From Sympetrum striolatum (lineage: Eukaryota > Arthropoda > Insecta > Odonata > Libellulidae), in contig OX388350.1 of the NCBI GenBank assembly GCA_947579665.1, positions 86,819,152 to 86,883,151 on the forward strand: DNA of 64,000 nt, given 5' to 3'. The notes beneath the pieces were generated by a model. That model did not search any database and had not been told where the DNA came from. It saw only the letters and a program-made list of their open reading frames with translations. Within the stretch, counting starts at the first letter, position 1; the number at the start of each line of letters is the position of its first letter. Positions 1-64,000 of the stretch are shown here, piece after piece. The position numbers and the translations under genes are program-made.

Positions 1-3000
1 GTCATTCAGTAAACTAAAATAAGTATTTGTAATATACATAGAAAAAGAGAAAACGTAATAGGGAGAAAATATTCAAACACATCAAACCCATTCTCAATAA
101 AGGATGAAATACATCTGAAAAAACAGAGCATATGTAATTCGGAGTAAAAAGTTAGTCACTCGCAAACTACGCTGCACACCGAGAGATTAGTTACGGCACA
201 CTAATGTGATCAGAATAAAATGTTGGGAATAACACAAAAGTTAAGAAGGAATATTAAAACAGGCCGATGAAGAACTGATGAAAGCAGAGGAACAAAATGA
301 AGTTCAGATTTTTGAGTTATTATATCACAAGGAAATGAATCCTTTCTCCTTCTTATACAGGAAAGTACATCTTTCTTTGATTATTCTCACAGTCTTATTC
401 TTGGTTGTGATAGCTGAAAGAGCAACCCAGAAGTTTTCTTTTATCATTTATTAAATTTAGCTATAAATGCTTTTATTTCCTGAAGAATTAGCTTCAAAAT
501 TAATCTTTTAGTTCCTTCGGTGCAAAAACATCCTGAAAAGCGTACTTACGTGAAAGATAGCTTTGAAATGATGACGTACTACGCAGGCGCGTTTGTTGGG
601 GAAAGAGCAGGGAAACATTCGGATAAAATTTCGGAAATGAATTTGAAAATAATAAACTGGGGAAAGTGGGTGTGAGGATGGGATTACAGAGTAAACAAAT
701 CCCAAAACAGGTGGGCAGACTCATTATCTTTCGCCGGATGAGTTGATGAGAAAAGCTTCGTTGTTCTTAACGAGCAATTTAATTGGAATTGAAGGAAATG
801 TAATCAATTTTGAGTAAAAATCAATTGAAATTTTTGATGCCGTGGAAATAAATTAAACCGTTGCCAAATAAGAGGACAACTATTGATGACAATTTCGCAT
901 TTGATCTACAACAGAAATTGTACTCTCTCTTTTTAAAAACGGAAGTTAAGAGAGTGGGTACTATTTTATGGAAGTACTATGTTTACTACCATGTGTCACT
1001 TCTCACTACGCTAAATCGAAAACATGTATCCTCGGAGATAAAATATACGAAAAAATAAGTAAATAGAGGGTGAATAAGTAAAAAGAATTATGACTTTAAC
1101 TAACACCCAAAGGAAGTTCTGTGAGATTGACATTTACTCAACGGAATGTTGCTTTTTTAAATTTCTATTTCTCTTTTATTAGAGTTCCCGGACGACCTGA
1201 TTTCCGGGATTTTCCCAAAATTTGGTATTCTTTCCGGAAAAACCTAGACTAAATACGTTATGCATTAATTAAACCAAAAGAAAATCTACCGAAGCCTTCA
1301 GTGATGTCCATCTACTAAATAACATATCTCCCAGAATTAGAAATTCAGAGGGGGTTAGTCCTACCTAAAATATTTCCCAAGATATTTGTGGATTTAGTTT
1401 GCTGAAGATTTCGTAAACTAATACACAATATGAATTATTGAAGTGAATAAGGTTGATTTAGCCGTATGCTTATGATGGATGACATTAGAACGTAGTCAAT
1501 AAAGAATAAAGGGCTTTAAAGGTGTATAGAAGGGAGGGATTAGATATTGAAGACAAAAATGATGCGTTAGAATAAATATTTTATCTGACCTCTTGCATAA
1601 ATATCGGTATGTTTTCAGGCAGAAAAATTCATCAGGGCAGAACCTTATAGACATCAATTGCTAATTTGATCATCGTCATTTGATTTGATCATCCAGATAT
1701 AGATTAATTTATTTGGTGCGTTTGCATATCAAGGTATTCACCCAAATGCGAAAGACTCAAGAATGCATCTTCCAAAATTATTCCTTATATTTCATTATCT
1801 CTATTATATTCATTATCTATAACTTATTATTCCTTCAATTATACACATGATTATTTAGTATTAAAATCATGTTTCCCTAAGAATAAACTCGACGAACGGC
1901 GATTTACTAGTAAGTACCCCATGACAGGTGTTGAATAAAAGCAACTACTTTTCAAGAAGAAATTGGTGTTAATTATTCCAATTCACTTTGCGCAACACTA
2001 CAAAATACACTCAACTTCAAATACACGACAAGTATCGACGCATCAGCGTCATTATCGAGTGTGAATAGGAAATCACAGCCAGCAAAAGGAGAATAAAATG
2101 GGAAGGTGAAAGGGTAAATTCTAGGAAGAAATGAGATGGGAAAACCGGAAGTAGGGGGAGTGAGAGGAAGGACGAGGGAGTGTAGCTGCAAGTAAAGGAC
2201 AGGAGTGCGTAAAGAGTATTTCATTTGCAACTTGGAAGTTCTTGTCATTATTCCTTTCAATAATTTCTATTTTTACTAACATACTCATTTTTGTTCTATC
2301 CTGTGCCAAAAGACAATTTAAAAAAAAAATTCCATTCATCAAGGTTTAGCAGCAGGATATTTATATAGGTATATATGAATTAGCATGTGAAATATCTTTT
2401 CATCTCGTGTGAGGATAATCCATTGAAATATTCCTCTAAAATTTTTAAATTATTCCAAAATGTGCTTAATTTCTATTTGTTATGAAAATCAGCGCACGTC
2501 TATGACCTCGCGGAGAACGTCCGCCACAATTTACATCAAACAGACATCGGCTCCCAAACGCAGCGGTAATTTATGAGGAAAAGGGGAATTCGGAGAATCG
2601 AAATTGGAGAAGAGTTAAAGCGAAGGTTATTTGCGATGTTTACAGACTCGAAGAACAAAGATAAATAAGTCCAGCGATGACGTCATTCGTGTATGATTTA
2701 AATGTTTCTGCATTCGTAATCCACTTGGAAAGGGTGGGATTATTTGAGAAAGAGATGATGACCGGATTAACGCAGGAAACACGTGCGACTCGTTGGAATA
2801 ACAATTTACGGGATTATTAGTTCCTGAATAACTCTACTCGCTCCGGAGTTAATGTCTTTATTTAATTGGCTTGATGAAGATTAATAAGTTTCTCTGGATG
2901 CCTCAGTCAAACACAACCAAAAATAAGAGAAAGAAATATCTTTTTTATTGCAAAAGGGCATCCTAAATATCCTTAAGTCCTTGGGAATAAAAATGGGAAT

Positions 3001-3520
3001 TAGATATTAACGTAGGTAAATGCTCCGTAGTTAATTTCTTTGAAAAGAAAAAATTGCGTCGAAATCACCCGTACAAAATTAATGGAATTAATATCAAATT
3101 AGTAGATTCAGTTGAATATCTCGAGATCAAAATTACTATAAGAGCCGGTGAGTCTTGAGCTCTGCCCCGCCCATGAGGTATTTCTGGGGGATGAGGACAG
3201 TAGCCAATGGTAAGTCCGGATTTCGGGCGGGAAGCCTCAAAATCCGTACAGCGTTGCATTTACACATGTCAGTTAATCCTCCGTGTTGGTCGTGACTGCT
3301 TCGGTGCTCATTTCGCTGCAATTCTCGCTTCCGTATATTGGTAAATTCTTCGTTTTAAAGTATAGGTCGGTCCTTAATTTTAAATTCCTTTTCTTTTTGG
3401 TTATCTTTATTGGTTATTTAAGTAATTACGTCTTTGTTGTGTGAAGTGATTTATTTTGTATTTTAAGTTTTCTTACTTTGATGCTTTATATTGTCTCACT
3501 TTTAGTAGATTTTTGTCATT
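1..3520. other. No recognisable gene; AT-rich unique sequence
   Basis: I see no protein family, RNA gene or clear repeat here. Open frames are short (under 100 codons), low in complexity and lack recognisable motifs. A somewhat GC-richer block around 2500-2740 is listed separately. A run of nine A lies near 2322. The stretch reads as intergenic or intronic sequence. Confidence 0.6.
2490..2740. promoter_or_regulatory. Candidate cis-regulatory block with a CRE-like site
   Basis: The block is less AT-rich than its surroundings and contains a perfect TGACGTCA palindrome at 2678-2685, the consensus site of CREB/ATF bZIP factors. No TATA box or coding exon is attached to it. A single 8-bp match can arise by chance, so this is only a pointer. 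Confidence 0.15.
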
Positions 3521-3526
3521 CTTTTA

Positions 3527-5526
3527 AGGCCTGTACACACCGGCGCGGGATGCGAATGCGGGACGTAGGAGCGAAATTCGCGCGGGAAACGCCAGGAGAG
3601 CGAACTTTCGTTAACACAGACCAACGCGAAACATTCGCAGGAGCAGTAGTGCGTGGGTATTGTCTGTACACTAGGGTGGATCGAAAAAACTTTTTTCCAA
3701 AATCCGTCAACGGCTAATGCTTAAAGTTTGTGGTTGGTGGTCCCTAAAACATATAAAAAATTTCAACTCGATCGGATTATGTCCTGAGGATGCGAGTTTT
3801 AGTCAAAATTTTAAATTTTTGTGAAAAATGTCAAATTTTAGCATTTTTCCTGATAGTTATCAATGTTTCCGAAGTGATTTAATGGCAAATAAGTACATAT
3901 ATTGCTTGGTTGTTGCTTAATATGAAAAATTTAGAATGATTGAAACAAGGAAAATGGATTCTCAGTTTGCCAAAATTCGTCAAAATACGCAAAATATACA
4001 GAAATTTTACGGACGTTGGTTAGACAGTAGGGTGGGTCGTTTAGTCTGTTTTTCTCATAGAAATGAAACACCCAGCAATAGTGGAACATCCACATTGCAG
4101 ATATATAGTTTTCTTTTCTAATCAAATACTATCTTTTGTGAGAATTTTTACCTCGAAGTTTCGTAACTTCACCAAGAAACATTAAAATTGCAAAAAATTC
4201 TATTTCGATTCAAAAGAATATTTTTTAGATAGGGATATGTCCTTTGGGACGAAAACTGTCACTAAAGCCTCAATATGCCACCTACATGCTTCTGTATGGG
4301 GCAGAGATGCCTCCTATGGGGCCAGAATAGGAAGCAAATTAATTTAGAATTAATTAAATAGAAGTTTCTTTCCGTTCTCGTCTATTCCTTTACCAGATGG
4401 CTTGTAGCGGTAGCAAAGCAGTGCTGTCACGTACCTATTCATTACATTTAATATTCTGTTTGTCGTACGAATGGTATTACTATATTTTTGAGTAAATCCT
4501 GGCCCACTTTAAAGTTGATGAGATAAATGTTCTTGGGAGTAAATGAAGAAACATCAATACTGGTTGGAAAAATGATAATCTTTGAATAATCGAAGAATTA
4601 ACTAGAAACCTTTGAATTGTCTGTTTATCTTTTACTTGACAATGAAGTTATATTCCATTCCATTGTTTTTTAGATAATTCCTCGAAAATTCGAAGAATGT
4701 CATCCTTCCAACAAGTATCGGGGTTCTTTCCTTCACTATCAAGAACAACAATCTCATCATCCTTAAGTTGGGTCATACGTTACTCGAAAATATAATAATA
4801 ATATTTATAAAACGTATAAGCTATTAAATGTAATAAATAGGTGCCATGAGGAGAAGGAATAGACGAGGATGGAAGGAGTTACAAAAAGTTTTATTTTAAA
4901 TGAATTCGCCTCCTATTCTGGTCCCATAGGAGTCATAAATAGGAGTAATAAATACTTTGTCTTGAAACTTAGTCCTCGCTGACAGCAAATCAGCAGACAG
5001 GGGATCCGTTCTTCACAAAGCTTCTTTTTCTTTATTCTTTTTATCTTTCTCTACAAACGCCAGCCATCATTCCAACTGATCGAAAATCAACAAAAAATAA
5101 GTGTTAGAGGATATTTTATTTCTGTGCGACTCACAAAATTATCTAGGATATTATTATTAGGAATGATGTGAAATAATCGCAAGATGATCCATATTCGGCT
5201 CCAATTTTATTCCATATCTTGACTTTTTTACTGCTTGTTTTTATAATAAGGATTCTTTAGGCTAAAGACCGTAAAATACTACTTAAATACTTCATGGGCT
5301 ACCTCGTGGTCGGCATTTCTCAACGTTTTCAGATTGCGGACCAGAGTCGCGGGACGCGGGATTTCGTGCATGCAGCGAACCGAGAAACATTCGCTGCAGT
5401 CCCGCGTTCCGCCGTGCGGGATTCGCATCGGTGCGCGCGCTACGGTTTCCCGCCACGCAAACAAAATCCCGCGCGAATTTCGCTCCCGCGTCCCGCTTCG
5501 CGTTTCGCGCCGGTGTGTGCAGGTCT
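3527..5526. mobile_element. 2.0-kb DNA transposon-like element with GC-rich inverted ends and TTA duplications
   Basis: The left end (AGGCCTGTACACACCGGCGC) and the reverse complement of the right end (AGACCTGCACACACCGGCGC) match, and similarity continues for about 60 bp through a shared GGAGCGAAATTCGCGCGGGA block. TTA lies directly outside both ends (3524-3526 and 5527-5529), as expected for PIF/Harbinger-type 3-bp TWA duplications. The ends are strikingly CpG-rich while the 1.7-kb interior is AT-rich. No transposase can be read inside, so this is a non-autonomous or gutted copy. The superfamily assignment rests on the duplication only. Confidence 0.55.
4300..4940. repeat. Inverted repeat pair inside the 2.0-kb element
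   Basis: CTCCTATGGGGCCAGAATAGG near 4312-4332 is mirrored near 4905-4930 (complement CTCCTATGGGACCAGAATAGG), with similarity over roughly 30 bp and a few mismatches. The arms are about 0.6 kb apart. This could be an element nested in the larger one or a decayed fold-back. Confidence 0.35.
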
Positions 5527-5544
5527 TTAGTCCTACTATAGATT

Positions 5545-5772
5545 AATTTTTCTATAATACTTATATTTAGCTTCGATATTATTCTAATTTTGCTTTATTC
5601 ATATTAGATTTAAATATTTGGTGGATAATTTAGATTCGGTAACTTATATTAACAATTTCAATTTAATAATAAATTTTTCTATAGTAATTATATTTAGCTT
5701 CGATATTATTATAGTTTTTCTTTATTCATATTAGATTTAAATATTTGGTGGATACTTTAAATTCGGTAACTC
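5545..5772. repeat. Tandem direct repeat, two copies, period about 127 bp
   Basis: The segments 5545-5645 and 5672-5772 share almost the same order of blocks: TTCTATA, TATTTAGCTTCGATATTATT, CATATTAGATTTAAATATTT and GGTGGATA followed by ATTCGGTAACT. Few substitutions separate them, so the duplication is fairly recent. No coding content is seen. Confidence 0.75.
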
Positions 5773-5779
5773 ATTACGT

Positions 5780-6025
5780 TGAAATGAGCGATAGGAAGAG
5801 CGAACCCTATCATGCAACCCCCCTGCTACCTCGGTCGATCCGATAATGACCGTAAGTTAAGAGAAATAGATGCTAGGACGAATCGTTCTAAAAATTCATC
5901 CTTTCCGTGAACGATACGCGACAATACCCGAATAAGGAAGTAGTTTAGATTCAACTGGTATTTACATCCCCTGCCACACGTCGAAAGGCGGCTTGTAGGG
6001 TATTAATGTAGATGTAGATGTTAAG
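5780..6025 (+). pseudogene. LINE (Jockey/CR1-type) 3' end with TAGATG tail
   Basis: Translation in one frame gives LREIDARTNRSKNSSFP, then a stop, then TIRDNT. This resembles the end of the ORF2 reverse transcriptase of Jockey/CR1-like LINEs, which often finish with a (S/F)FPRTIRDWN-like motif. The following CATCCCCTGCCACACG...GGCGGCTTGTAGGGT and a short (TAGATG) tail match the 3' UTR style of the second LINE fragment near 26.9 kb (CACCCCCTGCCACGCGCC, then AATGTAAATGTAAA). The copy is 5'-truncated and contains stops, so it is a dead insertion. Confidence 0.6.
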
Positions 6026-8730
6026 TCCTAAGGGATTTGAAATTATAACCTTGTTTATGTTATGAAATTTAATCATCTTCGAAAATATTGGGCTCAAGAC
6101 ATTTATGTAGCAATGAAAACCTTACTCATTACGTTCATTGGCATGTTTTTAAAACGTGAAGTTTGTCAAACAGGATTGTTTTGTAAAATCATACGCTTTT
6201 CACAAAGAATTCCTTTCCTATTATTACAGCCGTCATTGTTTCAGATATCATTTTTGGTATCACGGCTATGAAACGATATGAAAATTAGGTATAAAGAAAT
6301 TTAAATCGTGTGATAGTTGACTATTACAAAATTCTGCCATTTTTTACGTTTCTATTTCTATTTCAAGTTCAATTATATTATTAAGTATATTCAAGTTTTT
6401 GCGTTCATTTCAGTTCATACTGCAATCTCACTCAGGTATTTACAGTAAAAAATAACAGATATATATTATCCGGAAAGAGCGTTCTTTTTCCTCATATTGC
6501 GTCAGAAATATCCTCATTTTGGTATTTCTGTATTTTATAATATACTAAAACCGATTTTTCAGAGGAAATTTTACCATTCTCTTTAGACGTTCATCATTGT
6601 ATTGGATTTAAACAAAGAGATCGTTCGACGATGGATTATAAAGCAATTATTGGTAATACTTATGCTTGAAACGATTCAATGATGTTTATTTCAGCTGCAA
6701 TTGGGTATGTGAAGAAAAGTCTTGGCTATTTTTGGAAAATGACATAAAAGTTTATTTAAGATATTCACGTTTTTTTTAGCCTTTCTATATTTTAACTTGA
6801 TTTCCTCACCATTCTTTGTTTATATTCCAATCCTCGAAGTATTTTGATAGAAAATTTATTTGTGATAAACGAGTAAATAAAAATTCGTATCGTATATGTC
6901 GAAAAAAAAGTCAACTTTGAATTAAAGAGTTGGAAATCCCTGTAAAAGATTTCATTTTTGGGTACGCCTAGTTTTAACGTCTTATTTGTTAAGATTTTAA
7001 AATCGTGCATCATTTTTTTGTAAAATAAAATGAATATTTTTATAAAGTATGGATCTCTCTGATGTATGTAAGACTTAGGAAGCTTTGTGAATAAACGAGG
7101 TATGTTTATCATGCTAGGGAAAATATATGTATTTATGGTTGATCACGATTGACCTTTAAAAAGAGCCTGCAGCAATCTTCTATATCTAGGATCTATCCAT
7201 CCGTCTATATAATTATCTATTTCTGTATCCAGGATACGGTTGTAAAGGTCTCTACTCTCTTGCATCAATTGCAAGAATTTAAATCGATACCGTGAGATTC
7301 AATCATCATATAATATGAAAATGTATTCATTCAATTCTTTGCAGCATTCCCTCAACTCTGTGCTCCAGACTTCCTTTACTATTCGCCGCGTGGACTCCTG
7401 AGGGTGCACTTCACCTCTTTTTGCATCTCCCCCTCAATCCTCCCCCTAATCAGCTGAGATCAAAGAGCCCCCCTTTGTGTACAGAACAACAGTGATTACG
7501 TGTCAAACGAGGCATTCGGTAATTATCGCGGGGTAATTATCTTTCTTCCTTTCCTCTCATTACGGAGTTATGCAGATTATCGAGCATCTCTGAACATCTG
7601 TTTAGACCAGAGATGACGAAAACACAGCTCTTTTTCTCTTAAATACGGTTCCCTAGCATCAACAAAAAGTACTCACTAATTACTAACTTCAGTCATGAAT
7701 ATGGTAAAGTTTAACATAACCGATAGTTCAAACAATAATATCAAAGAGATATTCATATAAAATTAAAATAAAACTGTTCTTTAAAATACTCCATTTGATT
7801 AGGAAATGATTAATTTACGATTAAATTAATTATTGAACTATGGTATATAGAATAATATCAGGCATGTGAAAAGAAGGTAAGTAAAGAGAAAGAAGAAAAA
7901 ATAACAACAAATATTTAAAAAATAAATTTTCATATACATTAGCACAAAATGGAAAAAACCGTGCGCTCGAGAAAATTCAATAAAAATAGATGAACGACGG
8001 GAAAATATGGCATTTGTCAGTCAAATTAGGAAGGAGTTAACCTGGAGCGGTCTTTGAAACGTGAGAAGAAACAAAAGGGCGTTGACTTTATGTACGCGGG
8101 TTAAATTTCTTCCTGAATTTATGGCGAAGCTATCCAGTTACATAATCTTGGTCTTAAATCTGTCTTTCTCAGATTTATTCGTATGGATTTGCCTACTCTA
8201 CTTTCAAACACACGACTACAAACCTCAGGGAGTACGATTGGTTATAACTGGCAAATTCCTCGACCAAATCCTCTCGGCGAAGGCCACAGCTCGGATTTAA
8301 TGAAGTCCCCAAAGTTTGCTTGCGGCGGCAAAACTATTTCTGGAGCAGATTGAACTCTGAATTAACCGGAAGACTTGGAAACTTTTTTATCCGAAAGCGA
8401 ATCCTGGCTCTAATGACAAGGATTGCATTCTTTCTGCGGTCGAATGTTCCATCTCCATGCACGTGAGATATTGATGGGGAGATAAATCTTTAATTCAGAG
8501 GGGAGGGTTACAACAGTGACATCTTTAAAAGTTTAGACTCGATTCAAGTTACTAAATTCTTGTTCAAGCCTGAATACAATATTTTATATTTCATAGATGT
8601 TTATTCGTTCTTTCATAGAAATGTAATGGAATCGATCGTTATTATTTTAATAATTAAATTACATGATCAATTAATATAACTATCGTTTAACGATTTAGAA
8701 TAAATTGATTTGTTTCATGGACATGTAGAA
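6026..8730. other. No recognisable gene; unique AT-rich sequence
   Basis: A 106-codon minus-strand frame at 6792-7112 is lysine/phenylalanine/isoleucine-rich with no family resemblance and is probably chance. A GC-richer block at 7330-7580 is listed separately. Nothing else is supported. Confidence 0.5.
7330..7580. promoter_or_regulatory. Candidate regulatory block (TCF/LEF- and homeodomain-like sites)
   Basis: Within about 250 bp lie AGATCAAAG and CCTTTGTG, both resembling TCF/LEF sites, plus two GGTAATTATC-type homeodomain-like cores. The block is GC-richer than its flanks and not repetitive. This is motif spotting without conservation evidence. Confidence 0.15.
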
Positions 8731-8734
8731 AGAT

Positions 8735-9031
8735 TTGAAGTTCGGCATTAACTACTATCTTATTAGGGAAGATGCAAAGATGAGGTTCGTAAAAGAAGGC
8801 CAACGAAGTACTCATGAAGACCTTGATAAAGGATTCAGAAAAATATTGGGTAAATCCTTGGTTTGGAGTGTCTTGCTATATGGATATAAAACGTGGACCT
8901 TAAGAAAAGAGGAGAAAAACGTTTGGAGAATTCCGAGATGAGAGTTAGACGTAGAATTTAAAAAGTAAGTTGGGTGGATAGGAAAACAAACACGGGGGTG
9001 CTATAAATTGTTTGGGAGAAGAGGGCTTTAA
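8735..9031 (+). pseudogene. LINE reverse-transcriptase C-terminal fragment, left part
   Basis: The frame 8735-8941 contains KILGKSLVWSVLLYGYKTWT. This matches the region after the reverse-transcriptase core of many arthropod LINEs (typically VWSVxLYGxETWTL followed by an EAFEMW-type block). After 8941 the frame is broken, but LINE-like sequence continues to the mariner insertion. The rest of the fragment lies beyond the mariner at 10,329. The copy is 5'-truncated and has no catalytic YxDD in view. Confidence 0.65.
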
Positions 9032-9033
9032 TA

Positions 9034-10326
9034 CGAGGGTCGTTCAATAAGTCCTTAGAAAAAGATGGAAAAACACTTTTTTTTGGGGTAATTATTTTTT
9101 ATTTCTCAACATAATCTCCTTTCAGCTCTATACATTTTTCTAAACGTTTTTGAAAATTTTTTATACCGTCCAAAAATAGGATTGATGTGAACAACTTTTG
9201 TTTGTTTATAACAATGGAGAAAAATGAATTTCGGGCTGTGATTAAACATTAGTATTTGAAAGGTTTAACGCCGAAAGAAATCAAAGCTGAGTTGGATGCA
9301 GTTCATGGCACATCTGGTCCTGTGTTTGCAACTGTTTACAAATGGATGAATGAGTTTAAACGTAGCCGTTCATCCACAAAAGATGAATATCGTTCGGGAC
9401 GCCCAGAGGAAGTGACTACTTCCAAAACGATCGACAAAATCCACGATATGATTTTGAGTGATCGATGGATTAAAGTGCACGAAATAGTTGAGGCCACAGG
9501 CATATTGCAAGATATAGTCGCTTCAATTTTGCATGAAAAACTGTCTGTGAAAAAAATTGTGCAAGATGGGTGCCGCGTTTACTCACAGAGTAGAATAAGC
9601 ACAATCGTGTGGTCGACTCTGAGGTTATTTTGGCGCTCTTCCGTCGCAATCCTGCCGATTTTCTTCGTCGACACATAACTGTGGATGAAACCTGGATTCA
9701 TTACTACACTCCAGAAACAAAGATACAGTCACAACAGTGGATTTTTAAGGGTGAACGGGCTCCGAAGAAGACGAAAACGGTGGCATCGGCCGGCAAGGTG
9801 ATGGCCACGGTCTTTTGGAATGCACACGGCATCATCTTTATTAATTACTTGGAAAAAGGAAAAACGATAACAGGGACGTATTATGCGTCATTATTGAACC
9901 GGTTGAGCGATGAAAACGAAGAAAAAAGTCCACATTTGAAGAGGAAAAAAATCCTCTTGCATCAGGACAATGTGCGTTTGCACACCTGTGCTGTTTCGAT
10001 GGCCAAAATTTTGGAATTAAAAATGGAATTGTTGCAAAATCCACCTTATTCACCAGATTTTGCCCCAAGTGACTATTTCCTGTTACCGAATTAGAAAAAA
10101 TGGCTTAGCGGATGACAGTTTACTTCCAACGAGGAGATCATTAAGCAAACGAATGAGTATTTTGAAGAACTTCCAAAATCCTATTTTTCGGACGGCATAA
10201 AAATTTTTCAAAAACGTTTAGAAAAATGTATAGAGCTGAAAGGAGATTATGTTGAGAAATAAAAAAAATTTACCCCAAAAAAAGTGTTTTTCCATCTTTT
10301 TCTAAGGACTTATTGAACGACCCTCG
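9034..10326 (+). mobile_element. Complete mariner element, inactive
   Basis: The element is 1,293 bp, the usual mariner size. Both ends read CGAGGGTCGTTCAATAAGTC inward and the inverted repeats extend about 30-45 bp. TA target-site dinucleotides flank both ends (9032-9033 and 10,327-10,328). It encodes one transposase relic on the plus strand. It lies inside a LINE fragment whose two parts resume on either side, so the mariner arrived later. Confidence 0.95.
9214..10262 (+). pseudogene. mariner transposase (DD34D) pseudogene
   Basis: This is a cut-and-paste transposase of the Tc1/mariner superfamily, which binds the terminal repeats and inserts at TA. The likely original start is the ATG at 9214. 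The N-terminal helix-turn-helix region follows (LTPKEIKAEL...TVYKWMNEFKR...RSGRP). The catalytic half contains VDETW (Asp codon 9684), HQDN (Asp codon 9966) and APSDY (Asp codon 10,071). The last two Asp lie 35 codons apart, the DD34D spacing, so all three catalytic residues remain. The gene is nevertheless dead: TAG at 9250, a frameshift near 9556-9563, TAG at 9591, TAG at 10,092 and TGA at 10,113. The ancestral end is the TAA at 10,260-10,262. The usual WDxxG block reads WNAHG. Family identity is secure, the subfamily is not. Confidence 0.95.
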
Positions 10327-10328
10327 TA

Positions 10329-10570
10329 GAAGTGATTAAGAATCGATAGAGAACATGGGTGTGTTAAATACTGAGAGGAGAGGGGCTACTGAAGAATTCA
10401 ATTGAAGGTAGAATTCAAGCGAAGATACAGAGGTCTAAAAATAAAGCCAAAAAATATTGGAGAAATTTAAGGGTGAGCTAAGTTAGAAGGGAAGATTTGT
10501 TGGCGCTGAATAGGTATTTTTGAATTGAAATTTTAGTTTACATAAATGAACCTACTAAAAGGTAGAAGAC
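10329..10570 (+). pseudogene. LINE 3' end, right part, interrupted by mariner
   Basis: Downstream of the mariner the sequence again translates as LINE ORF end: LLKNSIEGRIQAKIQRSKNK and then KKYWRNLRVS resemble the basic tail seen in many LINE ORF2 proteins (GRIEGRRPRGRPR...). The closing GAATAGGTATTTTTGAATT...AACCTACTAAAAGGTAGAA matches the second copy of this tail near 33.75 kb (GAATAGGAATTATTAATTC...AACCTACCGAAAGGTA). It ends the LINE that begins at 8735. Confidence 0.6.
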
Positions 10571-10641
10571 TCATGAATATAATAACAGATCAAAATATAA
10601 AACATATAAAAATTATCATCTATTACATTCTCGGTCGGTTA

Positions 10642-10755
10642 GGGGCCGTACACAAATTACGTAACGCAATTTGGGGGAGGGGGGTCCGGCCAGGCGTTAC
10701 GTGGATTGGGATCGAATATTGGAGAATTTTCGTCACGTAATTTGTGTACGACCCC
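10642..10755. mobile_element. 114-bp MITE with GGGGCCGT ends and TTA duplication
   Basis: The ends GGGGCCGTACACAAATTACG and its complement at 10,736-10,755 form near-perfect inverted repeats, with ACGTAACGC continuing inward on the left and a related ACGTGA on the right. TTA flanks both sides (10,639-10,641 and 10,756-10,758). The size, TTA duplication and GGG/CCC termini fit PIF/Harbinger-type MITEs. It has no coding capacity. Confidence 0.8.
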
Positions 10756-11209
10756 TTATGAAGGAAGTAGAATTTTCTCAGAAAACCTCAGAAAAATTTA
10801 AACAAAGGATAGATTAGATAACAAAATTTGGAGTTTTAATATAGCATATGAAATCGTCATCTCTAAAATCATTTTAAAGCGCATTACTTATTTTAAGGAA
10901 ATCACGCCTTAATTGCATTCGATGAATCATCATAGTTTCCCTATTGTTTGTCAAGACTACTAAATATTGTACTTTCAAGCACATGGAATAATCCTATGAT
11001 TATTTATTTAATACTGATTACTTTATTTACTAAATAATTTTCTCAATAACAGTAACTCAATAACACTTCCTTATAGGCTTTTCTACAAATAGGACGAATA
11101 ATTGCTATATATGTACGTTTTACCACCTTCCTTCGAAACCAACTAACTTATCAAATTAGCAATCCAGTAAAATTCATGGAGGTAGGTGTTGTTTTTTGGA
11201 ATTCAATCA

Positions 11210-11521
11210 CTAGAAAATAAATGGAGTGAGTACTATTTACACAGTTAATTTTAAACGACTGGTCTTAACGAATCATCTAAACGAGCATTTTTCCTTCCCG
11301 CTGATCAATTCTCTCCTTCCCTCTAACGACCAGTGCTAATTCACCGAGGATTCTTCCTTACCTACGCCCCGCCTTAAACCCTTTTTCCCCTCCGCTGCCT
11401 CTACGCCCATATTAATATGCTTCCAATTGTGTTACCCCCGCCTGTAGACGACGAAAATTCGTTGAAACCGGTCGTTTAAAAAAAACTTTGGAAATAGTAC
11501 TTACTCCATTTATTTTCTTAG
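11210..11521. mobile_element. About 312-bp inverted-repeat element
   Basis: The left arm CTAGAAAATAAATGGAGTGAG is mirrored at 11,491-11,521, and similarity resumes inward at TTTAAACGACTGG versus its complement near ACCGGTCGTTTAA. Arms are about 55 bp and imperfect. The interior is C-rich and noncoding. No clear target duplication is visible, so the exact limits are uncertain. Confidence 0.55.
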
Positions 11522-11844
11522 CTCTAGTCTAAAATTTTGATTTATACAACGTACTGTTTATTTACTTTTGGATTTATTTCCGTTTGTTTTCGGGAATGGA
11601 TTTCATCAGTAACTGTACACCCAGGGCTGCCGTAGCGTGCTTATTTTTAAGAATCGTGCTTGTTTTAAAGGAGAAAATCTTAGAAAATGAAATCGTGCTT
11701 ACTTCTAAGAAATGTGCTTATTACACATAGTGCATGCTTATTTTCCGAAAGTGCTTATAATTGGGTCCCCATCAATGGTAGCCCTGTGTATACCTCTTGC
11801 CCACGCCCCTGAAGCTCCCCTATGCTGACTGTGCAATCGGCTGA

Positions 11845-12027
11845 CGCCCTTAATGTCCGCAGCCGCGAGATGGCAGCACTGAAGCTCACCCTTTGAAACC
11901 ATAATCTCATATGGAGTGAATAGAATAAACAGCACGATTATGATACTTTTTCCCTGTTTTTCTTTGCGGGAGTAGTATATACGAAAGATGGAATTCAGAG
12001 TTAGTGATTTATACATTTATAAGTACT
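11845..12027 (-). repeat. Dispersed repeat copy 1 (pairs with 16,982-17,152)
   Basis: The reverse complement shares about 150-180 bp with 16,982-17,152, including TTATGGTTTCAAAGGG, CTTCAGTGCTGCCATCTCGC and GGACATTAAGGG. Both copies give the same short peptide, IMVSKGELQCCHLAxADIKG, inside short frames. The identical reading is not proof of coding, since the DNA itself is conserved there. The family is not identified. Confidence 0.6.
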
Positions 12028-12249
12028 CAAAACAATTGAATAAAATGGGCAAATTAGTAAATCCGAAGAATAAGTGCAGGTTGCCTTCAGGGCACACCAC
12101 AAGTAACTTCGTCGCTGTGAAAAGATTATTCATAGATCAGCGAAGTGTTCTGCTTGGATACACAGAAAATAATTAATCCTTAATAAATCACCAACGTTAC
12201 ATCTACTTTCAACTAGGCCTTTTCAAAATAGAATCGCAGGATGTATATA

Positions 12250-12371
12250 CGAGGGTGGTCAGAAAAGTTTCCGACATTTCAATATTTCTTGACATGTTTT
12301 CTGAAAATTTCTGAAAATTTTCTGAAGAAGTCTGAAAAATCTGGGGTCGGAAACTTATCAGACCACCCTCG
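12250..12371. mobile_element. 122-bp mariner-type MITE
   Basis: The ends CGAGGGTGGTCAGAAAAGTT and its complement form inverted repeats of about 27 bp, flanked by TA. The sequence just outside is also palindromic (ATGTATA/TATACAT). The terminal sequence resembles mariner ends and is related to, but distinct from, the full mariner at 9034. The interior repeats TCTGAAAATT-like words. It is noncoding. Confidence 0.85.
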
Positions 12372-12634
12372 TATATACATTTCCTGAAAAGAATCGAAGT
12401 TCCCAGAAATAGTCTCCAGGAAATGAGTAAACGGTCAAATATTGTTGAAACACATAAATACAAAAGTATCAAATTTTAATGACTGGCGTGGACTGCATTT
12501 TATCTTGCGGAGGCTGAAATGTGAAGTTAGGTTATACAATATACAAACATAAAGGATAGAGTGGTAAAAAAAATTTATTGACCAAACATTAAGATTTAGA
12601 CAGTTTCGCAATTTTCCTTTTCGAGGCATTTTTT

Positions 12635-12976
12635 TTAATTTATAAACTTTGCATGCTCTCTAATCCTCATAGTTACATAATATTTTATTATATATGCTAT
12701 GATTTCACTTCCGTGCTCAAAGCATGGGAAAGTTAACTCCTCATCACCTTCAAGTAACTCTGTAATTATGCACTCAAGCACAACATTTGTCTCACAGTGC
12801 TTTACAAATTGTTCCTCCACTTTGAGGATGAAAGTACGAAGGTTTACATTAGGATGAACCAAAACTCCCATACTTTTCAGATTTGTTAACTTTGCTACTG
12901 GATGGCAAGAGAATGACCCGGATGAATTAATACTGCCTGGCAAACAGCACACTTGCTGTGTTTTTATCTGGTGCAA
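12635..12976 (-). pseudogene. P-element/THAP9-like transposase C-terminal relic
   Basis: The 113-codon frame contains KLTNLKSMGVLVHPN..., then VEEQFVKHC, and ends with YIIKYYVTMRIREHAKF. This order resembles the C-terminal part of P-element/THAP9-type transposases, where a GGLxxPS block is followed by a helical region and a final (Y)LxxRxH-like helix. Only the C-terminus is present. The hAT element beginning at 12,983 is inserted immediately upstream of the readable frame (target duplication 12,975-12,982), cutting it off from any upstream sequence. The match is from family memory and the frame is short, so this is moderate to weak. Confidence 0.45.
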
Positions 12977-14149
12977 TACAACCAGTGGCGGCGCGTGACT
13001 AAAAAAACAGGGGGTTCACTTCAAAATTCGTATATTTTTAAGTGGCCGCGATTATGGTTAAATATTCTGGCTCATACTAGAATATTGCCTCTGTTTACAT
13101 GGACGCAGTATAATTCACAACAACCGCGGATAAAAGCAGTAGAAATATGAAAATTAATATTTCGGGTTGAATCAATATATGCCTTTGTTGTAAAAAATCC
13201 CTATATTCTCGAAAATTGAGTTTTTATTTAAATTCTCGATTCATATATCTCCGTATATATTTTTAAAGACCAAAATACATATTAATATTCAAGTTGTATT
13301 TATTTTTCGAAATATCAAATATAATCATAAGAAACTAAATCAATTACCTTATATTGTTTTATTCAGGGTTAAAGTATTTGGCAGGACTGTCATCGAAAAT
13401 TTTTTTGAGATTAATGCCCCAAATCAAATACACCTATTTTTGCCCAGGTCACGTCCTTGTCTTTCGCAAAGAGCAAACAAGGGAAACAGTATAGCCCATT
13501 GGAAGCGTCGCAGCCACAAATCCAACTATTTCTCTCATATATCTATGGCTTAAACACTCGGAAGTATTGCCTACCTTTGCTTCTCTGACTCTGAGATAGG
13601 TTCAGCAAAGGAATAAGACTTCCTACGTCTTTTATTGCACGTTTTTCTTAAACAGAAATAGAGAAAAAATTAATCCCTTTCAGAAATTGGACACTATTCA
13701 TCATGAAGAGCGAGAAAAACTGTTCACAAACAAGTAACGCAGTTGGTTTACATACTGAATACGCCACTAGCAACCACAACACCGGTAACTGAATAAGTAC
13801 ACTGGATACGAAAAAATTCCGTAAATTCACAATATTGCAGCGCATTATGGGTAGCCATTACATAGCTGCAGACACCAGTGCATAAAATAACATGCAAAGT
13901 AGGCGACACGAATAGCTAGTGCCAAGTTTTGTCTCCCAGAGACAGTATTAGGCGCCGGCAAATAAGGAAAAAACTCAAGTTCTACGCGTGTTAAGCTAAA
14001 GTCAGGAAGCGTTAAATGCTAGAGTTTGGATAAAATGTTTCTTTTCAGGAATAGAGTTCGGGAAAGTGGCGGGCCCTATGTTCCTCCTCCTCCAGCCATG
14101 ACTTCGTCAATAGCTAGGCTTTACCATTACTGGAAGGTATCACAACATC

Positions 14150-14455
14150 CATTCAATTTTCAACAAATTAATTCTGGCTGATCTTACTTTAACTTCTCAT
14201 AGTGCTGGCACGGAGAGAGCTGTGTCAATCCATACCTCACTTAAATCCAACAAACAGTCAAGCCTTTCTAGAGAAGCTATAAATTCTAGGATATACACAT
14301 CGCAATTAACAGTGTTGGAACTGCATATTATGACCAAGGACCTGCTGTTGCCCGTTTTTTAGAGATTAAAGAAAGAGGAAGAAAGCTTACAGATGCAGAA
14401 ACTTATGAAACTCATGAATTTGTTAAAAAGTATTTTGCCAAGTACAACGTAATTA
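14150..14455 (+). pseudogene. hAT transposase C-terminal (dimerisation) domain relic
   Basis: From 14,201 one frame reads SAGTERAVSIHTSLKSN and SSLSREAINSRI. After a frameshift near 14,300-14,313, a second frame continues from 14,314 with GTAYYDQGPAVARFLEI and ETYETHEFVKKYF. The SAGTERA-like block followed by a conserved tail is typical of hAT C-terminal domains, which mediate dimerisation and part of the RNase H-like fold. The N-terminal BED finger and the catalytic Asp residues are not recognisable upstream. It agrees independently with the element's 8-bp target duplication. Confidence 0.75.
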
Positions 14456-14530
14456 TTTCTTTAAAGAAACAATTAAAAATGAAAATGTTTTATAAATTCT
14501 TATTTAAATTAACTATCCATATATATATAT

Positions 14531-15290
14531 ACGAGTAAAAGTTGCTTGCATACTGAAGGAATATTGATGATACTAATTTCAAGTCGATATCACATCGGGA
14601 AATTCCTCAAACGTAATTCTACAATCCACCTTTGAAATATATGGTAGAATACAGATGGTGCCCCAGCGTCGAACCAATGATCATAAGGTAAAAGATAAAT
14701 TGTAAATTTGAAAGGTTCATTTCTTCTGTTTACATGAATGGCCATATAATTTTCAATTTCTCGGTAAATGAATCATAAAGAAAATTGAAATTCCCACCAT
14801 ACATTTCAAATAGTAGATCCGCCTGGTCTCGAATCCAGGACATTTCTGTAGTTATGAATACATATAACGACCTGGTAGATATAAAACTTATTTAATCCAA
14901 AGTTTTATGTTGATATCGTACTGGGATGATCTTAAAATACGATTCCATTATCCCCATTCGCAATGCATAAAGGAACGTTAATGGCGCTCTGGAATCGAAC
15001 CAAGAATAATCATGGAAACGTTAAACAGCGAATAAAAAATTTATTTATGATCTCTATTCATATGCCGGGTTTTAAGTTTCCATGTCATCGGGAAGACATT
15101 TAAAAAAAATCTGAAAAATCGCAACAATACGTTTTAAATTGGAGAATATTTGCCCTGACCTAACGTCGAACATGGGATAATCTTCGAAGATGTCTTTATA
15201 GTTTTCGTTGAACATGCACGGCTTCCAGCGATTTCTCGAATTTCAACTCTCTAATTTGCCGGAAAGTGCCTAAAACAAATTTCCGAAAAT
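14531..15290 (-). mobile_element. Old, isolated copy of the T-arm element family
   Basis: It begins with ACGAGTAAAAGTTGCTTGCA, the same terminus as the array copies at 40-63 kb, preceded by a TA run. It keeps B-box-like motifs (reverse strand TCGAA) near 14,666, 14,829, 14,993 and 15,160, about 165 bp apart. The block GCATGGGA...GAAGATGTCTTTATAG...CGTTGAACATGCACGGC matches the older A-B spacer seen in copies F4, F8 and F12. The terminal hairpin has decayed and the first module is missing. It proves dispersal outside the array and is more diverged than the array copies. Confidence 0.85.
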
Positions 15291-15767
15291 TCTATGAAGC
15301 CATTCTCGTCGGCTGTCACTGCAACGTAGTGCAGCGAACAGCCCATATTTAAAGGCCGTATGCCCCTCTTTCCCCTTACCGCTCTTCACCTATAACGCGA
15401 CGTCTGAAGGGGTTCACTTCGGGGAGTGAACCTCGCGCGAAGTCAAGCTAGTTGGAACCAAAAGCGGCAGGAGTCGCGACTCAACGAAGGAAAAGTTAGG
15501 TCCAGTAATTGGTGTTATGGTTATTTGGGTTATGGTAAGAACATTGGTATAAATGAAAATAGTACAGTAGTTTTCTTAGTGAACCAGTGAACCCAATGGA
15601 CCCGCCGCCACTGAATACAACGATGACAAGGCATTTTTAAGATTAAGGATACCTTAAGGATATCTTAAAATATATCAAAAGTCTTCAAGCGCAGTAACGA
15701 CAATGAAGATCTCCAACTCACACTACGTGGTCGCACTTTCCAACTTACATCAACGTTACCGTAGAAA

Positions 15768-16756
15768 GGGGTGACTTCGGCCACGGGTGCACTGCTCCGC
15801 AAATTGTAAATTTTTAGTACAATAAATTATGCAGTACTAAAATTTCACGAAGTAGCTATTTTTTCCTGCCCATTAAAATTTAGATTGTCTTGTCATATCG
15901 TCAGCAAATTCGTCTTGCTCCTTGCAACATTGACAGTACAATTGTCATAGGGAACTAAATTGAAAATCGTCCATTCTCGAGACAAGTCTACGAAACCTCA
16001 GTCTGATAACTTCCCTCAGTAACACTCAGCAAGATGGGAAACATTTGAAGACAATTGGAGGCCAAACAGTGCTTCTTCGTGAAAAAGAGATTAAATTAGT
16101 GGAAGTGCTGTTAAATTCTTTATGAGTATTCGTGATATCCAAATTTTAGTACAAACGTATTTGAACAGTAAAAAGTAAATGTTCAGTGCTTTGACAAAAA
16201 TTCCAGAAATTGTTTGGTTCCGAGATTCATTAGTAGAAACAAAACACTGACTCTAAGGCTTGAAAAAAATTTAAAAGGGTATGAGTGACAGTTAGTAGAG
16301 GTTTTCTACAAGAATTTTTCATTCTTTTTGTTTTTGGAGGAAAAAAATTAAAATAAAAAAATCATTTTTCTTTTGAAAATGTAGGTATAAATAAAATGGA
16401 AAAACGTTATTATGTGTCAATAACTTCTTATCTCAGTACCTATTAAACAAAGATTAAATATAATAATAATTTAAAGATCTTAAAATATATTAATGGTCGT
16501 AATATTAGACATACAGTTAATTTTATAGGCGATATTTAGGAAACATATTTAGTGGCTGAAGTCGCCCCATCGGTTGGGGTGCCTAAGGCCGCTATTCTTT
16601 ATTTTTTAAACAAATTCCGTTGTTTACGAAAATGTTTTAGATACTTTTTGCATGAATAAGAATTACCTTCATGTAATTTAAATTGTCTGAGCATAGAGAA
16701 TGTAATTGAATACAGAAATATTTTTTTAAAATCTAAAAAACGGCCAAAGTCACCCC
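15768..16756. mobile_element. Putative 989-bp element with 15-bp inverted ends
   Basis: GGGGTGACTTCGGCC at the left end and GGGGTGACTTTGGCC as the complement of the right end differ by one base. A related, oppositely oriented GGCTGAAGTCGCCCC lies inside near 16,563. The interior is AT-rich with no readable protein. No target duplication is obvious, so the limits are provisional. Confidence 0.4.
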
Positions 16757-16981
16757 ATTCTTCGGTACTGTTCGTCGCCTTTCAGTGATTTACGGAGAAT
16801 GTTTTTACGGCAACAAAGTTACCTGCACTATTCTCACATTATTTTCATCACACTCACTATGTTTATTTGACCTCTTCGCTGTTACACCTAATCAAAGTTA
16901 CCTGTGTTTTGCACGTAAGGCACCTATTCTTCGGATTTGCTAATTATTCCGCCTTATTCAAATGTTTTGTATTCAATTCAA

Positions 16982-17152
16982 AAGTACCTATTGATGGATA
17001 AAACAATTACTCTTAATTCCATCTTTGGTAAATATTACTCTTTATTACATATGTATCATAATCGTGCTTTTTCACCGTTTACTCCATATAAGATTATGGT
17101 TTCAAAGGGCGAACTTCAGTGCTGCCATCTCGCGGATGCGGACATTAAGGGA
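16982..17152 (+). repeat. Dispersed repeat copy 2 (pairs with 11,845-12,027)
   Basis: This is the plus-strand copy of the repeat described at 11,845-12,027. It shares ATTCCATCTTT, TATCATAATCGTGCT, ACTCCATATAAGATTATGG and the CTGCCATCTCGCGG block. Flanking sequences beyond the shared part differ, so the two copies are separate insertions or exapted pieces of one family. Confidence 0.6.
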
Positions 17153-18189
17153 GCCAAAAAAATTCAGCAGTTTCCAGTCCTATACTTTCTAAGTTCGTGC
17201 TCTTGCCTCACGGCGAAAGAGAGCTTACAGAGTACTAATTTCGACGTAGTTATATCCTGATTGAGATAATAAAAGCAAACTCCACTTGGAAAGTCACAGA
17301 TTGTACTATTACTAAATTTCTGTATCATTTCGCCAAGATAAGCGATGATAAATTTTCAACCATGACAATCCTAGACCGATCATATTTCTCTATAAATTCC
17401 CTTTGATACGATAGCATGAATGAAATTATTAAACTTCATCTATGCTGTCGATGATTGTAGTTCTACCTTGACGATTAAAGTATCAATTAGTAGGTCTCTA
17501 ATGTAGAAAAATAAAGTAATCGAAATTGTTTTTCAATTATTTTTATCTATTTATTTAAGAATGCTTTAACTCATATAATAAATTTAACTCGCTTATTAGG
17601 GCTTTGATGGACCAATACTGTGATAGTATCAGAATTGACGCGTCGTTCGATCCCTCTCTCACTGGAAAAAGTTTCTTTTTGATTCAGATGAAGGATGTTT
17701 TAATCGCGCTCGACCACTCTCACTGGGGTTCGAAGGCTCTTAGTAGATATTGTTACTACTCCTCCGTGTATTGCCACGAAACTTTATCCTACGATGAGCT
17801 TTATGATTAGGAGAGAGGCAATTTCTATAATAAATGTCATTTGTAGTTCCTCATCAAATATCGTACACCTATATCAGTGTCCCATTATTTCTCATATTTG
17901 AGGAGGATAGGAAAGGTCAAAAATGAAGAAATTGCTTCGCTCTTATAATATTTATAAACATTTAAAAATTATAATAACTTTATTATTTCTGTAATCGTTT
18001 ATATTTATTAAATTGACTTAGTTGGTGGAACTTTTATATTGATGATACCAAACAAGAATTTGTATAATATGTACAAATATCTTTTAAATCTTTTATATAA
18101 ATTATCATTAAATTATTATGGATTGAATTAAAATGTTGATAAATTCGATGATTCACTTCGAAGAAAGATATCTTTAAAATTGTAACTCG

Positions 18190-18520
18190 GCAAGGGAGAA
18201 TTTGACCATCGGAAAATCTGATTAACTGCTCTAATTAGGCTCGCGATTAAGTCTTCCTACTCCATTATGAATGGCCCTAGGACATTTGCCTTGGAAACAT
18301 CTCCTACAAGGGTAATTTAAGGCATTTAAATATGATTGATGGACCCATTAAATAGCTAGATGACCTCAATCCTTTACTTCCTTACGGGCAAGCTAAAAGC
18401 CTCGGTAAATTTTTAGCTAGCGGTCATTCGTTAATCTAAGAGGAGCTCCGTAATAATGTAGTGCCTAATTAAGCGCTGCTAAATCCCCTCCAAGGTTTAT
18501 GTCCTACTCACTTTCAATTT
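18190..18520. promoter_or_regulatory. Candidate regulatory block rich in TAAT cores
   Basis: The block contains CTAATTAGG, CGATTAAG, GGTAATTTAAGG, GTTAATC and GCCTAATTAAGCGC in about 330 bp. These are homeodomain-type cores in a non-repetitive, moderately GC-richer setting. TAAT words are common in AT-rich DNA, so the call is weak. Confidence 0.15.
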
Positions 18521-18845
18521 GCTTTCTCTTCTTCCTTTCTCGCCATGTTTTTAGGTTAAAACTCTCGTATTTCAGCTCCCAGTGAATATGTGGAATCACG
18601 ATGCCTTCATATGGTTCTTTAAGAATTATGTAATTTTGTGAATACTCGTAATAACCAAATTAATCAAATCGAAAACTATTTCTGCAAAGATGTTTTCTAG
18701 AAGTAGTTGCCGTTAAAGATTTATAGTTTTTTATAGGATGGAAACAATGCATATGTCATCCACCTGTGCCTCATTCCTGCTCATGGCTATTATGATATGA
18801 AATCAACTGAGGCATGAGGATTTTTTTAGAAAATGACTCAATCCC

Positions 18846-19796
18846 CCACGGGGCAATTAATAAGTAAGGAAAATGATCAAATAATCCTTAAAGGTTAATT
18901 ATGTGATACATTTTTCTTTAAATCAAATTTTATTACAGTAAAGGTTTCATTTGATATTTGTAGTCATGATTCGGACGGAAAAATAATCTACGAAGAAAGA
19001 GATTTAAATAAGCAAATATATTTCGGATGAAAAACTAGTGACATATGAATGCTCAGCTTTGAGTTTTAGGAAATACAAAAATGCTCACACTTTTATATCC
19101 CATACATACTGGTGGTTGATTGAGTTGCAAAGATCAATTACAGGCAATACGTAGGGAATATGAATGATCCATTATGAAATATGTACTCGCGATTTGAAAA
19201 TTTACATGGGTCTTTCATTTAGTGCGTAAAATTCTCATCATAAAATGAAGTAATCATTTGCCTCTATCAATATTTAGATGCTGCTGCACATTAATATTCC
19301 CTGCTAAAACCTGGCGATCTATAATAATGTTGGAAATGAAAATAATCTCAGCATAGGAAAGCGTGCGAATTGACCTAAGGTTTAGTATTCACTATTTTTC
19401 ATTTCTTGTACTAACTATGGTAATGTTCCTTATCTCTGCATGTGTAAGGAATAAAGTCTTCAAATACTGTCAATATTATTTATATTTGGGCGTACTATAC
19501 TTGTTATTCTTCGCAGAATAACTTCTTATAATTTAAATATAGCAAATTTGCTACAAAAGAGGGACTGAGTTGTCCGATTTAGCCAAATGTCCGAAAAGGT
19601 GTTGTCTGGTGCGGTGGGCTGTAGAGAGATATTCTGCGAGTCATCCTTCGACCCTTTTTCGAGCCCTCTCTATAATTCATCCCTTCAGAGAAAGATAATC
19701 GCGGGATAAAAATGAGAGACGCTTTATCATAGGCGCATGTTGGCCAATGGGTACAGGCCGATGCTAGCGCCACGGGGCAATTAATAAGTAAGGAAA
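18846..19796. repeat. 27-bp exact direct repeat, copies 924 bp apart
   Basis: CCACGGGGCAATTAATAAGT and the following AAGGAAA occur exactly at 18,846-18,872 and 19,770-19,796. Flanks differ. A 27-bp exact match is unlikely by chance; it may be a duplicated footprint or two pieces of one older repeat. Confidence 0.7.
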
Positions 19797-21531
19797 GGGA
19801 AGGGAGATCTTTGGAGCCCAAGGGGCACGATAAAAGGAGGAATATTATAGGAGTTAAAGGGATCAAGATGTCTGAATAATCCAGATGAGGGCGCTATGGT
19901 TGGAATCCAGTTATAAGGAAATTTTCGGAGCTTAAGCCGATATCCCGCATTTGATGCTGTGGAATTAGAGCTCCATCTCCTGAGATGGAATTCTGTGTCT
20001 GACACCGGATTCTTCCCAAGAAACTTCGTGAAGGAATTTAAAGAGATATTTATGGGGGTATAGCGCTGGTTTTTCCTTTGGCTGTCACGATAATTTAAGT
20101 TGTCGTTCGTAATCAGGGTATTTGATCGCAAAATGTTCACTCTTCTCCACAGCGTTCTTTGAGCCTTAGGAAAGACAGCCATTTCAATCAACACCTTGCA
20201 AAAAAGGGAAATAATTCACAAAATTGATACCAATTAGAGGTAATTTCTAAAAAAATGTTTGCTAAACGGATCAACACAACCAAATATTACAAGCAATAAT
20301 AAAGGTTTGAGAGTAACTGCATAGAATTAGTTCAGATGGCACCACTTATTTTTCGATAAGCAAATCCAACGAGCACTGATCTGATCATTCTGATCATGTT
20401 TACTGTACAGCATAGGCCACTATTGTGATTTCAACGAGGTATACGGTTCTTAGTACCGTGAATTGTTTGTGGTTGCCTCGGAAATTAGCTCAAGAATGTA
20501 GCACTCTTCTTTTGTTACTAAAAATCAATTACAATATGGTGTGTGGAATGGATGCATGCTGGAAAAGTAATCCAGTAATTACTTATTTTACTAAAGATAT
20601 ATAATTAATTACTATTAAATTGTATTAAAGATATTTTATACGCTGGAATGAATACCGTTTGTGAATCGATTTTAATATTTAGCTCTGATATCCGTTTGAA
20701 TTTAAGCAAGTGCAATCTACCAATGATTCCGCATCCTTACATTGGGACAGTAAAATCCGGAATGGTTTCATCCACCTTCCTCGTAAATTCTTTCAAAGCC
20801 CATTTTATTACTTCAGTAGCAATATCCTCCTCGAGAGAATTCGCCAGATCAACTTTCTTTTTTCTATTTTATTACCATCAATTTCATTTTACCCATAATC
20901 CTGCTTTTTACGCCACCATTTCCTTTCCAACCGCTCAAGATCTGCCATAACCAGAATGCTACGCTTCTCATCTCAATCCAACCCTTTCCTTGAAATGCTC
21001 CAAATTCACCTCGTATATCCTCGAATTTTGGTTTTGATCCGTTCATTGGATTTCCAATCACGTTCGCAAATTGCGAGCAGTGTTTTCCTATGATCGACGC
21101 TCTTGTAATTACAGTGCGGTAAAACTATGAGCGAATACGCAGTCATTCCGTGAGGCAAAATATTTTAATTTCCCTAAAATTAATATGTCACACACATCGA
21201 CGTTGGATCGTTAAGTTTATTTTCCACTGACTGTTTGCTATGTGATCAAAAGAAGAAATCGACTCTAATTGAAAACGGAGACAAAAAAATGGCCCATGTG
21301 GAGGGAGGAACCGGTTGACTCTGGATTAATCAAAATATTTATCAACAACAAGTTAAAAACAACAGATTGCAATCACGGCTTTTCTGTGATGGAGTTAAAT
21401 CAGTGCAATTAACTTTCAGAAATTGTATTTTAAAACAAATTACATTTGCTGCCTGAATAAAAAAAGAGTAAAAACTGAATTAATTTAATGAAATCAATCA
21501 AAGAAGCTTTTACTTTTTTGAACTCCATCCT

Positions 21532-21598
21532 AGTAAATGGGTGGGAATAACTGTGCAAAAATTCCACGTGTTTGCACAGTTATTCTCACCCATTTACT
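21532..21598. mobile_element. 67-bp fold-back element
   Basis: AGTAAATGGGTGGGAATAAC... is mirrored by ...GTTATTCTCACCCATTTACT, giving about 28-bp arms with one mismatch and an 11-bp loop. It would fold into a strong hairpin. It lies 84 bp from a second micro-element and is noncoding. Confidence 0.75.
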
Positions 21599-21681
21599 GA
21601 ATTAATTTATCTTAACTTTTCAATGTAATGAATGTTACTGAATGCAATGTAACTGAATAAATTATATCTATAAAATAAGTA

Positions 21682-21758
21682 CACTCCTGGCCAAAATTAA
21701 CACAGCACCGGCCGTAAGGATCGCTAGGGAGTTGCTGCGTTAATTTTGGCCAGGAGTG
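21682..21758. mobile_element. 77-bp Tc1-type micro-MITE
   Basis: The ends CACTCCTGGCCAAAATTAAC and the complement at 21,739-21,758 form 27-bp arms with one mismatch, flanked by TA. The CTGGCCAAAATTA core resembles terminal repeats of Tc1-like elements. At 77 bp, almost only the two terminal repeats remain. Confidence 0.85.
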
Positions 21759-23263
21759 TACATGAGTTGAGATTGCTGTTGATTTGGATAATATTATCTC
21801 CAGAAGAATCTGAGTAGAATGTTATCAAAAGTCTATAATGAGAAGCGGATTGGAAAAGTAATTTCTTTTCTACTTTAGTATTGCTTTGCTTTTTATTTTA
21901 ACAGTAAATTTTCAGTATCAGGTAATAGGAAATATTTCGCTGAAAATATAACTGAAAGTTGAGAAGAAAGACCGTAAATGAATGCATGCTCGTTAGCTGT
22001 TGGAAGAGGGGATCGAGTGGTTGATTGAGGTTAACCGGAAGAATTTGAGGAAGAATGGCTCGTTAAAGTTGAGAGCTAGCAACTTCACGTTGGAATATAA
22101 ATGTTCAACTATTCCCTTTTTTCTAAGGAAGCTTAATCATTCCTTGAAATCTTTGGTTGCGTTTTTTGAAAAACGAAATACAAACATAAAATTGTCATTC
22201 GAGTTATCCCTTCCGCGAGTTACTCTCTTTTGCGGTGGATCATACACAAGTGATGTTTCGCGGTAGTGCAATGCGCTACTTCGTGGTTAAATATTATCGC
22301 GAAAGAGCTCCTGTTTTTTATAACTACACAGAGATGGACTGATTGCGGCAAATTAAAACTTAATATTTACATGCTTCTTCCGGCAAACTTAGAAACTAAG
22401 TAAACGGAGGAATGTAAGTCATTAGAAATAAATATAAGCAGACTCAATAAGACCTTACAATGGCACAGTAAAACATTGAGAACGAAAAAAGAAACAAACA
22501 TGCTATTAAGTCTATAAATCCGCTTCAAATCAATATTCACATTCATATCTGTTCAACAAAATATTTCTTCAATAAAGAAAACATTCGTTCATCGAAGCAA
22601 ACCAATTCCACTCAATTGCAACGGAGATGAAATATCTTCGAACCTTCACCTTTGTGAAATCTCATTTTCCCTACTTGCATTGATATTTCATCGATAAACA
22701 TTCAAATTTTATTTTATATCATCGTTTTAAAAGGCTGATTTTTGCGGTATAAACGAGAGAAGCCCATTCAAGTTAGACAACCTTCGCTCATCTTTTTGAT
22801 TCTCTTACGAAGCTATGATACAATTTTCTTTTACTCTTTTTCTTGTGATATATTTTATCAGACCTTCCGCCCAGTAATTAATTGTCCGTCTTCTTTCTTT
22901 TTTTCGCTCTCACAAATGTAAAAGGAAATTCATCTTGGTCAAATACAATAAGTGGACTAGTAGACTAGAGCCTTGAAACAAATCCTTGAATTTCTTACAA
23001 CCCGAACTACTTCGCTTTTACAATTCTGGCTTTCGGAGAATGCTCATCAACATAGCCTCCAAAAAATATTCCTTCATGTAATATTTTATAACAGATAAAA
23101 ATATCATTGTTTTCACTATCGTGGTAATTAATTAATCGATAAATATAGCAAATTTTAGGACTTAAATTGGAAACAGCGAAGCAAAATAACTCTTATTCAT
23201 ACCTTAGATAGCTTTATGTGCTTGTCTTTCTGATTCCGAATACTTTCAGGCAGTGGCAATCAT
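21759..23263. other. No recognisable gene
   Basis: Short unremarkable frames and AT-rich unique sequence. I see no repeat, RNA gene or protein family. Confidence 0.5.
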
Positions 23264-23447
23264 CATGATCAGAGAATAAGTCACTATGCTACTTCCACAT
23301 ATACTTAAATTACACGATCCGAGTTCCGTTGCCTTGCAACATCATCAAGTGATAATTAGCATGCAAATGATGAGCATCCATGAAACCTGGGTCATGTAAT
23401 TAAAGTATATGTGGAAGTAACACAGTGACTTTTATTCCCTGATCATG
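23264..23447. mobile_element. 184-bp imperfect inverted-repeat element
   Basis: CATGATCAGAGAATAAGTCA... at the left is mirrored by ...TGACTTTTATTCCCTGATCATG at the right, and the arms continue inward through CTTCCACATATACTT / AAGTATATGTGGAAG. Each arm is about 60 bp with several mismatches. The loop is noncoding. It could be a MITE or a fold-back hairpin. Confidence 0.6.
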
Positions 23448-23859
23448 AAGAACTTCTACAAAATAACACCAGAAACTATTAAGCAATCATCATTTTGTCT
23501 GTTTTTATTATGAGATTTTGTAAACTACTTGACTGCGGCATTGTATGAATCGAACCTAAATACGTGCCTTAGGTAGCGTGGAGTGAAACAATGAAAATAG
23601 AGGAATTACTTCGCAATATGCGACATTCTGAGACATAGAGTGTACAAAAACTGAAGATCTCCAAACACGAGCCAAAAGAAAAGAGCACCGATGTAGTAGG
23701 TAAAGAAAGGTAACCCTGGCCTAATTTTCTTCTCTAAAAGTACCGTTCGGCACACGGGAGTGGCAAGAGTAATGATTTTCCCCAAAGGTCTTACAGAACG
23801 AAGTTCAAAAAAGGCCCTCAAAATTTCCCGCATTCGCAGAAATTAGAGCAGACCTACAC

Positions 23860-24075
23860 GGACGCAATTAGATACTTCGGAACAAAAGTTAGCACCCGGC
23901 AAGTCGTAACAAGTCTTCAGAATTTCCGCTGAAAATGTTTTTCTCAATTTCCTACGGAGTGCGGGCAATTAGAATCGAGGAAAGTCGCCGACCCCAGAGG
24001 CTCTGACGTCACGGAGCGGTGGCTTGAAAAGAGCCACAGCTTACTTCGACGCTCTGTAGAGTGCGCGCAGAGATT
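23860..24075. promoter_or_regulatory. Candidate regulatory block with CRE-like site
   Basis: A GC-richer, non-repetitive stretch contains TGACGTCA (in CTCTGACGTCACGG near 24,004) and GAGTGCGCGCAGAG. It directly precedes the second repeat family. It has promoter-like composition but no verified start site or coding sequence. Confidence 0.2.
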
Positions 24076-24107
24076 ATCTATATGTAATAAAACTGTAGAA
24101 GGCGGTC

Positions 24108-24890
24108 GTGTCTGCACATAGATGCGATTTAAAAAAAATTGTATTTCTGGATACTAGGGTTGTTCCCATGTCCAAAACACCTTTTATTAATTTTCATGTC
24201 TGTCTGTCTGTTACAGCATCACGAAAAAACTATCCAATCGTTTTGATGAAATTTGGCATGATGGTCATTTGTAATTCGAATAAAGGCTCCTTTTTGTACA
24301 CCTAGATTTCCCCAGTTTGATTCCAGACGAGGTCAAAATTCTATTTCACGCTATAACTCTAAAGCTAACATTTCATAATCCGTACAACATTAAAAGTCTC
24401 CCCTGCGCAGATGATAGGCTATTTTTTACTAACTTAACTGTATTCGGTTCGACTCCGGACGGTCAAAGACTTTCCGAAACAAATATATGGGTAGCAAAAT
24501 TTTATTGCCTGCAGGGTATTTTTCTTTGCCAAAATTAAATTAGAAAGAATGGTCGTTCGAAACTGTAACTAACACCAAAAGAAAGGAATTTTCTTATTTT
24601 GGTCGTTGAATATTGCTTTCTTTTCTCATTTGGGAGAATTTGTAAGTGAAATACGAAACATTTGTGAAAATCTGAGATTGTAAACAACCCTCGACGGCCA
24701 AGCTAATTTTTTAATCAAAGTTCGTTAGAGTTAGCAGTTCCGTAGCAACCAATGTTTGTTTATATCAACACCAATGTTTATGGATCTTTACGCGAAATTA
24801 AGTGTATCGTTGTATTTAGTGAATTTTCTTATCCCAAATCAATAGGATATGTCTACTTAGCTTGGTAAGTTGATAACTTTTTCATTCTTA
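24108..24890 (+). repeat. Second repeat family, copy 1 (B-box motif and GTAAGT site)
   Basis: It opens with CTGTCTGTCTGTTACAGCAT and GATGAAATTTGGCATGATGG, a wording seen in many arthropod repeats. It carries a B-box-like GGTTCGACTCC near 24,448, then CCAAAATTAAATTAGAAAGA and GACGGCCAAGC, then GTAGCAACCAATGTTTGTTT leading to GTAAGT at 24,865. These blocks recur in the same order near 60.7-63.3 kb. No complete protein is readable. It may be the 5' region of a transposon or retrocopied gene family. Confidence 0.55.
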
Positions 24891-24914
24891 TTTTCCGAGC
24901 AATAAATAATTTAT

Positions 24915-25050
24915 CATGAAGATAATAGCAAAATTTTTACTTTTTCCACAGTATTTATTATAAATAATAAATGGAAACTAGTCCTGTTTGTTTCCATTTA
25001 TTGCTTATAATAAATACTGTGGAAAAAGTACAAATTTTGTTATTTTCATC
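24915..25050. mobile_element. About 136-bp fold-back element
   Basis: CTTTTTCCACAGTATTTATT near 24,940 is mirrored at about 25,007-25,028, with arms of roughly 55-60 bp reaching AAGATAATAGCAAAATTT and its complement. The central loop is only about 12 bp. It is noncoding and lies just after the repeat-family copy. Confidence 0.8.
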
Positions 25051-26340
25051 AATTCAATTGTATGGAAAGATAATGACGAAGATTAAACGGAGAATATTTA
25101 AACGGCTTTGCATATGATGAATATTACTCTTGGATTGAGTGCAGCATTTAATCCGTTTGATCTCTACCTCTCGAGTTCAATCCAATCAAATATACTCGCC
25201 AATTGACAACATGAATGCTGAAGATTATGTTTGACGAGGATTAAGTAATTAAGCGACTATCGATTGTGCGTTTGACATTTACAATTTCTCCATCGTCGAC
25301 AAACTCTCGGATAGATTACATTCCAGTTCTCCTTTCCGAGGACCACTAATTGAGTGAGGGCTCTTCCAAAACCAGAATCCCCGTCATTTCGCGCCTCGAT
25401 ACAGCTTCCGCAATAATCCAAACTTCCCAAAGAGATGACGCAATTCCTAGGATTCCATTTCCTCCTTCTAAAGGGGTTTAAAAGAGCTCTCTAGTTCGAA
25501 ACAGATAACGCGGAGTACGGTCAAAAAAGGTCTTAGAAGAACATCCAAAGAGATAGCAGTCGAAATGAACTACAGCAGATAGACGTTGTCAATGAACTAT
25601 CAAGTTGTCAAGGATTGCATTGATTAGTAAAACTATCAAATGTTTGAACTGGCTTAGCAATAGTAGAATTACGTCAATTTGAAAAGTATTAATTTCGAAG
25701 TGGTTCTGTGGATGTTAGTATAAGTATTGGAATTATAATGCTACGACTGTTAAGGTCCTTGTGCACCTTTTACTTAGCGTGGTCTGTTATTATATATTTT
25801 AGTAATAAATAAGTTAAATTAGAGAATCTATTAAAATACTTTTCCGTGGAAATTACGAAGTGCATTTATTTTCATTTCTCAAGTTAAATTAGATTAATTA
25901 AAATTGAATAAATGTAATTATAGATAAATTTTAAAAAGATACCAACATCTTTGTACAAAAGAGAAGGATGCCTTTCTCTCTTTATCTGAAAGCTTTCTGA
26001 AAACCCCAGTTATTTTTAAAAAGTATGAAACATTGGAAAATGTCTCTTCGTTATCTTCTAGGATATTAGTTAAGTTTCCAATGATCTTTAACATGCCTTA
26101 AAGAAGTTATTTACTTTTTTTAAGAAGTAAGAAGCAGAGGGCGAGCCACTCAAGATACTCACCGTTTGTTGTTCCGTGGAATGGTGCCAAGCTCGAAGAT
26201 GCACTGCTTTGATTGCACTGGGTATTGGGACTCCGTTTCCCTCGGCGCACTGTGGAATGTATTACGTGACGAAGGAAATGGATATTAGAACCCGCAGTGA
26301 CACCAAAAAGTAAAACAATTTCAACGACCACGCAGGGGCC
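25051..26340. other. No recognisable gene
   Basis: Unique sequence, GC-richer around 25,100-25,560. The short minus-strand frame at 26,107-26,331 has no recognisable motif. Confidence 0.5.
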
Positions 26341-26960
26341 AGAACCTAAGTCAAAGAGCTCATAAGAGCCAAAGTAAAACCACGGTTGAATCGAAGAAGC
26401 TCGTGTGTAAGTGTGAGCGTGTTTAAAATAAAAACATGTGGGCGCCCTAAAGTAAAAGATGACGTATTCGCTAAAAAAGAACTTGCGTACTTTTCCCTGA
26501 TTCGACCTCTACTTGAGTATTGCTGTGCGATTTGGGATCCTCACGAAGTAGGATTAATATCCGATATTGAGATAGCTCAACATAGAGCAGCAAGGCTCGT
26601 CAAGGGAGATTTCAGATTCGACAGCAGTGTTTCGGCTATGATAGAATCCCTCGGGTGGAACTCTCTTAGTGAAAACTTGAATATCGACGGAAACTTTTTG
26701 ATAAATTTATCACTGCTGATTTCTGGGAAGAGATAACTTATTTTGTAACACCAGTTATATATTTTCACGATCTTGAGAGAAAACAAAAAAGCAATACAGG
26801 GAAGCAGTTTCCAGGACAGATGGGTCGTTTTTCCCGCGAAATATTAGAGAAACTAATAGCTCTCCAGGTTAGATAGGGATGTCGGTGTTTTACACCCCCT
26901 GCCACGCGCCACTGGCAGATTGCAGGATTTAAATGTAAATGTAAACGCGACCGATCGGCT
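26341..26960 (+). pseudogene. LINE (Jockey/CR1-type) ORF2 C-terminal region and 3' UTR
   Basis: The frame ending at 26,736 contains KKELAYFSLIRPLLEYCCAI, WDPH, AQHRAARLVKGDF and MIESLGWNSLSE. This is the well-known post-catalytic region of Jockey/CR1-like reverse transcriptases (LVRPxLEYxxxVWDP...QRRAARFV...LxWxxLxxRR). After a frame change, FDKFITADFWEEITYF and later basic residues continue the tail. A CACCCCCTGCCACGCGCC 3' UTR and an (AATGTA)-like tail end near 26,945. The polymerase core is absent, as in most 5'-truncated insertions, and frames are broken. Confidence 0.85.
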
Positions 26961-29900
26961 AACAGATGGCTGTTGATTCCCGTCACACATCGCAATGAGC
27001 GGAGAGTCGAGAGGCATTGGCTGTCGTGGTTGGGTTTACCCACGGACAAGGTCATTCGCCTCGTGGGCTACTCCTTCGCAAGACGACCCCTCTGCTCGTA
27101 TTTTGAATCAAATGCAGCGGTTGCCGCATCTTAGGGAACGGCACTCACTCGTGTCCACGTGGCTTGGATCAAGTGCAACGTTCTCAACTCACGGTCATGT
27201 CCATGGAATCTCCCCCTTCTTACACAGAAAATGCTTTATGACGTCGTTGAATAAGTAAGAAAAGGCTCTCAGTAAGAGGGCTTAAAAATTTTCCTAAATC
27301 ATTCTCATGCGAAAAGCAATCACATGGAGATTTTAATTAGAGGCCTTAATGGGCGGAGTAATTAAAAAATACCATTTATTTCCTAAAAAATCGAAAAATT
27401 GTGGAAACACTTACTTTTACAATTTCCTAAATAGGTACTGCCTATTGTAAATAGATTGTTTTTCTTTTTGGGAACTGATTAGCCTCCGAACTCAATACAT
27501 GGAAAACACACAAAAGGAATACAGGAAGGTATTTACAGGCAAAAGTGGTTTCAGAAAACCGCTACGATAACAATAACAATCGTCATTATTTGGGCGAGAT
27601 TGAGACGAAAAGCTCTTCTTCCATCAATCCCATATACACTATAGAGTGTCAGAATAGAAATATAAATTGAAAAGAAACAACCCTTCCGCTAAAATAGCGT
27701 CCGGGGTAAAGAGAGAGCTCTGATGACAGTCATTGTGCCAGGCTTCGTCCTTCGCAGTCCTTAAAACCCCACGGAAGAGAATCAATGAACTCCTTATTGA
27801 GGAGTGGTTAGACCCAAGTTGACCATTCAAATTTCAACATATTAGATGTTGAAATAAGAATACAATACAAGAAAAACACAGAAAGACGGGTTAGTGGGAA
27901 ACAATCTTCTGAATTGAAGGTCGAACAGGACAAATACACCGCTGAGAGAGAAAATCCTACAAGATAAGGTAAGAAAAACCCGCGAAAACACTTACAAAAG
28001 TAGTATAGAAAAATATTGCCTAATTAAAATATTTAAAATCAAAATAAAAGATAATTAAGTATGTATAAGCTAAATAAAAACCAGTAGCTTAATTTTGAGT
28101 TACAATAAATACAGGGTATGCAATTCTGATATAAATATATTTTATATTTGTAATTAAAATGATCGATAGCAGTAATGATACCAGCCATCATGCAAATGCT
28201 GAATTTTAACTGTACGCGCATCACGATGAATAAAAAGAGAAGAGTTCTCGCTGGGAAAGGATAAAATTATCCTTCAAAAAGAGCAGTAGTTAAAGCGATA
28301 GGAAATGCAATGTTTTCCTCCGATTCTAGCGGAGATAGGCCAAGATAATCTTTTCTTTATTTTGGTCGGATTAATTAGGGAAAGATAGAATAAATAAATC
28401 TATGGAAAATAAATCGGTTGAGATAAATCTCCGAACTATACATAAATAAAATAAGCAACGGTTAATCGTAGGTACTAATGTCATTTACATCGCAAAATTT
28501 GGCAATAAAACTGATATGAGATATGATACCAAACAGATCGATGAAAATTTTAAATAAATTAGTATAAAAATATTTTGATCTTAAGATTAATCGTTGAAAT
28601 ATGTAGTTGTGATCTATAACAGCGAAAGACTAATATGGATTGTCGCAAATTAGATCTTTATTTGCAAGTGGTAAAACGTGAATGAAGGCAAAACGCGAAA
28701 TATGGGTGCATTGTGATTTGTGCGTAAGGAGTGAGTTATGTAAGCATGTATAAACATATATATGCATTTATATATCGAGTGTTATAGTTAGTGTCGGAAA
28801 CTTTCTAACAGAATAAGTTCAGAGGAAATTAAATGAAGAAATCCCATCTTGAAAACTAGGCAATCCTTTAGGTATGAAATTAATATAAATCATATATTTT
28901 ATCTTGTTAAATGTATCGTTTAAAGATGAAAATCGATCAAACTCTTACACATGTGCTATGGATATCGAAATGAAGAATATGGGAATACATTTGGTAAAAA
29001 ATGCCAGTAAAGATTAGTATAGAAAAGCAATGGTAATAAAAGGTGTCATGCTGGTTCAAATTGAGAAAGTAAACTGCTGTATTGCAATGTTTTCTTTAAA
29101 GTGTTAATAATGAAATGTTTTAGCTTGTAAACTAATTGTTTTTATTTATTACAAATATTCATCCTTTATTCCTATCAAACATTTCTATTTGATGAATCTA
29201 TGTGATTGTGTATCATTCTTGGGTTTGCTTGTATTTCAGATCTCACTTTAACGGTTTGCTCTTTGAAATTCAATAAACTATCAATTGGATTTGGGGTTCT
29301 TTTCAGGTCCGTTCTTGCGTGGGTTTTCTTGTAGCGTTGTGTTTATTCCTAAATTTAAACTTCGCTTTCAAAACCAAGTGATTGCTTTTCTTCAGTGAAC
29401 TATTTTCTCATGACCCTTTCAATTAATTTTTATAAAAGGAAACTTTAGATGTAGGAAGAGACAGATAAGTCTATATCTCTCTAATAAAGTCGTTTTATTA
29501 TTACCATCTAAAGATTGTCACGTTCAATGAAAGAGAGGGTGGACGAGTAATCACTCACTCAAAGGGAAAAACAGCTTCGAAAAATAGGGAGGACGAGTAT
29601 AAAGAGAGAAGAGGGTTTGCGCAGTTAAGCATCCTACTCCTATGGGACGACGCAATCGGAATAAATGGGGACGAATTGCTCCTCTGGACTTATTCTCACT
29701 GATGTGTCACAACGTCAACTTTGCTCACTCGGAACATCACGTGCAGCCGAATCTGTGACGCTAACATAAACAGAGCTCTAAAACTTAATACTCAACGCAA
29801 AAAAATCCATATTTAGAATCAGCCAAAAACTTTAGCACGCACAAATTCTGATCGCAGTTCAGGAGCGAAAATCTTGAATAAGTCCCTGTTATCCGCCAAT

Positions 29901-31438
29901 TTACAAATCCACGGAATGGTTTTATATTCCATCGCCGCAGATCAGTGTATCAACAAATTTCCATGAATGATTCTTGAACAATTTTATATTTTCTGGGCGC
30001 AATAAACCCCTCGGTTTTAATGAAGCATGCAGAAATAATGGTATATGCATCCAATTTTAAATTGAAGTGAGCTGTGACCTAGAAATACAGTTCCCTTTCA
30101 GAAATTACAAAGTTTGTTTTATCATTTCTAATGTCGTTCCACGAAGTACGGTCAGAGAACTTAGATTTCAGTTCCCTTTTCTTTATATTTGGCTTGGCTT
30201 TATCCCTGAATTTATTTTAATTAATAAAATATTCTTAAAATTCAAATAGAATTATTATCTAACGACACTAGTATGAATATTAGTCCAAATGCATAAACTA
30301 CCCGTAATGCATACTTCATACCGATATTAAGGATCAATTCCTGCATATACGCTCGTAAGGCGAACATAGAATATCCAAGAACTAAGTACTTGTAAAGTTT
30401 TTACAAAATGAGTGTATACAAAATTATTCCATGATTGTGAGTAATGTTTCCCAAATTATGTTATATCCAACCAATAACACTGTTTTTAGGCATTTTTAGT
30501 GCCACTGAACTTACTGCATGCCCACTGCTTCACTAGCTGTATCCACCAGCCGAGTGGATTAAAATGCAAATCTCTTTCGTTATTCTTTTGTTACTCACCA
30601 TTATTTAGGCGAGGTGAGGCTTCACCTTAGCTGTTACGCCGGTTTTAGTTAAACTACAGACAGAGTTCTGGGCGCATTTTTATGGCACTTTAATTTCTAT
30701 GTTTGCAAATTGCGGAGGGAAAAACTTCGGCGGATTAGCGCCCCAATCTTGTCTGCGTCCGGGTGTAAATAGTCGCAAGCTGTGAGTTTTACATCCATAA
30801 TTCCTACAAAGTTAACAAGAAATGAAAGAAAAACATGGAGTTTGCGGTAAAAAGCTTTTGTAAGTGAAGGCTTATGGAGAATACACATGGCGAAGAAACA
30901 GTTCCCACGAGAAGGGGAGAGAAAATTCAATGAGAATACATGGGGAAAACATCTCTTTTCTGTTCCAACTATGCTTCATCTGACAATACAGCATATTTAA
31001 ATATCGCAATTAGGAACGAACTTTTACACTATTATACTGATAAAAATGAGTGCTCTCTGCCGGTGATGTCAAAATCGAAGCCACAAGAAAGCAATTTCCA
31101 TTGTCAGGAATATAAAAGAACACACCATTGAGTTATTGATGAGTTTCCCTAAGATACAACAACACAATTGTCAATTTTCAAAGAGCAATTATTTGCTCTT
31201 TCAATTATTAAGAACCTAAAATGGTAGTGGATTTCCATTGTACTCGGATTACTCGACGGCTGAAACTGAAATACATCTTCTCTCTGAGAATTATTCATGT
31301 TTTACGGTTAAAAATGTGATTAACTCATTTATTTTATTATTATTATTTCATAAACTACCAGTAGGCTGTAAGCCAGGCGGCAGTTTTTCTACATCCAGGC
31401 AGTTATTCTACATAATCATATACAATAAATACTAAATA
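26961..31438. other. No recognisable gene; unique sequence
   Basis: The plus-strand frame 26,995-27,258 follows the LINE tail but has no family resemblance. Further frames are short and unconvincing. GC-richer patches occur near 27,000-27,240 and 29,520-29,760. No RNA gene or repeat of note. Confidence 0.5.
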
Positions 31439-32024
31439 CAGTGGAACCTCGGTTTACGACCAGCTTTGGCGACCAAATTTTGACTCGGTTGGCGTACGAC
31501 AACTCGGTTCACGACCAAGGCAGTTCAGTAGGCAACCCCGACATAACGCAGCATCGTTTCAGTTGCAGACAGGTTGATCAGTGAACACAGTTTGTGAGTA
31601 ATTTGCGGATTACTTTATCAGTGAAACAGGACAAATTCCATGCAATATAATAACATTTAGCTATCTTAAATTCAAACTACTGTATTTTATATTTATTTCG
31701 AATTTTATTTTATCCCATATGGGTCTTCTTCCGCATACGCAAGCTATTAACTGATCGCAGTCAATGACGCTCATAAAGACGAATTAAGGAAAAAATAAAA
31801 AATTGTATTCACGTAAAGCATTAAAATTTAATTTTTTATTTATTCTTTATAACTTATTTTACATGTAACTAACGTGCATTTTAAACAAAAATGCACTAAA
31901 AAAATACAAAGTTTCGGAGTCCGGAACGGATTAATTGTACTTACATTAATTTCAACGGGAGAAATTGTCTCGGTTCACGAATAGGGTCCAGGAACAGATT
32001 AAATTCGCGAACCGAGGTTCCACT
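31439..32024. mobile_element. 586-bp Tigger/pogo-like MITE
   Basis: The ends CAGTGGAACCTCGGTTTACG and the complement of CGCGAACCGAGGTTCCACTG form inverted repeats of about 20 bp, flanked by TA (31,437-31,438 and 32,025-32,026). Related TTCACGA words occur inward on both sides. The terminal sequence and TA target fit the pogo/Tigger branch of Tc1/mariner. The interior is noncoding. Confidence 0.85.
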
Positions 32025-32234
32025 GTACATACATATGACATATAAATTGTTAATTCTGGATTTTTCGGGGTTCACGACGGGCCTTCTCGGCTACCGTGGC
32101 GGTCCCAGGGTAAAACCCCACCGCACATCACCCTGCCAAGTGATCCTGTACTTCCTCTAGAAATTTCACGTAACTAAAATCCCCTTATATTCTACCCTTA
32201 TCTGCTACAATACATTCAAAAATTTATTTTTAAA

Positions 32235-32612
32235 AGATTTTGTATTTTTAGACAAGGGGCTTAAGAGCGTAAAGTAATAAAGAGTAAATCCAAGTAACTT
32301 ATTCCATTCTGAAATGCCTCTGTTAAGAAAGAATATTTCGCGACGTCCGTTCTTTGCCGCCGTGGCTTAATTTTATAATCATGGTTATCTTTCTCACGGA
32401 ATTCTGGTTCCTCCATAACATTTTTAAAAGCTTCCCAACCATGTTCACCTGAAATTATGTTGTAAATACAACCTAGTCTGTTTATTTTTCTCCTTTTCTC
32501 TAACGTTTCCCACCCAAGAGTCTTTAACATTTCAGTGACGCTGTCCTTCTTTTCCAAATCTCCCCTTTACATATCGAGCTGCTTTCGCCTTTTGCCATTT
32601 TCTTTGATCGAC
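32235..32612 (-). pseudogene. LINE ORF2 C-terminal fragment, minus strand
   Basis: Read on the minus strand, QKAKAARYVKGRFGK (32,560-32,606) is followed after a frameshift by VTEMLKTLGWETLEKRRKIN and RTDVAKYSFL. This is the same post-catalytic LINE region as at 26.4 kb (AARxVxG...MLxxLxWxxLxxRR...YSF), but from a different, diverged element and in the opposite direction. The final aromatic RTIxxWN block is replaced by AFQNGISYLDLLF. No polymerase motif is present; a truncated relic. Confidence 0.75.
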
Positions 32613-33630
32613 AACATTGATATGGACCCCACACGGTTGTCGAGAATCGGTCTTACAAGCGATGTTAATGTTGACTCCAATTCAAGGTAAGTAAATTAAA
32701 ATCGTTGGATCAAAACTGCTGTAGTTACTAAAATTACATTGATAGCAATTTAGTATTTACTAAATTCGCTCATTACTTTCACGAAATATGTATATAAATT
32801 TCCTCATAATTTTCGCGTTATCAAATCGAATAAAACTAGTTACTATGAAAGTGTGAATCTTTTAAATGTTCTTCCTTATGGACCATCTCCAGACTTCATA
32901 CATCTGCTACGAATGCAAAATGAAAAATCAAATTTACTCTTGCAGTAAGACATCGGATATGTAAATGTACAACTTCATGGCAATAATTACTACGGTAGAT
33001 TCTTAAAAACGCTATTTAAGTTAGGAAAATATATATTCTCTAATATGATTTTAAATTCACTTGTTATTCTTTCATACATTTTGGATATCTTTCCTCTATC
33101 CGTCCGTCTGTTACCTCTCCCTCGTAATATCTTTCTTCATCTCTAAGATCTCATTCCCTGTCTCCTCCCGAAGGAGCACTCCCTCGCTAAACCTCATTTC
33201 TTCTCAACAACACATTTTCCCTGAGGCAAGCCTTCCCTTCTCTTCCCCTTTCTTCATAAAGGACAAGATCTTCTGGAAGTCCGCATCTAACAGTTTCCAC
33301 ATAAATCTTTTTCATATCTTTTCCGATTTTAGTTTAAACTAGTATTCGAGGTTATAGATACTTGCCCACATCGCTTGCCAATCTTTTTATGGTCTCCCAA
33401 ATGAGTTTTAGCATATTTGATATCGATATTGTAATAAAGACATCGCAATGGCCCTGCGGCAGATTATTACAAATATTGGATTGTTTTTTAAATCGTAATC
33501 ATTCGCAATAAGACACAATAGGTGATAAATAATTAGGCCTTTCCCATGAAGGGACCTACGTTAAAAGAGATAATGTACTTTCCATGTATTAGTTTTCAAA
33601 TGTACAAATTAACCCATTGCTAAAAAATGT
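32613..33630. other. No recognisable gene
   Basis: A CT-rich plus-strand frame at 33,061-33,342 is serine/phenylalanine-rich and probably reflects base composition. Nothing else is supported. Confidence 0.5.
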
Positions 33631-33639
33631 AATTTAGGG

Positions 33640-33800
33640 TTAAAAAGAAGGAAAAAACAGAGGGGAAGACAAAGACAGAAGATACTGGGAGACATAAAGG
33701 GTGTGGTAAGCTACCAAGAATTGAAAGAAATTACGTTGAATAGGAATTATTAATTCACAGGAACCTACCGAAAGGTATAAAACAAACATTGATGATAGTT
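33640..33800 (+). pseudogene. LINE 3' tail
   Basis: One frame reads RGRQRQKILGDIKGVVSYQE and then LKEITLNRNY before a stop. This matches the extreme C-terminus of a LINE ORF2 (GRQRxxxLDxIK...Y.EL...A.NR). The following AACCTACCGAAAGGTATAAA resembles the 3' end at 10,545-10,565, so both belong to one LINE family. Only about 160 bp survive. Confidence 0.65.
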
Positions 33801-35325
33801 TCTCAATGGATGATGATTTTTAAAAGGAAATATATATATTTCCTTTGCTAAGCGAATGTCATGAAAAAACATCTTTCTTTACAAAAAATGAGTTTACTGG
33901 TTGTTCTCAACTTTCAGTTCCAACCCTTTCTGGATTTGTGAATATAACTAAACGCAATTTATCGAGTTACTTTTAAATAGAAACGTCTGTAGCAGGGGGC
34001 ATAAAATGACATGCACATAACTGCCTACACTCTGGCGTGTTTTTGATATCCTTGGTTGAGAACATACTTCAATCAAAAACATTTGTTTTCTTTTTCTTAA
34101 TGCAGTCAATAGATTTGTCAGTATTCATGTAACTTGTTCATTTCAACTTCTTGTATTTTTTTATGAAATTCTTATACGCACTTAAATTAAATTTTCAGTG
34201 AAATGCATTTCTACTTATCATGTAGAAGAGGCGTATTAGTTTCTACTTACGACAATCCAATAATTTAAAATGGGGAACCGCAAATTTCTTACGCTTTTGG
34301 CTCTTAATAATATGAATCCGCACAATAATATGAATAGAAGGATCATTATATGCAAATAAGGTTGTGATGACATGGAAGTTACTAAGTTATGATTGCGCTA
34401 ACACTAATTAAGGTTGAGGAAAGCAAGGGTGAGCTATCTAACTCCTCGCCATGCATAGTCAGTCTCTTTCCCCCTACTAGATCTTGGTAGTAAATGTTAA
34501 AGGGAGTGAGAGAGCATCCAGCCCTCGGACTAAATGCATTACAAACATATGAAATCGCAGAGTGAATAAATAATACGGATGGTGGTTGAGAAAAGTAATG
34601 TGCTACAAGACAAATGGTATCTACCCTCAACGCCATACTATCCAATAAAAGGGAGACCTTTAAGGGTTATCTTTGCATAAACTTTCGTTACGTATTCTTC
34701 TTAATAGTGTAAATCGAGTCCACATTTCCCATTTTAATTGTTTTCTCGCATTAATCGTCTTTTTCCCTCGTTCCCTTCAAAAACGATAGATCGAGGTTCT
34801 ACTTTAATCGATCTTACATCGCAATAACTGAGTTCTGCTTTGTTACACTTATCAGTATTTTTCCCCTTCAAGGAGAAGCCACTTTATTGTTGGACGGAAC
34901 TGGTACGTATACATCAATTAATCCAACTCGTGATATACCCGTTTTTAATTATTTCTATCTATGATATCGCGGGTTTTTTTCGCTCCCCTTCTTGTGAGCA
35001 TTTTAGCACACAGAGGGTTTCTCTTTGAAAGCCTTCAGCCGAGGAGTTTTCCCCATTCTTTTATTAACATTTTCTGTGTTTACACTTTGCATTTTTTTCA
35101 ATCTATTTTTCCATCGTATGATTTTAATATCAAATGTGACCTCAGAGATTAGGTGCAAGATAGGTCGGAATGGGCTTAGCATCGCCAAATAAAGAGTATT
35201 ATAATAATAAATGATGTCATGGAATTTTGGAATTTCTGATATCCATGTCACAAAGGCGTATGGAGCTTCATACTCTATGTGGTTGTCACATATTCTCTGC
35301 TCCTTCCTGCTTTATATATCCAACG
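33801..35325. other. No recognisable gene
   Basis: AT-rich unique sequence. Frames up to 87 codons (minus strand, 34,382-34,645) show no known motif. Confidence 0.5.
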
Positions 35326-35470
35326 TCACTTAGGGACAGCCGATAAAGCGGCTATCCGGCCGTGGAGCGGCATGAATACGCTCAAGGTCCCAGTTCGTTC
35401 GAATCCCTGCTAACCGGATTTTTCTGGTTAGCCGGGATGTCTTCGTCTACTGTTATACCTTCACTGTGAA
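35326..35470 (+). repeat. Possible tRNA-derived SINE head
   Basis: A perfect B-box GTTCGAATCCC lies at 35,397-35,407, with a weak A-box-like TGGAGCGGCATG about 35 bp upstream. The block is much GC-richer than its flanks. Directly after it, GCTAACC and GGTTAGC form a 7-bp hairpin. No cloverleaf can be closed convincingly, so it is not a functional tRNA gene. A SINE 5' region is the best guess. Confidence 0.4.
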
Positions 35471-36660
35471 TTGGCATCTTGCTGTATGTGCAGGAAAATA
35501 TCACAGGAACTGATGGTTGAAAGGGTGCCAGATATTTCAAAGTGTAAGTCGTTGCATTTCAATTGAAATAAGACAATTAAAAATTGAAGTCTAGACAAAG
35601 TGGGAAATATATTCTATGGATAAATAGCCGAGAATAGTTAGTACCTGAGAAAATGGATAATACTTAGCAAATTATGTAAATGGCAGAAAAAATATTTAGA
35701 GAATCATGTCATTGAATATTGAACATAATGCACCGTTTGTTGTCAAACGTTATACAGTATTAGTAGATATGGAAAAAAATAATTTCGTACTCTCTCATAG
35801 AATTTATTGGTGTGACGTGCTTAGCTAGCAGAGTATACAAAGTAATTCTTTTCCATAATAAGGCCTTCCACGAGGTGATACCTTCGCATATATGTTTAGT
35901 ACTATATATGGTTATAGATAGCGTAAATATGGTTTAATATGACTTTGGCCCTTTTAACATACTTTTTATGAAATAATCGCTTTAAAATAGATAAATTATC
36001 TTTTTGATATTTTATCTTTGTATTTTTTTAGATACACCGTCAGAAATTTGCAGTAGATTCACATATCTCCTTGCTGCTCATAACGCTTCGTTTCAGATTC
36101 TGTGAAGTATACGAGCGTTTGTATTCATTTAGACTCTATTCTCTCCCCTCCGAATATATTTCTCCATGGCGCACAGTAGGCTAGAATCTACAAATCTGGC
36201 CAAAAATGAGAGTGTTTTTTTTTAGTGCGGACTTTGAAACTTCGCATAGTCATTGTTGAATAAATTCTGTATATAACTGCGAAATTATTTGCGTTAGTGC
36301 ACGCGCATTACAATTCTACAGGGGATCAAAGATGACCAAATTTTACGTAAAGTGTCGGTCTTATTTTCTTATCTTATTTTACGGCAAATTTTCACCTAAA
36401 GTAAGGAAAATAGTAGTGATGTACAAAAATGTACAAGATCTAACGTATACCACAATATTCTTTAAAGGTTTCTTAAGAATACATGAAATAAATCCTGCAA
36501 CAACTAGAGACGCCGATAAATAAATCGACTTCTCGATGGTGATACAAGAGAAATATCCGCGCTGCGGAGCGCCACTTGCTGATACGACCTCAGATTATTA
36601 TTATTATTTTAAAATTATCAAATAATTATGATATTATAATAATTATATTATATTTATCGA
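35471..36660. other. No recognisable gene
   Basis: AT-rich sequence ending in a TTATTATTATTATTT run (36,596-36,612) and a TA-rich patch just before the C-rich minisatellite. Confidence 0.5.
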
Positions 36661-36670
36661 CTTTACATGA

Positions 36671-37310
36671 CCATACCCTACCAGACCCCCACCCTCTCCC
36701 AGGAACTACTCCCCGAAACCTCTCCCCGTACCCCTAGTCTGAACCCTATCCCCAGACCCCCTCACTAGACCCACTCCGAGGACCCTGTCCCTGGACCCTC
36801 TCCCAGGATCCACTCCCCGAAACCTCTCCCCGTACCCCTAACCTGAACTCTATCCCCGGACCCCCTCACTAGACCCACTCCCAGGACCCTCTACTCGGAC
36901 CCTATCCCCGGATTGACTCAATGGACCCTTTCCCCGCGCCTCTACCCTGGACACTCTCTCCTGACCCACTCCCCAGACCTACTTCCCAGACCCACTCCCC
37001 GGACCAATTCCCCGGACCCACTCAGCGGAACCTCTCCCCGTACCCCGGACCCCCTCTAAGACCTTCTACCCGGATCCCTTAAACGGACCCATCCCGGACT
37101 CTTTCCCTCCTCTGGGTACCTACCACTCCACGGACCTCCTAGGCCAACGACCACCGCATCCCTGAACTCATTCCCCTCCCCGGAAGCCCTCACCCTCGAA
37201 AGAGGACCTCATCATCCTCTACAGACACCCTCCCAAAACGACCCCCCCAGATGTCGTCTCCCCCAACGCCCTCCCTATCCCCGGATGAGCTCCACGTTCT
37301 AAGTCCCACG
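36671..37310 (+). repeat. C-rich, strand-asymmetric minisatellite
   Basis: About 640 bp of degenerate CCCC(G)GACCC(A)CT-type units occur. Longer blocks recur, such as CTCCCCGAAACCTCTCCCCG and GACCCCCTCACTAGACCCAC. The plus strand is very rich in C and poor in G, in sharp contrast to the AT-rich surroundings. The minus strand has many GGGG tracts. Only short stop-rich frames occur. A second trace (CCATCCCCAGACGTAGTCAC) lies near 38,255. Confidence 0.85.
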
Positions 37311-37389
37311 ACTTTACTCTTATTTATTTATGTCGGGGTTAGGTGAGGACTTTTGTCGCCTTCTTTTGCTTACAGATATTTCACAAGTA

Positions 37390-38215
37390 CAAGTACAAAA
37401 TTAAGAAAACCGTACATAAATAATTACATTAAATAACAGAATGATTGAATACACAATTTAAGATATTTTAGAATTTCAAAAAAACCAAATAAATAATTGA
37501 CGTAGAAAAAACGCATACCATGTAAAAATATGAAGGATAAATATACAAAAATGTTATCTTTAAATATGGAATAAACACTGAATAGGTAGATTAAAATAAT
37601 AAAAATATTAAATAGTTATCGTGCATCACCATTAGCCACATGACAGATTAAAAGTTAAAATTGTTTAACATAGTATGAATTATTAAAGATACACTGAATT
37701 GTTCAATTGATGATTCAATAAACAGTTAAGAATAAACGTAAATTATTAGGATGTCAACTTCACGGATAAATTTCACTTCACTTCGTACGACAAGGATTTG
37801 TTTAAATAAATAATTACACTTATAAATAATTACAGTACTTAACAGTAATATAAATAGATAAAATAAATAAAAATTAATAAAAATCTTAGAGATAAGTAAG
37901 AGAGAAAAATCATACACACATTACATAAAAATATGCATATATACATGAATATATATTATTTAAAAGATGGAATAAACACTGAATGCATAGAAGAAATATA
38001 AAAATTGAATAAATAGAGTTTGAACGTGCATCACCACATGGAAGAATAAAAGTTCAAGAAGGTAAAAATAGTCTAAATAGATGAAGGTGCACAGAATTGT
38101 TGAATAGATGATTCAGTAAAGAGAGTTCTCCAATAGAATAAATAAAATTACAGAATTTAAATGTTCACATCACAGTTTAACTTCACTTCACTATATATGT
38201 CACGGATTGTTTCGT
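37390..38215. repeat. Two-copy tandem repeat, period about 400-410 bp
   Basis: GGAATAAACACTGAAT occurs at 37,568 and 37,969, and ACTTCACTTC at about 37,775 and 38,182. Between them, the order of GTGCATCACCA, AAAAGTT, AATTGTT and GATGATTCA is the same in both copies. The copies are diverged and AT-rich. With the C-rich block on the left and a related C-rich remnant on the right, they may be part of one larger repeated unit. Confidence 0.7.
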
Positions 38216-39887
38216 AAGGAAGTGCTTATTTATTTCTTCTCGGCTAATGTTAACGCCATCCCCAGACGTAGTCACCCGATGTTGTCTCCCGACGCCGAAC
38301 TCCGAGGCCATCCTACGAGGAAGATAATATGCATTTTATTCACCAAAAACAAAACTTAGACAATCACACACATTCTTAAATCCTGAATCGCATAAGGAGT
38401 CTCCGCAAAGCACAACAGTGTGTTATAACGCAATATTATTTATATACTGAAAAAGTAAAATCTGGATGCGTCGTAAATTCGAGAATCACCGTGCTTCGCT
38501 ATTTTATGTCTACTGCTGCGCCCGATTTTATAAATAAGAATCTTTACTAAATACTCTCAATAATTGCATATCTATTGAGCCAAATTTAGGAAGATCATTA
38601 TATAAAATCTATATAATTTTATAATAAGCGTGTTATAGAGAAAATAATTAAAGCTACATGAATTACCTGTGGAAGAAAATGATGTAACATACGTGAATAA
38701 GTGACCAAAGCAGATTTCACTTCAACAAATACTTATTCATGTCTGTTAATTTATCAGCTTAATTTCACCAAAATTATTACAACAGTTTAAAAAAGGAACG
38801 TTTAACAAACTATTGACGGTGGCAGGACGGTCGATGACAAGTAATACAAGATTAAAAGTTTGTACCAGGGATTTATTTAGCATGACGGAAAATGAAAAAA
38901 TTCAGAAAATAGCTACTCCTATGGCGTGCCGTTGAAACTAAGTAACCATTAAAATCGCCTGAATTCACTTGACAAAACGTTCCCTCTCTGAATTAACGAA
39001 CGGTTGTTCGTTAAGATTAAAACGTTCTTTCTAATCATGAAATTTAAATATGTTTTCAATAGTTACTGAGATTCCTAAAACATCAACCAGAAAATAAAAT
39101 TTTACGACCAAAAAAATGTGTCGAAATCACACTTCTCATCTTTTAATGCTCTCTCAAATTTGCGTGTACTTGCGTACTTAATAATTCATTTTTCAAATTA
39201 AAATAAAACCTTGAAGAGCCCAACTGTTCTTAAATATTTTTTTAAAAGTGTCGCCATCACTCTGATTGAAAGGAAAACCATTGTGAAAATAAAATTATCC
39301 TATTCTTTGAATAGTAAGATCATAAGTAATCTTTTCAGCCCGAAGTTTTGCCTCTTCCATTTTATAGAACACTTATACTATGCTAATTATGTGATATAGA
39401 TTTTCTTTGACGTTTATGAAGCAATTCTAATGAACGTTTACCATAGGCTAAACTAAGTGTTGGTTTCAACAATAGCTGCTCTGGCACTTTTTATTTACTG
39501 AATATATGCACTACACCTATAACATAAGTATTTACGGAGAAAAATAAGAATTAATCGAAAAATTGTTGACTAAAGAAGTATTCCAAGCGTTAGCAAATGT
39601 GAAATATTGGTGCCATCTCAGCCAAAAACCGAGTCATTATTTCAAAAATAAGACTAATATAAATTGAAAGTAAATCAATTGTGAAGGACGAATAAAGTTA
39701 ACGAATAGAGTAAATCGAAAAAAGGGGAATATGTTTGAGAACAATACGGAATATCCATCATGAAAATATGGGAATTATAAAAAATGTCAGTTGTACTCTC
39801 TCCTCAGCATCTACATGCTCCTACTCTTGCTCTTCAATGATGGAAAAAGGTTCCAAGCGTATTTCTTAATCTTATCTATTATATATA
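38216..39887. other. No recognisable gene
   Basis: AT-rich unique sequence before the T-arm array. Frames are short and without motifs. Confidence 0.5.
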
Positions 39888-39949
39888 GATGCTTCTCCGG
39901 ATTCATTCATGTATCTATTATATATAGATGCTTCTCCGGATTCATTCAT
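39888..39949. repeat. Array linker with two copies of the 23-bp sequence
   Basis: The 23-bp linker (GATGCTTCTCCGGATTC then ATTCAT) occurs at 39,888-39,910 and 39,927-39,949, a 39-bp tandem separated by TATCTATTATATATA. The same 39-bp arrangement recurs at 51,387-51,448. It precedes array copy R1. Confidence 0.9.
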
Positions 39950-39968
39950 ATATCATATATATATATAT

Positions 39969-41076
39969 ACAAGTAAAATGTAGCTTGCATACTACAAGCA
40001 GATCGACAACACTTATTTCATGTCCGCATCATATCGGGAAGGCCGTCAAAGGAAAAAAAAATGGATTGAAAATATTCTGATTAACCGCTGCAATTTCTTC
40101 TTCCGGCATCGAACCCGGGTCTTCCTAGTGATACTTACTATGCAGCACAATAGAAGATCACCATCTCTAACTATCTGTAAAAATTCAAGCAGAAATATTA
40201 TCTGAAACTGCATCAAACGACGTCCTACTTTTCCCTTATATTTCTTATTAGAGAAATGTTAATGTGGTCTGGCATCGAACCCAGGAATGTTACGGTCTTC
40301 TGAAAACTGTTTTCTTAAACCAGTTTTAACCACACATCTTCCAGCCAAGCACAAACTTCGTATCATTTCGATAAGTGCATCAAAAAAATAATGAAATGCA
40401 AACCGTATGTATTTTAAACGGGAGACATATTTACCGCCCGGCATCGAACCCGGGACTTTCTGGTGTAACTTCCTATGCAAGATAATGGAAGATATTATTT
40501 TTTAACTATTTGCTAAAATTCAAGCAGAAATATTGGCTGCAACTGCCTCAATCGAAGTCTTACTTTTCCCTTATATTCCTTATGAGAGAAATTTTAATGT
40601 GCCCTGGCATCGAACCCAGGAATAGTACGGTCTTATGAAAATTTTTTTCTTAAACTAATTCTTACCTTACACTTTCCGGCTAAGCACGAACTTCCTATTA
40701 TTTCGAGAAGTGCGTCAAAAAAAATAATGAAAAACAGCTCCCATGTATTTTAAAGGGCAGATCTTTGCATCGTCCTAGCATCGAACCCAAGATATTTTTT
40801 GTGAAAGTCATTGATGTTTTCGAAAGTCAAGGACCATAAATATAGGCACCTTGAGTTTTATTTCTCTACCTTTCCGGAAACTATTTTTTTTTAATTCCCG
40901 AAAATCACGGCAATGCATTTAAACGGGAAAAATCGGGACTTTGGGGCCCTCTGGGATCGAACCTATGACACTGAGGATCAAAGTTGCTTTTTTCCTGGGG
41001 GTTATACGTTATGGCCAATATGTCATAAAAACTTCAAGGCAATGACCCTTGTAGTTTAGCCTGTGAATTTGTATCC
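39969..41076 (-). mobile_element. T-arm array copy R1 (A-B-X-Y-X-F type)
   Basis: Minus-oriented copy of 1,108 bp. It starts with the hairpin terminus (ACAAGTAAAATGTAGCTTGC) and ends with GTGAATTTGTATCC. B-box-like motifs (as TCGAA) lie at 40,109, 40,275, 40,445, 40,610, 40,781 and 40,957, so the period is 165-176 bp. The second to fourth motifs are of the X/Y type. One base change breaks the terminal hairpin loop (TACTACAAGC). Noncoding. Confidence 0.9.
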
Positions 41077-41432
41077 TATCTATATAGCTATATAGCTATC
41101 TATTACGAGTAAAATGTAGCTTGCATACTGCAAGCAGATCGACAACACTAATTTCATATCGGCATCATATCGGGACGGACATCAAAAGAAAAAAAAAATT
41201 CAAAATATTCGTAGAATTCGCTGCAATTTAATCACCTGGCAGCGAACCCCGGTCTTCCTGGTGTACTTACTATGCAGCAAAATAGAAAATTACCATATCA
41301 AACTATGTGTGAAAATTCAAGCAAAACTATTAGGTGCAACTACCTCAAACGACGTCCTACTATTCACATACACTCCTTATTTGAGAAATTATAATGTGCT
41401 CTGGCATCGAGCCCAGGAACAGCATGGTCTTA

Positions 41433-41571
41433 TCTATTTTTTACTTTCTCCATATACGAAGTATAGAGAAAGTATTGTTTTCATGAAAAAATTCGACTTC
41501 GAGATTTCAACGGAAATACATGTTTTGGGGTCCCTAGAACACGTTTTGACCATTTTCGGAATGATGTCTGT

Positions 41572-41620
<49 letters not shown>

Positions 41621-42483
41621 TGTGTGATAGTGGGCGCTCTAACGTGAAAACTATTAGTCGTATCAATACCAAACTTCATATATAGTAGTGGTGTGTGTGC
41701 TGTCAGAGTTGATTAGTTTTTGGAGTAAATCGGTCAACCGGAAGTCGAGCTTTATTCATTAAAGCTCATTTCCGGTTTTCAAAATATCTCCATAAATATG
41801 ATATATACGTATATTGTATTACTTATGAAAGTTTTAGATAATGTAATATACTATAACTTTTGTATTTAATATATTTTTGTATCACCGCTTGATTAGGAGT
41901 TATTCGTGAAATACCGATAAACCGGAAGTAGCTGATTATGTACTTTGTGGGCGCTCTAACATGAAAATTATTTGTCGGATCAACACCAAATTTTATATAT
42001 AGTATTTTGGTTTGTGTGTTTAGAGTTGATTAGTTTTTGGAGTAAATCGGTTAACCGGAAGTCGAGCTTTATTCATCAAAGCTCATTTCCGGTTTTCAAA
42101 ATATCTCCATAAATATGATATTTAGGTATATAGTATTATAGATAAAAGTTTTAGAAAATGTAATTTACTATGACTTTTGTATGAAACATATTTTTGTATC
42201 ACGGATTGTGTAGGAGTTATTTGTGAAATACTGATAAACCGGAAGTTGCTGATTATGTACGTTGTGGGCGCTCTGGGCGCTGGGGCGAAAGGCCACTTCA
42301 TCGTTTTTTATCGAACATGTCCTGAAAAACATTATTTATAATGTTTGTGACGTAAAAGCTAATAATATATATAAATTAATCACTCATCTTCAAAGTTTAG
42401 ATGGAATATAGAGTTCGAAATTACTGTCGTAGATAAATATTTACATCTTATGTATGGAGAAAGTCATGTGCTGGCCACATCAG
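41433..42483. mobile_element. Inverted-repeat element inserted in copy R2
   Basis: ACTTTCTCCATA at 41,443-41,454 and its complement at 42,453-42,464 are perfect 12-bp inverted repeats. The left end also folds on itself (ACTTTCTC...GAGAAAGT, 41,443-41,474). Inside are a GT microsatellite and two head-to-tail 317-bp units (41,630-41,946 and 41,947-42,263), each starting GTGGGCGCTCTAAC and containing AACCGGAAGTCGAGC and its near-inverse TTTCCGGTT. No transposase is readable and no target duplication is certain. Resembles widespread arthropod repeats but is not assigned. Confidence 0.7.
41567..41626 (+). repeat. GT microsatellite
   Basis: About 60 bp of nearly pure (GT)n with TATG interruptions, inside the inserted element. 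Apparent histidine/threonine or cysteine/valine frames across it are artefacts. Confidence 0.95.
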
Positions 42484-43276
42484 ATTTTTTTCTTAAACAA
42501 AGTGTTAATATACATCTTCCATCTAAGCAAGAGCTCCCTTACATATCGATAAATGCATAAAAAAATTATGAAAAGATACCCCATAGTATTATATATGGGT
42601 CATATTTTTACCGCCCGGCATCGAACCCGGGTCTTTCAGGCAATACTTTCTATGCAGCACAAAAGAAAAACACCATCTCTAACCGCGTATGCAAATTCAA
42701 GCAGAAATATTGGTTACAACTGCCTCAAATGACGTCCTACTTTTCCTTTATATTCCTTATGAGAGAAACGTTATTGTGCTCTGGCTTCGAACCCAGGAAC
42801 AGTACGGTCTTATAAAAATTTTTTTCTAAAACTTATTCGTACCATACATCTTCCAGCCAAGCACGAACATCCTATCATTTCGATAAGTGCATCTAAAAAA
42901 ATAATGAAAAACGGCTCCCGTGTATTTTAAAGGGCAGATCTTTGCATCGTCCTAGCATCGAACCCAGGATAACTTTTGTAAAAGTCATTGATGTTTTCGA
43001 AAGTCCAAGACCATAAATATAGGCACCTTGAGTTTTACTTCTCTACCTATCCGGAAAGTATTTTTTTTTAATTCCCGAAAATCACGGCAATGCATTCAAA
43101 CGGGAAAAATCGGGACTTTGGGGCCCTCTGGAATCGAACCTATGACACTGAGGATCAAAGTCTCTTTTTTCCTGGGGGTTTCACGTTATGGCCAATATGT
43201 CATAAAAATTTCAGATCAATGACGCTTGTAGTTTAGGCTGTGAATTTGTATCCTATCTATCTATATAGGTATATAT

Positions 43277-43299
43277 ATGAATGAATCCGGAGAAGCATC
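43277..43299 (-). repeat. 23-bp linker between R2 and R3, inverted
   Basis: The invariant linker appears in reverse (ATGAATGAATCCGGAG...), within TATATA sequence, immediately before the hairpin terminus of R3. Confidence 0.9.
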
Positions 43300-43311
43300 T
43301 ATATATCTATT

Positions 43312-44387
43312 ACGAGTAAAATGTAGCTTGCATACTGCAAGCAGATCGACAACAATAATTTCATGTCGGCATCATATCGGGACGGCCCTCAAAAGAAAAA
43401 AAAAGGTATTGAAAATATTCTTAATATTCGCTTCACTTTAATTGTCTGGCATCGAACCCGGGTCTTCCTGGTAAGCTTACTATGTAGCACAACAGAAATT
43501 CACCATCTCTTACTATATGTGAAAATTCAAGCAGAAATATTGGCTACAACTGCCTCAAACGACGTTCTACTTTTCAGGAATGTAAATGGCGCTCTGGATT
43601 CGAACCAAGGACGATCTTGGAAATCTAAAACATGTTCATGAAAGTTATTTATGATCTCTATCTATTTGCCGAATTTCAAGTTTCTATATTATTGGGATAG
43701 GGCTCAAAATAATTATTAAAAATCGGATCAACTACTGATATAAGAGACGCCTGGTGTCGAACCCAGGAAATATATTAACGTTGTGAATGCACAGTATGAT
43801 TTTAAAGGACTTGATCTTATTTTGTGCAAAGTTTGAAATCGATATCATGCCGGGAAGTACCTAAAATTTGTCTCCGTTATCTCCATAAGAAATGCATTGA
43901 GGAATGTAAATGGCCCTCTGGGATCGAACCACGGACCATCAGCGAATACAAAAAATTTGATTATGAAATAAATTTATGATCTCCAACCTCATGCCGAATT
44001 TCAAGTATCCATGCCATCGGGAAAGGGTCCAAAAAAAATCATAAAAATCGCCACAATGCTTTTTAAACGGCCGATTTTGCCTCGACCTAGCATCGAACTT
44101 AGGACATTTTCCGTAAAACTCATTTATGATTTCGATAGATCATTACCATATATATAGGCTCCTTGAGTTTTATTTCTCTACCTATCCGGAAAGTATTTTT
44201 TTTTATTCCCGAAAATCACGGTAATGCATTTAAACGGGAAAAATCGGGACTTTGGGCCCCTCTGGAATCGAACCTATGACACTGAGGATCAAAGTCGCTT
44301 TTTTCCTGGGGGTTTCACGTTATGGCCAATACGTGGTAAAAATTTCGAGTCAATGACGCCAGTAGTTTAGCCTGTGAATTAGTATCC
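43312..44387 (-). mobile_element. T-arm array copy R3 (A-B-C-D-E-F type)
   Basis: Minus-oriented copy of 1,076 bp. Motifs (TCGAA) lie at 43,452, 43,600, 43,757, 43,924, 44,093 and 44,268. The terminal hairpin GCTTGCATACTGCAAGC is intact. The middle modules are C, D and E (the D type reads GGTGTCGAACCCAGG), so this is the second subfamily, unlike R1 and R2. Confidence 0.9.
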
Positions 44388-44464
44388 TATCTGGGTATCT
44401 GGGTATCTGGGTATCTGGGTATATCATGAATGAATCCGGAGAAGCATCTATATATCTATTATAT
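44388..44464. repeat. Linker with 8-bp microsatellite and inverted 23-bp sequence
   Basis: About four TATCTGGG units (44,389-44,422) are followed by the inverted 23-bp linker at 44,426-44,448 and a TA run. This octamer replaces the GATA repeats found at other junctions. Confidence 0.85.
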
Positions 44465-45535
44465 ACGAGTAAAATGTTGCTTGCATACTGCAAGCAGATC
44501 GACAACAACAATTTAATGTCGGCAACCTTTCGGGACGGTCTTAAAAAGAAAAAACAATTTAAAATAATCTTAAAATTTGCTGCAATTTTAATCGTCTGGC
44601 ATCGAACCCGGGTCTTCCTGGCTAACCTATTAAGCAGCACAACAGATGATCACCATCATTAACTATGTGTGAAAATTCAAGCAGAAATATTGGCTGAAAC
44701 TCTCTCAAACGACGTTCTACTTTTTACGAAAGTAAATGCCTCTCGGGACTCGAACCAAGGACGATCGTGGAAATCAAAAACATGTTTCTGAAAGGTATTT
44801 ATGATCTATATCTATATGCCGAATTTCAAGTTTCTATATAATTGGGAAAGGTTTCAAAATAATTCCTAAAAATCGGATAACTTTTGATTGTAGAGACGCC
44901 TGGTGGCGAAACCAGGAAACATTGGTAGCTGTGAATTCACAGTTTGATTAGTTATGACTTGATCTTATTTTATGCAAAGTTTCAAGTAGATATAATATCG
45001 GGAAGCACCTAAAATGTGTTTCCGTAATCTCCATAAGAAATACATTGAGGAATGTAAATGGACCTCTGGGATCGAACCAAGGACCATCAGCGAATATGTA
45101 AAATTTGATTATGAAATATATTTATGATCTCCAATTCCATGCCGAATTTCAAGTTTCCATGCCATCGGGAAGGGGTCAAAAAAATCTTAAAAATCGCCAC
45201 AATGCATTTTAAGCGGCCGATTTTTGTCTCGACCTAGCATCGAACCCAGGATATTTTCCGTAGAACTCATTTACGTTTTCGATAGATTATGACCATATAT
45301 ATAGGCTCCTTGAGTTTTGATTCTCTACCTATCCGGCAAGTATTTTTTTAAAATTCCCGAAAATCAAAGCAATGCATTTATACGGGAAAAATCGGGATTT
45401 TGAAGCCCTCTGGAATCGAACCCATGACACTGATGTTCAAAATCGCAATTTTTCTGGAGGTTACACGTGATGGCCAATACGCCCTAAAAATTTCAGCTCA
45501 ATCACTCTTGTGGTTTAGGCTGTGAGTTTGTATCC
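44465..45535 (-). mobile_element. T-arm array copy R4 (A-B-C-D-E-F type)
   Basis: Minus-oriented copy of 1,071 bp with motifs at 44,602, 44,750, 44,906 (GCGAA), 45,072, 45,240 and 45,416. It is the last of the four minus copies; the next copy is inverted relative to it. Confidence 0.9.
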
Positions 45536-45604
45536 TCTCTCTATATATATCTATTATATATAGATGCTTCTCCGGATTCATTCATATATATAGCTATATA
45601 GATA
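45536..45604. repeat. Junction where array orientation flips
   Basis: TA-rich linker with the 23-bp sequence at 45,563-45,585. On both sides lies the same element end (ATACAAATTCACAGGC and complement), so R4 and F1 meet start-to-start. This is the only orientation change within the continuous array. Confidence 0.9.
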
Positions 45605-46682
45605 GGATACAAATTCACAGGCTAAACTACAAGCGTCATTGCCTTGAAATTTTTATGACGTATTGGCCATAACGTGAAACCCTCAGGAAAAAAGCGAATT
45701 TGATCCTCAGTGTCATAGGTTCGATTCCAGAGGGCCCCAAAATCCCGATTTTTCCCGTTTAAATGCATTGCTTAGATTTTCGGGAATTTTAAAAAAATAC
45801 TTCCCGGATAGGTAGAGAATCGAAACTCTAGGATCCTTTATATATGGTCATGAATTATCGAAAACATAAATGAGTTTTACAGAAAATATCCTGGGTTCGA
45901 TGCTAGGTCGAGGAAAAAATCGGCAGTTTAAAATGTATTGTGGCGATTTTTAAGATTTTTTTTGGACCCCTTCCCGATGGCATGGAAACTTGAAATTCGG
46001 CATGGAGTTGGAGATTATAAATATATTTCATAATCAAATTTTTCGTATTCGCTGATGGTCCTTGGTTCGATCCCAGGGCGCCATTTACATTTCTCAATGC
46101 ATTTCTTACGGAGATAACGGAAACAAATGTTAGGTTCTTCCCGGCATGCTATCGACTTAAAACTCAGCGTGATAGAAGAACCAGTCTTAACAAATCAAAC
46201 TATGCATTCATAGCTATCAATGTGTCCTGGGTTCGACACCAGGTGTCTCTGCAATCAGAAGTTGATCCGATTTTTAGGAATTATTTTGAAACCTTTCCCA
46301 ATAATATAGAAACTTGAAATTTGGCATACGGATTGAGATCATTAATAACTTTCAGAAACATGTTTTTAATTACCACGATCGTCCTTGGTTCGAGTCCCGA
46401 GAGCCATTTACATTCGTGAACATTAGAGCGTCTTTTGAGGCAGCTGCGCCCAATATTTTTGCTTTAATTTTCACACATAATTAGAGATGGAGAAATTCTA
46501 TTGTGCTGCATAGTGTGTATCACCAAAAGGACCCGGGTTCGATGCCGGACGAATAACTTGCAGCGAATTTAAAGAATATTTCCAATCCCCTTTTTTTTCT
46601 TTTGAGGACCGTCCCGATATGATGCCGAGATGAAATTAGTGTTGTCGATCTGCTTGCAGTATGCAAGCTACATTTTACTCGT
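45605..46682 (+). mobile_element. T-arm array copy F1 (A-B-C-D-E-F type)
   Basis: Plus-oriented copy of 1,078 bp. TTCGA motifs lie at 45,720, 45,896, 46,066, 46,232, 46,389 and 46,538 (spacings 176, 170, 166, 157 and 149). A T-run follows the last motif near 46,590, then the terminal hairpin with stems at 46,652-46,658 and 46,662-46,668. Useful as the reference copy. Confidence 0.92.
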
Positions 46683-46740
46683 TATATATAGATGCTTCTC
46701 CGGATTCATTCATATATATAGCTGTATAGGTATATAGATA
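46683..46740. repeat. Linker F1-F2 with 23-bp sequence
   Basis: The 23-bp linker lies at 46,691-46,713 in plus orientation, followed by TATAGCTGTATAGGTATATA. Confidence 0.9.
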
Positions 46741-47847
46741 GGATACAAATTCACAGGCTAAACCACAAGCGACATTGCCTTGAAATTTTTACCACGTATT
46801 GGCCATAACGTGAAACCCCCTGGAAAAAAGCGACCTTGATCCTCAGTGTCATAGGTTCGATTCCAGAGGGCCCCAAAATCCCGATTTTTCCCGTTTAAAT
46901 GCATTGCCGTGATTTTCGGGAATTTTTAAAAAATACTCTCCGGATAGGTAGAGAAATAAAACTCAAGGGGCCTATACTTATGGTCTTGGACTTTCGAAAA
47001 CATCAATGACTTTCACAAAAAATATCCTGGGTTCGATGCTAGGACGATTCAAATATCTGCCCTTTAAAATACATGGGAGCTGTTTTTTATTATTTTTTTA
47101 ATGCACTTCTCGAAGTGATAGGAAGTTCGTGCTTAGCCGGAAAGTGTAAGGTAAGAATCGGTTTAAGAAAAAAAAATTAATAAGACCGTACTATTCCTGG
47201 GTTCGATGCCAGAGCACATTAACATTTCTCTCATAAGGAATAAAAGGGAAAAGTAAGACTTCGATTGAGGCAGTTGCAGCCAATATTTCTGCTTGAATTT
47301 TCGCACATAGTTAAAGATTATTATTTTCTATTATGTTGCATAGGAAGTTTTACCAGAAAGACCCGGGTTCGATGCCGGGCGGTAAATATGGCTCCCGTTT
47401 AAAATACATATGGTTAGTATTTCATTATTTTTTTGATGCACTCATCGAAATGATAGGAAGTTCGTGCTTGGCTAGAAGATGTATGGTCAAAACTGGTTTA
47501 AGAAAACAGTTTTCAGAAGACCGAACTATTCCTGGGTTCGATGCCAGAGCACATTAATATTTCTCTCATAAGAAATATAAGGGAAAAGTAGGACGTCGTT
47601 TGAGGCAGTTGCAGATAATATTTCTGTATGAATTTTCACAGATAGTTAGAGATGGTGAACTTATATTGTGCTGCATAGTAAGTATCACCAGGAAGACCCG
47701 GGTTCGATGCCGGACGAATAAATTGCAGCGAATAATCAGAATATTTTCAATCCATTTATTTTTCTTTTGACGGCCTTCCCGATATGATGCCGACATGAAA
47801 TTAGTGTTGTCGATCTGCTTGCAGTATGCAAGCTACATTTTACTCGT
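46741..47847 (+). mobile_element. T-arm array copy F2 (A-B-X-Y-X-F type)
   Basis: Plus-oriented copy of 1,107 bp. TTCGA motifs lie at 46,856, 47,032, 47,202, 47,368, 47,537 and 47,703. The Y motif has a perfect 5-bp arm pair (CCCGG/CCGGG) around the loop GTTCGATG. Short frames across the copy, with GIEP-like or GSMPGG-like peptides, are translations of the motif and not proteins. Confidence 0.92.
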
Positions 47848-47970
47848 ATATATATATGGATACATGAATGAATCCGGAGAAGCATCTATATATCTATTAT
47901 CTATTATATATAGATGCTTCTCCGGATTCATTCATATATATAGCTATATAGCTATATAGGTATATAGATA
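47848..47970. repeat. Linker with a perfect 23-bp-arm palindrome
   Basis: The 23-bp linker occurs inverted at 47,864-47,886 and direct at 47,913-47,935, giving a fold-back with about 30-bp arms including the TATATA flanks. It is the only junction with both orientations. Confidence 0.92.
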
Positions 47971-49073
47971 GGATACAAATTCACAGGCTAAACCACAAGC
48001 GTCATTGACTTGAAATTTTTATGACATATTGGCCATAATGTGAAACCCCCAGATAAAAAGCGACTTTGATCCTCAGTGTCATAGGTTCGACTCCAGAGGG
48101 CCCCAAAGTCCCGATTTTTCCCGTTTAAATGCATTGCCGTGATTTTTGGGAATTAAAAAAAAATACTTCCCGGATAGGTAGAGAATCAAAACTCAAGGAG
48201 CCTATATATATGATCATGGTCTATCAAAATCATTTATGACTTATACGGATAATATCCTGGGTTCGATGCTAGGACGTTGCAAAAATTGGCCGTTTAAAAT
48301 ACATTGACGTAGTTTTTCATTATTTTTTTTCATGCACTTATCGAAATGATAGGAAATTCTTGCTTTTATTGAAGATGTATATTAAGCATGGGTTTTAGAA
48401 AAAAATTTACATAAGACCGTACTGTTCCTGGGTTCGATGCCAGAGCACATTACATTTTCTCTCATAAGGAATATATGGGAAAAGTAGGACGTAGTTTGAA
48501 GCAGTTGCAGCAAATATTTCTGCCTGAATTTTCATACATAGTTAGAGATGGTGATACTCTGCTGTGCTGCATAGGAAGTATTACCAGAAAGACCCGGGTT
48601 CGATGCCAGGTGGTAATATATCTGCCATATAAAACACATTGGATAGGATTTCATTATTTCTTACATGCACTAATCGAAATACCAGGGAGTTCTTGCTTAG
48701 ATAGTAGATGTGCATTAAGACTCGGTTTAAGTCAAAAAAATAAGATAAGACCATGCTAATCCTGGGTTCGATGCCAGAGCATATTAAAATTTCTCTCATA
48801 AGGAATATATGGGAAAAGTAGGACGTCGTTTGAGGCAGTTGAAGCCAATATTTCTGCCTGAATTTTCACACATAGTAAGAGAGGGTGATCTCCTGTTGTG
48901 ATGAATAGAAAATTTTGCCGTGAAGACCCGGGTTCGATGCCAAACCATTAAAATGCAGCGAATTTTAAAAATATTTTCAATTTTTTTTTTTTTTGAGGAC
49001 CGTCCCGAAATGATGCCGATATGAAATTAGTGTTGTCGATCTGCTTGCAGTATGCAAGCTACATTTTACTCGT
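47971..49073 (+). mobile_element. T-arm array copy F3 (A-B-X-Y-X-F type)
   Basis: Plus-oriented copy of 1,103 bp with six TTCGA motifs near 48,087, 48,260, 48,433, 48,600, 48,768 and 48,930. The last F-type motif has CCCGGGTTCGATGCC. The T-run before the terminal hairpin is about 13 T. Confidence 0.9.
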
Positions 49074-49116
49074 ATATCTATTAAATATAGATGCTTCTCC
49101 GGATTCATTCAAGGAT

Positions 49117-49163
<47 letters not shown>
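49074..49163. repeat. Linker with 23-bp sequence and long GATA microsatellite
   Basis: The linker lies at 49,090-49,112 (last base changed), followed by about twelve GATA units (about 49,117-49,164) running into the next copy's GATAGGATAC start. Confidence 0.92.
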
Positions 49164-49168
<5 letters not shown>

Positions 49169-50242
49169 GATACTAATTCACAGCCTAAACTAGAAGCGTC
49201 ATCGACTTGAAATTTTTACGACGTATTGGCCATAACGTATAACCACCAGAAAAATTGCGATCTAGAACCTCAGTGTCATGGGTTCGATTCCAGAGAGCCC
49301 CAAAGTCGCGATTTTCCCCATAAGAATACATGGCGGGGATTTTCGAAAATTTTTTTGAGGCACTTCCCGGAAAAAGAGAGATTTGAAATTCAAGGAATCG
49401 CTAGATGCCGTGCATATCTAAAGGAAACCATAAAGACATCTACGAATATTATCCTTGGTTCGATGCTAGGTCGGGGCAAAAATCGGCCGTTTAAAATGCA
49501 TTGTGGCGATTTTTAAGATTTTTTTTGGGCCCTTTTCCGATGGCATAGAAACTTGAAATTCGGTATGATGTTAGATACCATAAAAATATATCATAATCGA
49601 ATTTTACATATTCGCTGATGGTCCATGGTTCGATCCCAGAGGGCCATTTGCAAGTCTCAATGCATTTCTTACGGAGATAACGGAAACAATATTTAGGTAC
49701 TTCCCGACGTGCTATCGACTTCGAACTTTGTATGATACAAGACCAAGTTCTTACAAATCAAACTGTGCATTGACAGCGTACATGATGTCCTGGGTTCGAC
49801 ACCAGGTGTCTCTGCAATCAGAACTTGATCCGATTTTTAGGAATTATTTTGATACCTTTCCCAATAATATAGAAACTTGAAATTTGGCATATAGATTGAG
49901 ATAATGAATAACTTTCAGAAAAATCTTTTAAATTTCCAAGATCGTCCTTGGTTCGAGTCCCGAGAGCCATTTACATTCGTGAACATTAGAGCGTCTTTTG
50001 AGGCAGTTGTAGCCAATATTTCTGCTTGAATTTTCACACATAGTTTTAGATGGTGATCTTCTATTGTGTTACTTAGTAGTTTTACCAGTAAGACCCGGGT
50101 TCAATGCCAGACGATGAATTTTCAGCGAATTTTAAGAAAAAATTATATCCTTTTTTTTCTTATGAGGACTGTCCCGATGTGATGCCGATATGAAATTAGT
50201 ATTGCCGATCTGCTTGCAGTATGCAAGCTGCATTTTACTCGT
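49164..50242 (+). mobile_element. T-arm array copy F4 (A-B-C-D-E-F, older A-B spacer)
   Basis: Plus-oriented copy of 1,079 bp. Its A-B spacer has ATACATGGCGGGGATTTTCG and GCCGTGCATATCTAAAGG instead of the CCCGTTTAAATGCATTGC type. The same variant is present in the old copy at 14,531, so it is probably ancestral. Six motifs lie about 150-178 bp apart. Confidence 0.9.
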
Positions 50243-50300
50243 TATATATAGATGCTTCTCCGGATTCATTCATATAGATAGATAGATAGATAGATAGATA
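50243..50300. repeat. Linker with 23-bp sequence and GATA repeat
   Basis: The linker lies at 50,251-50,273, then about six GATA units lead directly into copy F5. Confidence 0.9.
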
Positions 50301-51376
50301 GGATACTAATTCACAGCCTAAACCACAAGCGTCATTGACTTGAAATTTTTACGACGTATTGGCCCTAACGTGAAACCCCCAGAAAAAATGCGATTTTAAA
50401 CCTCAGTGTCACGGGTTCGATTCCAGAGGGCCCCAAAATCCCGATTTTTCCCGTTTAAATGCATTGCTTTGATTTTCGGGAATAAAAAAAAAATACTTCC
50501 CGGATAGGTAGAGAATCAAAACTCAAGGAGCCTATACATATGGTTATGATCTATCGAAAACATAAATGAGTTTTATGGAAAATATCCTGGGTTCGATGCT
50601 AGGTCGGGGCAAAAATCGGCCGTTTAAAATGCATTGTGGCGATTTTTAAGATTTTTTTTGGAACCCTTTTCCGAATGCTTGGAAACTTGAAATTTGGCAT
50701 GGGGTTAGAAATCATAAATATATTTCATAATCAAATTTTACGTATTCGCTGATGGTCCTTGGTTCGATCCCAGAGGGCCATTTGCACTCCACAATGCATT
50801 TCTTATGGGGATAACGGAAACACATTTTAGGTACTTCCCGGTATGATATCGACTTCAAACTTTGTATGAAATTAGATCAAGTCCTAGCAAGTCATTTTGT
50901 ATATTAACAGCTTCCAATACGTTTAGGGGTCGACACCAGGCGTCTCTAAAATCAGTCACTGATCCGATTTTTAAGAATTATTTTGAACCCATTCCCAATA
51001 ATATTAAAACTTGAATTCGGCATTTATATAGAACTTATAGATACATTAACGAAACATATTTTATGTTTCCTAGATCGTCCTTGGTTCGAATCCAGAGAGC
51101 TATTAACATTCGTGCAAAGTAGGTCTTCGTTTGAGGCAGTTGCAGCCAATATTTCTGCTTGAATTTTCACACGTATTTAGAGAAGATGATCTCCTGATGT
51201 GCTGCATAGAAATTTCACCAAAAAGACCCGGGCTCGATACCAGACGATTAAATTTCAGCGAATTTTAAGAATATTTTCAATACTTTTTTTTCCTTTCCTG
51301 GACCGTCCCGATATAATGCCGTTATGAAATTAGTGTTGTCGATCTGCTTGCAGTATGCAAGCTACATTTTACTCGT
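50301..51376 (+). mobile_element. T-arm array copy F5 (A-B-C-D-E-F type)
   Basis: Plus-oriented copy of 1,076 bp. The D motif is altered to GGGGTCGACACCAGG, losing one base of TTCGA, while the arm pair is partly kept. The other motifs are intact. Confidence 0.9.
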
Positions 51377-51471
51377 ATAATAGATAGATGCTTCTCCGGA
51401 TTCATTCATGTATCTATTATATATAGATGCTTCTCCGGATTCATTCATGTATCCATATATATATATAGCGA
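51377..51471. repeat. Linker with 39-bp tandem of the 23-bp sequence
   Basis: Copies lie at 51,387-51,409 and 51,426-51,448, the same 39-bp spacing as at 39,888-39,949. A TA run follows. Confidence 0.9.
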
Positions 51472-52546
51472 GGATACAAATTCACAGGCTAAACCACAAT
51501 CGTCATTGACCTGAAATTTTAACGACACATTGGCCATAACGTGTAACCTCCAGAAAAATTGCGATTTTGAACCTCAGTGTCATTGGTTCGATTCCAGAGG
51601 GCCCCAAAGTCCCGATTTTTTCCGTTTAAATGCATTGCCGTGATTTTCGGGAATTTTTAAAAAATACTTCCCGGATAGGTAGAGAATCAAAACTCATAGA
51701 GCCTATATATATGGTCATGATCTATCGAAAACATAAATGAGTTTTACGGAAAATATCCTGGGTTCGATGCTAGGTCGAGGAAAAAATCGGCCGTTTAAAA
51801 AGCATTGTGGCGATTTTTAAGATTTTTTTTGGACCCTTTCCCGATGGCAAGGAAACTTGAAATTCGGCATGAGGTTGGAGATTATACATATATTTCATAA
51901 TCAAATTTTACATATTCGCTGATGGTCATTGGTTCGATCCCAGAGGGCCATTTACATTCCTCAATGCATTTCTTATGGAGATAACGGAAACAAGTTTAAG
52001 GTACTTCCCGGCATGCTATAGACTTAAAACTTAGCATGATAGAAGAACCAGTCTTAACAAATCAAACTATGCATTCATAGCTATCAATGTGTCCAGGGTT
52101 CGACACCAGGTGTCTCTGCAATCAGAAGTTGATCCGATTTTTAGGAATTATTTTGAAACCTTTTCCAATAATATAGAAACTTGAAATTTGGCAAATAGAT
52201 TGAGATCAATAATAACTTTCAGAAACATTTTTTAAATTTCCAAGATCGTCCTTGGTTCGAGTCCCGAGAGCCATTTACATTCGTGAACATTAGCGCGTCT
52301 TTTGAGGCAGTTGTAGCAAATATTTCTGCTTGAATTTTCACACATAGTTAGAGATGGTGATCTTCTATTGTGTTTCATAGTAGGTTTTCCAGTAAGACCC
52401 GGGTTCGATTCCAGACGATGAAATTTCAGCGAATTTTAAGAAAAAATTAAATCCATTTTTTTCTTATGAGGACCGTCCCGATGTGATGCCGATATGAAAT
52501 TAGTATTGCCGATCTGCTTGCAGTATGCAAGCTACATTTTACTCGT
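51472..52546 (+). mobile_element. T-arm array copy F6 (A-B-C-D-E-F type)
   Basis: Plus-oriented copy of 1,075 bp with the CCCGTTTAAATGCATTGC-type A-B spacer, closely similar to F1 and F10. The junction to F7 is a short GATA repeat without the 23-bp linker. Confidence 0.9.
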
Positions 52547-52573
52547 ATACCTATATAGATAGATAGATAGATA

Positions 52574-53650
52574 GGATACTAATTCACAGCCTAAACCACC
52601 AGCGTGATTGACTTGAAATTTTTACGACGTATTGGCCATAACGTGTAACCGCCAGAAAAATTGCGATTTTGATCCTCAGGGTCATGGGTTCGATTCCAGA
52701 GGGCCCCAAAGTCGCGATTTTCTCCATAAGAATACATGGCGGGGATTTTCGAAAAATTTTTTGAGGTACTTCCCGGGGAGAGAAAGAGTTGAAACTCGAG
52801 GGATCGCTAGAAGCCGTGCGTATCCAACGAAAATCAGAAAAACATCTTGGAATATAGTCCATGGTTCGATGCTTGGTCGGGGCAAAAATCGGCCGTTTAA
52901 AATGCATTACGGCGATTTTGAAGATTTTTTTTGGATCCTTTCCCAATAACATGGATATTCGAAACTCGGCACGTGGATAGATATCATGAATATACTTCAT
53001 AATCAAATTTTACATGTTCGCTGATGGTCCTTGGTTCGATCCCAGAGGGCCATTTGCACTTCTCAATGCATTTCTTACGGAAACAACGGAAACAAAATTT
53101 AGGTACTTTCCGACATGCTATCAACTTCAAACTTTGCTTGATACAAGAGAAAGTCTTCACAAATCAAACTCTGCATTCACAGCCTGCAATACGTCCTGGG
53201 TTCGACACCAGGTGTCTCTGAAATCAGAATTTGATCCGATTTTTAGGAATTATTTTGAAACCTTTCCCACTAAAATAGAAACTTGAAATTCGGCATATAG
53301 ATAGAGATCATAAATATCTATCAGAAACATATTTTAGAATTCCGCGATCGTCCTTGGTTCGAGTCCCGAGAGGCATTAACATTCGTGAAAATTAGAACGT
53401 TTTTTGAGGCAGTTATAGCCAATATTTCTGCTTGAATTTTCACACATAGTTAGAGATGGTGATCTTCTATTTTGTTTCATACTAGGTTTACCAGCAAGAC
53501 CCGGGTTCGATGCCAGACGATGAAATTTCAGCGAATTTTAAGAAAAAATTAAATCCTTTTTTTTTTCTTTTAAAGACCGTCCCGATATGATGCCGATAAG
53601 AAATTAGTATTGCCGATCTGCTTGCAGTATGCAAGCTACATTTTACTCGT
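52574..53650 (+). mobile_element. T-arm array copy F7 (near-identical to F9)
   Basis: Plus-oriented copy of 1,077 bp with TTCGA motifs at 52,689, 52,865, 53,035, 53,201, 53,358 and 53,506. Each lies exactly 2,280 bp before the matching motif in F9. By eye only about 15 single-base differences separate the two copies. A 140-codon minus-strand frame here is shared with F9 only because the DNA is duplicated. Confidence 0.92.
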
Positions 53651-53703
53651 ATCTATAATAGATATCCGGAGAAGCGTCTATATATAATAGATATACCCAG
53701 ATA
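53651..53703. repeat. Linker with degraded inverted 23-bp sequence
   Basis: ATATCCGGAGAAGCGTCTAT near 53,661-53,681 is a shortened, mutated inverted linker; TATACCCAGATAGG follows. Confidence 0.75.
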
Positions 53704-54779
53704 GGATACAAATTCACAGGCTAAACCAAAAGCGTCATTGACTTGAAATTTTTACGACGTATTGGCCATAACGTGTAACCACCAGAAAAAATGTGATTTT
53801 GAACCTGAGTGTCATGGGTTCGATTCCAGAAGGCCCCAAAGTCGCGATTTTCCCCATATGATTACATGGCGGGGATTTTCGAAAATTTATTTGAGGCACT
53901 TCCCGGAAAAGCAGAGAGTTGAAACTCAAGGGACCGCTAGATGCCGTGCATAGCCAACGAAAATCGGAAAGACATCTTCGAATATTGTCCTTGGTTCGAT
54001 GCTAGGCCGGGGCAAAAATCTGCCGTTTAAAATGCATTGCGGCGATTTTGAAGATTTTTTTTGGATCTTTTCCCGATAACATACATACTTGAAACTCAGC
54101 ACGACGATAGATATCATGAATATATTTCATTATCAAATTTTACATATTAGCTTATGGTCCTTGGTTCGATCCCAGAGGGCCATTTGCACTTCTCAATGCA
54201 TTTCTTACGGAGATAACGGAAACAAAATTTAGGTACTTCCCTGCATGCTATTGACTTCAAACTTTGCATGATAGAAGAGCAAGTCTTTACACATCTAACT
54301 TTGCATTCACAGCTTCCACTATTTCCTGGATTCGACACCAGGTGTCTCTGCAATCAGAAGTTGATCCGATTTTTAGGAATTATTTTGAAACCTTTCCCAA
54401 TAATATAGAAACTTCAAATTTGGCATATAGATAGAGATCATAAATAACTTTCAGAAACATTTTTTAGATTTCCATGATCGTCCTTGGTTCGAATCCAGAG
54501 AGGCATTTAAATTCGTGAAAATTAGAACGTCTTTTGAGGCAGTTGTAGCCCATATTTCTGCTTGAATTTTCACAAATAGTTAGAGATGGCGATGTTCTAT
54601 TGTGCTGCATAGTAAGTTCAACAGTAAAGACCCGGGTTCGATGCCAGACGATGGAATTTCAGCGAATTTTAAGAAATATTTCAATCCATTTTTTTCTTTT
54701 GATGGCCGTCCGGATATGATGCCGACATGAAAATAGTGTTTTCGATCTGCTTGCAGTATGCAAGCAACATTTTACTCGT
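53704..54779 (+). mobile_element. T-arm array copy F8 (A-B-C-D-E-F, older A-B spacer)
   Basis: Plus-oriented copy of 1,076 bp. The D motif reads CCTGGATTCGACACCAGG. The A-B spacer is the ACATGGCGGGGATTTTCG type. It is not the source of F10, which has the other spacer type, so F7-F8 was not duplicated as a unit. Confidence 0.9.
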
Positions 54780-54841
54780 AATAGATATATAGATGCTTCT
54801 CCGGATTCATTCATGTATATACCTATATAGATAGATAGATA
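54780..54841. repeat. Linker with 23-bp sequence and GATA repeat
   Basis: The linker lies at 54,792-54,814; a short GATA run (about 54,826-54,841) leads into F9, as in F7. Confidence 0.9.
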
Positions 54842-55929
54842 GGATACTAATTCACAGCCTAAACCACCAGCGTGATTGACTTGAAATTTTTACGACGTAT
54901 TGGCCATAACGTGTAACCGCCAGAAAAATTGATCCTCTATCCTCAATTTTGATCCTCAGGGTCATGGGTTCGATTCCAGAGGGCCCCAAAGTCGCGATTT
55001 TCTCCATAAGAATACATGGCGGGGATTTTCGAAAATTTTTTTGAGGTACTTCCCGGGGAGAGAAAGAGTTGAAACTCGAGGGATCGCTAGAAGCCGTGCG
55101 TATCCAACGAAAATCAGAAAAACATCTTAGAATGTAGTCCATGGTTCGATGCTTGGTCGGGGCAAAAATCGGCCGTTTAAAATGCATTACGGCGATTTTG
55201 AAGATTTTTTTTGGATCCTTTCCCGATAACATGGATATTCGAAACTCGGCACGTATATAGATATCATGAATATACTTCATAATCAAATTTTACATGTTCG
55301 CTGATGGTCCTTGGTTCGATCCCAGAGGGCCATTTGCACTTCTCAATGCATTTCTTACGGAGACAACGGAAACAAAATTTAGGTACTTTCCGACATGCTA
55401 TCAACTTCAAACTTTGCTTGATACAAGAGTAAGTCTTTAAAAATCAAACTCTGCATTCACAGCTTGCAATACGTCCTGGGTTCGACACCAGGTGTCTCTG
55501 AAATCAGAATTTGATCCGATTTTTAGGAATTATTTTGAAACCTTTCCCACTAAAATAGAAACTTGAAATTCGGCATATAGATAGAGATCATAAATATCTA
55601 TCAGAAACATATTTTAGAATTCCACGATCGTCCTTGGTTCGAGTCCCGAGAGGCATTAACATTCGTGAAAATTAGAACGTTTTTTGAGGCAGTTATAGCC
55701 AATATTTCTGCTTGAATTTTCACACATAGTTAGAGATGGTGATCTTCTATTGTGTTTCATACTAGGTTTACCAGTAAGACCCGGGTTCGATGCCAGACGA
55801 TGAAATTTCAGCGAATTTTAAGAAAAAATTAAATCCTTTTTTTTTCTTTTAAAGACCGTCCCGATATGATGCCGATATGAAATTAGTATTGCCGATCTGC
55901 TTGCAGTATGCAAGCTACATTTTACTCGT
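54842..55929 (+). mobile_element. T-arm array copy F9 (recent duplicate of F7)
   Basis: Plus-oriented copy of 1,088 bp with motifs at 54,969, 55,145, 55,315, 55,481, 55,638 and 55,786. It differs from F7 mainly by a short local duplication (GATCCTCTATCCTCAATTTT near 54,930-54,950) and about 15 substitutions. Confidence 0.92.
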
Positions 55930-55996
55930 AATAGATATATAGATGCTTCTCCGGATTCATTCATATATCATATATTCATATATATATATATAGAGA
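55930..55996. repeat. Linker with 23-bp sequence and TA run
   Basis: The linker lies at 55,942-55,964; ATATCATATATTCATATATA follows. Confidence 0.9.
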
Positions 55997-57073
55997 GGAT
56001 ACAAAGTCACAGGCTAAACCACTAACATCAATGGCTTGAAATTTTTACGACATATTGGCCATAACGTATAACCTCCAGAAAAATTGCGATTTTGAACCTC
56101 AGTGTCATGGGTTCGATTCCAGAGGGCCCCAAAGTCCCATTTTTTCCCGTTTAAATGCATTGCTTTGATTTTCGGGAATTAAAAAAAAATACTTCCCGGA
56201 TAGGTAGAGAATTAAAACTCAAGGAGCCTATATATATGGTCATAATCTATCGAAAACATAAATGAGTTTTACGGAAAATATCCTGGATTCGATGCTAGGT
56301 CGATGCAAAAATCTGCCGTTTAAAATGCATTGTGGCGATTTTTAAGATTTTTTTTGGACCCCTTTCCAATGGCATGGAAACTTGAAATTCGGTATGAGGT
56401 TAGATACCATAAAATTATATCATAATATAATTTTACATATTCGCTGATGGTCCTTGGTTCGATCCCAGACGACATTTATATTCTTCAATGCATTTCTTAC
56501 GGAGCTAACGGAAACAAATTTTAGATACTTCCCGGCATGCTATCGACTTAAAACTTAGCGTGTTAGAAGAACCAGTCTTAACAAATCAAATTATGCATTC
56601 ATAGCTATCAATGTGTCCTGGGTTCGACACCAGGTGTCTCTGCATTCAGAAGTTGATCCGATTTTTAGGAATTATTTTGAAACCTTTCCCAATAATATAG
56701 AAACTTGAAATTTGGCATATAGATTGAGATCATTAATAAATTTCAGAAACATTTTTTTAGATTTCCAAGTTCGTCCATGGTTCGAGTCCCAAGAGCCATT
56801 TACATTCGTGAACATTAGAGCGTCTTTTGAGGCAGTTATAGCCAATATTTCTGCTTGAATTTTCACACATAGTTAGAGATGGTGATCTTCTATTGTGTTA
56901 CATAGTAAGTTCACCAGTAAGATCCGGGTTCGATGCCAGACGATGAGATTTCAGCGAATTTTAAGAAAAATTTCAATCCTTTTTTTTTTCTTTTGAGGAC
57001 ATTCCCGATATGATACCGATATGAAATTAGTATTGCCGATCTGCTTGCAGTATGCAAGCTACATTTTACTCGT
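55997..57073 (+). mobile_element. T-arm array copy F10 (A-B-C-D-E-F type)
   Basis: Plus-oriented copy of 1,077 bp. The B motif is CCTGGATTCGATGCTAGG and the C motif has lost its right arm (CCCAGACGAC). D, E and F motifs are well kept. Confidence 0.9.
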
Positions 57074-57121
57074 ATATATGAATGAATCCGGAGAAGCATC
57101 TATATATAATAGATATAGAGA
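57074..57121. repeat. Linker with inverted 23-bp sequence
   Basis: The inverted linker lies at 57,078-57,100 between TATAT and TATATATAATAGATATA. Confidence 0.9.
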
Positions 57122-58197
57122 GGATACAAATTCACAGCCTAAACCACAAGCGTCATTAACTTGAAAATTTTACGACATATTGGCCATAACGTGTAACCGC
57201 CAGAAAAATTGCGATTTTGAACTTCAGTGTCATGGGTTCGATTCCAGTGGGCCCCAAAGTCCCGATTTTTCCCGTTTAAATGCATTGGTTTGATTTTCGA
57301 GAATTTTTTAAAAATACTTGCCGGATAGGTAGGGACTTAAAACTCAAGGAGCCGATATATATGGTCATGATCTATCGAAAACATAAATGAGTTTTACTGA
57401 AAATATGCTGAGTTCGATGCTAGGTCGAGACAAAAATCGGCCGTTTAAAATGCATTGTGGCGATTTTTAAGATTTTTTTTGAACCCTTTCCCGATAGCAT
57501 GGAACCTTGAAATTCGGCATGGGTTTAGATATCATAAATATATTTAATAATCAAATTTTACACATTCGCTGATGGTCCTTGGTTCGATCCCAGAGAGCAA
57601 TTTACATTCCTCAATGCATTTCATATGGAGATATCAGAAAACGGTTTTAGGTACTTCCCGGCATGATATCGACTTCAAACTTTGTATGATATAAGATGAA
57701 GTCCTAATAAATCATACTGTCCATTCACAGCTACCATTATGTCCTGGGTTCGACACCAGGCGTCTCTACAATCAGTAAAATATCCGATATTTAAGAATTA
57801 ATTTAAACCCCTTCCCAATAATATTAAAACATGTAATTAGGCATATAGATAGAAAACATAGAGACATTTTAAAAACATGTTTTAGATTTCATAGATCGTC
57901 CTTGGTTCGAATCCAGAGAGCCATTTACATTATTGAAAAGAAGGACGTCGTTTGAGGCAGTTGGAGCCAATATTTCTGCTTGAATTTTCACACATAGTAA
58001 GAGATGGTGATTTTCTGTTGTGCTGCATAGTAGGTTCACCAGGAAGTCCTTAATTCGATGCCAGACGATTAATTTGCAGCGAATTTTAAGAATATTTTCA
58101 ATCCCTTTTTTTTTCTTTGAGGGCCGTCCCGATATGATGCCGACATGAAATTAGTGTTGTCGATCTGCTTGCAGTATGCAAGCAACATTTTACTCGT
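57122..58197 (+). mobile_element. T-arm array copy F11 (A-B-C-D-E-F type)
   Basis: Plus-oriented copy of 1,076 bp. The last motif is degraded (CCTTAATTCGATGCC, arm lost) and the B motif reads GAGTTCGATGCTAGG. The junction to F12 is a TA run without the 23-bp linker. Confidence 0.9.
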
Positions 58198-58225
58198 ACC
58201 TATATATATATAAGTTATATATAGG

Positions 58226-59303
58226 GGATCAAAATTCTAACCATGTTCCACAAGTGCCACTGCCTTGAAATTTTTAGGACACATTGGCCTTAACGTGTAA
58301 CCTCCAGGAAAAAGCCGACATTGAACCGCAGTGTCATGGGTTCGATTCCAGATGGCCCCAAATTCCCGATTTTCTCCATAAGGATACATGGCGGGGATTT
58401 TCGAAAATTTTTTAGCTACACTTCCCGGAAAAGTAGAGAGTTGAAATTCGAGGGATCGCTAGATGCCGTGCATATCTAAAGGAAACCATAAAGACATCTA
58501 CGAATATTTTCCTTGGTTCGATGCTAGGTCGGGGCAAAAATCGGCCGTTTAAAATGCATTGTGTCGTTTTTTAAGATTTTTTTTGGACCCTTTTCCGATG
58601 GCATAGAAACTTGAAATTCGGTATGAGGTTAGATACCATAAAAATATATCATAATTGAATTTTACATATGCGCTGATGGTCCTTGGTTCGATCCCAGAGG
58701 GACATTTAAATTCCTCAATGCATTTCTTACGGAGATAACGGAAACAAAATTTAGGTACTTCCTGGAATGCTATCGACTTCAAACTTTGCATGATAGAAGA
58801 GCAAGTCCATAAAAATCAAACTATGCATTCACAGCTATCAATGTGTCCTGGGTTCGACACCAGGTGTCTCTGCAATCAGAAATTGATCCGATATTTAGGA
58901 ATTATTTTGAAACCTTTCTCAATAATATAGAAATTTAAAATTCGGCATATAGATAGAGATCATTAATAACTTTCAGAAACATTTTTTAGATTTCTAAGAT
59001 CGTCCTTGGTTCGAATCCAGAGAGCCATTTACATTCGTGAAAATTGGAACGTTTTTTGAGGCAGTTGTAGCCAATATTTCTGCTTGAATTTTCACACATA
59101 GTTAGAGATGGTGATCTTCTATTGTGTTTATAGTAGGTTTACCAGTAAGACCCGGGTTCGATGCCAGTCGATGAAATTTCAGCGAATTTTAAGAAAAAAT
59201 TAAATCCTATTTTTTTTTTCTTTTGAGGACCGTCCCGATATGATGCCGATATGAAGTTAGTATTGCCGATCTGCTTGCAGTATGCAAGCTACATTTTACT
59301 CGT
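58226..59303 (+). mobile_element. T-arm array copy F12 (divergent start, older A-B spacer)
   Basis: Plus-oriented copy of 1,078 bp. The first 60 bp are unusually diverged (GGGGATCAAAATTCTAACCA instead of GGATACAAATTCACAGGC). The A-B spacer is the ATACATGGCGGGGATTTTCG type. The remaining motifs and terminal hairpin are normal. Confidence 0.88.
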
Positions 59304-59322
59304 ATAGATAGATAGATAGAGA

Positions 59323-60729
59323 GGATACAAATTCACAGGCTAAACTACAAGCGTCATTAACATGAAATTTTTACGAAGTATTGGCCATTACGTGTAACCG
59401 CCAGAAAAATTGCGAATTTGAACCTAAGTGTCATGGGTTCGATTCCAGAGGGCCCCAAAGTCCCGATTTTTCCCGTTTAAATACATTGCGTTGATTTTCG
59501 GGAATTAAAAAAATATACTTACCGGATAGGTAGAAAATCGAAACTCAGGGAGCCTTTATATATATGGTCATTATCTATCGAAAACATAAATGAGTTTTAC
59601 GGAAAATATCCTGGGTTCGATGCTAGGTCGAGGCAAAAATCGGCCGTTTAAAATGCATGGGGATAGTTTTTCATTAATTTTTTTGATGCACTTATCGGTA
59701 TGTAAGGAACTTTTCGCTCACCTAGAAGATATATATTAAGAATTTGTTTAAGAAAAAAAAAATTTCATGAGCCAGTTATATTCCTGGGTTCTATGCCAGA
59801 GCACATTAACATTTCTCTCATAAGGAATATAAGGGAAAAGTAAGTCGTCGTTTGAGGCAGTTGCAGCCAATATTTCTGCTTGAATTTTCGCATATGGTTA
59901 AAGAATGTGACCTTCTTTAGTGCTGCATAGAAAGTATTACCAGAAAGACCCGGGTTCTATGCCGGGCGGCAAATATGTCTCCCGTTTAAAATACATTGGG
60001 TTAGTATTTCATTATTTTTTGATGCACTTATCAAAATGATAGGAAGTTCGTGCTCGGCTGGAAGATGTACAAAAAAAAAATTGGTTTTAGAAAAAAAATT
60101 TCATAAGCCCGTACAATTCCTTGGTTTGATGCCAGAGCACATTAAATTTTCTCTCATAAGGAATACATGGGAAAAGTAGGACGTCGTTTGAGGCAGTTGC
60201 ACCCAATATTTCTGCTTGAAACTTCACATATAGTTAGAGGTGTTGATCTTCTGTTGTGCTGCATATAAAATATTACCAGAAAGACCCGGGTTCGAAGCCA
60301 GGCGGTAAATATATCCCCCATTTAAAATGCATTGTAGAGGTTTCATTATTTATTTTGATGCACTTATCGAAATGATAGGAGGTTCATGCTTAGATAGAAG
60401 ATGTTTATTTAGACTTGGTTTAAGAAAAAAAAATAGATAAGACCATGCTGTTCCTGGGTTCGTTGCCCGAGCACATTACAATTCCTCACATAAGGTATGT
60501 GTATGAAAAGTAGGACGTCATTTGAGGCAGTTGCAGTCAATATTTCTGCTTGAATTTTCACACATAGTTAGAGATGGTGATCTTCTGTAGTACTGCATAG
60601 TAAGTTCACCAGGAAGGCTTGGGTTCGATGCCAGACGATTGAATTGCAGTGAATTTTAAGAATATTTTCAATGCTTTTTTTTTCTTTTGAGAACTGTCCC
60701 GATATGATGCCGATATGAAGGTGGTGTTG
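59323..60729 (+). mobile_element. T-arm array copy F13, expanded to eight modules and truncated
   Basis: This copy has eight motifs at 59,438, 59,616, 59,789, 59,955, 60,125, 60,291, 60,459 and 60,624 (spacings 165-178). The order is A-B-X-Y-X-Y-X-F, one X-Y dimer more than F2. Several motifs are mutated (TTCTA twice, TTTGA, TTCGT). Similarity stops near 60,729, before the terminal hairpin, where the second repeat family begins. Confidence 0.9.
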
Positions 60730-61165
60730 AAATGAATTTGGTGTTCCCTTGACGATATAAATTTTTAAAAATTCGAATTTTGTTGACGAGTATGTAGCAA
60801 CCAAGTTTTATTTACATCAACGTAATTGTTTACCGTCTTTTTCGTATAATGAAATGAGTTTTATATCATTGGTTTACTGAAAATGGATTTCTATCGATCA
60901 ATTCAACTGATTGCGTATAAATATCCTGGTACGTTGCGTAAGTTTTGAAGTATATTTTTCTGAATTAAGTATTAAATCTAATCTATTTGCATTGATGTAT
61001 ATATAGCAATTTATGGAAATGGAGTTTGCGAAGGACGAAAAGAATTCCCAGATTCGTAGTTTGTTATCCTTGATGAGTTGAACGGCAAGTTGTTAAGTTG
61101 TAGCAAATCTCTAACATCATATACCAGACCAAAAAGGTAAGGCAATTTTATTTTGTTAAATGCAG
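60730..61165 (+). repeat. Second repeat family, copy 2
   Basis: It shares CCCTTGACGATA, GTAGCAACCAAGTTTTATTT, CATCAACGTAATTGTTTACC and a GTAAGT site (60,938-60,943) with copies at 24.8 and 61.9 kb. A second splice-donor-like site follows AAAAAG at 61,137 (GTAAGG). Between them CGGCAAGTTG matches GCGGCGAGTGG in copy 3. No intact protein is readable. Confidence 0.5.
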
Positions 61166-61539
61166 GATGCAAAAATTGATATTAACGTTGTTTTTAAGTG
61201 CTTCCACTCCATATTCATTTACTGTCCTTCTTTTATTGGTGTTTAATTTTTGTTTCTATTTTGACATTGCGATTACTTTTGTGTTTCGTGTTTATATTAC
61301 ACATTTTAAGATTGAGATACGAGTCAGCTCCATACTACATTTACTTTCCGTATAGAATAATCATATTTGGTTATTTGAGTGAAATTTATTTTATTTCTGT
61401 CATTTACGTTTAATGCTTGATTCATATGTCCCCTTGAATCTGTATGAAAATGTGACTTTAAACGTGGTACTGCTTATCCTTATGTAATCTTAGAATATAT
61501 TTATATATAAATATATTTCAAAACAAGGGAAATAGATAA
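61166..61539. other. No recognisable gene
   Basis: A 62-codon, mostly hydrophobic plus-strand frame (61,167-61,355) is probably chance in TTT-rich sequence. Nothing else is supported. Confidence 0.45.
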
Positions 61540-62180
61540 AGATTCTTATTTTGGCTGAGAAATGTCGTATGCGATTTGAAATTGCGAGAATTTTGATAAA
61601 ATATACGAAAATTTAGTCTAAATTTTCATGTTCTAAACAAACCCATTCCCTTGACGATCAAGGCAATTGTTGATTCCGAACTCATGTGTAATTCTATAAG
61701 TAGACATGGCGGATCAATGGTCAGTTAAAATAAATTTCGAAAATAAGGGTTGAAGATTTTTGATGAAGAAAAAATTGAATGGCATTTTAAAATTTGTTGT
61801 GACAAACAATATCCTGTGAAGAAACGCACCTTGAAAGGTACAAACATTTTTTCATTGATTTTTTCAATTTTCTTTAAGCGTCTGTGAAAACCGAGTTTTG
61901 TTTATGGTAACGTAATTGTTAACTGAATTTTCAATGAAATAAAACGATTTTGAAATTCGTACGTTGATAGAATTTGCATTCTCGCTGTCAATTCCACTGA
62001 TTTAAAATAATAACGTGGTAAGTTGTGGACCTCTCTCATATTATTTTTGAGTTTTGACGGAAATTACGGACGTCCTTATTTCTTATGTTTAATCGGTCTT
62101 TGTTTTCTTTTAAGTTTTGAGCGGCGAGTGGTCAGGAGCGAATAAGTAGCATTTCAAAGCCTAAAAAGGTAAAGCGATTT
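61540..62180 (+). repeat. Second repeat family, copy 3, with possible first-exon relic
   Basis: It contains the upstream block (CCCTTGACGATCAAGGCAAT, then CATGTGTAATTCTATAAG) that copy 4 repeats at 63,250-63,310. An ATG at 61,706 opens MADQWSVKINFENKG before a stop; in another frame FDEEKIEWHFKICC and DKQYPVKKRTLKG follow. Then come AACCGAGTTTTGTTTATGG, a GTAAGT site at 62,018 and a GTAAAG after AAAAAG at 62,169, in the same order as copy 2. This looks like a decayed promoter, exon and donor unit; the Cys pair is only vaguely zinc-finger-like. Confidence 0.45.
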
Positions 62181-62939
62181 CAGTTATCTGTAGACCTCAA
62201 AAAATCTAAGATATTGTAGTAGAGTGGGTAATCCCTTAGTTCAATCGAAATCCAAACTACTGCCCGCGGGCCGCATCTGCTGTTTGATAGTTAATAAAGC
62301 TGAAAAGTTTGGAGACCCCTACTTGAAACGCAGTATATTGTGGATATCATAAACACAAGTATAATAGTTTTTGAAATCATTTCTCAGTTTTTCAATCACA
62401 AATGAATCAAGTCTATTCTACTGCACTATAATACTATGCTATTTTGTGTTGAAATATTCTTACTGCAACAGGTGTAAAAACGTTTCAAAAACTTATGTAA
62501 CATTAATGGTCGGTATTTTAATGTATATTTTGCGTTGTTTATAACTTTAATCTTCATATAAATGGCTTTGTCTTTTCATCATATTGTTTATCAGTTTCAA
62601 TATTATGAAATTGCATGATTTTATGCATTTTTAATTGTTTAAAGTGAAAAATTCTGTATTTTTTCGAAACAGTATAGAAATATCTAATGCTGCGTAAATA
62701 ATGCACTTATCATATAATGAATTTCGTCTTACGAGCATAGCTCCACAGACTGATTTCGGTAAAGTTGTCGCTCTATTGTCATGGCTTTTATCGTTCCATC
62801 CTAATATGGCGTTGTGTCTTGCACTTAATCATTCCCAAGATCTACGACTACTTTCCTGGGCATTAATTAACATACCACTACATTTTATACTAGTCACGAA
62901 TTCTCACTAACAACCTCATGTTATAAGTATAGCCAAGAT
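62181..62939. other. No recognisable gene
   Basis: AT-rich unique sequence. The 69-codon frame at 62,701-62,910 has no recognised motif. Confidence 0.5.
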
Positions 62940-63340
62940 AAAACAATGAAACATACCTTCTGGTTCCATGATACACCATTTCTCCACCAGGTCCACGGTT
63001 CGAACCCAGACGGGTCAAAACGTTTCCATAAGAAATACACGTAGAGGTCAGTTTTCTGTAGCAGGATTCATTTCTTCTTCAAAATTAAATTAGAAATAAT
63101 GGTCCTAGAAAGCCGAATCTAGCACTAAAAGAAGGAGAATAGAATAAAAATCCTTTTTTGGTCGTGGAATATGGTTTTCGATTCGAAATTGTGCACAATT
63201 AGATAAAGTACGTCAACATTTTATCGAAATTTTGAGGTCGTAAGCAACCCATCCCCCTGACGATCAAGGCGATTGTTGATTTCAAGCTCATGCGTAATTC
63301 CATAAGAAGACACGGAAAATGAATGCCCAGATACAATTAA
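62940..63340 (+). repeat. Second repeat family, copy 4 (5' part)
   Basis: It carries a B-box-like GGTTCGAACCC near 62,997, CATAAGAAATACACG, CAAAATTAAATTAGAAATAA, and GACGATCAAGGCGATTGTTG, in the same order as copies 1 and 3. It is cut off by the array-type element starting at 63,404. Confidence 0.55.
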
Positions 63341-63403
63341 TGCTGTAAGATATCTATTATATATAATACCCTCTCCGGATTCATTCATATCTATCTATTG
63401 TAT
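63341..63403. repeat. Linker with truncated 23-bp sequence
   Basis: TA-rich sequence with CCCTCTCCGGATTCATTCAT (63,369-63,388), a version of the linker with its first bases changed, followed by TATCTATCTATTGTAT. Confidence 0.85.
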
Positions 63404-64000
63404 ACGAGTAAAATGTAGCTTGCATACTGCAAGCAGATCGGCAATACTAATTTCATAACGGCATCATATCGGGACGGTCCTCAAAAGAAAAAATAAAGGA
63501 TTGAATTTTTTCTTAAAATTCGCTGACATTTCATCGTATGGCATCGAACCCGGGTCTTAACTGTCAACTTACTATGCAGCACAGTAGAAGATCACCATCT
63601 CTAACTATGTGTGAAAATTTAAGCAGAAATATTGGCTACAACTGCCTCAAAAGACGTTCTAATTTTCACGAATGTAAATGGCTCTCTGGACTCGAACGAA
63701 GGACGGTCTTGGAAATCTAAAAAATATTTCTGAAAGTTATTTATGATTTCTATTTATATGCCGAATTTCAAGTTTCTATATTATTGGCAAAGGTTTCAAA
63801 ATAATTCCTTAAAATCGGATCAACTTCTGATTACAGAGACACCTGGTGTCGAACCCAGGAAATATTGTATGCTGTGAATGCAAAGTTTGATTTGTAAGGA
63901 CAGGCTCTTCTATCATGCAAAGTTTGAAGTCGATAGCATGCCGGGAAGTACCTTAATTTTGTTTCCGTTATCTCCGTAAGAAATGCATTGAGGAATTTAA
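63404..64000 (-). mobile_element. T-arm element copy R5, runs off the window end
   Basis: Minus-oriented copy beginning ACGAGTAAAATGTAGCTTGC with an intact hairpin. Motifs lie near 63,544 (F), 63,690 (E) and 63,850 (D), so it is the A-B-C-D-E-F type. It is separated from F13 by 2.7 kb of other sequence, which suggests that a further array or isolated copies continue beyond the window. Confidence 0.92.

Follow-up and report, generated by a model that had tools for sequence, protein, structure and literature searches.

Between positions 39970 and ∼60729 of the 64,000-nucleotide stretch of Sympetrum striolatum DNA analyzed here (the window) lie 17 units of a repeat whose modules have kept a B box, lack a clear A box, and diverge faster elsewhere. 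Judging from the sequence, we tentatively read this region as tandemly clustered copies of a repeat, non-coding and probably a non-autonomous mobile element, whose B-box motifs may have been kept because TFIIIC binds them, an explanation to which we give slightly less than an even chance.

The units, which are bounded by conserved start and end blocks (13 on the plus and 4 on the minus strand), run head-to-tail in two orientation blocks and form a long tandem array as in satellite DNA, yet dispersed copies exist. Each unit is ∼1.08 kb long and built from ∼166-bp modules that have diverged from one another, with six modules in 16 of the 17 units and eight in the other one; linkers between units consist of GATA/TA microsatellite. 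The start and end blocks, together with 104 boxes (16 × 6 + 8), agree with the original prediction of 17 copies of ∼1.08–1.1 kb with six modules (once eight), and its array coordinates proved correct to within tens of bases, with the family reaching beyond them (14515–15290 and 63405–64000).

The minus-strand block (39970–45534) comprises two type I units, one with six modules at 39970–41075 (unit 1) and one with six boxes at 41106–43252 (unit 2), the latter split by a ∼1.07-kb insertion at about 41420–42487, and two six-module type II units at 43313–44386 (unit 3) and 44466–45534 (unit 4). It meets the plus-strand block (45606 to ∼60729) head-to-head at 45535–45605, an AT-rich linker with a 34-bp block. 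Type I units of the plus-strand block occupy 46742–47846 and 47972–49072 (units 6 and 7), and type II units occupy 45606–46681 (unit 5), 49169–50241 (unit 8), 50302–51375 (unit 9), 51473–52545 (unit 10), 52575–53649 (unit 11), 53705–54778 (unit 12), 54843–55928 (unit 13), 55998–57072 (unit 14), 57123–58196 (unit 15), and 58227–59302 (unit 16). All of these were delimited by start and end blocks plus boxes; in unit 16 the BLAST match to the start block begins only at 58248, so we infer where this unit starts. Unit 17, the eight-module unit (plus strand, 59324–60729), is without the end hairpin; its end is the originally predicted figure, the end-block match stopping at 60719, and four of its eight B-box cores are broken. 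Units 11 and 13 are 99% identical and flank an 89% unit.

Using a weight matrix refined from eight window seeds, we found 80 boxes on the plus and 24 on the minus strand of the array, one per module position, and none in dinucleotide shuffles of the array (n = 10). Counting both strands, the array contains 92 instances of the pattern GTTCRANNC (shuffle mean, 2.8), and there are 16 in the remaining 43 kb; according to PMC5391098 this pattern is the B-box core, and solo B boxes bind TFIIIC without Pol III. That nearly every module carries the motif, as originally claimed, is true of the core (GGTTCGANNC in 89/104 boxes, with 15 broken at this level) and too generous for the full 11-mer, because exact GGTTCGANNCC is present in 75/104. 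Spacing between boxes within units, predicted to be 150–178 bp, measured 147–178 bp when the pair flanking the unit 2 insertion was excluded. Column by column, the boxes fit the Pol III promoter B box (GGTTCGANNC): T55 and C61 are invariant (104/104), N59 and N60 are free, and the information content in bits is 1.81 at G52, 1.73 at G53, 1.78 at T54, 2.00 at T55, 1.92 at C56, 1.78 at both G57 and A58, 0.78 at N59, 0.22 at N60, and 2.00 at C61. Equally fixed are two letters beyond the B box, a C at −4 (101/104) and a G at +12 (102/104), which could hint at another, longer site.

Among the 12 six-module type II units, the core accumulated 0.229 inferred changes per site vs. 0.835 outside the boxes, and draws as low as the core numbered 0 of 20000 (base-matched) and 4 of 20000 (block), although these conservation tests are not independent, as the array copies are related to each other. 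The original prediction had proposed comparing the TTCGA region with the spacers, and the outcome bears it out: no stretch is better conserved between module types than the box (103/104 modules), and in orthologous modules its divergence lies about fourfold below the unit average (pairwise difference between units of 0.041 for the core vs. 0.154 for the whole unit). The neighborhood of the box is also slow between units, at 0.074 for the free positions and 0.075 for an 18-base stretch. Core changes number 3, 4, and 4 in boxes 2, 4, and 6 vs. 0, 0, and 0 in boxes 1, 3, and 5, so that the odd-numbered cores are unchanged across all 12 units. The letters at N59/N60 are module-specific (modules 1–4 in 12/12 type II units) while the core is common to all modules; the shared core thus does not stem from recent copying between modules, which disfavors the “recent homogenisation” offered originally as one of two explanations.

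Two relatives were found in the window outside the array, both on the minus strand. A partial copy of the same element with three boxes (63405–64000) ends at the window edge and shares 90.4% identity over 606 bases with unit 12, whereas the solitary relative at 14515–15290, with an end block and TA tail, is old and diverged (71.8% over 404 bases). Three boxes of the latter pass the matrix, its module-2 box falls under the matrix threshold, and its module-1 box is unrecognizable; by visual count in the alignment, four box regions keep 29/32 core positions against a background identity of ∼72% (binomial P 0.01). Together the two copies point to an interspersed family, and the array is probably that of a mobile element rather than a plain satellite. 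The 71-base end block is present in full or minus 1–3 bases in 16/17 units by BLAST, and its first 24 bases in unit 17. A 35-bp end block, searched with up to six errors allowed, was matched at 12/17 units, 11 of them identical, and the one at 39970–40004 has 2 mismatches. This block, as at 59268–59302 on the plus strand, holds the palindrome GCTTGCAGTATGCAAGC (7-bp stem, 3-nt loop) 13 nt from the end-block edge, ahead of the linker, and the hairpin evolves at 0.11 changes per site, slower than the B-box core. No relatives were detected in viral contigs (exact 22- and 24-base patterns and a chance array ORF) or in a prokaryote contig collection; the chance ORF had no protein relatives; and in titles and abstract openings of open-access publications, no mobile-like array with B-box modules was found. 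For a mariner piece, the named species among the matches listed (120 of 958) were arthropods.

Binding of TFIIIC to the motif would explain its retention, and because the modules have no clear A box and no tRNA context, they would be solo B boxes, or ETC sites, which bind TFIIIC without Pol III assembly. Constraint would mainly have acted as the element lineages spread, each copy bearing its TFIIIC sites in a phased row; later, array formation would have brought some 90 intact sites together within 21 kb, a concentration that could form a chromatin boundary or tether the region to the nuclear periphery. A TFIIIC-site cluster or chromatin boundary, as offered in the original prediction, may thus be present. 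Weighing against TFIIIC binding are the slow neighborhood of the box, the weaker constraint on the even-numbered boxes, the broken cores, the fixed letters beyond the B box, the A boxes at C. elegans ETC sites, the still better conserved end hairpin, and the module-1 and module-2 boxes of the old relative. ETC sites have been described in yeasts, worms, and mammals, and to our knowledge their origin and spread are poorly understood. As in ETC sites of the yeast and human type, the array has a B-box motif (GTTCRANNC in 92/104 modules) and no tRNA, with A-box matches at about shuffle level, two of four forms being slightly better. Many C. elegans ETC sites sit in the repeat family CeRep3, and those clusters resemble the array in having a B-box motif within a repeat family, dense in cis and with no tie to Pol III (PMC6950938). 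They differ in a median interval of 1207 bp, compared with ∼166 bp here, and in having both A and B boxes and measured TFIIIC binding, where the array offers no clear A box and predicted binding (PMC6950938). Dictyostelium extrachromosomal rDNA likewise has an excess of GTTCRANNC without other tRNA context, arising partly via duplication of larger segments, but carries 22 B boxes per ∼44-kb arm vs. 92 in 21 kb here, and several of its B boxes, with A boxes, are integration targets like Pol III genes, whereas the array has no clear A-box excess (PMC5391098).

The fixed letters outside the B box leave room for a different ligand. The motif (candidate site TCCNGGTTCGANNCCAG) might only resemble a B box and instead be bound by another protein, for example the element’s own transposase or Rep, or one that binds centromeres or satellites; we consider this rather unlikely. 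Many mobile elements have repeated sub-terminal transposase sites, and the C at −4 and G at +12 contribute to a near-palindrome, TCCTGG..CCAG. However, fixed and free positions are distributed as in the B box, down to the two free ones preceding C61. A CENP-B box is at odds with the array, its A being present in 0/104 boxes; the TTCGNNNNANNCGGG core gave 0 array matches at ≤1 mismatch and 63 at up to 2.

The end structure raises the prospect, which we judge unlikely, of a true HINE/Helentron-derived (DINE-1-like) rolling-circle element forming concatemers, with the B boxes incidental. Pearl elements, too, are HINE/Helentron-associated. The units have HINE-like traits in the short palindrome near the 3′ end, 13 nt from the end-block edge, in the microsatellite, and in the ∼166-bp internal tandem repeats. 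These features belong to HINE descriptions, HINE/Helentron-associated elements (DINE-1; oyster Cg_HINE with Cg170 repeats) being likewise non-coding and combining tandem repeats in their interior with a microsatellite and a short 3′-end palindrome, and tandem Helitron arrays are known (PMC7492417, PMC4067079). Against this, composite end strings showed no subterminal inverted repeat where one would be expected: apart from AT-microsatellite matches, the left and right strings have a single 10–11-bp AT-rich match in common (one mismatch), which lies off those places; the left end used is provisional, as the window holds no complete solitary copy. A Pfam scan of ten window ORFs revealed no Rep or helicase. 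The available portions of the HINE descriptions make no mention of Pol III B boxes, whereas the array has a B-box core per module, and the slow evolution of the box is left unexplained by rolling-circle descent.

Improbable is a reading of the modules as small Pol III genes, which would make the repeat a tRNA-derived SINE or a Pol III-transcribed satellite. Like tRNA-derived SINEs, the modules have a B box and the microsatellite adjoins a conserved 3′ block; such SINEs also have an A box 30–60 bp upstream of the B box and a tRNA-like head, whereas the array unit is ∼1.08 kb long with six boxes, no clear A box, and no tRNA-like head found. ARAGORN returned 0 tRNAs, Rfam 0 at gathering, and one unit gave no tRNA match at E up to 10. 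Scanning 20–95 bp upstream of the 104 boxes with four A-box consensus forms did not yield the expected A box: two forms outperformed shuffles by a small margin (mean mismatches 2.01 vs. 2.12 and 3.86 vs. 3.90) and two fell slightly short of them (2.72 vs. 2.62 and 2.37 vs. 2.32). A two-mismatch match recurs 54 bp ahead of box 1 in 12/17 units and 57–58 bp ahead of box 6 in 13, but a chance match, once present, recurs jointly across homologous modules. As for terminators, runs of T6+ within 100 nt after the box exceed expectation (46/103 vs. 31.2), but T4 and T5 runs are at shuffle level (93 vs. 92.6 and 68 vs. 65.8 of 103), A4 runs, which do not terminate, are in larger excess (82 vs. 62.4), and the 13–19 T4+ runs per unit (29 in split unit 2) would stop Pol III. 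In the tRNA register, T-arm pairing does not exceed that of shuffles (3.48 vs. 3.52 of 5), with no T-stem covariation, and DNA folds of six boxes were unremarkable (z −1.57 to +0.96). Sliding the register by one base gave 3.52 vs. 3.46 ± 0.02, a signal set aside because other non-tRNA registers give the same excess (53:60, 3.57 vs. 3.49; 51:61, 2.53 vs. 2.49). The ARAGORN, Rfam, A-box, and terminator tests thus add only the moderate T6+ excess and the slight edge in two A-box forms to the case for a tRNA or SINE origin, and the Pol III-transcribed satellite raised originally went unsupported.

Least probable of all is a plain satellite whose modules are alike through unequal exchange and gene conversion, the box being without function: the 99% pair around an 89% unit indicates that exchange or copying between units occurs, and the surroundings of the box are slow as well, but conversion between modules would carry along the free positions, which remain module-specific, and if units had converted one another, whole tracts should have become less divergent rather than chiefly the core.

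Returning to TFIIIC-bound solo B boxes, a more specific and still doubtful proposal is that six phased solo B boxes per copy are a functional trait of the element family, which would recruit TFIIIC without Pol III and thereby, together with its tandem pile-up, set a chromatin boundary or keep its surroundings open, with the odd-numbered boxes as primary sites. Should TFIIIC bind, a transposable repeat would be a ready-made, self-multiplying source of ETC clusters; failing that, the array still displays, in a HINE-like element, a clearly conserved site to which a protein probably binds.

The 17 repeat units between 39970 and ~60729 belong to a mobile-like repeat whose B-box cores evolve slowly and are not accompanied by clear A boxes. 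Fifteen units are 1069–1106 bp long, one of 1406 bp contains eight modules (~166-bp subrepeats) instead of six, and another reaches 2147 bp because of an insertion. A conserved start sequence (GATACAAATTCACAG...) and an end block bearing the palindrome GCTTGCAGTATGCAAGC mark the limits of the units. Four units point leftward and 13 rightward, forming two blocks with a head-to-head junction at 45535–45605 (P = 0.00026 for two or fewer orientation runs if 17 units were randomly oriented). The 16 junctions are 21–125 bp long and TA/GATA-rich, and 12 of them (one partially) contain a 34-bp block in one or both orientations. This linker block includes ATAGATGCTTCTCCGGATTCATTCAT, lies either way round (e.g., linkers 47847–47971 and 39873–39969), forms a palindrome where both orientations occur at one place, and behaves as though flipping inside its TA-rich flanks. 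Groups of similar units interleave along the array; units 11 and 13, counted from the left, are 99% identical from start block through end block, compared with 89% for the unit between them. The insertion splitting one unit (~41420–42487, approximate ends), with ends like ACTTTCTCCATA.../...TATGGAGAAAGT, contains, besides a TG run, a 317-bp internal tandem repeat, and is probably a DNA transposon younger than its host unit.

The 64-kb window as a whole has 35.8% GC, CpG at the expected frequency (observed/expected 1.04), and long TG and GATA runs. A C-rich tandem repeat of 104-bp/13-bp periodicity with strong GC skew lies at 36691–37046. At 9032–10328, two overlapping frames encode a mariner-type transposase (Transposase_1, E 9.5e-23) between 96% identical inverted repeats of ~152 bp, which is long for mariner. 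This transposase and the TG and GATA runs point to animal DNA; named species among the matches listed (120 of 958 protein matches) were arthropods. Two relatives of the array element were found outside the array, a solitary old relative at 14515–15290 (reverse strand; 71.8% identity over 404 bases), which has a TA tail and an end block resembling that of the array, and an incomplete copy at 63405–64000 (reverse strand; 90.4% over 606 bases) that ends at the window edge; the element is thus an interspersed family that is tandem here as well. In the old relative the matrix described below found three boxes, with the module-2 box under threshold and the module-1 box not recognizable. A second, distant dispersed repeat (24314, 24445–24690 and 62996–63250; 66.9% identity over 260 bp) also has B-box-like motifs; it gave no BLAST match to the array units and one 39-bp match to the array's right flank (60794–60832). 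In layout the array element resembles HINEs, sharing the internal repeats, microsatellite and 3' palindrome of the descriptions in PMC7492417 and PMC4067079. It is not assigned to them; composite end strings, in which the left end is provisional, revealed no HINE-type subterminal inverted repeats.

A weight matrix recovered 104 boxes (B-box-like motifs, one per module; 80 forward, 24 reverse), eight of them in the last unit and six in each of the other 16, and none in 10 dinucleotide shuffles, bearing out the original observation of more than 100 such motifs in 17 units of six, once eight, modules. Box positions are nearly fixed in the twelve six-module units of type II (all but units 1, 2, 6, 7 and 17), at about 113, 289, 459, 625, 782 and 930. 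In tRNA numbering, T55 and C61 are present in 104/104 boxes, C56 in 103, G52, T54, G57 and A58 in 101, and G53 in 100; N59 (0.78 bits) and N60 (0.22 bits) vary freely. This pattern of fixed and free positions is that of the tRNA/TFIIIC B box, and GTTCRANNC, given as the B-box core in PMC5391098, is unbroken in 92 of the 104.

Modules can be aligned end to end, and the most conserved stretch between module types is the box (best 12-base window 1.55 bits per position vs. a mean of 0.79; 103 of 104 modules, the insertion-interrupted one dropped), as expected if the motif outlasts its spacers, with the caveat that cutting modules 12 bases 5' of the box favors good alignment there. The free dinucleotide N59/N60 is TT, TG, TC and CA in modules 1–4, respectively, each in 12/12 six-module type II units, GT (7) or AT (5) in module 5, and TG in 10/12 in module 6, which argues against copying between modules, since copying would have mixed them. 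Between units, pairwise difference was 0.041 at the eight core positions (G52–A58 and C61) vs. 0.154 for the unit as a whole (11 of 12 type II units, one member of the 99%-identical pair dropped), a value as low arising in 1/20000 random placements and 3/1073 circular shifts (true one included). On a tree from non-box columns (12 units, 1062 gap-free columns), the core had 0.229 changes per site vs. 0.835, with 0/20000 base-matched and 4/20000 block draws as low; because the units are related, these conservation statistics overstate certainty. Of the two readings first offered, constraint or recent homogenization, the core's slow change favors the former, and homogenization between modules is disfavored by the module-specific dinucleotides; the core appears to be under constraint. 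Pairwise difference was below the unit average at the free positions, too (0.074), and over the 18 bases in and around the box (0.075). Slow change thus reaches beyond the core, and outside the B box a C at −4 (101/104) and a G at +12 (102/104) are equally fixed. The main rival to TFIIIC is another protein, e.g., the element's own recombinase, that would recognize the longer sequence TCCNGGTTCGANNCCAG.

A classical SINE is unlikely, and tRNA genes were rejected. ARAGORN and Rfam found no tRNA in the window, and a search of one unit gave no tRNA hit at E values up to 10. In the 20–95 bp upstream of the 104 boxes, two A-box consensus forms matched slightly worse than shuffles and two slightly better; a match with two mismatches recurs 54 bp before box 1 in 12/17 units, as any match would in homologous sequence. 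Downstream of the box, terminator-like T4 and T5 runs showed no enrichment over shuffles (93/103 vs. 92.6; 68 vs. 65.8), T6 runs were moderately enriched (46 vs. 31.2), A4 runs were enriched as well (82 vs. 62.4; 103 boxes), and stem pairing in the T-arm register stayed at shuffle level. A CENP-B satellite was dismissed because the boxes do not match the CENP-B box. Reverse-strand ORFs at 52584–53009 and 54852–55289, antisense through boxes, encode 'SGIEPMTLR', a spurious peptide like those produced when tRNA T-arms are translated in antisense; both are chance ORFs, and the latter had no database relatives.

Core changes are unevenly spread. In type II units (43313–59302), 11/11 fall in boxes 2, 4 and 6 and none in boxes 1, 3 and 5, a post hoc split that might reflect a 335-bp dimer having a single primary site. 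Read by eye, the old relative's cores show the same tendency where boxes are readable (modules 3 and 5/6 intact, two changes in module 2, one in module 4), unlike the partial copy at 63405, whose module-5 box has one change, at G52 (by eye). Unit 17, which lacks the end hairpin, has 4/8 broken cores vs. 11/96 elsewhere (Fisher P 0.014, post hoc).

On the likeliest reading, TFIIIC would bind the array boxes as solo B boxes, a kind of site that according to PMC5391098 binds TFIIIC but not TFIIIB or Pol III. For C. elegans, PMC6950938 describes densely clustered extra-TFIIIC sites, 214 of 504 of which overlap CeRep3 repeats; these sites have both A and B boxes, whereas clear A boxes are missing from the array. 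If TFIIIC does bind, the array, with ~90 intact cores in its 21 kb, would represent a strong version of repeat-borne clusters and solo-B-box binding.
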